From Haliclona indistincta (lineage: Eukaryota > Porifera > Demospongiae > Haplosclerida > Chalinidae), in contig OZ024788.1 in the NCBI GenBank assembly GCA_964017065.1, positions 2,217,021 through 2,281,020 of the forward strand: 64,000 nucleotides of DNA. The letters run 5' to 3'. A program made the position numbers and the translations under genes. The notes beneath the pieces are model-generated. The model saw nothing but the letters and a program-made list of their open reading frames with translations, ran no database searches and was not told the origin of the DNA. Below, piece by piece: positions 1 to 64,000 of the stretch (its first letter is position 1; each line of letters begins with the position of its first letter).

Positions 1-280
1 AGAATAGCATCTGAAAGTTGCTCTACGCGAATTCACCTCGATGATACAGTAGTTCATGGCTGTGATTTAGAGTTATCTTGAAGAGATCGAATGAGCTTAC
101 TTTGAAGTCACTAGTGTTTGTGGGCTACAGCTGTGAGTTTGAACCAGTCACTACAGTTGTTTTCAGTGTGTCTACTTTGATTGATTTTGCACACAATTAT
201 TATTACACTAACAAAAATTAATGATTAATTACTACATCATGTATAGAAAAAACTACGATTGATGGTCTTTTGCGAACATC
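1..280. other. 3' flank of first cluster gene
   Basis: A+T-rich sequence downstream of the minus-strand gene that ends at 281. I see no coding exon, RNA gene or clear repeat in it. Confidence 0.5.
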
Positions 281-1824
281 TTATTGTGCATCATTTTTGT
301 CATTTTCTTCACTAGATTCTTCACTTGTCATTTCTTCTATAGTAGACATATATTCAGATTCCATATCTTCATCTTCATCACTTGACGTATCTTCATCACT
401 TGACATATCTTCATCTTCATCATTTGACATATCTTCGTCTTCATCTTCATCATTTGACATATCTTTGTCTTCATCACTTGTCATATCTTCATCACTTGAT
501 GGTTCTTCATCAGTTGGCATTTCTTGTTTGCTTTCTTCATCAGACATTTCTTGATCAAAAGTTTCTTTAGAGTCAGCTATCAAATCGTTATAATGAAGTT
601 AGTTAACAATATCAGTCATATGATAAAAAAGCTAACCTTCTGCTGGGGAAGAAGCTTGTGTAGTTCCGCCATCAGGATCGCCATCAGTTTCAACATCTAT
701 AAGAATAGAATTGAAAGATAGGTCTAAATTTTTAACGCTGCTTATAATTCTGATTTACTGACATAGCATTTACAGGGTTCTCGAAGAACCAAACTTATAC
801 CCATTAAAAATTGAGCACTTAAATACCTGTCTTAGTATGATTTCTTATATGCATATCCTCACATCCTAAATATCATATTTTACTTATCCTGACTAAACAA
901 ATGGATTACCGACAGCTGATTTGAACCGTAAACCAAATGGAGCTTGAAAAAACCAAATCGAGTGATTCATTCAAAAACTGCCCAGCAAGAACCCTGTGCA
1001 AATGCACTTACCTATTCTATCAGGGCTTTTAGCTGTAACAACTGAAGAACTAGCTTGAGCTGTATGAGAAGAGATTGAAACATAATTTTAAAGATATTGT
1101 TTTACTATGTGGTTAAAGGATACTTACGTTGGTTAGAGCTTGACGAGTCATCAGGATTACCCATCGTAACAAGCTCATCATCATAATATGTGAAGGTCAT
1201 GTATACTACAAATGTCCTGCTGTTGTTATTTCCTGGTATTTCTGAGTCACTTGATTGACTTGACGATACCGATTGACTTGACGATAATGATTGTCCAGTA
1301 GAATCGCTTTGTGGCTTCTTTTTCTTTTTGCGAGTTGTGGATCCACTTGTAAATGTTCTGTTGACAACTCTTGGGTCAGGATGAAATAGAACATAGTGAT
1401 GGAGAAGCATTTGCTCTATGGCTAGTGCGAAATGTTCATGTCTTTTCCTTCCTTTAAGCTTGCCACGAATTTTACTCACTGCATCTCTTGTGAATGCTCC
1501 CAATACTACCATCCCATCTCTGCCTCGTTTTTTTTTACTGTGCCTTTTCCAGCGTGAGTATGTGCCATCTTCAGAACTGTACTTTCTATTTGAATAGTAG
1601 AATGACTTTCCAATATAGATGTGTTTTATTTTCTTCTTTGAACCATCTTCCAGCCGTTTTATTGTCTCTTCTAATTGATCAATGAGTTTGTCTCTGATTT
1701 GCTCTGTAGATGTCAGTGAGCCTATGTCAGCAAGGTTAAATGCATAGCCTTTAACAGAACTTGTGCAAAGATTTTCGAAGGTTACTGGTTTCGACTTGTC
1801 GCTCTTAGCTATTGGTGAAGCCAT
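281..1824 (-). CDS. GIY-YIG-like domain protein with spliced acidic tail
   Basis: Four predicted exons, 1824-1128, 1059-1012, 696-637 and 576-281, all joined in phase 1 across GT..AG borders, give 366 aa. Exon 1 carries the family domain: GYAFNLADI at residues 26-34, an amphipathic insert 38-65, IYIGKS 69-74, SRWKRH 90-95, MVVLGAFTR 105-113, the helix with candidate catalytic Glu at E137, VVN before FTSG, and a closing strand VVYMTFTY. Exons 2-4 add a low-complexity tail made almost entirely of Ser/Asp/Glu/Met repeats such as DEDMSNDEDE. The order of motifs fits a divergent GIY-YIG nuclease; that is inference, and the function of the tail is unknown. A pyrimidine-rich stretch ending in tag about 24 bp before the ATG looks like an acceptor, so a 5' untranslated exon is likely. 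Exon 1 alone would read into the first intron and stop within about 8 codons. Confidence 0.72.
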
Positions 1825-1885
1825 GGGCTCTGGTATAGTTGATATTTTCTAGACAGCAAACACAAAAACAGAAATTTATTTTGAA

Positions 1886-2090
1886 TGTATATGTTGGCTA
1901 TTGTTCTAACTGATTGTAGCTCAAGCTCTCTTACAGTGTCCTCTAGTTGTGCTATCAGCCTCTTCTTGATAGCCTTCACTTCTGTCTGCCCTGATATGGT
2001 AGCTGGATTGGCTGAATAGTTTCTAACACCTTCTGTGCACAACAGTTCAAAGTCCGCTCCTCCCTGGGTTGTTTTGCTGACAACAGACAT
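1886..2090 (-). pseudogene. 5' fragment of a GIY-YIG-like family member
   Basis: From an ATG giving MSVVSKTTQGGADFELLCT the sequence follows the family through the first motif (here NYSANPAT) and the helical insert to IANIYI. It then leaves homology inside the YIG motif and stops soon after. The conserved leader upstream of the ATG (encoding LNCCA) matches the other MSVV-type loci, so this is the front end of a deleted copy. It lies only about 60 bp upstream of the next gene's ATG, and its leader could now serve as that gene's 5' region. Confidence 0.75.
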
Positions 2091-2883
2091 GGCACAGCAG
2101 TTCAGAATAAGTCTACGCAAACTATGAAACTGACGCTTCCTCCTTTAGCCTAGATTCTGTGTACTTGTACTCTTACAAGTAGTATTATATGGACTGTGGC
2201 TGTTTATGTAGTCTATGTCCATCTATAGCACTACATAAACATGAACTACATAAACTACATCTATAGCACTTCTATGTGGTTATGTACCTCAGTGACTATA
2301 GCATTGTATGCTTTCTGTTTGTGAGTCTCATGACTGCAATAAAGTACATAGTTGACTGAATGATTGTTCATGGCTATGTGATGTAGAATAAATACCTTGG
2401 AGAGATAGATTGTTTAGAATAAAGTGAAGACACTAGCTGTGTAAACTGTGTGTTGACTATAGCTATGAGTAGAGATAAAAATTATAGCTGACAGTGTATA
2501 CTGTTTGACTACTGTGACTAGTTTGAACTACGATTTAAAAATCTTGATTTAGGTTTTACACTAACAATCTTGCTTACAACTTGGTTAATCTGAATTTTTG
2601 TGTCTTCATAAAAATCTTTCTAATCTTGATAAATAATTACATCGGGTATTGTTTTAAATAAAATTTTAGCTTCCTCTGGCTCTGCTAATTTTTGAATATC
2701 TGGAAATAGTACTGTTTTTGGTCGACAGATGAAATTCTCGATTCAAAAGTCGACTTAATTTGCATTATCTGTTTTGTTTGTTGAAATGAATTGATAGTGG
2801 GTGGAGGAGTAGTCATCAGAGTAGATCAAGGAGAACCTTGTGATTTTGAAATATCCACTGTGATCAATGGCTGTGTATATGTA
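2091..2883. repeat. Family spacer, copy 1
   Basis: This upstream spacer is shared with 5271-6150, 12911-13815, 19475-20400 and 22592-23653. Shared landmarks include a block around gattctgtgtacttgtactc, a tract with tgtgatgtagaataaat, and gtgggtggaggagtagtcatc. These copies show that genes and spacers were amplified together as units. Confidence 0.75.
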
Positions 2884-3275
2884 AACTTAGACCACAGCTA
2901 AGCGTCACTGACCAACCAGATTGCGTAGCTGCGGGTCTCTATTTCTCGTAGTGGAATCCCGCCACTACCGCGACTCTATAGTGGAATCCCACCACACGGC
3001 GCAGATTACGGTTCTGTGCGCGGAGTTCTACTGAATAATTTTAACAGCGCTCGCGTGTCCTTGCTCGTCGTTCGCGTCGTTTCTGTTTGCTGTTGCTATG
3101 GTCTAAATCAGTTAGACAGCCCATCCAATCGGATCTACGCGATGTAGAAGCCCTCGCGCCGTTACCATAGCGCCCTCGCTACGCTCGGACGCTATATAGC
3201 AACGGCTCTCGGGCTTCTAAATCGCGTAGATCCTCGGATGCGCTCTCTAACTATTATTTAGAGCTGTGGTTTAAG
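2884..3275. mobile_element. Foldback element with TIR-like ends
   Basis: It begins near cttagaccacagct and ends near agctgtggtttaag, which are inverted copies. The interior is G+C-richer than its surroundings, contains short inverted repeats (gtagtgg/ccactac) and hosts the 141-bp MITE at 3111-3251. No coding sequence is seen. The boundaries are approximate. Confidence 0.45.
3111..3251. mobile_element. 141-bp foldback MITE, copy 1
   Basis: An almost complete inverted repeat running from gttagacagcccatcc to a matching end at ctctctaac, with both arms sharing the core ggatctacgcgat. It has the same length and core as the elements at 3973-4113 and 31148-31288. It is the most diverged of the three. 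Confidence 0.75.
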
Positions 3276-3830
3276 TATGGTTAGCCGCTCCTTACCATCC
3301 CCATATTTGCGACCCAGTCGCTTAGTGAGTGTACTGCTGCGGAGTACATGGTGATCAGTAATGAGATTTATGATAATCTACCTCATAGGGGTGGAGCGTG
3401 GTTCAAAGTGTTGCGATGCCTCGTGGCTCCGGCACATGCGCAGTCTAAGACAGAGCTGTCCAGCTGTACGGTAGATCAACTCGGAACTAGCGTACTGTGC
3501 CACTAGCTGTTCTGTCTCGCTGTCCCACCTTCCCTCCCTCTAATGCAATGTCCTACACGTAGTTTTTAGTAATCTTCCGCTGGGATTAGCCCGGCGTGAT
3601 CGTGTCGCCACGCTTTGACTCCGCCCCCGGTGGCCGCCCCCTTCGTGGGTTACGCCCAGGAGACGAGTCAATCGGTAGGCGGGGTCAGGGGCGGGGCGAC
3701 ACGCCCTCGCACACCCCTCACGTTGCGGGGTGTGCTCTACTGGTGCTATCTGTTGGATAGTTAGCGGCTTGGGCCTGCCGCTAACCATTAGTAAGTTGGT
3801 GAGGTAAGCGGTTAACCTCATTGTCTTAGT
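3276..3830. other. Intergenic, repeat-derived
   Basis: No gene is recognised. Around 3411-3436 there is a short inverted fragment of the element whose end reads ggagccacgaggcat (full copies at 29446 and 57769). The 3560-3740 stretch is G+C-rich with no clear ORF or RNA. Confidence 0.4.
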
Positions 3831-3972
3831 GTTATTATAAACTTGTGATTCAAGCCTCGTGCCGTGGGTTGAATCTGACTAAACTATTGCTGTTAAACTA
3901 TGTATGTACGTACATCAGTATGCTGTCTGTTTAAAAATTCTATCAACATAATACAAATTAATACTAAATATA
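3831..3972. repeat. Fragment of family spacer
   Basis: Matches spacer copies near 5950, 13600, 20240 and 23410 (shared: cttgtgattcaagcctcgtg, then ttgaatctgactaaactatt). Interrupted by the MITE that follows. Confidence 0.65.
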
Positions 3973-4113
3973 AGTTAGACGCCGAGGCCATGGGATCTAC
4001 GTGGTATAGAAACCCGAGAGGAAGCCATATAGAATCCGAGCACGTAGCGCGGGGTTCTATGGCAACTCGAGGATTTCTATACCGCGTAGATCCCATTGGC
4101 CTCGGCGTCTAAC
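3973..4113. mobile_element. 141-bp foldback MITE, copy 2
   Basis: A near-perfect palindrome: gttagacgccgaggcc at the left and its reverse complement at the right, with further inner pairing through ggatctacg and ggtatagaaa. It inserted into a family spacer, which resumes its recognisable 3' part only near 4795. Confidence 0.85.
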
Positions 4114-4794
4114 TTATTTAGAGTATAGCCATGAGTAACTGGTATCTAAGGCGTAAGCAAAAGAAACGCACTCTCAGGTTCTCCGAGTCGTTCGTTGTAT
4201 AAGCGACCAGCGCTCCTCGACTGGGCGTACTACAGCGACGAACTGTTACTGAAAACCATTAATGAGTACGAGAGTAATTCTGCAACTTTACTCTACACCG
4301 CTCTTACGCCTTCAGTAGACTCCGCTGCTGCTACCACCACGAGAAGAAAGCGCTCGAGAAGAAACCGTTCCTAGCTACTCGGAGTACTCCGCCCTCGACC
4401 CAACCTCTATCGGCAACGCCCTGGGAAACGCTCCCGTTTGGCGATCCGCATGCTGCGGACCTGCAAGTCAAGCAAGCCAGAGTGGGCACTGGGCAGACAG
4501 ACTGGAATTCCAAGGAAGACACTCCAAGACCGTCTATGATAGTCACTTCAGATAGTGATAGTCTATATAGCTAGACTGTGTCAACTCGTAGACTATCACT
4601 AGTATTCATCACTTGTTGTTTCCATTGCTTGTATTATACACAATGCTCAATATGTAAGAAATATACCGTCTCCCGCTTAAATCAACCAATGAAACGCCTG
4701 GTGTCTATGAAGAACACCTAGGTTCTACTTGAAATAGACCCTATAGTAGCTAGTCGATCTGATTGGTCAATATCACTGTACTATACTCTAATTT
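4114..4794. other. Non-coding insert, nothing recognised
   Basis: The sequence between MITE copy 2 and the end of the next gene is not shared with the other spacers. I see no convincing exon or RNA gene. It may be an unrecognised insertion. Confidence 0.35.
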
Positions 4795-4871
4795 GTTAAA
4801 GTTACTAGGAGGGACTCACAGCCCAAAAGTATTATACAACTTCAGTTTTTTATTTCTTTTGGGTATGCTAG

Positions 4872-5270
4872 CTAATTTGTTTCAGAGTCACTATCAGAAG
4901 AGATTAGTTGAGAAGGCTCAGGTTTATCATCTGTTATCATGATTGGTGAAGATTCACTACCACTGCTGTCACTGTTAACATAGCTTGGTCCTGAATCTTC
5001 GCTGGTCGATTGTGAAACTGGTGGTGAATCAAGCAGTGTATCGTCTGGAGGAGAATCAGTTTGAGGTAAATCTTCTCCCAGTAAAGCGTCTTGAGATAGA
5101 GTTGGGCCTGGAGCATTTGAAGTTGCATTAGAAGCTAGTTTTGCTTTTTTGGAAGATGTCCTCTGTCCTGATAGGTCAGCTGGATTGAAGGAGTAGTTTC
5201 TAACAGCTCCTGTACACAACAGTTCAATGTCATCATCTCCCTGGGTTGCGGTTTTGCTGACAACAGACAT
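4872..5270 (-). CDS. Domain-deleted family member (N-terminus fused to SIM tail)
   Basis: 132 aa from the MSVVSKTAT start, the same start position used by other members. Residues 1 to about 37 match the family N-terminus through NYSFNPADLSGQR. The protein then passes directly in frame into the distal tail (SSKKAKLASN onward). The paralogue at 21041-22591 shows what is missing: the helical insert, YIG, Arg/His, Glu and Asn motifs and the proximal tail. The end has a SIM-like SSPIMITDD followed by SSDSDSETN. The fusion is genomic and keeps the reading frame, so it could encode a tail-only, nuclease-less protein, for example a competitor for the tail's partners. It could also be a decaying copy that is open by chance. 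Confidence 0.65.
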   Translation of the reverse strand: MSVVSKTATQGDDDIELLCTGAVRNYSFNPADLSGQRTSSKKAKLASNATSNAPGPTLSQDALLGEDLPQTDSPPDDTLLDSPPVSQSTSEDSGPSYVNSDSSGSESSPIMITDDKPEPSQLISSDSDSETN

Positions 5271-6150
5271 GGCACAGCAGTTCAGAAAAAGTCTATACAA
5301 ACTATGAATCTGACGCTTCGGCTCTAGATTCTGTGTACTTGTACTCTTACAAGTATCAATAATATTATTATAGGGCAGTATACTTGACTGTGGTTTGAGT
5401 GTGATTGTGTATTCAATGTCCCTAATGTTATCATCTATAGCACTTATTATGTGGTTATGTACCTCAGGGACTAGCTTTCTGTTTGTCTACAATAAAGTAC
5501 ATTTTGACTGAATGAGCTATGTGATGTAGAATAAATATTATATTGGAGAGATAGAATAACGTGAGGACACTAGCTGTATAAACTGTGTGTTGACTATAGC
5601 TATGAATAGAGATATAGCTGTCAGTGTATACTGTTTGACTACTTTGTATACTGTTCTTTCTAATCTTGATAAATTACATCGGGTACTGTTTTAAATATAA
5701 TTGTAGCTTCCTCTGGCTCAGCTAATTTTTGAATATCTGATTGATTTTGGAAATAGTACTGTTTTTGCTCAACAGATGATTTTGCTCAACAGATGAAATT
5801 CTCGTTTCAAAAGTCGACTTAATTTGCATTACCTGTTTGTTTGTTGAAATGAATTGATAGTGGGTGGAGGAGTAGTCATCCGAGGAGATATAGGAGAACC
5901 TTGTGATTTTGAAATATCCACTGTGATCAATGGCTGTGTATACCTCATTGTCTTAGTGTTATTATAAACTTGTGATTCAAGCCTCATGCCTTGGGTTGAA
6001 TCTGACTAAACTATTGCTGTTAAATTATGTACAGTACATCAGTACACTGTCTGTTTAAAAAATCAACATAATACAATATAATACTATAATACAGATTAAT
6101 ACTAATTTTGTGACTATTATAAAGTTACTAGGAGGGACTCACTGCCCAAA
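5271..6150. repeat. Family spacer, copy 2
   Basis: Collinear with the spacer at 2091-2883 and its relatives, ending with the conserved 3'-flank block (actaggagggactcac...gcccaaaag) that precedes each long-tailed gene's stop. No coding sequence is seen. Confidence 0.75.
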
Positions 6151-6193
6151 AGTATTATACAACTTCAGTTTTTGTATCGTTTGTGTATGCTAG

Positions 6194-7130
6194 CTAATTA
6201 GTGTCAGAGTCACTATCATCATCTAATATCACGATTGGTGACGATTCACTATCACTACTAACATAACTTGGTCCTGGATTATCTTCGTGGGTCAGTGAAT
6301 CAAGCAGTGTGCCATCTGGAGGTGAATCAGTTTGAAGGAAATCTTCTCCCAGTAAAGCGTCGTCGGTTTCTACTCCTAGTAAACGATGATGGTCATTCTG
6401 ATGTTGCGAATCGAGTAGCGAATCATCTATTGGTGACCCAGAACCTAGTAACATGTCTACATCTTCTCCTGAACCTAGTAACATGTCTACATCTTCTCCT
6501 GAACCTAGTAACATGTCTACATCTTCTTCTGGAGCGGTAGAAAGACCATGAGATTGATTTTGAGCTTTTTCCGATTCCTCATTGCTCTGTCCATGGATGT
6601 TTGTAACAGAAGTTGATCTTACTACTGGTGTGCGATCAGAAGGAGTGCATTCCATTCTTGAAGAATGCTGAGGTATAGAAGTGTTGCTTGGACCTGGAGC
6701 ATTAGAAGCTAGTTTTGCTCTTTTAGGAGGTGTCTGGCTTGAACTTGTCTGAGAACGTTTTCGTGATAATTTATCTTTAGGATCTTGCTGTAGTATTTTA
6801 CTTTGATGAGCATTTTGTGCTGGCACTGTATTCGTTGGCTGAGAATTAGTTCTTGTTTGTTTGCTTTGCACCTTTTGCAGAAGAAGATGAAGGTAAAGGA
6901 ATAGACTCATGGTTTGGAGGTTGAGACAGAGATATACTTCTGCTCAAAGTTGAAAGCTTTGCACTCTTTGCAGGAGGAGGCGAAGAAAAAGGAATTTTTG
7001 GAGGTAAAGACTGAGGTATACTTAGGCTTGAAGTTGGACATTCAGGTTTTGTTGTCCTCTTTTGTGATTGTTCAAGACCTGAAGTGGTATGGCTTGGTCC
7101 TGGTACTGTACTTGGGACTAATGGGGTCAC
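6194..7130 (-). pseudogene. Tail-only remnant of a family member (copy 1)
   Basis: Only the Ser/Pro-rich tail is present. One frame gives TVPGPSHTTSG to SSAKGAKQTNKN and then stops. The family tail resumes in another frame (TRTNSQPTNTVPAQNAHQSK to the end). Comparison with 21041-22591 shows a net loss of 11 bp at the RSHK-coding site, which explains the shift. The distal part has three tandem 10-residue repeats GEDVDMLLGS and ends with a strong SIM-like SSPIVILDDDSDSDTN. Upstream of 7130 the homology switches to a non-coding repeat, so no nuclease-like domain remains. The copy at 13857-14793 is identical. Confidence 0.75.
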
Positions 7131-7470
7131 TACAGTTGCAACTTACCAGGTGATAGTGATTGTGCTGGTGTTTAGTATTAGAACTTGTTTTTATGTAATT
7201 GTTAGTTCATCTCTAAAACCCGCCTCTTAGTCACCCTTATTGTTTGTAACTAATTCTCTTGTTAAAGAATCGACACATGACAATGAATTCACTCATCAGT
7301 GAGTCAGTGACAGGTGGTGTCTCTAGACAACACTTTAGCTATTAAAAATAATAGCATGATGTCATGATTATAACAAGATCTTGATGTTTACAGCAGCTAA
7401 AGTGGGCACGGCATTGTTGCGTGTCGAGATTGTAGAATAGTGTGGCTGCCCACAATTACTTTTTGCTTTA
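7131..7470. repeat. 330-bp dispersed repeat, copy 1
   Basis: Shared with 9531-9860 (landmarks: gtttagtattagaacttg and ccgcctcttagtcac) and with both equivalents in the right duplication copy. It replaces the expected domain-coding part of the tail remnant beside it. The nature of the repeat is unknown. Confidence 0.6.
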
Positions 7471-7559
7471 TCACAATGATGTTTGTTTCTTTGTTGGTTG
7501 CAATAACAAGCAGAAAATACGATGCAATACAACTGACTGCTTACGTCCCTACATTACCT

Positions 7560-7720
7560 GCTACTATGGTGTTATTCGATTCTGGCGACTTCTCTGGGAT
7601 CTCTACTAGACTACCTTGAGTGCTTCGGTTGCTGAAGCGCAGGTATGGTCTAAACACCTCAGACGATAGGCTCTCAATGTCTACGAGATTTAGGTCACCT
7701 TGGAAACCAAAAGTAGCTCT
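7560..7720 (-). repeat. Dispersed element fragment
   Basis: The inverse complement matches 62630-62765 (shared: gtctgaggtgtttagaccat and cagagaagtc). It is also present at about 15222-15384 through the large duplication. No coding capacity is seen. Confidence 0.55.
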
Positions 7721-7872
7721 TATGCGGATGTCTAGAACGTGTTTATTTAAGTCTGTTTATCTCATTTTTTTGTAAAAAGTCACTATCAACAATGAAAATT
7801 ACAAACTGGGGATACTTACTAATAATTATGTAGAACTGGCTAACATTTCTGACTAATTTTTAGTTCTTATAG

Positions 7873-9037
7873 TTAATTTTCACCATCTCGGTATTCAATA
7901 TAATCTGAACCTGAATCTTCATCTGAATTTGCATCTTCATCTTCATCTTCATCTTCATCTGAATCTCCATCTGAATCTTCTTGGTTGAAATTTTGACTGT
8001 TGTCTAGGGGTAGCAATAAGCATAAATGAGGAAGAATAATGGAAGCTGTTAGCACTACTATAGACTGAATTTCTCAATGATCTCACTGATCTTTCTTATC
8101 ATAATAATAATTATAGTAACTCTAACAACATTATTATTCAGTGTTTTTATTAGTACTTACATGAATCAGTGCTATTATCAGGGCTATTATCCCATGGTGT
8201 AGTTACTTCAGCTTGAGCAGGCTGCTCTTCAGCTTGAGCAGGCTGCTCATATGAAAAAGTCATATATACTACGAATATGCGTTCTTCTGGTTGACCCTCT
8301 TGTTGCTGTTGACCCGCTTGTTGCTGTTGACCCGCTTGTTGCTGTTGACCCGCTTGTTGCTGTTGACCCTCTTGTTGCTGTTGACCCGCTTGTTGCTGTT
8401 GACCCGCTTGTTGCTGTTGACCCGCTTGTTGCTGTTGACCCGCTTGTTGCTGTTGACCCGCTTGTTGCTGTTGACCCGCTTGTTGCTGTTGACCCGCTTG
8501 TTGCTGTTGACCCGCTTGTTGTTGTTGACCCGCTTGTTGCTGTTGTTGAACCTGTTGTTTTGTGTTTGTTGTTCTGCCAGCAGTGAATGTCTCATTGACC
8601 ACTCTTGGGTCAGGATTAACAAGAAGATAGTGATAGAGGAGCTGTTGTTCCATAGCTAATGCAAATTGTTCATGCTTCTTTATTTTTTCTGTTTGTAAAA
8701 CTTTTTTCCAGACACGATCCACTGCTTCTTTTGTAAATTCTCCCAAAATCACCATCCCTTTTCGTTCATGAACACTCGAATGTTTTTTCCAGCGCTTGTG
8801 TGTTCCATCTCTTTTAGTATATTCTTCTGTTGAATAACGGTATGTTTTTCCAATATAAATTTTTTCTATTCTTTGAGAGCCATTTTCAATTTGCCTTACT
8901 GTCTCGTCCAGATGTAAGATTAGCTTATACTTGATGAGCTCTGCACTTGTTAGCTGGTCTGTGTCTGCAACATGATATGCATAACCTTTAGGAGGATTTA
9001 TTGTGCAGAGATCTTGAAAGTCTAAAAGTCCTTCCAT
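7873..9037 (-). CDS. GIY-YIG-like protein with Gln array and acidic tail
   Basis: Two exons, 9037-8161 and 8003-7873, with donor gtaagta and acceptor cccctag in phase 1, give 335 aa. The N-terminal domain has GYAYHVADT, IYIGKT, KRWKKH, MVILGEFTK, the Glu helix ALAMEQQLLYHY and VVNETFTAG, so all predicted catalytic positions are kept. A tandem array of the hexapeptide GQQQQA (a few units with E) interrupts the protein before the conserved closing strand VVYMTFSY. A short QAEEQPAQAE repeat follows. The second exon encodes an Asp/Glu-rich tail ending IEYRDGEN. An acceptor-like tag lies just before the ATG, suggesting a 5' untranslated exon. Its counterpart at 15536-16448 lacks the array and the catalytic residues. 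Confidence 0.75.
8303..8546. repeat. 18-bp coding tandem repeat (Gln-rich)
   Basis: About 13-14 copies of gacccgcttgttgctgtt, reading GQQQQA on the minus strand. Two units read E instead of A, and one has a gtt/gct variant. In the right duplication copy only a vestige remains (15950-15975). The length is therefore unstable, and it is also a risk site for assembly. Confidence 0.9.
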
Positions 9038-9530
9038 TTAAGTTGGGCTGGATATCTCCTACGTAGCAAATAAAGGGAGGATAGTTACACTCTGGAGCGT
9101 AATCACAAATTGTTGTTATAACAGCTATCGTGTTTGACTCTGAGTCTGACTAAAGTGCACCCCCTTAAATACTCCCTGTTGAACAAACTATGAATATTAA
9201 CTACTATTCATAATTATTGTTGCTATGGCTATGTAGTAAGTTAGCAAAGCGCAGATGCATGTGTCTAGTTGCATGAGACCCATATTTTCGTGCTTATTAT
9301 TTTGTTGCTTTGAGTTTACAGATTCTAATTATTATTTTGATCAAAAATGCTGGTAACAAGCACACATGAACAACAGTTACACCTATGGCGGGTGCAATTA
9401 TTTTAGATAATAACATTTTCAAAGACTTGTTAGTTTATGAAAAATAATAAGCCCTGCCTTTACTGTTATTTAAATAATTATTTTTATTACCTTTGAATGA
9501 TTATTGACCTAGTTATAAGACTAAACTTGC
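9038..9530. other. Upstream region of the Gln-array gene (diverged island)
   Basis: Non-coding. It aligns with 16449-16935 but with many substitutions and small indels, unlike the near-identical sequence further out. A probable untranslated exon or promoter lies here; I cannot place it. Confidence 0.4.
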
Positions 9531-10236
9531 GATTTACCAGGCGATGGTGATTGTACTGGTGTTTAGTATTAGAACTTGTTTTTATATAATTGTTAGTTCA
9601 TCTCTAAAACCCGCCTCTTAGTCACCTCATTGTTTGTAACTAAATCTCTTGTTAAAGAATCGACACATGACAATGAATTCACTCGTCAGTGAGTCAGTGA
9701 AGGTGTTGTCTCTACTATCAAAAAAGAATCTGATAACATGTCATGATTATAATAAGATGTTGATGTTTACAGCAGCTAATGTGGGCACGGCATTGTTGTG
9801 TGTCGAGATTGTAGAATAGTGTGCCTGCCCACGATTACTTTTTTGCTTAATCACAATGATGTTTAAATTAAATTTTCATCACAGTCATTGTACTCAGATA
9901 ATCTGTCGAGTTTACAAATTTTTGTGTCTATGGTTGAGATGTATGATAGTTGATTTATGTGTCTATTGGTCCATGAATATAATTATTATGACAGTAGTTG
10001 ATATTGAATAGCTAGCAAATTTTAGCATTGTGATGTGGATCTGTGTATGACCATGAGTGTACGAAACATTGTATTTAATTATTGCTGATGGTTGTGTATC
10101 TACGATAGTGTTCTGTTTGACGTTAGTACTTCCTCCTCAAGATGGTGCTGTGCTATGGCTGCTGAATTGTTCCTTAGTGTTAGTGGTTGTCTACAGGTGC
10201 TCTCTTACTAACTGCTAATGAAAGACCCCTCAGCCT
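9531..10236. repeat. 330-bp dispersed repeat copy 2 and 3' flank
   Basis: 9531-9860 repeats 7131-7470. 9861-10236 is A+T-rich 3' flank of the next minus-strand locus with no gene visible. It is identical to 16936-17641 apart from rare differences. Confidence 0.55.
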
Positions 10237-12212
10237 TCAATGGTTTGGAAAACTTTGTTTAAACTTTTCAGGTCCTATAACTATTTCACAGTCACTGTCT
10301 GAATCACTGTCAGATATCGTGACAACCTCACAGATGTCTTGTGCCTTTGCCTTTCCTGAAGACGAAGGAGATAAGCAAATAATGTCGCTTGGTTCTGCTG
10401 CTGATGTAGAGTTGATGATGGGAAAATGGCGGCTTCGACTTGTTGTAAGAGAATGGTATTCGCTGTATGTGGCTGAAGTAGACAGGTTTGGTCTCTTTGA
10501 AGGTCGAGGAGATTTTCCAGCATTAGGAGTGAGGTTTTTAGTCTTGGGAAGAGGGAGGTATCCTGGTAAGCTTGTAGTTAATCGATCAGAAGGATTGGTT
10601 GGAGATGCTTGATGTCGTGTTGACTTAATTTGTGTCTGCTCAAGACATCTCTTTCTTGAGTAAGATATAGGAGTGGAGTGGGTGTGGCTTTGCTCTAGCA
10701 TCATAAAACGCGATGTGGTAACTGAGGAATTTTGGTTACTGATGTCAGGAAATGTGTCAAGTGTCTGAGGAATGTTTTGAGAGCTTGATACTGTCGCTTG
10801 TTTCAAAGTTGGCTGTAAATTCACTTCTATCCCTATACTTTGTGACCCTCCAGTTGTAAGAGTAATGCTTACACTCTTTATAGTTGAAGAATGTGGATTT
10901 GAAGTGCCACACGAAGGAGAGGTTATTGGCGAAGTTTGTGAATTAAGATATGGTGCTGAAGGAGGAGTTGCTGTATAACGTTGACAAGAGGTGTAGCTTG
11001 AGCCATATGCTGTGCTTGTGTTCACAGTGTGTGGTAGATTAGCTCTTCCTGCATGTTGATCATCGTGGGACAATCTTTCACTATTGAAGGCGGGGATTAA
11101 ATTTCGTGCAGAAGTAAAAGGCTGACGCTGGGGTTGCTTTTTTGGTATCTTTTTCAATATTCCTCTCCCTCGAGGTGTGGACGGACAAGAGGTGTTGCTT
11201 TTCACTATGGTTCGCTTGCTTGCTAGCTGGTTATTGTGACCAGCGCCGGGTAAAGGAAGAGAACTGAAGGTGACTTGAGGCCTTCTTGTTGGTGAAGGAG
11301 AAGAAAATTGATGAGCAGGAAAGTTACTTGGTAGTAACACTACGTCGTCAGTAGCTGTTAGTGATGGCTGCATGTAGCTTGTGTCACTGAGGAATAGTGT
11401 TGGTCTCTGAGCAGAGCTTGTGCTTTGATCATGCTCATTTGCTTGTATCGGAAAGGATGGAGAAGTGTCCATTGGTTCTTCCTCTGAAAAGGTTTCATCT
11501 TCGTATCTGAATGCCATGTAGACTGCATATGCATAAGAAACTTGTTTCGTTGTTGCTCCAGTAGAGAATGTCTCATTGACCACAGGCACTTTTGGGTCAG
11601 GATGAGAGAGAAGGTAGTGATGGAGGAGCTTCTGTTCCATAGCTAGTGCAAAGTGTTCTTGATTTACTTGACTGCTTCTCTCTGGCATTGTCTCTCTAGT
11701 AATGGCACCCAGTACCACTAACCCATCTCTACCGTAGTTGTGTTTCTTATGGTCCTGCCAGCGACTGCTAATACCCTTCTTTTTCCATGTGTTACTATTG
11801 AGTGGATCAAACTTCAAGTATCCTCCTCCTGGCTTCTTTCTTCGCAGAATATAAGTCTTACCAATGTATATGTTGGCTATTGTTCTATCTGACTGTAGCT
11901 CAAGCTCTCTTACAGTGTTAGCCAGCATGTGTGGTGATCCAGAGGATCAAACTTCAAGTGTCCTCCTCCTGGCTCCTTTTTTCGTAGAATATAAGTCTTA
12001 CCAATGTATATGTTGGCTATTGTTCTATCTGATTGTAGCTCAAGCTCTCTTACAGTGTCCTCTAGTTGTGCTATCAGCTTCTTCTTGATGCCCTCTGCTT
12101 CTCTCTGTCCTGATAGGTCAGCTGGATTGAAGGAGTAGTTTCTAACAGTTCCTGTACACAACAGTTCAAAGTCATCATCTCCCTGGGTTGCGGTTATACT
12201 GACAACAGACAT
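10237..12212 (-). pseudogene. Chimeric, broken GIY-YIG-like gene at a duplication breakpoint
   Basis: The 5' part (12212 down to about 11911) encodes MSVVSITATQ through NYSFNPADLSGQR, the insert, IYIGKTYILRK and FDPLDHH, then stops at CWLTL. From about 11916 the sequence jumps back about 130 bp in the family alignment (RELELQSDRT, IYIGKT again) in a different frame. It then runs open to CEIVIGPEKFKQSFPNH, identical to the intact gene at 17642-19474. The YIG segment is therefore present twice across a frameshift. The 3' part could make about 560 aa from an internal ATG at 11928, but it would lack the first motif and most of the insert. Confidence 0.75.
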
Positions 12213-12285
12213 GGCACAGCAGTTCAGAAAATGTCTACGCAAACTATGAATCTGACACTTCCTCCTTTGGCCTAGATTCTGTGTA

Positions 12286-12454
12286 CTGCAGTTTGCAAGT
12301 TGGTTGTCATAGTCAATGGTGCATGCTTTATAGTGTGGTTAGCCTTTTGTAAAATTAGCCATTCAAGGCTTGGTATCTATGGCTAACTTACACAAGACTA
12401 ACCACACTGTCAAGCATGCACCATTGACCATGACAACCAACTTGCAAACTGCAG
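12286..12454. mobile_element. 169-bp TA-target MITE
   Basis: Perfect or near-perfect terminal inverted repeats of about 57 bp beginning ctgcagtttgcaagttggtt. It is flanked by TA on both sides. Paralogous spacers show an uninterrupted gattctgtgtac at the left junction, which supports insertion at TA. TA targets suggest mobilisation by a Tc1/mariner-type transposase (inference). Confidence 0.85.
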
Positions 12455-12479
12455 TACTAGTGAAATGCAGGACATTTGT

Positions 12480-12823
12480 GGGGCGAGCTGAGCGAGCAGC
12501 CTGTCCTCTCTCTGTTCTTCAGTCTCTGCACCACGTCGTTCATGCTGCATCTCTCTCATTTGCTGCAGCCTGTCCTCTCTCTGTTCTGCATCACGTTGCT
12601 CATGCTCCTTCTCTCTGGCCTAACCTCTCTCTGTTCTTCAGTCTCTCTCTGACATCACGTCGCTCATGCTCCTTCTCTCTAGCCTAACCTCTCTCTGTTC
12701 TTCAGTCTCGTACTACGTCGCTCATGCTCCTCCTCTTTGCGCTTGCTCAGTCTCAGTTGAGCAAAATTGAAACCATCCAGTGAATTACAGCGCGCGGGCA
12801 TTTACAGAATGACGTACGCATAC

Positions 12824-12863
<40 letters not shown>

Positions 12864-12910
12864 TCGCGGGGATGTTTTCGAGCAGTATGGGGCTCGCTCA
12901 GGCTCGCCCC
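12480..12910. mobile_element. TIR element with internal tandem repeats
   Basis: Ends are ggggcgagctgagcgagc and its inverted counterpart ggctcgctcaggctcgcccc. Inside are imperfect repeats of about 60-65 bp built on cctctctctgttcttcagtc and cgctcatgctcc, and a (GATA)n run at about 12826-12862. No protein is coded. It lies 25 bp from the MITE at 12286 and further splits the family spacer. Confidence 0.65.
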
Positions 12911-13815
12911 AATTATAGGCCAGTATACTTGACTGGTTTGAATGTGGCTGTGTAGTCTATGTCCCTAATGTTATTATAAACTACATATTATCACTTCTAT
13001 GTGGTTATGTACCTCATAATACTATAGCATTGTATACTTTCTGTTTGTGAGTCTCATGACTACAGTAAAGTACATAGTTGACTGAATGATTGTTCATGGC
13101 TATGTGATGTAGAATAAATAATATGAGATAGATTGCTTAGAATAACGTGAAGACACTAGCTGTGTAAACTGTGTGTTGACTATAGCTATGAGTAGAGATA
13201 CAGCTAGCAGTGTATACTGTTTGACTACTGTGACTAGTTTGAACTACGATTTAAAAATCTTGATTTAGGATTTACGCTAGCAATCTTGCTTACAACTTGG
13301 CTAAACTGAATTTTTGTGTCTTCATAAAAATCTTTCTAATCTTGATAAATCACATCGGGCATTGTTTTAAATATAATTGTAGCTTGCTCTGGCTCTGCTA
13401 ATTTTAGAATATCTGATTGATTTTGAAAATAGTACTGTTTTTGGTCGACAGATGAAATTCTCGATTCAAAAGTCGACTTAATTTGCATTATCTGTTTGTT
13501 TGTTGAAATGAATTGATAGTGGGTGGAGGAGTAGTCATCAGAGTAGATCAAGGAGAACCTTGTGATTTTAAAATATCCACTGTGATCAATGGCTGTGTAT
13601 ACCTCATTGTCTTAAGTGTTATTATAAACTTGTGATTCAAGCCTCGTTCGTGCCTTGGGTTGAATCTGACTAAACTATTGCTGTTAAACTATGTATGTAC
13701 ATCAGTACACTGTCTGTTTAAAAGATCAACATAATACAATATAATACTATAATACAGATTAATACTAATTTTGTGACTATTATAAAGTTACTAGGAGGAC
13801 TCACAGCCCAAAAGG
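12911..13815. repeat. Family spacer, copy 3
   Basis: Resumes the shared spacer at ccagtatacttgactg after the two insertions and runs to the conserved 3'-flank block before the tail remnant at 13857. No gene is seen. Confidence 0.7.
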
Positions 13816-13856
13816 TATTATACAACTTCAGTTTTTGTATCGTTTGTGTATGCTAG

Positions 13857-14793
13857 CTAATTAGTGTCAGAGTCACTATCATCATCTAATATCACGATTG
13901 GTGACGATTCACTATCACTACTAACATAACTTGGTCCTGGATTATCTTCGTGGGTCAGTGAATCAAGCAGTGTGCCATCTGGAGGTGAATCAGTTTGAAG
14001 GAAATCTTCTCCCAGTAAAGCGTCGTCGGTTTCTACTCCTAGTAAACGATGATGGTCATTCTGATGTTGCGAATCGAGTAGCGAATCATCTATTGGTGAC
14101 CCAGAACCTAGTAACATGTCTACATCTTCTCCTGAACCTAGTAACATGTCTACATCTTCTCCTGAACCTAGTAACATGTCTACATCTTCTTCTGGAGCGG
14201 TAGAAAGACCATGAGATTGATTTTGAGCTTTTTCCGATTCCTCATTGCTCTGTCCATGGATGTTTGTAACAGAAGTTGATCTTACTACTGGTGTGCGATC
14301 AGAAGGAGTGCATTCCATTCTTGAAGAATGCTGAGGTATAGAAGTGTTGCTTGGACCTGGAGCATTAGAAGCTAGTTTTGCTCTTTTAGGAGGTGTCTGG
14401 CTTGAACTTGTCTGAGAACGTTTTCGTGATAATTTATCTTTAGGATCTTGCTGTAGTATTTTACTTTGATGAGCATTTTGTGCTGGCACTGTATTCGTTG
14501 GCTGAGAATTAGTTCTTGTTTGTTTGCTTTGCACCTTTTGCAGAAGAAGATGAAGGTAAAGGAATAGACTCATGGTTTGGAGGTTGAGACAGAGATATAC
14601 TTCTGCTCAAAGTTGAAAGCTTTGCACTCTTTGCAGGAGGAGGCGAAGAAAAAGGAATTTTTGGAGGTAAAGACTGAGGTATACTTAGGCTTGAAGTTGG
14701 ACATTCAGGTTTTGTTGTCCTCTTTTGTGATTGTTCAAGACCTGAAGTGGTATGGCTTGGTCCTGGTACTGTACTTGGGACTAATGGGGTCAC
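13857..14793 (-). pseudogene. Tail-only remnant of a family member (copy 2)
   Basis: Identical in both translated segments to the locus at 6194-7130. It has the same 11-bp frameshifting loss, the same three GEDVDMLLGS repeats and the same SIM-like end. The damage therefore predates the large duplication. No domain-coding sequence lies upstream. Confidence 0.75.
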
Positions 14794-15535
14794 TACAGTT
14801 GCAACTTACCAGGTGATAGTGATTGTGCTGGTGTTTAGTATTAGAACTTGTTTTTATGTAATTGTTAGTTCATCTCTAAAACCCGCCTCTTAGTCACCCT
14901 TATTGTTTGTAACTAATTCTCTTGTTAAAGAATCGACACATGACAATGAATTCACTCATCAGTGAGTCAGTGACAGGTGGTGTCTCTAGACAACACTTTA
15001 GCTATTAAAAATAATAGCATGATGTCATGATTATAACAAGATCTTGATGTTTACAGCAGCTAAAGTGGGCACGGCATTGTTGCGTGTCGAGATTGTAGAA
15101 TAGTGTGGCTGCCCACAATTACTTTTTGCTTTATCACAATGATGTTTGTTTCTTTGTTGGTTGCAATAACAAGCAGAAAATACGATGCAATACAACTGAC
15201 TGCTTACGTCCCTACATTACCTGCTACTATGGTGTTATTCGATTCTGGCGACTTCTCTGGGATCTCTACTAGACTACCTTGAGTGCTTCGGTTGCTGAAG
15301 CGCAGGTATGGTCTAAACACCTCAGACGATAGGCTCTCAATGTCTACGAGATTTAGGTCACCTTGGAAACCAAAAGTAGCTCTTATGCGGATGTCTAGAA
15401 CGTGTTTATTTAAGTCTGTTTATCTCATTTTTTTGTAAAAAGTCACTATCAACAATGAAAATTACAAACTGGGGATACTTACTAATAATTATGTAGAACT
15501 GGCTAACATTTCTGACTAATTTTTAGTTCTTATAG
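14794..15535. repeat. Duplicated intergenic region
   Basis: Equivalent to 7131-7872: the 330-bp repeat, the inverted element fragment (about 15222-15384) and A+T-rich 3' flank. No gene is seen. Confidence 0.6.
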
Positions 15536-16448
15536 TTAATTTTCACCATCTCGGTATTCAATATAATCTGAACCTGAATCTTCATCTGAATTTCCATCTA
15601 AATCTAAATCTTCATCTGAATCTTCTTGGTTGAAATTTTGACTGTTGTCTAGGGGTAGCAATAAGCATAAATGAGGAAGAATAATGGAAGCTGTTAGCAC
15701 TACTATAGACTGAATTTCTCAATGATCTCACTGATCTTTCTTATCATAATAATAATTATAGTAACTCTAACAACATTATTATTCAGTGTTTTTATTAGTA
15801 CTTACATGAATCAGTGCTATTATCAGGGCTATTATCCCATGGTGTAGTTACTTCAGCTTGAGCAGGCTGCTCTTCAGCTTGAGCAGGCTGCTCATATGAA
15901 AAAGTCATATATACTACGAATATGCGTTCTTCTGGTTGACCCTCTTGTGGCTGTTGATCCTCTTGTTGCTGTTGACGCACTTGTATTGCTCTGCCAACAG
16001 TGAATGTCTCGTTGACCACTCTTGGGTCAGGACGAACAAAAAAGTAGTAATAGAGGAGCTGCTGTCCCATGGCTATTGCAAATTGTTCATGCTTGATACT
16101 TCTAGTTTGAAAATCTTTTTCCCAGACACGATCCACTGCTTCTCTTGTGAATTCTCCCAAAATCACCATCCTATGTGGGTCACCCCTTATTTCTTCCCAG
16201 CACCTGTGTGTCCAATCTCTTGTAGTATATTCTTCTGTTGAATAATGGAATGTTTTTCCAATCCTGATTCGTTCTATTCTTCTTTGAGAGCCAGCTTCAA
16301 TTTGCCTTACTGTCTCGTCCAGATGTGAGATTAGCTCTCCTTTGATGAGTTCTGCACTTGTTAGTTGGTCTGTGTCTGCAACGTGATATGCATAACCTTG
16401 AGGAGGATTTCTTCTGCAGAGATCTTGAAAGTCTAAAAGTCCTTCCAT
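15536..16448 (-). CDS. GIY-YIG-like protein lacking predicted catalytic residues
   Basis: Two exons, 16448-15806 and 15648-15536, same phase and borders as the gene at 7873-9037, give 251 aa. The frame is fully open, but the key positions are changed. IYIGKT is IRIGKT (Arg62), the conserved Arg of KRW is Cys83, the following His is Ile87, and the catalytic Glu of AMEQ is Gly128. VVNETFTVG and the strand VVYMTFSY remain. The Gln array is reduced to a few residues, and the acidic exon is 18 bp shorter (DLDLDG in place of a DE run). Flanking DNA is nearly identical to the active-looking partner. It is therefore a predicted non-catalytic paralogue, or a relaxed gene on the way to loss; the open frame across the intron favours the first. 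Confidence 0.7.
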
Positions 16449-17641
16449 TTAAGTTGGGCTGGATATCTCCTACGTAGCAAATAAAGGGAGGATAGTTACA
16501 CTCCGGAGCGTAATCACAAATTGTTGTTATAACAGCTATTGTGTTTGGCTTTGAGTCTGACTAAACTGCACCCCCTTAAATACTCCCTATTGAACCAGCT
16601 ATGAATATTAACTACTATTCATAATTATTGTTGCTATGGCTATGTAGTAAGTTATCAAAGCACAAATTTATGTGTCCAGTTGCATGACACCCATATCCCA
16701 TATTTTCGTGCTTATTTGTTGCATTGAGCTTACAGATTCTAATTATTATTTGATCAAAAATGCTGGTAACAAGCACGCACGAACAAGAGGCGGATACACC
16801 TATTTTGAATAATTTTCAAAGACTTGATTCTTTATAATTATTTGCAGTTTTCAGAGTTTATTAAACCCCTGTTATTTAAATAATTATTTTATTACCTTTG
16901 AATGATTATTGACCTAGTTATAAGACTAAACTTGCGATTTACCAGGCGATGGTGATTGTACTGGTGTTTAGTATTAGAACTTGTTTTTATATAATTGTTA
17001 GTTCATCTCTAAAACCCGCCTCTTAGTCACCTCATTGTTTGTAACTAAATCTCTTGTTAAAGAATCGACACATGACAATGAATTCACTCGTCAGTGAGTC
17101 AGTGAAGGTGTTGTCTCTACTATCAAAAAAGAATCTGATAACATGTCATGATTATAATAAGATGTTGATGTTTACAGCAGCTAATGTGGGCACGGCATTG
17201 TTGTGTGTCGAGATTGTAGAATAGTGTGCCTGCCCACGATTACTTTTTTGCTTAATCACAATGATGTTTAAATTAAATTTTCATCACAGTCATTGTACTC
17301 AGATAATCTGTCGAGTTTACAAATTTTTGTGTCTATGGTTGAGATGTATGATAGTTGATTTATGTGTCTATTGGTCCATGAATATAATTATTATGACAGT
17401 AGTTGATATTGAATAGCTAGCAAATTTTAGCATTGTGATGTGGATCTGTGTATGACCATGAGTGTACGAAACATTGTATTTAATTATTGCTGATGGTTGT
17501 GTATCTACGATAGTGTTCTGTTTGACGTTAGTACTTCCTCCTCAAGATGGTGCTGTGCTATGGCTGCTGAATTGTTCCTTAGTGTTAGTGGTTGTCTACA
17601 GGTGCTCTCTTACTAACTGCTAATGAAAGACCCCTCAGCCT
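16449..17641. other. Intergenic region between cluster genes
   Basis: 16449 to about 16900 is a diverged upstream region of the preceding gene. From about 16930 it matches 9531-10236, including the 330-bp repeat, almost exactly. No gene is seen. Confidence 0.5.
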
Positions 17642-19474
17642 TCAATGGTTTGGAAAACTTTGTTTAAACTTTTCAGGTCCTATAACTATTTCACAGTCAC
17701 TGTCTGAATCACTGTCAGATATCGTGACAACCTCACAGATGTCTTGTGCCTTTGCCTTTCCTGAAGACGAAGGAGATAAGCAAATAATGTCGCTTGGTTC
17801 TGCTGCTGATGTAGAGTTGATGATGGGAAAATGGCGGCTTCGACTTGTTGTAAGAGAATGGTATTCGCTGTATGTGGCTGAAGTAGACAGGTTTGGTCTC
17901 TTTGAAGGTCGAGGAGATTTTCCAGCATTAGGAGTGAGGTTTTTAGTCTTGGGAAGAGGGAGGTATCCTGGTAAGCTTGTAGTTAATCGATCAGAAGGAT
18001 TGGTTGGAGATGCTTGATGTCGTGTTGACTTAATTTGTGTCTGCTCAAGACATCTCTTTCTTGAGTAAGATATAGGAGTGGAGTGGGTGTGGCTTTGCTC
18101 TAGCATCATAAAACGCGATGTGGTAACTGAGGAATTTTGGTTACTGATGTCAGGAAATGTGTCAAGTGTCTGAGGAATGTTTTGAGAGCTTGATACTGTC
18201 GCTTGTTTCAAAGTTGGCTGTAAATTCACTTCTATCCCTATACTTTGTGACCCTCCAGTTGTAAGAGTAATGCTTACACTCTTTATAGTTGAAGAATGTG
18301 GATTTGAAGTGCCACACGAAGGAGAGGTTATTGGCGAAGTTTGTGAATTAAGATATGGTGCTGAAGGAGGAGTTGCTGTATAACGTTGACAAGAGGTGTA
18401 GCTTGAGCCATATGCTGTGCTTGTGTTCACAGTGTGTGGTAGATTAGCTCTTCCTGCATGTTGATCATCGTGGGACAATCTTTCACTATTGAAGGCGGGG
18501 ATTAAATTTCGTGCAGAAGTAAAAGGCTGACGCTGGGGTTGCTTTTTTGGTATCTTTTTCAATATTCCTCTCCCTCGAGGTGTGGACGGACAAGAGGTGT
18601 TGCTTTTCACTATGGTTCGCTTGCTTGCTAGCTGGTTATTGTGACCAGCGCCGGGTAAAGGAAGAGAACTGAAGGTGACTTGAGGCCTTCTTGTTGGTGA
18701 AGGAGAAGAAAATTGATGAGCAGGAAAGTTACTTGGTAGTAACACTACGTCGTCAGTAGCTGTTAGTGATGGCTGCATGTAGCTTGTGTCACTGAGGAAT
18801 AGTGTTGGTCTCTGAGCAGAGCTTGTGCTTTGATCATGCTCATTTGCTTGTATCGGAAAGGATGGAGAAGTGTCCATTGGTTCTTCCTCTGAAAAGGTTT
18901 CATCTTCGTATCTGAATGCCATGTAGACTGCATATGCATAAGAAACTTGTTTCGTTGTTGCTCCAGTAGAGAATGTCTCATTGACCACAGGCACTTTTGG
19001 GTCAGGATGAGAGAGAAGGTAGTGATGGAGGAGCTTCTGTTCCATAGCTAGTGCAAAGTGTTCTTGATTTACTTGACTGCTTCTCTCTGGCATTGTCTCT
19101 CTAGTAATGGCACCCAGTACCACTAACCCATCTCTACCGTAGTTGTGTTTCTTATGGTCCTGCCAGCGACTGCTAATACCCTTCTTTTTCCATGTGTTAC
19201 TATTGAGTGGATCAAACTTCAAGTATCCTCCTCCTGGCTTCTTTCTTCGCAGAATATAAGTCTTACCAATGTATATGTTGGCTATTGTTCTATCTGACTG
19301 TAGCTCAAGCTCTCTTACAGTGTCCTCTAGTTGTGCTATCAGCTTCTGCTTGATGTCCTCTGCTTTTCTCCGTCCTGATAGGTCAGCTGGATTGAAGGAG
19401 TAGTTTCTAACAGCTCCTGTACACAACAGTTCAAAGTCAGCTCCTCCCTGGGTTGTTTTGCTGACAACAGACAT
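17642..19474 (-). CDS. GIY-YIG-like domain protein with long SIM-bearing tail
   Basis: 610 aa in a single open exon, starting at the conserved MSVVSKTTQGG; an upstream ATG at 19585 lies in the conserved leader and is less likely. Motifs: NYSFNPADL 24-32, helical insert about 36-62, IYIGKT 67-72, W95, SRWQDH 102-107, DGLVVLGAITR 115-125, Glu helix ALAMEQKLLHHY 141-152 (E145), VVNETFSTG 163-171 and closing strand AVYMAFRY 181-188. The tail of about 420 residues is Ser/Thr/Pro-rich and presumably disordered. It contains SDIICLS, VVTISDSDSDSD and CEIVIG near the end, which fit SUMO-interacting motif patterns (hydrophobic core beside acidic/Ser). Basic patches (KKIPKKQ) may bind nucleic acid or act in nuclear import. 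The 3' three quarters are duplicated at 10237-11916. Confidence 0.75.
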   Translation of the reverse strand: MSVVSKTTQGGADFELLCTGAVRNYSFNPADLSGRRKAEDIKQKLIAQLEDTVRELELQSDRTIANIYIGKTYILRRKKPGGGYLKFDPLNSNTWKKKGISSRWQDHKKHNYGRDGLVVLGAITRETMPERSSQVNQEHFALAMEQKLLHHYLLSHPDPKVPVVNETFSTGATTKQVSYAYAVYMAFRYEDETFSEEEPMDTSPSFPIQANEHDQSTSSAQRPTLFLSDTSYMQPSLTATDDVVLLPSNFPAHQFSSPSPTRRPQVTFSSLPLPGAGHNNQLASKRTIVKSNTSCPSTPRGRGILKKIPKKQPQRQPFTSARNLIPAFNSERLSHDDQHAGRANLPHTVNTSTAYGSSYTSCQRYTATPPSAPYLNSQTSPITSPSCGTSNPHSSTIKSVSITLTTGGSQSIGIEVNLQPTLKQATVSSSQNIPQTLDTFPDISNQNSSVTTSRFMMLEQSHTHSTPISYSRKRCLEQTQIKSTRHQASPTNPSDRLTTSLPGYLPLPKTKNLTPNAGKSPRPSKRPNLSTSATYSEYHSLTTSRSRHFPIINSTSAAEPSDIICLSPSSSGKAKAQDICEVVTISDSDSDSDCEIVIGPEKFKQSFPNH

Positions 19475-20400
19475 GGCACAGCAGTTCAGAAAAAGTCTAT
19501 GCAAACTATGAATCTGACGCTTCCTCCTTGGCCCCAGATTCTGTGTACTTGTACTCTTACAAGTATTATTATACAGCACATACATGAGTGTGGCTGTGTA
19601 TTCAATGTCCCCTAATGTTATCTATAGCACTACATAAACATGTACTACATAACTACATAAACTACATCTATAGCACTTCTATGTGGTTATGTACCTCAGT
19701 GACTATAGCATTGTACGCTTTCTGTTTGTGAGTCACATGACTGCAATAAAGTACATAGTTGACTGAATGATTGTTCATGGCTATGTGATGTAGAATAAAT
19801 ACCTTGGAGAGATAGATTGTTTAGAATAACGTGAAGACACTAGCTGTATAAACTGTGTTGACTACGATTTAAAAATCTTGATTTAGGTTTTACACTAACA
19901 ATCTCGCTTACAACTTGGTTAAATTAAAATTGTCTACATCTGGTCTTCATAAAATCATTCTAATCTTGACAAATCACATCGGGTATTGTTTGTTTTAAAT
20001 ATTAATTGTAGCTTGCTCTAATTTTTAAATATCTGATTGATTTTGAAGATAGTACTGTTTTTGCTCAACAGATGAAATTCTCGGAGAAGTCGACATTGCA
20101 TTGTCTGTTTGTTTGTTGAAATGAATGCTATTAATAGTAGAATCTATGTAATTGATAGTGGGAGGAGTAGATATCCGATGAGATCGAGGAGAACCTTGTA
20201 ATATTGAAATATCCACTGTGATCAATGGCTGTGTACACCTCATTATCTTAGTGTTATTATAAACTTGTGATTCAAGCCTCGTTCGTGCCTTGGGTTGAAT
20301 CTGACTAAACTATTGCTGTTAAACTATGTACGTATGTACGTGTGCTGTCTGTTTAAAAATTCTATCAACATAATACAAATTAATACTAATTTTGTGACTA
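19475..20400. repeat. Family spacer, copy 4
   Basis: The same spacer family, ending at tgtgacta where a MITE has inserted. Other copies continue directly with ttataaag, giving an empty-site comparison. Confidence 0.75.
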
Positions 20401-20927
20401 CCGTAGACGCAGAAATTTTCAAGGGGATTTTATTTTCGAGGCTGGGATTAACCTCGAAATTTAAATCATCGAATTATTAGTTTGACAAAAATTAAATCGT
20501 CGAATTATTTGTGCAACTATGGTACATTCCCATGTGTTGACAGAGCTACCAGCATGACTCTCTCAGGCGCTACTTCAAGCCAGTGGATCCAACTGCTGAC
20601 GGGCTTCTACCAGATCCATGTGGATTGTCAGCACGAATTCAAGCTGCAACTATTGCCGCAGCGTTCCTGTCCCTTGAATTGTTAGGCTCCAACGCACACA
20701 CAAGTGTTCCCCAACTGCAGCTTCCCAGATATCTTTGATATCCGCGGATACAGAGATCTTTCTGGTACCGCGAAACTGTTCCCGCCATTTTCGCACGTGA
20801 AAATTTTCGCTAACAAAATTTTTCGCTGCGATCAAATTTTCGAGGGAGGTGACCACCCTCGAAAATTGGATTCCTTGAAAATTTAACACTCGAAATATTT
20901 CACCCTCGAAAATTTCTGCGTCTACGG
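20401..20927. mobile_element. TA-target inverted-repeat element
   Basis: Termini ccgtagacgcagaaatttt and the inverse, flanked by TA on each side. The paralogous spacers at about 6108 and 13770 read tgtgactattataaag without it, so the insertion site and TA duplication are directly visible. The interior is rich in cgaaaatt-type motifs, and no transposase is seen. The element at 61091-61306 has similar CCGTA ends. Confidence 0.85.
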
Positions 20928-21040
20928 TATTATAAAGTTAATAGGAGGGACTCACTGCCCAAAAGTATTATACAACAGTTTTTATTTCTTTTGGGTATGT
21001 TAGATAATTCGTTTCAGAGTCACTGTTAGAAGGCTCAGAT

Positions 21041-22591
21041 TTATTCACTACCACTGCTGTCACTGTTAACACAGCTTGGTCCTGAATCTTCGCGGGTCGA
21101 TTGTGAAACTGGTGGTGAATCAAGCAGTGTATCGTCTGGAGGAGAATCAGTTTGAGGGAAATCTTCTCCCAGTAAAGCGTCTTGAGATAGAGTTGTGCCT
21201 GGAGCATTTGAAGTTGCATTAGAAGCTAGTTTTGCTTTTTTGGAAGGTGTCTGGCTTGAACTCGTCTGAGAACGTTTTCGTGACATGTTATCTTTAGGAT
21301 CTTGCAGTTGTCTTTTACTTTGATGAGCATTTTGTGCTGGCACTATATTCGTTGGCTGAGAATTAGTTCTTCTTGTTTGTTTGTGTGAACGCTTTGCACC
21401 CTTTGCAGAAGATGAAGGAAAAGGAATAGATGAATAGTTTGGAGGTAGAGACAGAGAAACACTTGTGCTTGAAGTTGAACGTTTACATTTTGTTGACCTC
21501 TCTTGTGATTGTTCAGGAGCTGAAGTGGTATGGCTTGGTCCAGGTACTGTATTTGGGATTGCAGATGACTTTGATGATAGTGGATTGGCTCTAGCTGCTT
21601 GTGGCGGAGTAGGATGATGAGAGGTGTGGCTAGGCCTTTGTACCAAAAAAGGCTTGTTCACTATTGTTGCCGATTGTTGTGAATTTGTTTGTGTTCTTGG
21701 CTGGTTATTGGAAATCATCCTACTGTTAGGAGAACAGTTTACACTCATTACAAGTGAACGGCAAGAAGGGAGTAGAAAAGTGTAGCTTGGAGCAGGCTGA
21801 CTCATAGTTGGTAAAGATGATGGATGTGCAGTTTGGTCAGCTTCTTGTTGCTGGATTCTTACTGCTAGTGATGTAGCTAGTGATGGCTGCATGCTGTTCA
21901 TGTAACTTGTATTGTTGAGGAATGGTGTTGGTCTATGAGCAGAGCTTGTGCTTTGATCATGCTCATTTGCTTGTATCGGAAAGGATGGAGAAGTGTCCAT
22001 TGGTTCTTCCTCTGAAAAGGTTTCATCTTCATATCTGAATGCCATGTAGACTGCGTATGCATAGCAACCTTTTGTTGTTGTTGCTTCAGTAGAGAATGTC
22101 TCATTGACCACTCTTGGGTCATAATGAGAGAGACGGTAGTGATGGAGGAGCTGTTGTTCCATAGCTAGTGCAAAGTGTTCTTGATGTACTTGACTGCATC
22201 TCTCTGGCATTGTCTCTCTAGTAATGGCACCCAGTACCACTAATCCATCTCTACCATAGTCTTGCTTCTTATGGTCCTGCCAACGACTGCTGATACCATT
22301 CTTCTTCCATGTGTGGTGCTTGAGTGGGTCAAACTTCAAGTATCCTCCTCCTGGCTTCTTCCTTAGCAGAATATAAGTCTTACCGATGTATATCTTGGCT
22401 ATTGTTCTTTCTGATTGTAGCTCAAGCTCTCTTACAGTGTCCTCTAGTTGTGCTATCAGCTTCTGCTTGATGTCCTCTGTTTCTCTCTGTCCTGATAGGT
22501 CAGCTGGATTGAAGGAGTAGTTTCTAACAGCTCCTGTACACAACAGTTTGAAGTCAGCTCCTCCCTGGGTTGTTTTATTGACAACAGACAT
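21041..22591 (-). CDS. GIY-YIG-like domain protein, tail truncated before SIM
   Basis: 516 aa from MSVVNKTTQGG. The complete domain is present: NYSFNPADL, insert, IYIGKTYILLRK, W..GISSRWQDH, DGLVVLGAITR, ALAMEQQLLHHY, VVNETFSTE and AVYMAFRY. The Ser/Pro-rich tail is closest to that of 23654-25189 (shared QQEADQTAHPSSLPTMSQPA). It ends at VNSDSSGSE with a stop. The next few codons of the ancestral tail (SEPSNSDSETN) survive in another frame just downstream, so a small deletion removed the SIM-like segment and shifted the frame. The enzyme-like part is intact but the terminal motif is lost. Confidence 0.72.
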   Translation of the reverse strand: MSVVNKTTQGGADFKLLCTGAVRNYSFNPADLSGQRETEDIKQKLIAQLEDTVRELELQSERTIAKIYIGKTYILLRKKPGGGYLKFDPLKHHTWKKNGISSRWQDHKKQDYGRDGLVVLGAITRETMPERCSQVHQEHFALAMEQQLLHHYRLSHYDPRVVNETFSTEATTTKGCYAYAVYMAFRYEDETFSEEEPMDTSPSFPIQANEHDQSTSSAHRPTPFLNNTSYMNSMQPSLATSLAVRIQQQEADQTAHPSSLPTMSQPAPSYTFLLPSCRSLVMSVNCSPNSRMISNNQPRTQTNSQQSATIVNKPFLVQRPSHTSHHPTPPQAARANPLSSKSSAIPNTVPGPSHTTSAPEQSQERSTKCKRSTSSTSVSLSLPPNYSSIPFPSSSAKGAKRSHKQTRRTNSQPTNIVPAQNAHQSKRQLQDPKDNMSRKRSQTSSSQTPSKKAKLASNATSNAPGTTLSQDALLGEDFPQTDSPPDDTLLDSPPVSQSTREDSGPSCVNSDSSGSE

Positions 22592-23653
22592 GGCACAGCA
22601 GTTCAGTAAGAGTCTACGCAAACTATGAATTTGACACTTCCTTTCTCCTTTGGCTCTAGATTCTGTGTACTTGTACTCTTACAAGTATTATTATAGGGCA
22701 GTATACTTGACTGTGGTTTGAGTGTGGCTGTGTAGTCAATGTCCATCTATAGCACTACATAAACATGAACTACATAAACTACACTTCCATGTGGTTATGT
22801 ACCTCAGTGACAAATGTATAGTATTGTATACTATAGCACTGTATGCTTTCTGTTTGTGAGTCTCTTGACTGCAATAAAGTACATAGTTGGCTGAATGATA
22901 ATTCATTGCTATGTGATGTAGAATACATTATATTGGAGAGATAGATTGTTTAGAATAACGTGAAGACATTAGCTGTATAAACTGTGTGTTGACTATAGCT
23001 ATGAGTAGAGATATAGCTGACAGTGTATACTGTTTGACTACTGTGAATAGTTTGAACTACAATTTAAAAATAACAATCTTGCTTACAACTTGGTTGAACT
23101 GAAAGTTTGTCTACATCTGGTCTTCATAAAGATCTTTTTAATCTTCATTTGTTAGATCAATTACATCAGGTTTTGTTTTAAATATAATTGTAGCTTGCTC
23201 TGGCTCTTGTAGACTAGCTAATTTTTGAATATCTGATTGATTTCGAAAATCGTACTGTTTTGCTCGACAGATGAAATTCTCGATTTAAAAGCATTGTCTG
23301 TCGTTTGTGAAACGAATGCTATTAATAGTAGGATCTGTGTAATTGATAGTGTCTGGAGGAGTAGATATCCGAGGAGAACCTTGTGATTTTGAAATATCCA
23401 CTGGCTGTGTATACGTGTCATTGTCTTATTGTCATTATAAACTAGTGATTTAAGCCTCATGCCTTGGGTTGAATCTGACTAAACTATTGCTATTAACCTA
23501 TGTATGTACGTACGTCAGTACACTGTCTGTTTAAAAATTCTATCAACATAATAAAAATTAATACTAATTTTGTGACTATTAAAGTTACTAGGAGGGACTC
23601 ACTGCCCATACAGTATTATACAACTTCAGTTTTTTTTCTTTTGGGTATGCTAG
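22592..23653. repeat. Family spacer, copy 5
   Basis: Collinear with the other spacers, somewhat more diverged (for example extra tgtatagtattgtatac). It ends with the conserved actaggagggactcactgccca block. No gene is seen. Confidence 0.7.
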
Positions 23654-25189
23654 CTAATTATCTGTGTCAGAGTCACTATCAGAAGAGAGTAGTTGTGAAG
23701 GCTCAGATTTATCATCTAATATCACGATTGGTGAAGATGCACTACCAGTGCTGTCACTGTTAACATAGCTTGGTCCTGAATCTTCGCGGGTCGATTGTGA
23801 AACTGGTGGTGAATCAAGCAATGAATCATCTGGAGGTGAATCAGTTCTCGGTAAAGTGTCTCGAGATAGAGATGCGTTGCTTGGGCCTGGAGCATTTGAA
23901 GTTGCATTAGAAGCTAGTTTCGGTCTTTTAGGAGGTGTCTGGCTTGAACTTGTCTGAGAACGTTTTCGTGACATTTTATCTTTAGGATCTTGCAGTAGTC
24001 TTTTACTTTGATGAGCATTTTGTGCTGGCACTGTATTCAATGGCTGAGAATTAGTTCTTCCTGTTTGTTTGTGTGAACGCTTTGCACCCTTTGCAGGAGA
24101 AGATGAAGGACAAGGAATAGACAGAGAAACACTTGGGCTTGAAGTTGAGCTCCTTACAGAAAGAGGTGGAATGTTGGGAGGTTGAGACAGAGAAACACTT
24201 GTGCTTGAAGTTGAATGTTTACGTTTCGTTGACCTCTTTTGTGATTGTTCAGGACCTGAACTGGTATGGCTTGGTCCAGGTACTGTCTTCGGGATTGCAG
24301 ATAACTTTGGATTGGCTCTGGCTGCTTGTGGCGAAGTAGGATAGTGAGAGGTGTGGCTAGGCCTTTGTACCAGAAGAGACTTGTTCACTATTGTTGCCGA
24401 TTGTTGTGAATTTGTTTTTGTTCTTGGCTGGTTATTGGACATCATCCTACTGTTAGGAGAACGGTTTACACTCATTACAAGTGGACGGCAAGAAGGGAGA
24501 ACTGAAGTGTAGCTCGGAGCAGGCTGACTCATAGTTGGTAAAGATGATGGATGTGTAGTTTGGTCAGCTTCTTGTTGCTGGATTCTTACTGCACGAGCTG
24601 CTCGTGGTGGTGTTGTGGATAGTTGAGGAGAATCTCCACTTGCTTCTTCATATCTGAAGGCCATGTAGACTGCATATGCATGGTAGTTGTATTGAGCAAG
24701 ATGTCCAGTAGTGAATGTTTCGTTTACAAATCTTGGATCAGGATGAGCAAGACGGTAATGATGGAGGAGCTTTTGTTCCATAGCTAGTGCAAGTTGTTCT
24801 TGAGACATTGTAGACCCCTCAGGCACGTTATCCCTTGTAACTGCACACAGAACCACCAAACCATCTCTGCCATAATCTTGTCCATGGTGGCTATGCCAGC
24901 GACTACTAATACCAGCCATTCTCCAGGTATTGGGATTCATACAGCTAAATGGCACAAATCCTCCACGTGGTGTCCTCCTGCGTGGAATATACGTCTTTCC
25001 AATGTATATCTTGGCTATCCTCCTGCCTGAACAGCGCTCTAGTTCTCTAACCGTCCTCTTCACTTGTGCTATCAGTGTCTGCTCCATACTGCTGATGGGT
25101 GTGCCTATCCCTACATCCACTAGATTGAAGGAGTAGCCTCTGACACTTCCTGTACACAGTTGACTGAATTCAACTCTACCATTGTTCAT
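23654..25189 (-). CDS. GIY-YIG-like domain protein with complete SIM tail
   Basis: 511 aa, single open exon, ATG start MNNGRVEFSQLC. The domain is complete: GYSFNLVDV 18-26, insert, IAKIYIGKTYIPRR, W..AGISSRWHSHH, DGLVVLCAVTR, ALAMEQKLLHHY, FVNETFTTG and AVYMAFRY. The tail holds QQ and Ser/Pro blocks, basic patches (AKGAKRSHKQ, SRKRSQ, PPKRPKL) resembling nuclear import signals, and DSLLDSPP. It ends with SSPIVILDDKSEPSQ and SSDSDSDTDN, a good SUMO-interacting pattern with a downstream Ser-Asp cluster of casein-kinase-2 type. This is the cleanest full-length reference for the long-tailed class. It is likely nuclear, by inference. Confidence 0.75.
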   Translation of the reverse strand: MNNGRVEFSQLCTGSVRGYSFNLVDVGIGTPISSMEQTLIAQVKRTVRELERCSGRRIAKIYIGKTYIPRRRTPRGGFVPFSCMNPNTWRMAGISSRWHSHHGQDYGRDGLVVLCAVTRDNVPEGSTMSQEQLALAMEQKLLHHYRLAHPDPRFVNETFTTGHLAQYNYHAYAVYMAFRYEEASGDSPQLSTTPPRAARAVRIQQQEADQTTHPSSLPTMSQPAPSYTSVLPSCRPLVMSVNRSPNSRMMSNNQPRTKTNSQQSATIVNKSLLVQRPSHTSHYPTSPQAARANPKLSAIPKTVPGPSHTSSGPEQSQKRSTKRKHSTSSTSVSLSQPPNIPPLSVRSSTSSPSVSLSIPCPSSSPAKGAKRSHKQTGRTNSQPLNTVPAQNAHQSKRLLQDPKDKMSRKRSQTSSSQTPPKRPKLASNATSNAPGPSNASLSRDTLPRTDSPPDDSLLDSPPVSQSTREDSGPSYVNSDSTGSASSPIVILDDKSEPSQLLSSDSDSDTDN

Positions 25190-25765
25190 GGCTGATCTTG
25201 AGGAGTCGAAGTGTTTTACTCTCGAACGAATGGGCTTGCTGTAAACTAACGTGAAGACACTAGCTGTATAAACTGTGTGTGGGCTTGAGCTATGAATAGT
25301 AGTAGCCGGCGGTCTTTAGCAGAGTCTTGAATCTAATTAAGCTGCTCTTTAGTTATTTTATAGCAACAATTAACACATCAGGACCAACATAACAGTAACC
25401 ATAGTAACCAATATTCAGCTGTTGAACAGATTGAACAAGAAATAGGAATCAGCATAATCAATCAGAAATATAGATACTAAGTTATATTATGCTAAATCTT
25501 TTCAGTACCAGTTGTAGCTAAATCAGACACAAATAAACATTTAAAAGCATTTTGTATAACATAAACCAGAAAATAAAACTCTATATTAAATCCAACACTG
25601 TACATGTATGAAATAAGTGCTAGACTGACAGAACAAGCTGTAATGAGTTTGCTAACATATCCAGTTTTCTTGTTCATGGTGTGTCTATGTTTCATTCTGG
25701 CTATTCCTCTTGTGCTTATCTTCAGTAGGGATTATTCTAATGCTCATAGCTTGTATGGTGTAGTG
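25190..25765. other. Intergenic, nothing recognised
   Basis: Upstream region of the gene at 23654-25189. A short stretch (gtgaagacactagctgtataaactgtgtgt) is spacer-like; the rest is A+T-rich without a supported feature. Confidence 0.4.
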
Positions 25766-26875
25766 TCAGCTTTTGGGAGAGTCCGTGTTCGTTTGTCTGA
25801 ATTTTTTGGGTACAGGAGGCAATTCACCATCACTATCTGAATCACTGTCTGATGACGTGATGATCTCACAGCTGTCTTGTGTCTGCATAAGATTGTCATG
25901 AGTAGGTGATTGATAAGAGGTGTGGCTTGGTCCTGGCGCTGTAGAACGCGACATGGAGGTGACGGAAACTGTTGCAAGAGAACAAGCTGTGTTGCTAGGC
26001 TTTGATCTTTGGTTCACTTTTGGATTAGAGTTTGCTTGGGTTTTTAGCTGGTTATTACTGGATAGTGATCCCTCAGGAAAATAGGTATTTGAAGGAGGAT
26101 GGGTATGATCAGGTGGGGATCGTTTGTGTGTCTTTCTTGTAGAAGGAGGAGTTGTAGATTGTGGTGGAATACAGCTCGAGACTGGTGGCGATACGGTTGG
26201 TTGTAGATTAGCTCCTTGGTTAGTAAGAGTTGACTGTCCAGTAGTAACAGGAAGCTTTAGTTGAGAAGTTGAAGAAAAAGGAGTAGTTATAGGTGGAGAC
26301 ATGCTAGGTAATAGTTGACACTGTGTCCTTTTGACGTCCTTTTTTGATAGGAGGTGGTGTGGCTTGGTCCTGGTGCTAGCTACTTTAGGAAGGGGCGTAG
26401 TGCGTGTGCCAGAAACTTGGTATGAAGAGCTTGCAAGTTTATGAGGAATGTGGCTATTCTTAGATACCATGGCTGGGCTGACAGTGTTCGTCGTGGGTTG
26501 TGAATTTGCTTGTGTTTCTAACTGGGTGCTAAAACCATGTGGGCAGTGGCGTATCTAGGGGGGGTGCTCAGGGTGCTCCAGCACCCCCCTTAAACTAGAG
26601 ATATTAATATTCATAAAGTAGCAGGCTACTGGCTAACCTAACCTCAGGCTCTAAGCTCTATAGCTTCATCGAAGAATCCATGATCGAGTGCCGTACAGTT
26701 CTAAATAACGCACACTGTACCAATTATTACACGCAAAATAAACGAAAATTAATTGATAATGAATAATTAATTAGCAAAATTTTCGCGCGCTCATATTCAG
26801 CACCCCCTTCTACCAAATCCTAGATACGCCACTGAGTATTGGGACTAGGTGCTCCTTCCTTGGATGGGCTGCTGG
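25766..26875 (-). pseudogene. Tail remnant split by a hAT-like MITE
   Basis: One frame from about 26543 down to 25766 reads a family-type Ser/Pro tail: TQANSQPTTNT upstream, then SMSRSTAPGPSHTS, and finally CEIITSSDSDSDSDGELPPVPKKFRQ, close to the end of 17642-19474. Upstream it runs into the inverted-repeat element at 26544-26834. Beyond that, SSPSKEGAPSPNT may continue the tail. No GIY-YIG-like motif is found. It is a domain-less remnant, or a 3' exon whose partner is lost. Confidence 0.55.
26544..26834. mobile_element. hAT-like MITE
   Basis: Ends cagtggcgtatctagg and inverse cctagatacgccactg, with further internal pairing (gcaccccc). CAGNGGCGTA-type termini are typical of hAT-derived short elements (established pattern). 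No clean 8-bp target duplication is visible. Confidence 0.7.
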
Positions 26876-27513
26876 TATGTGACTATTTATGTACGCACAG
26901 AGATAGAACTTATCGGGAATTCCCTTTAGGACTAAGAAACAATGCACATGCATGGGTTATACAATGAAAATCCTTAATGCACTTCGTTGTCAAAGCACAA
27001 ACGCATGTGTCCAGCATGCTGCAACAACACAAAATTGCTGGCATGGTTTTGCACTTTTGACTCATAATTGTAATTGTGAGACCAGTCTGTATATAGTTGT
27101 ACCTGTAACTTGCGTGAATAAATACAATAATATTGGAATAGAGCATGAACGTGTGTTATGTACCAAATTAATCCTTACAGTGAGACCTTTCACTTGATAC
27201 CAAACTCAAAAGCCTGTCTAACCTAATGGGTGGGGCACTTATCATCGGACATTAAAATTAATTATGCATAGAGGTCAAAAAAGCTCAAATTTGAGATAAA
27301 GCCCTGTTGAGATAATTATATCTAAATATGTTCTCAACAGTAGCTAGTACTTGTAACAGAAAAGCAAACGAGTACATAGCCTCAGTTCTATTTATTGCAA
27401 TCTGTATACATAACACACCCATATTGGGTGGAAATGACGTCATTTTTAGATAGTTAAAAAAATCGGTGGAATGATAGTTCATCATTATTATGCTCTTGAA
27501 AGAGACTTGGCAT
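26876..27513. other. Intergenic, nothing recognised
   Basis: A+T-rich 3' flank of the gene at 27514. A short match near 26985-27020 (caaagcacaaacgcatgtgtccag) resembles 16655-16685, suggesting an old dispersed repeat. Confidence 0.35.
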
Positions 27514-28893
27514 CTAAGCGGTTGATTGAGGTCTTATTGGAGGACTTTTGTGTCTTGATTTTTTAGCTACACTCGTCAATTCAGGGCCCGAGTCACTATC
27601 AGAAGAGGTACGATGTAGCGGATAAGTTTGAATTCTAAATTGTTTGGGTGAACTAACATGATCATTAGACTCAGAGTCACGTTCTCTTGGTGAAGAAATA
27701 CTCCGTCTAGCATATTTCAAGGAGGCGTGTGTTGAATGTGTTGCTCCCTGTGACAAGTCAAGTGATTTATGGCTTAGTGGTGGATTATCTGAAGTATCGT
27801 CAAGTAATGAATCATCTGGTTTTGAGTCATCTTGTGGAGGACCTTCTCCTAATATGCCTTCATTGTCTATCTTGTCTATTCCTGTTGCAAGGTTGGTAGT
27901 TATAGACTCACGAGGAGGGTCACTTTGTGCTGTTGATGAAATTTCAATTTGAGGTTTTGCTGCAGTTTCTTCACTGTCGTAACTAAAGCCTATACAATTG
28001 CCACATGAAATAGGGAGCGCATAATATACTTCTTGTGCTGATTTTCTTCTTTCTTCCTCTAAAAACCCCTTTAATGTATCTTCTGTGGTTTTCTGCTCAG
28101 ATGCATGTTCTTTTCTTGTCTGTTTTTCATCTCGCTCTTCGTGTCCTTTTCCTTTCGTCTCTTCTGGTTCTTTCTTTTTCTTTTCTTGTTCTTTCTTGCA
28201 CTTTTCTTTTTCTCGCTGATTTGCCTTCTTTTCTCTTAATTCACTTTCTGGCGGTAGAAACGCAAAGGTCATGTAGATCACAGCTGCATAATGATTTGGT
28301 TTAGGAATGGAGCGTGTTAGATCAAGCTCAGGATTATCTGAATAAACACTGATGGATAGTTCACTGAAACTTTTAGTGTGTGGGGATCTGCTTCCCTCAT
28401 CAAATGTCTTGTTTATCAAGATCTTCCTGGCATCAAAGATCTGGAAGTGATGGATGAGTCTCTGTTCCATAGCAATTGCAAGGAATTCTTGAGATCTTCG
28501 TGAGCCAGCGGGCAGGTCATCTCTAGTGAAGACACACAGAACCACCAACCCATCTTTAGCATGATCAGCATTTCGTTTATTTTTTTTTTCCAGAGATGTG
28601 TGGTCCTCCCAACGGGCTTTAATACCATTTTTTATCCATGTTTCAGGATCTAAACGGTTGAAGGGTTGTCCTACTGCCTTGTCAACAAAAGTCTTTCCGA
28701 TATACATCAATTCTATCTCCCTGCCTGATTTATCCTCTATCATGTGTATTGCATCATTCACTTGTCTGACTAGATTCTCCTCCATTTTGACTTTATCTCT
28801 GTTTGACTGAGAAATGTCAATGAGATGATGATAACAACGTGCTCCTTCATACTCTTTCAGGTCTTTTAAAGCAAATGGATCTCTTGCTGCCAT
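27514..28893 (-). CDS. GIY-YIG-like protein with Lys/Glu-rich tail
   Basis: 459 aa, single exon, start MAARDPFALKDL. Divergent member: first motif CYHHLIDIS, helical insert MEENLVRQVNDAIHMIED, ELMYIGKTF, W..NGIKARWEDH, DGLVVLCVFTR, Glu helix AIAMEQRLIHHF, ILINKTFDEG and closing strand AVIYMTFAF. All predicted catalytic positions are kept. An extra segment FSELSISVYSDNPELDLTRS between the Asn motif and the last strand is shared with 32964-34115, so these two form a subgroup. The tail has a highly charged KKEQEKKKKEPEE stretch (likely helix), a CGNC pair, a DDSLLDDTS acidic patch and SSDSDSGPELTSVAKKSR near the end, echoing the Ser-Asp end of the long-tailed class. Confidence 0.75.
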   Translation of the reverse strand: MAARDPFALKDLKEYEGARCYHHLIDISQSNRDKVKMEENLVRQVNDAIHMIEDKSGREIELMYIGKTFVDKAVGQPFNRLDPETWIKNGIKARWEDHTSLEKKNKRNADHAKDGLVVLCVFTRDDLPAGSRRSQEFLAIAMEQRLIHHFQIFDARKILINKTFDEGSRSPHTKSFSELSISVYSDNPELDLTRSIPKPNHYAAVIYMTFAFLPPESELREKKANQREKEKCKKEQEKKKKEPEETKGKGHEERDEKQTRKEHASEQKTTEDTLKGFLEEERRKSAQEVYYALPISCGNCIGFSYDSEETAAKPQIEISSTAQSDPPRESITTNLATGIDKIDNEGILGEGPPQDDSKPDDSLLDDTSDNPPLSHKSLDLSQGATHSTHASLKYARRSISSPRERDSESNDHVSSPKQFRIQTYPLHRTSSDSDSGPELTSVAKKSRHKSPPIRPQSTA

Positions 28894-29445
28894 CGTGACT
28901 GCCTTGTACTAAGACTACGCTTACAACTGACAAAGCGTTGGTTGTACTAGAATTTATTGTGGGATTTGCGTTGTGTATATCATTATGTTATTCATAACAG
29001 CCTAATATGGGCACAAATTATTCTCTCTTCGAACCACACCTTATGGTCACAAGGAGTGATGAATAGACAAACAAAGATAGCCTCGTTTCTGGACCACACT
29101 TTTCTACATTTACGTCTTAAAAAATCTTCATGCTCAGCAGTCGTTGAATGAAGACTAGATTGGTGTTTAAGCTAGATCAGTTGTGTGTGCGAGCTATTAA
29201 TTTTATATGACAGGCAGACATGTTCACTTAGCTACGTCCAGAGATGTGATGCTTTTATATCTCACACTACACTGTGTCCTGTTTCACCCTGCTTATACTC
29301 GTCGTATAACTAGTGCATTCCATTTACTGGGAGTAAGCCTGGTCTTGATTTGTGGACATGATTATTATGTGAAGCAAAACATGTTTGTACGACCGTCATT
29401 GCTGATGCATGTACACTTAAGCTCCTTTAGGTACTTTGTGATTAT
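28894..29445. other. Intergenic, nothing recognised
   Basis: Upstream of the preceding gene. No conserved spacer, exon or clear repeat is seen. Confidence 0.35.
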
Positions 29446-30190
29446 TATGCCTCGGTGGGCGGAGCCACGAGGCATACAGTAGTTCGTTTGTTTGTCAGTT
29501 TGTCAGTCAGTCAGTCATTCCGTCTGTTACTTCAGTTTTGCGGCGCACGCTGAACGCCGAGCCCTGAAACTAGCAATGCAAGTAGAACTCGATATTATCT
29601 CGCTTTTCAACATTTGAAACTTGTATACGAAGCTTCGTTCTCGAGTTATGGCGTGATTTGCTTACTTTGTTTACCGTTGCTGGCGATCTAGGGTTCTCCA
29701 AAGGCAAAGCTGTCCACAGTTGACTGCCTAGAAGCTGATAGGTTAGAATTTTACTACAGGATAGCAGCGCAGGTTCAGAGAAATCGTGTAAGCAAGCTAT
29801 GGAAGCTATCTAGCTCGTGGTATGCGTGTGCTGTGCTAAACACTGTAGACACGCCCTGTTGAATTGTGGTTAGCACTGATTGGCTTCTGATTGCATAACT
29901 AAAGCACTGCCGCATTGTGATTGCTGTACAGAAATCCTTTATACATGCATCTGCAGTTGCTTGTTTGTGGAATGGTGGCTAGTTACTGTACAGGAATTGT
30001 GCTATAGCTTGTATAATAGGTGGAGTTTACTGTAGCTAGTCCTGCTGTGTACTTGCTTATGGTGTTAGTAAAAGCTGGATACCATTTGCTCTATATTATT
30101 TGTCAGACAAAATTTTAAATTACTTTTTTTATTGTATAATTATGTGAAATTGTGGCATTCCACCGAGGCATCTGCACCTTTGGTGCTTAT
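29446..30190. mobile_element. Non-coding element, copy 1 (tatgcctcggtggg family)
   Basis: Starts tatgcctcggtgggcggagc, ends caccgaggcatctgcacctt plus tggtgcttat. A longer copy lies at 57769-59290 with the same ends and collinear internal blocks (gctgaaact.gcaat.ca.gtaga.ctcgat; atggcgtgatttgct). CCTCGG and CCGAGG at the ends form short inverted termini. No ORF is seen. Confidence 0.7.
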
Positions 30191-30669
30191 ATTTTTCATT
30201 ATTGTACCCCATGTACACTCTTCTGACTCTGGACATTATTAATTTTATCAATATTTATTCACAACTAATACACTGCATGATATAGGCTTAAAAGTGTTGC
30301 TGCAAGTGCAAGAATGAACACTTATTGTCTGCTTATTGTACAAAGTTACGAACTTATGATGTAGGTTTAAGTGACAGAGATTGTGTTTGACAGTGCTACT
30401 TATACTTATATTTAATAATCTTTTAGCCTTGCGTCTCGTTTTCTTCTCTTGGAAAATCATTTGGTTCATTTTGCACTTCATTTGAGCGTGGTGAATCAAG
30501 TAGTGTAGGGTCTCGTGGTGAATTACTGCGCGGAGGACTTTTTCCTAGTAACGATTCATTTTCTATTGCATCTTCTTCTCTTGGAAAGGAATCATATTCC
30601 TGTTTTGAACTGGCTGGTGATTTATACTTTTTGAATAATCTTTTTCTAATGAGCCGTCTTCTATTTCAT

Positions 30670-31145
30670 CTTAGAGTATAGCTCAATGTTATTGACCAAT
30701 CAGATTTACTAGATCCGAGGATCTATTTGCTGTAGAGACCATCCGCGAACGGATAGAGTCCATCCGCGAACAGATAGAGTCCTTCCGCGAACAGATAGAC
30801 CACAGTTTGCTTAGTGAGAGTGCATTCATAACAAGCCATAAAAATTGTTATTACAAGAACACGTGATGTGAGGCTTGTACACGTGTGAGCGTGAGTGAGT
30901 TCCAGAACAAACTTCTTGTTGCGTCAGAAAACCACTAGCAGACGCGAAAGCGATGGCGGAAGGACGGTAGGAGCCGAGACAGAGTACCAGCAAGGTGTAA
31001 CAAGACACGGAAAGCCGTTTAGCGACGTACTCTAGCTAAACTCGCATGTGTTTTCCCATCGCTGAAGTAAGGCCGTGTTCTTTACAAAACATTTGCGCAG
31101 CGTCGAAAATTCCTTGTTGGATAGCAACGGTTGCTATACTCTAAG
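30670..31145. mobile_element. Foldback element with TIR cttagagtatagc
   Basis: Left end cttagagtatagc and right end gctatactctaag are inverted copies. A short tandem array (about three units of atccgcgaacrgatagag) lies near the left end. It is inserted between the domain and tail of a broken family gene. No coding sequence is seen. Confidence 0.65.
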
Positions 31146-31147
31146 CC

Positions 31148-31288
31148 GGTTAGAGACCTCGGCCAACGGGATCTACGCGGTATAGAAACCCTCGCGTCGC
31201 CATAGAACCCTCGCGCTACGCGCTCGTGTTCTATATGGCTTCCTCGGGTTTCTATACCGCGTAGATCCCTTGGCCTCGGTCTCTAACC
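31148..31288. mobile_element. 141-bp foldback MITE, copy 3
   Basis: Same length and core as copies at 3111 and 3973: ends ggttagagacctcggcc and inverse, inner arms gggatctacgcggtatagaa. Abuts the foldback element at 30670-31145 with 2 bp between. Confidence 0.85.
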
Positions 31289-31880
31289 TATACTTTTGCT
31301 CTTGGGAAGTCACTTTGGTCATTTTGAGCATTTTGAGCATTTGCTTTTGTTTCTTCTTATGTGAAGGCTATGTAAACTCCATATGCTGTGGGTTGTGTTC
31401 TGAAAGGTTTCCAGTAGTGAATATCTCATTGACAACTCCTGTTTCAGGATGATCAAAGAGGTAGTGATCAAGGAGCCTTCGTTCCATAGCTTGTGCAAGA
31501 TCTTCTTGAGACATTTGAGATCTATTGGACACTGTCTCCTTTGTAATAGCACACAGAACTACTAGGCCATCACAACCATAATTCTGTCTGTGATGGTCAC
31601 GCCAACGATTTCTAATACCAGTCATTCTCCAAGTGTTGGGATCGAGACAGTTAAGTGACATGTATCTTTTTCCTACTGCCTTCTTCCGTGGAATATAAGT
31701 TTTCCCAATGTAGATCTTGGCTATTCTTTGCTTTGAAAGGCGATTTAGTTCTTTAACAGTGCTATCCAGTTGTGCTATCAGCATCTGCTCCATTCTGCTT
31801 CTAGATATACATTTTCCTAGATCCACTAGATTGAAAGAGTATCCTCTAACGCGAAGTTGGCTGAATTCTTCGCTGTCCAT

Positions 31881-32963
31881 GGCAGTATAAATGCGTGCCA
31901 AGGCCGTGACAAGGCGTGACAGGCAGTGACAAGGTAGTGGTTGTATAAACTGTGTGTAGTCATATGAACGGAAGCAGCCAGTAATTTTGAGATGAGAGCA
32001 TGTCCAACAAGTAGCGTGAGATGTGCTGTGTTGATGCACAAACTTCATCTCTACAGCACAATGATAAATTGACATTTCAAGTGGATCCCATGCAACCTGT
32101 AAAATTGCACATGTACAACAGGCACAAACTAGTTTGTGATAATCAGTATTTTTATCAAGAGTAGACTTGTTCAGTACTGTATTAACAACCATGACATCAC
32201 TTACTCTACTTTGCTGTCTTTATGTATTACTAGCGTATTGACTGACTTTGTACACCAATGCTCAAGCATTTACCAGTACGTGACTCTTAAGATTATGAGC
32301 TTACAATCATAACCCCTATGTTGAGGGAATGTGCAAGTAATTGTGATGATACTTCATTGCATGCAACAAGCAAATAAGTTGTCTGCAATACTATTATGCA
32401 AACTCGAATCAACTTTGTTGCATACAACATTTTTGCGCTTTGAATAGAATACTGTTTATTACATGCAACGAAGTTGAGTGGTGTATCATCATCGCCTTAA
32501 GACGATAGTCTACGTTGAGTAGATAAACTATCCTTGATCCAGGTGTGTACATCAGGTGATAACAAAATTAATTACGATCTGTTTTATACATGCATACTTG
32601 CCCTTGTTTGTCAATAAAAAACTATTGAAATGGTGTTGTATCTAGTAGTATCTAAGAATAAGTGTTTTGTTTCCTCTTCTTATTAGTGGTGGTGTGCTAA
32701 GTGCTGAATATTGTTTGTTGAGCATCATGTGCTCTTGTACTATTCATTCACTATTGGTTGCAAACCACCTCAGCACCTCGTGTATGTAGTGGTGATGAAT
32801 CATATTTACTAGTAACTTTGATCATGGTTTTGAATTTTAAACTATGCTGATGATGTCAGGTGTGTAACTATGAATATTATCAGAATCTTTTCAGCAAATC
32901 ATAATTATTTTATTATACAATACATTTCTGCTACTATTTCTATGTTCATAATAATAATTATTA
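31881..32963. other. Intergenic, nothing recognised
   Basis: Upstream of the broken gene and downstream of the next. The open frame running into 32192 is only an upstream extension of the broken gene and is not conserved. No spacer homology is seen. Confidence 0.4.
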
Positions 32964-34115
32964 TTAGACAGTCTGTAGCAATGCTGGTAGAAGGTCTCTT
33001 TTCACCGTTGACAATGGTGATGATAAGGGTTGAATATTTTCCTTTGACGACAATGCACTCAGTGGTGATGAGATTGGAGTCGAATGAAAAAGTGGAGAAG
33101 TGATACTCTCTTCGTCTAAAAGACTTTCCTCGTCTTGAACACTGTCATCTTTTGACGTAACTTCATCTTCTCCGCTATCTGTGTCCGAGTCATCTTTATC
33201 TTTTGGTTTCTTAGACCTCTTTTCTTTCTCCTCTCGTTGCTTCTCTAAAGCTATTTTCTGCTTTTGTCTTAAACCCGGCCATTTCTTCTTGGGTGGTAGA
33301 TAAGAGTAAGTCATGTAGACAACATAGGCGCAATATGTAGGCTCAGGAGGAATAGGAGTATCTGCTGAGAGATCAAGTTCACTGATATCGGATAAAACAC
33401 TTATGGATAATTCACGTGAAGTATCTTTGGTGTGGTTTGTTGTGCCTCCCGGTTTGAATTCATCATTTACAACTATCGTCTTGGTGTCAACGAACTGGAA
33501 GTAGTGGATGAGTCGCTGTTCCATAGCAAGTGCAAGGTGCTCTTGTGACCTCCGTGCACCAGTGAGCAAATCATGTTTAGTAAAAGCACACAGAACCACC
33601 ATCCCTTCACTTGGTACTTTTGGATTTTTTTTATGTCTAGTCCAGCGACGGTTAATACCGCTCAGAGTCCAGTTTTCGTGATTCAAAGGATCGAATGTTG
33701 GTGTCGTTTTTCTTTTGTCAGCATCACAGTGGGTTTTTCCGATATACATCAGTTCTATTGTTTCACCAGATCTTGTTTCTAGTATACACATTGTATCCTT
33801 CACATGCTCTATAAGACTGTCTTCCATTCTTCTTATGTCTCTTTGTGCATGGCTAATATCCATGAGAAAAAAAGAAACACCATTCTTTCCTTCTCTAAAT
33901 GTCGCAGTTGTTGCTGGGGTTACTGTTAACTCGTCCCCTTTTACTGTGCTTCCTGTAACAGTGGCTGATCCTGGCGCTAAGCTTGCTGCTTCCTCTTTTG
34001 TTAATTCTTCTCTGGCTGTAGTTGTAGTGGTAGTTTTTGTAGTTTTTGTTGCACCAGCTTTAGCTTTAGCTGATGTTTTCAACATTTTTGTTGTTGTTTC
34101 AGTTGTTGTGCTCAT
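32964..34115 (-). CDS. GIY-YIG-like protein with Thr-rich leader and charged tail
   Basis: 383 aa, single exon. The first 80 or so residues are Thr/Ala/Lys-rich (KTTKTTTTTTAREE) and unlike other members. The domain follows: VSFFLMDIS, insert MEDSLIEHVKDTMCILE, ELMYIGKTH, W..SGINRRWTRH, EGMVVLCAFTK, Glu helix ALAMEQRLIHYF, IVVNDEFKPGG and closing strand YVVYMTYSY. The extra RELSISVLSDISELDLS block before the last strand groups it with 27514-28893. The tail has a Lys/Arg/Glu helix (QKIALEKQREEKEKRSKK), then an acidic stretch DDSDTDSGEDE and Ser-rich end. A later ATG (residue 11) is an alternative start. Predicted catalytic positions are all present. Confidence 0.73.
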   Translation of the reverse strand: MSTTTETTTKMLKTSAKAKAGATKTTKTTTTTTAREELTKEEAASLAPGSATVTGSTVKGDELTVTPATTATFREGKNGVSFFLMDISHAQRDIRRMEDSLIEHVKDTMCILETRSGETIELMYIGKTHCDADKRKTTPTFDPLNHENWTLSGINRRWTRHKKNPKVPSEGMVVLCAFTKHDLLTGARRSQEHLALAMEQRLIHYFQFVDTKTIVVNDEFKPGGTTNHTKDTSRELSISVLSDISELDLSADTPIPPEPTYCAYVVYMTYSYLPPKKKWPGLRQKQKIALEKQREEKEKRSKKPKDKDDSDTDSGEDEVTSKDDSVQDEESLLDEESITSPLFHSTPISSPLSALSSKENIQPLSSPLSTVKRDLLPALLQTV

Positions 34116-34826
34116 CTTGATCGCTTAGCTATAGGCTCAGACGTACAGCAGACACTATTTCTTGCAAAACTGATGAGTTGGCTGTTGCTCTGAGCTTATA
34201 GCGTGATCAACTTAATGTTTACGATTATAAGCTAAATATAGTATCAGGTATGAATATTAATTATGATGTGATGTGACCACACCTCTCTACAATGTATTCA
34301 GGGATCACATTGTGTTTGAGATTTGGTACTTAGTTCAACAGTCACATCATTAGTTCTGTTGGTGACTTGTCCTATCCAATAGTGAAAAGCTACTGGGCAT
34401 CGAGGGACTACGACATATGCACATGTGTGCATTGTAGCTGCATAACTTTCGTGTATATGTGTACAGCTAGGTCAAACCTAGTCTAACGAGCTATGGGACC
34501 CTCTATCGACGCGAGCGAATCAGTGACGATGGGGGTGGAGCACTTGGAATGAGGCACTCCACCCTCATCTTAACTGATTTGTTCGCGTCAATAGAGGGTC
34601 CCATAGCTCGCTAGATTAGGTCAAACCTAGCATTTAAAAATGTTAATAGACAGCAGTAGGAAAATAATGTGCATAATTATAATACTGATAATGATTGTAG
34701 GGAAGTTTAAAGTACATAGCCAATGTGTCTACGTATAGTGCTAAATAATTAAGTTTCATTATTTGCAGTTAGTTTAGTTACTGGTTAGTTTCAGTAGATA
34801 AAAAGAGATAAATAATTATTGTATTG
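34116..34826. other. Intergenic with a palindromic insert
   Basis: No gene is seen. Contains the foldback element at 34482-34616; the rest is A+T-rich upstream and downstream flank. Confidence 0.45.
34482..34616. mobile_element. Small foldback element flanked by 13-bp direct repeats
   Basis: Arms tctaacgagctatgggaccc and the inverse end gggtcccatagctcgctaga pair, continuing inward through gacgcgagcgaatcagt. It is flanked on both sides by taggtcaaaccta, which looks like a long target duplication or duplicated insertion site. Confidence 0.75.
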
Positions 34827-35663
34827 TTACTTGTGACTACGATGGTCTTGCTTCTCAGCATGTTTAGGTCGACTTAGTAGATAACACTCCTCTTCTAGGT
34901 GGGCTGACTGCCACTTCTTCAGTGACGACACTTCAGCTTGTAGCTCACCAAACATCTTCTCTACCAATGCTTTTAGTTTCTCACATTGCTGACAAGAGGA
35001 AGGAGTCGGGGGGTTGGTCGAACAGGAGCTGGCAGAATTCTGGTCAGGTGCTCGGTCATGAACTGTGCTGGCTGTTGGTCTTTGGTCAGGCACTGTTTCA
35101 AGTTGAAGAGAACGCAGATCAGCTACTGGAGGAGCTGGCTGCTGCTTTTCATATTCAAAAGCCATGTAGACACAGTATGGACGGTTGTCTTCAACTGAAG
35201 TTGTCAACTGTTCAGTTGTGAATCTTGCAGTGAAGTCTGTGTTATTCTCCTGCATCCTTGAGTCAGTGATGTAGTGATCAATGAGACTTTTCTTCATAGT
35301 AATCGCAAATGCGTGAGGAGACATCCTCATTGGAACCGTGTCAATTGTGATAGTACCAAGCACCACCAACCCATCTTTTCCATCGTCGCTGTGATGCTGC
35401 CAGTTGGTTTCAATGCCTCTCATGTTCCACGTCTTAGGATTGAGATGGTTTAGTGTTGTGTCCTCTTTCTTTTCAAAGTATGTCTTTCCAATGTATATCT
35501 TGGTTATTGTTCTCTCTGAGTGAGCTTGTAGTGTTTCCACAGTCCCCTCGAGTTGTATGATTAGCTTGCGTTTGATGACGTTCGTTTCTTTTCTCACTCC
35601 AAGATTCACAAGATTGAAGGAGTAGCCCCTGACATTGCCCAGTTCCTCAAAGTTGTCTTGCAT
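34827..35663 (-). CDS. GIY-YIG-like protein, predicted inactive, coiled-coil tail
   Basis: 278 aa, single exon, start MQDNFEELGNV. First motif GYSFNLVNL 13-21, insert, TKIYIGKT 54-61 and DGLVVLGTITI 97-107 are conserved. The catalytic-Arg position is Asn87 (ETNWQHH), and the Glu of the AMEQ helix is Lys124 (ITMKKSLIDHY). The Asn motif is weak (NNTDFTARFTTE), and the closing strand YCVYMAFEY is present. The tail is Pro/Ser-rich followed by CQQCEKLKALVEKMFGEL and a helix likely to form a coiled coil, ending in His/Lys. The fold is probably kept for binding rather than cleavage (inference). Confidence 0.7.
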   Translation of the reverse strand: MQDNFEELGNVRGYSFNLVNLGVRKETNVIKRKLIIQLEGTVETLQAHSERTITKIYIGKTYFEKKEDTTLNHLNPKTWNMRGIETNWQHHSDDGKDGLVVLGTITIDTVPMRMSPHAFAITMKKSLIDHYITDSRMQENNTDFTARFTTEQLTTSVEDNRPYCVYMAFEYEKQQPAPPVADLRSLQLETVPDQRPTASTVHDRAPDQNSASSCSTNPPTPSSCQQCEKLKALVEKMFGELQAEVSSLKKWQSAHLEEECYLLSRPKHAEKQDHRSHK

Positions 35664-36481
35664 TGTTGCTAGTAGTATAGTAGTGATGAAGTCAGCTTTC
35701 TTGGTTCACCAATTGGTGGTTGCTTTAGCGCACTGCAGCTGCAATCACTCCAAAAGCTCATGTGAATTTTGTTTCATGGGGCTAGGGGGTGTGTCTATCT
35801 GTACCGTGGTCTGTGGTTCATGTACAGAATGTGTACATGCTGTTTAGACATGCAGTATATAGTACACAAGACTTGTTTTGTGGTACATCTGTTTTTAGTC
35901 TGTCTTTCTGTGTACACATTCATTAAAATAATAAACAATGGAGAAAGCGATGAAAGCATTTTGATTTGCCGTTATATACCAGTTGGACTAACATTAATTT
36001 TGTTCTATGGAAAATATCATAATCTCTTTAACAATTTTTTGAGACACAAATCCCCACTTATCCAGCTTGGTGGGGATATGAATGAATTTATGCATACTGG
36101 TGTCTATCAAAAGCCCCATCCTAGTTGCTCACTACTGGGTTACAATCCTCACGTTGCCAGAGCGCTCTTTTTGGGGTATGTGGAGCATTACATTAATAGG
36201 TGCATAACAGGATATTGATAGATTACAGCACACGCTAGAGCAATGAGTTGTTTAGTTTTTGATAGGTGTAACCAGCATTATCAAATTATCTACATGTTTG
36301 TCACAGCAAATTTCTTTTTTGGGTTTTGAAGTGCTGTTGAATTATCAGAGAAAAGTGGATATATAAACATAGATAATGGATAAACTAACATGTACGTGCA
36401 TACATGAGCTTGTGATAATTCCAAGAGTATAATTATATCGTCTTCAGTAGTAAAGCTATTATATAGTGAGTTTACTTGCGA
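35664..36481. other. Intergenic, nothing recognised
   Basis: Upstream of 34827-35663 and 3' flank of 36482-37300. A plus-strand open stretch at about 35769-36218 has no recognisable motif and no splice context; I do not call it a gene. Confidence 0.4.
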
Positions 36482-37300
36482 CTACTTTTCTTGTTTTTTT
36501 TTAGGGTTGCTAGTAGGCGCAGGAGCAGACTTTTCGACAGGCTCTTCTTTTACCTTAACCTTTTCCTTGTAATCACCAAGCTTATCCTTTAACTCTTGCA
36601 CCTGAGCTTCCCAATCTTGACATTTACGTGACTTTTCTTCAAGCTGAGCTTCCAAGTCTTGACATTCACGTGACTTTTTATCAAGCTGAGCTTCCAATTC
36701 TGAATATCTTGGTGGGCGAATTACGGGGCCTTGTCGTTGTTCTTCTTCGGTTGCGTATCTGTAGGCTATGTAGACACAAAATATAGTTTTGTTTTTTGCT
36801 CGTTTTCCAGGTGAGTAATAAGTTTCTTTCTCTATTCTTTCATCATCGCGTTTACATCTGCTAGTGAGTTCATCTTCCAGGCTAAGTGCTAATTTTTGTG
36901 TAGAGTTGAATTCTAAGGGCAATGTTTCTCTTGTGATGGCACCAAGGACTACCAGCCCATCTCTATTTTTGTCGTGATGGTGGTATCTGAAGCGACTTCC
37001 AATGCCGGTCATTACCCATGTCGAGGGATCAAGACGATGAAAGTCGATGTTTTTATTCTTCCTTTTTTCAATATATGTTTTTCCGACATAGATCTTAGCT
37101 ATTGTTCTTCTAGAGCCTTCCTCTAATTTCTCAACAGTGTCGAAAAGATTCTTTTCCAGCATTCGCAACATTTTCTCCTTGTATGATCTTGTCTCTCTCA
37201 TGTCTCTCCTTGCTGCTGTTAAATCTGCAACATTGAAGGAGTAGCCAGGAACATTACCTGCACAAAGTTCATCAAATGACAAATTTCGTTTAGTAGGCAT
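36482..37300 (-). CDS. GIY-YIG-like protein with coiled-coil repeats
   Basis: 272 aa, single exon, start MPTKRNLSFDELC. GYSFNVADL, a longer basic insert, AKIYVGKTYIEKRK, W..TGIGSRFRYHHH, DGLVVLGAITR, Glu helix ALSLEDELTSR (Glu kept) and closing strand IFCVYIAYRY. The Asn motif is replaced by KETYYSPGKR, so it is partly degenerate. The tail has two tandem 14-residue coiled-coil units (ELEAQL.KKSR.CQD / DLEAQLEEKSRKCQD, then a third partial) and a basic end. KVKVKEEPVEK contains the sumoylation consensus form (hydrophobic-K-x-E), a possible link to the SIM-bearing relatives, though short motifs like this are common. It is the last member of the cluster; beyond it the strand and gene type change. 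Confidence 0.72.
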   Translation of the reverse strand: MPTKRNLSFDELCAGNVPGYSFNVADLTAARRDMRETRSYKEKMLRMLEKNLFDTVEKLEEGSRRTIAKIYVGKTYIEKRKNKNIDFHRLDPSTWVMTGIGSRFRYHHHDKNRDGLVVLGAITRETLPLEFNSTQKLALSLEDELTSRCKRDDERIEKETYYSPGKRAKNKTIFCVYIAYRYATEEEQRQGPVIRPPRYSELEAQLDKKSRECQDLEAQLEEKSRKCQDWEAQVQELKDKLGDYKEKVKVKEEPVEKSAPAPTSNPKKKQEK

Positions 37301-38317
37301 TCTGTAGTTGTTCCTGAGAAGCCCGCGCTATGTCAGAAGCCCGCGCTATGTCAGTTCGTGAATCTCGCTGGTACTATTGTTTTTTACTAGACCTTGTACT
37401 TGTAGTCTTGGTTACGTTATTCATGGGTGTAATACCAGCAGCTGCAGCTGGTTACCAGTGTAGTGTAGTGTAGTGTAGTGTAGTGTAGTGTAGTGTTGTG
37501 TAGTGTTGTGTAGTGTTGTGTAGTGTTGTGTTGTGTTGTGTTATGGTGGCTGGATACCAGAATTAATGATATTCATGACTTTGCTAGTAGCTGTATTTTC
37601 CTAGCCAAGGGTATTCGTGCTGACAGAGTTGCTTCGTGCAGTTTGCTTGCCTATCGCCATGATAGGCATCGAATATAGCAAATTTCAGCAACACTCTTGA
37701 GTGTTAGCCATCGCGGAGCGACGAGCTCGCCCTGTGAAGACTAAGCACGATCAATTGTAAACACTTTTTCTTTAGTTGTGCGAAAGGTACAAAGCTAGAA
37801 CTGCTCAAGCAACCATCTGTGCAGGAATCTATGCTCTGTCAGCACGAATACCCTTGGCTAGAAAAATAAAGCTACTTGCTAAAGTCATAAATCTTGTGGC
37901 CGTGACCTGTTTGTGCCTTATGACAGAATAATCGAGTCCAGTTACAATGACATAAAAGCACTAGTGTATGTTTGATTATTGTCAGACTATAATTATTTGA
38001 TGAAGCTGTCCTGCACAAGTTATTTTTATAGTTGTAGTTTTGGTATTTAGTGAAAAGTGGGCTGTATCAGTTCAGTTCTGCAGAATTTTTTTAGTGCGAA
38101 TGTAAACTTACAGCTATTCACAGTGATTGAAGATCTATTCTCTCTGTTAGTGTTGTGTACTATGGTTAAATGTCTGTTAGACAATACCACCAAGCACTAG
38201 GTATAATCTTCTTGCAATAGTGGATGTGTGTATTAGTGTAAGATGACACTTTAATGCTACATGTTTAAATTCCTTGCTGTTATCTCTATCATTATGGTTC
38301 TTCTGTGTACACTATAG
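37301..38317. other. Boundary region between cluster and LIM gene
   Basis: Contains a duplicated agcccgcgctatgtcag, a (TAGTG)n run at about 37460-37540 and the inverted-repeat element at 37575-37888. The rest (37889-38317) shows no exon with an ATG and donor, so the LIM gene's 5' exon is not here in recognisable form. Confidence 0.5.
37575..37888. mobile_element. MITE with about 54-bp terminal inverted repeats
   Basis: Left end atgacttt.gctagtagct, then ctagccaagggtattcgtgc and tgacagag. The right end is the inverse of the same sequence with few differences. Total about 314 bp; no coding sequence. Confidence 0.8.
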
Positions 38318-47754
<9,437 letters not shown>

Positions 47755-48270
47755 AATTCTCCGAAGTATCGAGAAAGAGAGTTATGAATTTTCCATTGTG
47801 AACTGTTTTACAGCAACTTAATAACTACTAGTTAGTGTATACAGCAGCTGCAGTATTGGCAGCATCTAGTCTGTGATCACAAGTCACATTTCAATTTGTC
47901 TCACTTGCCAGCGTTGTCCTGTAGTATTTTATTCTCACGTGTGCGTGTGTTTTTGTGCTTGTACTACAACTATTTTTTTGTTCAGTCATGATTGTAAAAC
48001 CATTAGTACTACATGTAGTACTGATTATTAACTAATACTGTCTCTCCTTCACGGTTCGGTGATTATTGAGTGCATGCTTGCATTGTGCCGACAGAACACT
48101 GAATAACATAAACCATTAGGCTATAATTTTATTTTAGCCAATGTGACCTTGACCTTGCGCCATTCATAGAGAATCTACTTGTCTCTTCAAAAGCTGTTTA
48201 CGTCGGTGAAAGTACTACTGATCTCGGTTCGTTTCAAAGCCCATACTGTGGCGGCACTTTAGAGCCGACC
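47755..48270. other. LIM gene 3' flank and SAM gene 5' region
   Basis: The first about 230 bp are duplicated after 54744 almost unchanged, consistent with 3' untranslated sequence. The ATG at 48271 has a good initiation context (gaccatgg). Confidence 0.5.
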
Positions 48271-50528
48271 ATGGTGTCCCAGCTTAGTCCCACTGAAGTG
48301 GCGGCTCTGCTGCAAAAAGAGAACATTATCAGCGACGAAGGAATACGCCTTATTGTGAAGAATAAAATTGATGGACAAGCTCTTCTACTGCTGGAAACTG
48401 AGCACTTTAAGGAAATTGGAATAGAAGCACTCGGGGATAGAATTAAGCTCGGAAATTTTATTTCTAAGCACCGGACAACTGGCACTGCAGCGGCACAAGC
48501 TTGTGTTTCTGATCTGCGATCGGTAAGCAACTTTACCAGTGCTCGTACCAAAGTGATAAAAGTAAATGCTTCAACTGTGCTTCAATCCTTTTTTCATCAA
48601 GGGGCTGCAAGCAGAGGATCCTGCCATTACTGAGTCTGATGATGAAGCTGTCGTTCCATCATGTTCAGTAAGTATTATGAGTCTGACCTAAATCCTTTTA
48701 TTGGGAAAGTGTTCCAAGTTTCTGTGAGAGAAATTCGTGACTTTCACGAATGGCCGCCTGTTTTACACTAAAACAATTTTACGAATAAGTTTTGCAAAGT
48801 TGGTACTTTGCAAAGAGATTATGAATCTTATCTCCGCAAAAATAATTTTTGTGTCCCTATGTAGGGATGATGGTAACATCACTTGTTAGTGAACTGTACA
48901 CTCTGTGGTGTTGCCCCTATTGTACAGTAGCAGAGACTGCTCGAACACTTTGCTAAAGTGAAAAAATTAATGTGAAAATCGAGTTTCATCATCTTCCTTC
49001 TTCAGTGAGCCTAGCACCTTAACCCTTTAATTACTAAATTATCTTGCTGAAATTTTAACCTCGTAAATGCTGACCACTTCTCTCGTGAATATCTCGTGTG
49101 TCTTTTGTGCTACTGGTCTCAAATTTGCGTCCTTTTACGCCAGTGAGTAGCCGCAATTGCCCACACTCAAGTCAGTCGATATGCCCCTCCCACTTCGAAA
49201 GTGAAGCCGATAAAGTGCAACAGCCTCATCAAATTTTGCTCAAAGTTAGTACTTTGGGGCTGGATACTGAAAAGTACACACAAATAGCAGTGGTTTTGGT
49301 GAGTGCAAATGTAGCCCAGATCATAGAGAATGTCCAAAAATGTGTTTCCGAGCATCCTGAAGCCATAAAATGTCCAAATTTCCTTGGCAGCCATTTTCTT
49401 TTTCCTGAAATGTTGTGAAATTTGCACTGAAGCCATAGAAATGCCGAAGCCAATACGTTTAGCGCAGGGGGCACGCCGAAAACCANNNNNNNNNNNNNNN
49501 NNNNNNNNNNNNNNNNNNNNNNNNNNNNNNNNNNNNNNNNNNNNNNNNNNNNNNNNNNNNNNNNNNNNNNNNNNNNNNNNNNNNNNNNNNNNNNNNNNNN
49601 NNNNNNNNNNNNNNNNNNNNNNNNNNNNNNNNNNNNNNNNNNNNNNNNNNNNNNNNNNNNNNNNNNNNNNNNNNNNNNNNNNNNNAGTCCCTCACACACC
49701 AATGTCACTTGTCCGTTTGCAAGACTCTGATAAAGTGGTCTCAACTCCCTTGCTAAGGTACAGGTGCCCTCTCCTTCAAACCTTGTTATTCCTAATCTGT
49801 ACACTTTTAGTCACAATGGCGAAGTACTAGGGAACAGGATGGGACTTTAAGGTAATTTTTAAATTTTTCAGCTGCCTTAGTTTCGTTTTTTTAGCTGAAC
49901 TCGAGTATTATTCATAGTTCCGGGGCTCTTCTGTTAGAACCAATCAATCATCTTGTAATAGAGGGGCAGCCCCATGGGCAGCACGATGAAGCAGCTGATC
50001 GACACCAACATGACTTCACAGTAGATCCATTGGACTTCTTGAATGGTGAGTACAGTATCACATATCTTGCTTATCTCTATTGTTATCTTGCTCAACCATC
50101 TACTCACTCACTAACTTCCTTACTTGCTCATCCACTCACCTATCTTATCACTTACCCACTCACTCACTCATTCATTCACTTACCCACTCACTCACTCACC
50201 CATCCACTCTCTCACTCACTCACCCACTCACTCACTCACTCACCCACTCATCAGAGAATTTTAGTTTGCCGGTTCCGGTAAACATGGGCAAGTGTAGGAC
50301 ATCACATGATTACATCCACACGTGTCTTGCTTGACGTTGACACTTACTGTTGATACGCGGGCAGTGCAGTGGAAGTGCACTGTTGATACGCGGGCAGTGC
50401 AGTCACACTTTTCTATGTCAAATCCTTCGCCTTTCTCTTTTGTAGAACCAAATGCAGACAGAATGTATAGCATCTCTAGATCTTCTTCTGCTTCACTATC
50501 CGAAGACTCATACTCGACCAGCAACTAG
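48271..50528 (+). CDS. SAM-domain protein, first copy (gene spans an assembly gap)
   Basis: Exon 1 (48271-48522) encodes a SAM-like domain: VAALLQKENIISDEGIRLIV, IDGQALLLLETEHFKEIGI and a final helix RIKLGNFISKH. Such domains mediate protein-protein assembly. Exon 2 (48602-48667) adds EDPAITESDDEAVVPSCS, similar in place and style to the SIM-like exon of the second copy. Predicted exons 49938-50045 (HLVIEGQPHGQHDEAADRHQ..., ends LDFLN) and 50446-50528 (EPNADRMYSISRSSSASL, stop) join each other in phase 1. Exon 2 ends in phase 0, so at least one linking exon is missing, probably in or near the 200-N gap. A Ser-rich end is the only other visible trait. Confidence 0.6.
49486..49685. other. Assembly gap (200 N)
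   Basis: A run of exactly 200 unknown bases inside the first SAM gene; the real length is probably not 200. Confidence 1.
50095..50254. repeat. (ACTC)n-type tract in SAM gene intron
   Basis: Degenerate cactcactcacc repeats between the last two predicted exons. Confidence 0.9.
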
Positions 50529-50821
50529 GAACTCTAAGTAAGCAACTCTAACACGGTCTGAATCGCGCCTAACATAAAGCACAGTCAGTAACAGCAACTT
50601 ACTTGGATCCAGTCGCCATATTCGTCACTAAAGCACTCGAAGCCGTGCTATCTAGGCCAGCCGTTCGTTGGGTATGAACTAAAATTCTCTTCGAGTGAAT
50701 TCGCCACGTGTAGGAGTTACCCGTTTCCCCGCATCCCCGAAACGCCAAACTAAAATTCTCTATCCACTCCATTCCCTCTCTCAGCTAGTGCTGGAATGTG
50801 ACAATGTCTGTGACCCAGCTC

Positions 50822-51379
50822 AGGCGGCGTTTACACTACGCCGATTGGCTGAAAAACGTTTCAGATATTGCTGCTTATCCGACTACTAGTTTCCGTTTAG
50901 GCTGTCTGTTTACACTAATCCAGTGAAAAACGCAAACATGTATCCGCAAACAAGTTGTCGGCTGCAAAAACGGTGAACTGAATACGGTGGCGTTTCAGAT
51001 AGAGCGTTTTCCTCGATTTTCCTCGTGTAAACAGCAAAATCGTTTCCAGAATACTGGATACGGGGGTCGTCGCGTGACTTGTCATGTGACAACGCTTGCA
51101 GCAAAATGGATCCCTATACTGCTACTGTACTATTGTTCCTCTCTAGCGTCCTGATGGTCCTCTAGCGTCCTTTCCTTGGGTTTCTTGGTTGTTCCTCCAC
51201 CACGAGAGCGTCCACGCTTACTACTCGCCATTGGGATCACGTGTCCAGATAACCACGCCTACACAAGTAAATGCAATCGTTTTGATTTAACCGAGTGACG
51301 ATTTTCCCGTGTAAACAGAAAGCGCATCAGTACTATTTGAAACGTTTTTCAGCCAATCGGCGTAGTGTAAACGCCGCCT
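50822..51379. mobile_element. Inverted-repeat element, about 560 bp
   Basis: Left end aggcggcgtttacactacgc, continuing to attggctgaaaaacgtttc, is repeated inverted at the right end. The interior has further copies of short motifs (gtgtaaacag, tttccagaatactgg) and no long ORF. Confidence 0.8.
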
Positions 51380-52236
51380 CAACCTGAAGTTGACAACAAC
51401 GACAGAGGTGATGACGTCAATGCTATTGCTCTTTTACAACAATAACTAAGCTGTCCAGTTGCATGCCAAGCCTAGTTGTGCTACAGAATGCCCAAAATGA
51501 CATTTTCGATTTTTTAGTCTACAAAGCTGCTCATTGCTTCGTGCACTTCGTAACGCACTATGGTTGCGCGTCTAGCCATCATTTTTGCAAACGACAAAGT
51601 GCAGTCTTTGCTACAAGTGTTTTTTTTAGGCAACCATTTCTGCTTGGTCATGAGGGGGCATGGTATCCCGTAACCTTAAAATGCGTTGCAGACTGTGTCC
51701 TCATTCTAGTTACTGATGTACTCAAAACTCAGCATTTTTGACTGTCTCTAAAGTATTTGTTTGTAGACAGTTTGGTTGAATATGTTGAAGGGCTGGTGAT
51801 TACCTCTGTATGCAGCTCTAGTTCCCTTTTGTATGAAACATTTATTCCTCACCACTAAACTGTCTACCACTAAACATTTATTCCTGAAACATTTATTCCT
51901 CACCACTACCTCGAAAGCTTCAGTTACAGAACTGTCCAGATAATCAGAGGTCCAGGTATTGGAGATTATTGTGGTACCATTCCCCATAAGTGGATCAAAC
52001 CACTGGTTTAAGAGCTTTTTGCACAATGCATTGTTGACTGGTGAAGTCAGTTGTGAAGTACACATAGCTTAGTTAGGTAACTAAAAATTCTAAAATCCCT
52101 TCCTTTTAAACAGTTGAATCTTTGTCTAGTGTGTAAGAAGGGTGTAGTACGTGTAAGTGACTTTGACCAATCATATTGTTTGGTAGGTAATATGTTCAGA
52201 ATGCCATCTGGCTGAGAAAGAGTGACTCTCGTATGA
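51380..52236. repeat. Transposon-derived intergenic DNA
   Basis: 51437-51660 is the inverted relative of 62935-63200 (shared: tgccaagcctagttgtgcta and similar, gtgcacttcgtaacgcact against agtgcacgaagcaacgagc). The minus-strand open stretch at 51748-52065 is unrecognised and has a local duplication (catttattcctcaccac). No gene is called. Confidence 0.5.
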
Positions 52237-53245
52237 CGATCATGTGACTAACACATGATCATCATGATAAATGATAAATTAATATAAGTAATGGTTGTTG
52301 TCTAGCAACATTCACTTGAAACTTTGTTAGTGTTTTCTATGATCTTTATTCTTTACTCACCCAATGCAAGCAAAGACTCGGTAGGTCTGTTGTTGCCTTA
52401 TAAGTAGATTCTGGGAGGAATGTTTTGTAAAGCATACATTCACACACAACATGCTCAGTTTGTGTGTGTTTGAATATCTTTGTAAGTTTACTCTAGTTAT
52501 GTAGACACACTAGCCTTTGAGAGCTAGGGCTCTGAATGATCATCATTGATAGCAAAGCTAACTCACAAAGCACCAATACAAACATTTGGCTCTTGCCAGC
52601 TACTTTATGAATTGTGTAAATTTGGACAAACCCACATAGAAATACTGTGTATTAAGAAAACACTATGTAATTCAACTAGTATAGTATCTGTTATCTATGT
52701 TGTATGATATAGTTGATTTATCATTTTTGTTCAAGTTGTACACACATTGTTCTGCTCACCTGGATAATAGTTTTGATATGGGCAGGCAGGTCACAAAGGA
52801 ACAGATGTTTTATCTGCTTTCAGTAATCACAGAACACACACTGTTATCATGGTTCTGTGTACAGATCAGTGTCTCAATACACATATCTTTGTATAGCAGG
52901 TCTAATATCATTTCTGCTAATAATGGTTTCCCTAGTGACACCTAAAGTACAATGTATCTATGTTAATACTTGCATCAGCTGCCAACAACTCTGGCTAGCT
53001 TGTGTTATAGTCATTTTGGGGAATTATACCAGCTCCTATGAGTAGACTGTGTCATACTGGACACAAACAATGACAGTTAGAGAGATTGTCTGCTAGACAG
53101 TGGAAAATGAAACTGGAAGTCCAAGTGGGATAATATGTGATATTATACATGTATAATGGTTGATTGTGAATGATTTAGTGTGTTGAAGTGGAGCTTTGTG
53201 GTACTTGTGCAATTGTGAGTCTTTAATGTCTTCTCTCTTCTACAG

Positions 53246-54744
<1,499 letters not shown>

Positions 54745-55009
54745 AATTCTCCGAAGTATTGAGAAAGAGAGTTATGAATTTTCCATTGTGAACTGTTTTA
54801 CAGCAACTTAATAACTACTAGTTAGTGTATACAGCAGCTGCAGTATTAGCAGCATCTAGTCTGTGATCACAAGTCACATTTCAATTTGTCTCACTTGCCA
54901 GCATTGTCATGTAGTATTTTATTCTCACGTGTGCGTGTGTGTTCTGTGACTACTGTTTATTTTCTTTCAGTCATGATTTTGTGTGTGATAACGAAAGCAA
55001 AATCACGCC

Positions 55010-55135
55010 ACCCACGTACGTAGTCGCGGGGCAAGATGGTGCACTTTGTTGTGCAGTCGGCTGTACCAATCGGCGGCAATTGGGAATGCCTGGAAAGCGA
55101 TTCTCTTCTTTCCAACTGACAAGACCTTTACTGTG
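55010..55135 (+). pseudogene. THAP-like zinc-finger fragment
   Basis: One frame reads DGALCCAVGCTNRRQLGMPG followed by KRFSSFQL. The C-x2-4-C pair with AVGCTNR and a following F..F is the typical start of a THAP finger, the DNA-binding domain of P-element-type transposases and host genes derived from them. There is no upstream ATG in frame, and the later C..H pair and AVPTIF-type end are absent, so I read it as a remnant. Confidence 0.5.
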
Positions 55136-55199
55136 GTACAAAACTTCTAATTTTAGCTGGAATCTTGCTTTTTCTGCCACCGACAACGTGTTTGCGTAG

Positions 55200-55758
55200 G
55201 CCATAACGTTGTCTTAAATGGCGTGTGCATGGGCGTGACTAGAATACTCGCTTGCCTCCCTAGCTAGCTACATATGTACATACAATGAATAATTAATTGG
55301 TTGCGCTGTACTGTGTGCATGTGCTCACCTTCTCTACTGCGCATGCGCTCCGCTGTCCAATGCACGCATATATATACGGTACGAGGAGCCCGTTCTGCCT
55401 TCCATAGCTAGACCTGACGTGGATTATGCCCTATCCTTATCTCATTTCACTGACTAAAAAACAAATTAATTATCATAGAATTATTTGCTCTGTTATAATT
55501 ATTTTGCATTATCTTTTAGCATTCTTGCTTGTTCATTCAGAAAAATAAAACTAGAATACTCGCTAGAATTGTATTACGCATAATTTATTACGGTACGGTT
55601 AGACCAGTTAGCCACTTAAGAAGGCGTGTTTACAGGCAGTTGCCTAGCTGTAGAGGTCGACGTTTTTCTTTGCTGCAGTTGCATCAGATCAAGTAGCGTC
55701 GCACAGCTGATTCAGTCGCATATAGAAAGCTGCTGATTGCAGCATTGAGGAAGAGGCC
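55200..55758. other. Upstream region of second SAM gene
   Basis: A+T-rich; catatatatacggtacg near 55368 resembles a TATA element, but its position about 390 bp before the ATG leaves its role open. No other feature is seen. Confidence 0.35.
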
Positions 55759-61971
<6,213 letters not shown>

Positions 61972-62838
61972 AATGACTTTGATTTTGTCCATGAACGTAA
62001 TGACTGTATGATATTGCTAACAGTAATATGGTCAGCTCTCTGTTACGACCACATGCTCAAGTCCCAACTGATAAGTGCAATGAGTTTCAATGCCATGTAA
62101 TGCCGCCACCTGCCTATCATCAGGCCATTTTTACTGGCCCAAATGGCGACCGGAATAGCCAGGCTTTACTTGAGTCCTCACTAAAAACTGTAACTAAGAT
62201 TTCCCATGAAAATCTTTTGCCGTTTTTCATGGCTACCATCAAAATTGTTCATGGCTACCACAGTATTACCATCAAGATGAAACTCAAGTGCAATGAGTTT
62301 CATGGCTACCTATACTAGGACACGAAATTTGTACACATGAAATTTTTATGAAGCAGAAATGCAGTGGTGCTGTTCTACACTGTACAACTAGGTCGTACAA
62401 AATATACTCTGATTGGAACAAATTACAGTTACAGGATTTCTTTCTTATGCATGAACTCTGTGATAATGAATAGAATGCAACACATTATTTCATTTTCAAG
62501 CTTATGAATGTGTTTTGTGCATTATTTACTACTATTGGAATAAATATAGGATAGACGATGGATTTGAGGTGTCTATGTTTTGTAGATTTCCCTAGCACGT
62601 AGCGTGAGGGAGTCTATTTCGGTTTTCAAGGTGAGCTAAATCTCACAGACACCGAGAATCTATCGTCTGAGGTGTTTAGACCATACCTGCGCTTAAGCAA
62701 ACGAAGCGCTCGAGGTAGTATAGAGCCCAGAGAAGTCCCCAGAGTCAAGCGACAGCCCGTTTTCGAACAATGGTAGTGTAAACTCACGTGTGTTTATTAA
62801 TGATGTGGTTAATTAAAGGTGTTCTAAGTAAACTCAGT
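61972..62838. other. 3' flank and element fragment
   Basis: 62060-62315 has short direct repeats (tcatggctacc, gtgcaatgagttt) without coding support. 62630-62765 is the plus-strand relative of 7560-7720 and 15222-15384. Confidence 0.5.
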
Positions 62839-63949
62839 GGTGTTCTACTTAAGGGTGCAGGCCCTAACAACCATTAACTTATTCAGGAATGTACAAATTG
62901 GACATTGTTACAACACCACAAATGATAAGCAGAAATGGTTGCCTGAAAAAAACACTCGTAGCATCGTGCGTGTTGGTTTGGCCGAACAAAGCATTGCCGC
63001 ATCTCCAGTCAGAGCAAAGACTGCACTTTTTCGTTTGCAAAAATGATGGCTAGACGTGCTACCATAGTTCGTTACGAACTTACGAAGTGCACGAAGCAAC
63101 GAGCAGCTTCGTCGACTAAGAAATCAAAAATCTCGTTGTGGGCATTCTGTAGCACGACTAAACTTGGCATGCAGCTAGACGGCTTAGTTATCTAGGGACA
63201 GTCGGATCATTTTTTCGATATCAGTTTTAGTTGCCAAGGTATGTTCACGCATACACTCGAAAAGCTTGTCAAAGCTAATTTTCAAGTGTATGCGTGAACA
63301 TAAGTACGAGTGTTTCTTTCAAGCAACCATTTCTGCTTGCTCGTGAGTGGGCGTTGTGTCTCTTTAGGGCCGATAGCGGATATATCCGCGTATTAATTAA
63401 TGTACTCTAGATGACGATAACAGATATATCCGCACTTTGTATTTTAAGCATAATGATTGACAGTAGCCAGGCAAGATCACCAACAATACATTCCTCAATA
63501 AAACTCCGTCTGTGGCCTTCAGAATAGACCAAACTTGGATATAATGATTATTAGCGACCAGATAAAGACCGTAACATAGATAAACACCCTCTGAGTAAGA
63601 AAACCACGAGGTAAGCAGCTCATATTCGCACTTTCAAGCACAATACATGAAAAGCTCTATGTTACTGTCTTCACCTCGTTGAAGTACGTATATACGCACA
63701 ATCTAAAGTTCTACTGCCTGAGTGAACGAAAGTTTTATTAGCTTAAGCATTGTATCTAGCCGCGCCCGTCACGTTTCCGTCTGGCACTTTCAGCGCTCAT
63801 AGTTTGCAATGTGTACAGCCTATGCCAGTCTTATACCACAGGTCTTTGGTTTCTTGGAATATCAGCAGTAGTTTCTGAGATACAGTCCCCTAGCAACCAG
63901 CCAAAAATGCATGCATGGGAGTGACTCTGCACCCTTAACATAGAACACC
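62839..63949. mobile_element. 1.1-kb inverted-repeat element
   Basis: Left end ggtgttctacttaagggtgc and right end gcacccttaacatagaacac are inverted copies (about 23 bp). Its left part is related to 51437-51660. It contains the foldback at 63240-63302. No transposase is seen. Confidence 0.7.
63240..63302. repeat. Small foldback
   Basis: tatgttcacgcatacact at 63240-63257 is exactly inverted at 63285-63302, with partial pairing continuing inward (gaaaa/ttttc). Confidence 0.85.
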
Positions 63950-64000
63950 TCTGGCTGACCAATCAAATTGCGGAGTTACATTGAAGTATGGTCTAACCAT

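What the first reader, a model, noticed from the sequence alone, without database searches (positions are those of the whole stretch)
281..37300. A 37-kb one-strand array of divergent GIY-YIG-like nuclease genes
About 17 loci share a domain whose ordered motifs (GYSFNLxDL, IYIGKT, RW..H, ALAMEQ, VVNeTF..G) line up with the GIY, YIG, Arg/His, Glu and Asn elements of GIY-YIG nucleases. A 30-40 residue helical insert separates the first two motifs, and an added closing strand VYMaFrY is present. Seen: the motifs and their order in all intact members. Known: GIY-YIG enzymes use YIG tyrosine, Arg and Glu, and ANKLE1/LEM-3-type members also carry an insert between the first two motifs. Inferred: these are a lineage-expanded animal nuclease family. 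Tight clustering, fast tails, pseudogenes and inactive paralogues are what a birth-and-death, conflict-driven system (anti-transposon, antiviral or self-recognition) would produce, but that role is a hypothesis.
Basis: partly seen in the sequence, partly recalled or inferred. Interest (0 to 1): 0.9.

Follow-up and report, generated by a model that had tools for sequence, protein, structure and literature searches.

The report
Animal array of SUMO-docking nucleases
A 90-kb stretch of this likely sponge genome carries 32 full-length copies of one protein domain, all on one strand, whose sequence profile matches the ANKLE1-type GIY-YIG family of DNA-cutting enzymes and whose fast-changing tails in about a quarter of cases carry a motif predicted to bind the protein tag SUMO; they would likely cut DNA at SUMO-marked sites in the nucleus, possibly as genome defence.

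Summary
The array is real and larger than reported. The window has 15 domain stretches (11 full length); the whole array spans about 90 kb (C6:2164047-2254311) with 38 stretches, all minus-strand, 32 full length. One diverged relative is on C9. The ANKLE1/COG3680-type GIY-YIG reading holds at profile level: HHalign 30.6% as is, 92% (P 6e-7) once two lineage-specific inserts are dropped, in register at YIG, R-x3-H and Glu (Asn in the global alignment); permuted, reversed and random-deletion controls support it. Against full activity: the column paired with the GIY Tyr is mostly Phe, and the conserved Tyr sits two residues earlier on the same predicted strand. A confident AlphaFold model (pLDDT 91.6) gave no significant library match, so the structural test is inconclusive. 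New here: tails carry C-terminal SUMO-interacting motifs (xIDLT in 13 of 73, all in the last 21 residues; shuffles 0.2), plus nuclear-localisation and PP1-docking motifs; S. pombe Slx1 has a SUMO-binding motif in the same place. Best reading: nuclear, SUMO-recruited ANKLE1-like nucleases, some decayed, evolving by birth and death. Cleavage, SUMO binding and any defence role are untested.

The parts
1108..1848 (-). domain-bearing ORF, short second insert; all seven motif residues (1321-1791 is the matched core)
1869..2222 (-). N-terminal fragment of a second copy (relic)
4872..5486 (-). relic: truncated N-terminus joined to a tail (SPIMITDDKPEPSQL...)
6194..6943 (-). tail-only relic ending SSPIVILDDDSDSDTN, duplicated at 13857-14606
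8150..9037 (-). domain-bearing gene, short second insert, with a QQQQAG repeat expansion before the closing strand; all seven motif residues
10237..11946 (-). 3' part of a broken gene (domain from column 43 on, plus tail with VVTISDSDSDSD motif at 10306-10326)
11910..12338 (-). 5' part of the same broken locus, in another frame, overlapping repeat of the YIG region
13857..14606 (-). tail-only relic, copy of 6194-6943
15795..16448 (-). decayed sister of 8150-9037 (YIG Tyr to Arg, Glu to Gly)
17642..19621 (-). full gene, domain 18899-19453, long tail; all seven motif residues
17711..17731 (-). predicted SUMO-interacting motif VVTISDS in the tail of 17642-19621
21041..22678 (-). full gene, domain 22022-22570; all seven motif residues
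23654..25315 (-). full gene, domain 24638-25189 (protein of the main AlphaFold model); all seven motif residues
23708..23728 (-). SIM-like IVILDDK near the C-terminus (looser pattern only)
24992..25009 (-). IYIGKT (YIG) motif of the reference copy
24887..24901 (-). R-x3-H (R97 to H101) of the reference copy
24773..24793 (-). LALAMEQ motif with Glu138
25766..26554 (-). tail-like ORF without domain (contains CEIITSSDSDSDSD)
27514..28908 (-). type-B gene (CYHHLID, long insert before the closing strand)
31248..32219 (-). domain copy whose frame breaks before the closing strand
32964..34124 (-). type-B gene; C-terminus KENIQPLSSPLSTVKRDLLPALLQTV at 32967-33044 (KEN plus DLLxAL tail type)
34827..35705 (-). 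diverged copy, Arg to Asn and Glu to Lys (predicted inactive)
36482..37327 (-). rightmost copy of the array, Asn to Lys, coiled-coil-like tail

Best explanation
The array encodes ANKLE1/COG3680-type GIY-YIG domains joined to fast-changing tails, and the intact proteins are likely nuclear DNA endonucleases predicted to be brought to SUMO-marked sites by motifs at their C-termini. Shown: the domain family, its profile kinship with COG3680/ANKLE1, two lineage-specific inserts, the single-strand 90-kb array, repeated loss of motif residues, and motif enrichment in the tails. Inferred step 1: metal-dependent phosphodiester cleavage, with YIG Tyr, His and a first-strand Tyr as base system and Glu/Asn holding the metal, as proposed for human ANKLE1; here the first Tyr would act from a place two residues away from the usual one. 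The preferred substrate would be branched or distorted DNA. Inferred step 2: the basic motifs bring the protein to the nucleus, and the C-terminal SIM ([VI]IDLT or V[VI]xISDSD) docks it on SUMOylated assemblies, as the C-terminal IIDLE motif of S. pombe Slx1 does; RVxF tails would add control by PP1, and one subfamily has another tail (KEN plus DLLxAL). Inferred step 3: tandem duplication and decay keep the copy set changing, which fits genome defence (mobile or viral DNA in SUMO-rich nuclear sites) better than housekeeping. My odds: GIY-YIG kinship 0.93, active nuclease 0.55, SUMO docking 0.55, defence role 0.3.
For: Profile: family vs 13 bacterial COG3680 proteins plus this genome's own ANKLE1-type domain: HHalign 30.6% (P 5e-4); column-permuted controls do not reach the score (0 of 150 local, 0 of 150 global). 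Pairs of known GIY-YIG subfamilies score 19-34 in the same tests, the family 25-30. With the two inserts dropped: 92%, P 6e-7, score 43.6, 0 of 100 permuted. Of 150 random deletion pairs one scored higher (46.4), and it removed nearly the same two stretches; the next four all overlap the first insert; reversed query 0.3%. R-x3-H: 14 of 14 COG3680/ANKLE1 rows, 88 of 98 array-type rows, 14 of 14 C9-type rows. Over 98 non-redundant array-type domains: Y62 95, G64 98, R97 89, H101 97, E138 92, N156 94. Model pLDDT 91.6, pTM 0.89; Y19 on strand 19-21, Y62 on strand 58-68, R97/H101 on helix 92-102, E138 on helix 130-148, N156 after it. Human ANKLE1: Y453F, E551A, N565D >50,000-fold, Y486F 3500-fold, H498A 150-fold reduced (PMC10287932, passages). 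Tails: strict SIM regexes 19 of 73 vs shuffled mean 3.4, max 9; K[KR]x[KR] 41 of 73 vs mean 11.1, max 20; xIDLT 13 of 73 vs 0.2, max 2; RVxF 19 of 73 vs 2.8, max 8; all 13 xIDLT start in the last 21 residues. With a looser pattern 23 of 85 rows carry a SIM near the end, in 8 groups whose remaining tail shows no similarity at E 1e-3. S. pombe Slx1 IIDLE binds SUMO (PMC4726241, passages). Turnover.
Against: GIY Tyr: in the HHalign register the conserved Y19 pairs with the residue two before the GIY Tyr; the column paired with the GIY Tyr is F 51, C 16, A 10, Y 7, H 6, L 1 of 91, and Phe there abolishes ANKLE1 activity. PF01541 and PF22945 searched over the whole genome at E<=10 list other loci only (best candidates only are scored). 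Foldseek/VIA-align with two models give no significant match and no GIY-YIG chain among the PDB rows shown. UvrC and YhbQ profiles match weakly or not: permuted controls reach the local score in 2 and 8 of 150, and with inserts dropped in 36 and 4 of 100. 14 of 32 full-length own copies lack at least one of seven motif residues (a few by a one-residue alignment shift). The C9 relative and its orthologues have Ser for the YIG Tyr (13 of 14) and His for Asn (13 of 14), yet are conserved, so a non-catalytic use seems to exist. Only 7 of 24 own tails of 60+ aa have a SIM even by the looser pattern; SIM subclasses a and r barely or do not exceed shuffles (7, max 6; 5, max 5); tails are related, so shuffles overstate independence; regexes are recalled. 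Co-loss of R97 with E138 (Fisher 0.0003) and N156 (0.0015) is not testable once kinship is allowed for. Domain dN/dS: 0.24-0.95 in the 40 youngest pairs, median 0.41 over 129: constraint, no clear positive selection. No expression or activity data.
Confidence: 0.5

Rival explanations
1. The domain is a retired nuclease: the fold is kept as a DNA- or protein-binding scaffold (sensor or adaptor), and the tails do the work.
For: The column paired with the GIY Tyr is mostly Phe (51 of 91; Tyr in 7); 14 of 32 full-length own copies lack one or more of seven motif residues; at least 7 changes at R97 and 5 at E138 on the tree; the conserved C9-type clade has lost the YIG Tyr and Asn.
Against: 85 of 98 non-redundant array-type domains keep Y62, R97, H101, E138 and N156 together, and 85 of 91 have a Tyr within columns 18-22, which is hard to explain if catalysis were useless.
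Confidence: 0.28
2. The proteins are expanded ANKLE1-like housekeeping nucleases for DNA bridges or recombination intermediates, timed in the cell cycle (KEN and PP1-docking tails), with no conflict role.
For: Nearest known kin is ANKLE1/COG3680; KENxxP in 5 of 73 and RVxF in 19 of 73 tails.
Against: The genome has a separate ANKLE1-type locus (C10) and an SLX1-like one (C9); a 90-kb, changing array with decayed copies is unusual for such work; plain KEN is not beyond the shuffles (6 of 73, shuffle max 7).
Confidence: 0.25
3. The array is a self/non-self or allorecognition locus whose polymorphic tails are read between cells or nuclei.
Against: Basic nuclear-type and SUMO-type motifs point inside the nucleus; signal peptides and membrane parts were not looked for.
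Confidence: 0.08
4. A different fold resembles GIY-YIG motifs by chance.
Against: Position-specific HHalign gain on removing the two inserts, with permuted and reversed controls; landmark order on the model.
Confidence: 0.06

Closest known systems
ANKLE1 / LEM-3 (animal GIY-YIG nuclease, Pfam PF22945)
   Same: YIG, R-x3-H, E and N landmarks in order; insert between the two Tyr-bearing strands (33 residues from Y453 to Y486 in human ANKLE1, 43 from Y19 to Y62 here); best profile match, with COG3680
   Different: No ankyrin repeats or LEM domain found; domain is N-terminal and lies in one open frame; a second insert between YIG and Arg; GIY-type Tyr shifted by two; long tails; dozens of copies. 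This genome has a separate PF22945 locus at C10:8433487-8434883 matched in three pieces
Bacterial COG3680-type proteins (PF22945)
   Same: Domain core and R-x3-H (13 of 13 bacterial rows)
   Different: The bacterial rows lack both inserts and the tails
SLX1, above all S. pombe Slx1
   Same: GIY-YIG nuclease with a C-terminal SUMO-interacting motif (IIDLE) that binds SUMO (PMC4726241, passages)
   Different: No RING/PHD zinc finger found here; other GIY-YIG branch; not an orthologue (an SLX1-like locus is at C9:8045544; name given from recall of SLX1 features)
Immune gene arrays evolving by birth and death (e.g. sea urchin SpTransformer; search listing only)
   Same: Tandem array, copy turnover, decayed members
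   Different: No immune induction or function shown here; these would act on DNA

Membership tests
GIY-YIG nuclease superfamily | YIG Tyr and Gly on the second strand | tested here: met
   Y62 95 of 98, G64 98 of 98 array-type rows; strand 58-68 of the model
GIY-YIG nuclease superfamily | GIY Tyr on the first strand | tested here: inconclusive
   Conserved Y19 (75 of 91 rows with letters; 85 of 91 have Tyr in columns 18-22) lies on the first strand, but HHalign pairs it with the residue two before the GIY Tyr; the paired column is Tyr in 7 of 91, Phe in 51
GIY-YIG nuclease superfamily | Arg and His on the first helix, R-x3-H | tested here: met
   88 of 98 array-type, 14 of 14 COG3680/ANKLE1 rows
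GIY-YIG nuclease superfamily | Metal-binding Glu on the following helix and Asn after it | tested here: met
   E138 92 of 98, N156 94 of 98
GIY-YIG nuclease superfamily | Profile kinship above controls | tested here: met
   COG3680/ANKLE1 profile; UvrC and YhbQ profiles alone not clearly
GIY-YIG nuclease superfamily | Three-stranded GIY-YIG fold matching solved members | tested here: inconclusive
   Order of elements fits; no significant library match; no coordinates to measure
GIY-YIG nuclease superfamily | Detected by Pfam models PF01541/PF22945 (a detection threshold, not a structural feature) | tested here: not met
   Array not listed in genome-wide searches at E<=10; 9 window proteins without GIY-YIG hit at E<=1
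GIY-YIG nuclease superfamily | DNA cleavage | not testable with these tools
   needs protein
ANKLE1/LEM-3 family (orthologue) | Ankyrin repeats and LEM domain with a C-terminal GIY-YIG domain | tested here: not met
   No such Pfam domain in 9 window proteins or 4 long relatives; domain is N-terminal
SLX1 | C-terminal RING/PHD zinc finger and SLX4 partner | tested here: not met
   No zinc finger in the scans; partner not tested
Penelope-like or homing element | Linked reverse transcriptase or intron/intein host | tested here: not met
   No RT or intein family in the 13 proteins scanned; element-like GIY-YIG copies sit elsewhere (C1, C3, C5, C7)
SUMO-recruited nuclease (works like) | SUMO binding through a SIM | not testable with these tools
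   Motif present and positionally fixed; binding needs an assay

The most novel reading that the evidence does not exclude
An early-branching animal keeps a polymorphic 'restriction-like' locus: dozens of SUMO-guided GIY-YIG nucleases that patrol SUMO-rich nuclear sites and cut viral or mobile DNA there, renewing their set by tandem birth and death, a nuclease arm of intrinsic nuclear immunity not described before.
Probability: 0.2. Interest if true: 0.9.

Novelty: new variant of a known kind. Interest (0 to 1): 0.7.

Why it matters
GIY-YIG nucleases are said to be relatively rare in eukaryotes (PMC10287932, passage); in this genome an ANKLE1-type and an SLX1-like locus were found apart from the array. 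A single locus with 32 further full-length domains, two new inserts and swappable tails, not listed by the two Pfam models searched, would add a nuclease branch to animals. SIM-ended tails on such an array make a concrete, cheap test possible: does SUMO target these GIY-YIG proteins, as shown for S. pombe Slx1, and is that used against invading DNA? The odd first-strand Tyr also makes the catalytic question open and directly testable. Five searches of an open-access library pairing GIY-YIG with sponge/expansion, ANKLE1/LEM-3, Amphimedon, SUMO-interacting motif, and animal/tandem duplication listed no title or abstract start that reports such an array.


Full report
Observation. The window lies at C6:2217021-2281020 of an unnamed 144-Mb genome. 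Translating it gives a run of minus-strand ORFs with a common N-terminal domain. A profile built from the family finds 15 stretches in the window (11 full length). Over the neighbouring sequence fetched from the same contig it finds 38 stretches between C6:2164047 and C6:2254311, all minus, 32 full length. In the whole genome, a search with one member lists 46 places: 44 within this array (tail matches included), one on C9 and a fragment on C2; a search with a distant relative (P0018) again lists only C6 and the C9 gene, 33 places. So the array is one locus of about 90 kb, not 37 kb. Part of it is young: window 5655-8339 pairs with 13331-15984 at 97.2%, and 8506-11918 with 15935-19323 at 94.8%.

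What the domain is. Conserved positions over 98 non-redundant array-type domains (33 from this genome; at least 140 of 184 columns filled): Y62 95, G64 98, K65 97, R97 89, H101 97, G110 97, E138 92, N156 94. Pfam finds nothing usable in what was shown, and genome-wide searches with PF01541 and PF22945 at E<=10 do not list the array, while they list loci that read as SLX1-like (C9), ANKLE1-type (C10) and Penelope-like elements (names from recall of their features). I therefore built comparison profiles: 28 YhbQ-type domains, 79 UvrC N-termini, and 13 bacterial COG3680-type proteins plus this genome's ANKLE1-type domain. Against the last one HHalign gives 30.6%, P 5e-4; on stripped profiles the local score is 26.6 against a column-permuted maximum of 20.3, and the global 18.1 against 11.9, none of 150 permutations reaching either. 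Known pairs of GIY-YIG subfamilies score 20.5-31.9 locally in the same test, so the family is about as close to COG3680/ANKLE1 as accepted members are to each other. Against UvrC and YhbQ it is near background (permutations as high: 2 and 8 of 150 local, 5 and 60 of 150 global). After dropping columns 27-55 and 69-91 the match to COG3680/ANKLE1 rises to 92.1%, P 6.2e-7, score 43.6, 0 of 100 permutations; it does not help against UvrC (36 of 100) and hardly against YhbQ (4 of 100). Because I chose those columns, I made 150 random deletions of the same two lengths: one scored higher (46.4), and it had removed almost the same stretches (33-61 and 69-91); the next four overlap the first insert. 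Each insert dropped alone gives 85.6% and 61.5%. Without ANKLE1 in the target the result stands (92.7%), and a reversed query gives 0.3%.

Register, and a result against activity. In that alignment YIG, R-x3-H and Glu pair with YIG, R-x3-H and Glu, and in the global alignment Asn pairs with Asn. R-x3-H is present in 14 of 14 COG3680/ANKLE1 rows and 88 of 98 array rows. Phe at this place abolishes human ANKLE1 activity (Y453F, PMC10287932, passages).

Catalysis, inferred. Y62, R97, H101, E138 and N156 are kept together in 85 of 98 array-type domains; with a Tyr at column 19 or 21 as well, in 66 of 98. 14 of 32 own full-length copies lack at least one of seven residues (a few by alignment shift), e.g. 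15795-16448 and 34827-35705. On the tree R97 changes at least 7 times and E138 5 times. These losses overlap (Fisher p 0.0003), but independent pairs are too few for a test.

Tails. Of 111 relatives returned by three protein searches, 84 have tails of 60 aa or more: 73 array-type and 11 C9-type. Strict SIM patterns occur in 19 of 73 (shuffles mean 3.4, max 9 of 300), by subclass a 7 (max 6), b 11 (max 2), r 5 (max 5), and in 0 of 11 C9-type tails; K[KR]x[KR] in 41 of 73 (mean 11.1, max 20). xIDLT occurs in 13 of 73 (mean 0.2, max 2 of 200), RVxF in 19 (mean 2.8, max 8), DLLxAL in 8 (mean 0.1, max 1), KENxxP in 5 (mean 0.5, max 3), plain KEN in 6 (mean 2.2, max 7). All 13 xIDLT start within the last 21 residues of tails 150-537 aa long. 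With a looser pattern 23 of 85 rows (one protein counted twice) carry a SIM near the end; the rest of these tails falls into 8 groups without detectable similarity. In this genome 7 of 24 tails of 60 aa or more have it, three of them in the window (10237, 17642, 23654). The regexes are recalled from the literature, and shuffles ignore kinship; the fixed position and the recurrence on dissimilar tails are the stronger points. A direct precedent exists: S. pombe Slx1, a GIY-YIG nuclease, has a C-terminal IIDLE motif that binds SUMO (KD 78 uM), lost on mutation (PMC4726241, passages).

Evolution. Of the 111 relatives 18 are identical to this genome's own proteins. Proteins listed with longest-contig lengths 1366213 (19 listed), 431213 (13) and 270534 (14) point to clusters in other assemblies. 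The 270534 set shares two identical proteins with this array while the other 12 are 50-96% identical in the aligned part, as an alternative haplotype or individual would look (inference, since contig length is the only label). Subfamilies mix genomes on the tree, so the expansion predates some splits and continues within lineages; the C9-type clade is separate (SH-aLRT 99). Domain dN/dS for 129 of 528 pairs (dS 0.02-1) has median 0.41: constrained, loosely in young pairs.

Function. I commit to nuclear, SUMO-recruited DNA cleavage as the likely activity and to genome defence as the most likely, still weakly supported, use. Housekeeping and scaffold readings are given as rivals. Literature searches with GIY-YIG plus sponge/expansion, Amphimedon, SUMO-interacting motif, animal/tandem duplication, and ANKLE1/LEM-3 (search listings) showed no report of such an array.

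Noticed in passing
L019:4139-5005 (C9): Single-copy diverged relative with 'FSIGKT' (Ser for the YIG Tyr) and His for the Asn; at least 13 orthologue-like proteins from elsewhere, so a conserved, perhaps non-catalytic, member exists.
   Followed up: partly
L022:2107-5412 (C6:2172106-2175411): An 1102-aa open frame with the domain and a 905-aa tail without any Pfam or PDB match.
   Followed up: partly
P0019: A relative with two domains in one polypeptide (10-191 and 384-558).
   Followed up: no
window 48127-48633 and 55726-56070: Two plus-strand ORFs with similar segments (SPTEVAALLQKENIISDEGI / NPAEVAQLLKREKIISEKGI); the first matches SAM, and a LIM-domain ORF lies at 54085-54462: another duplicated gene set to the right of the array.
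   Followed up: no
window 41819-42541: Repetitive stretch open in several frames (minisatellite-like).
   Followed up: no
window 49167-49830: Contains the window's 200 N (assembly gap).
   Followed up: no
window 8255-8586: QQQQAG repeat expanded inside a domain-bearing gene, before the closing strand; its duplicated sister at 15795 has far fewer units.
   Followed up: no
L010-L014 (C1, C3, C5, C7): GIY-YIG (PF01541) matches in frames that read like Penelope-type retroelements.
   Followed up: no
plasmid collection: A COG3680-like GIY-YIG protein (annotated hypothetical in most rows shown) is found on 191 plasmids, 141 of them in Escherichia.
   Followed up: no
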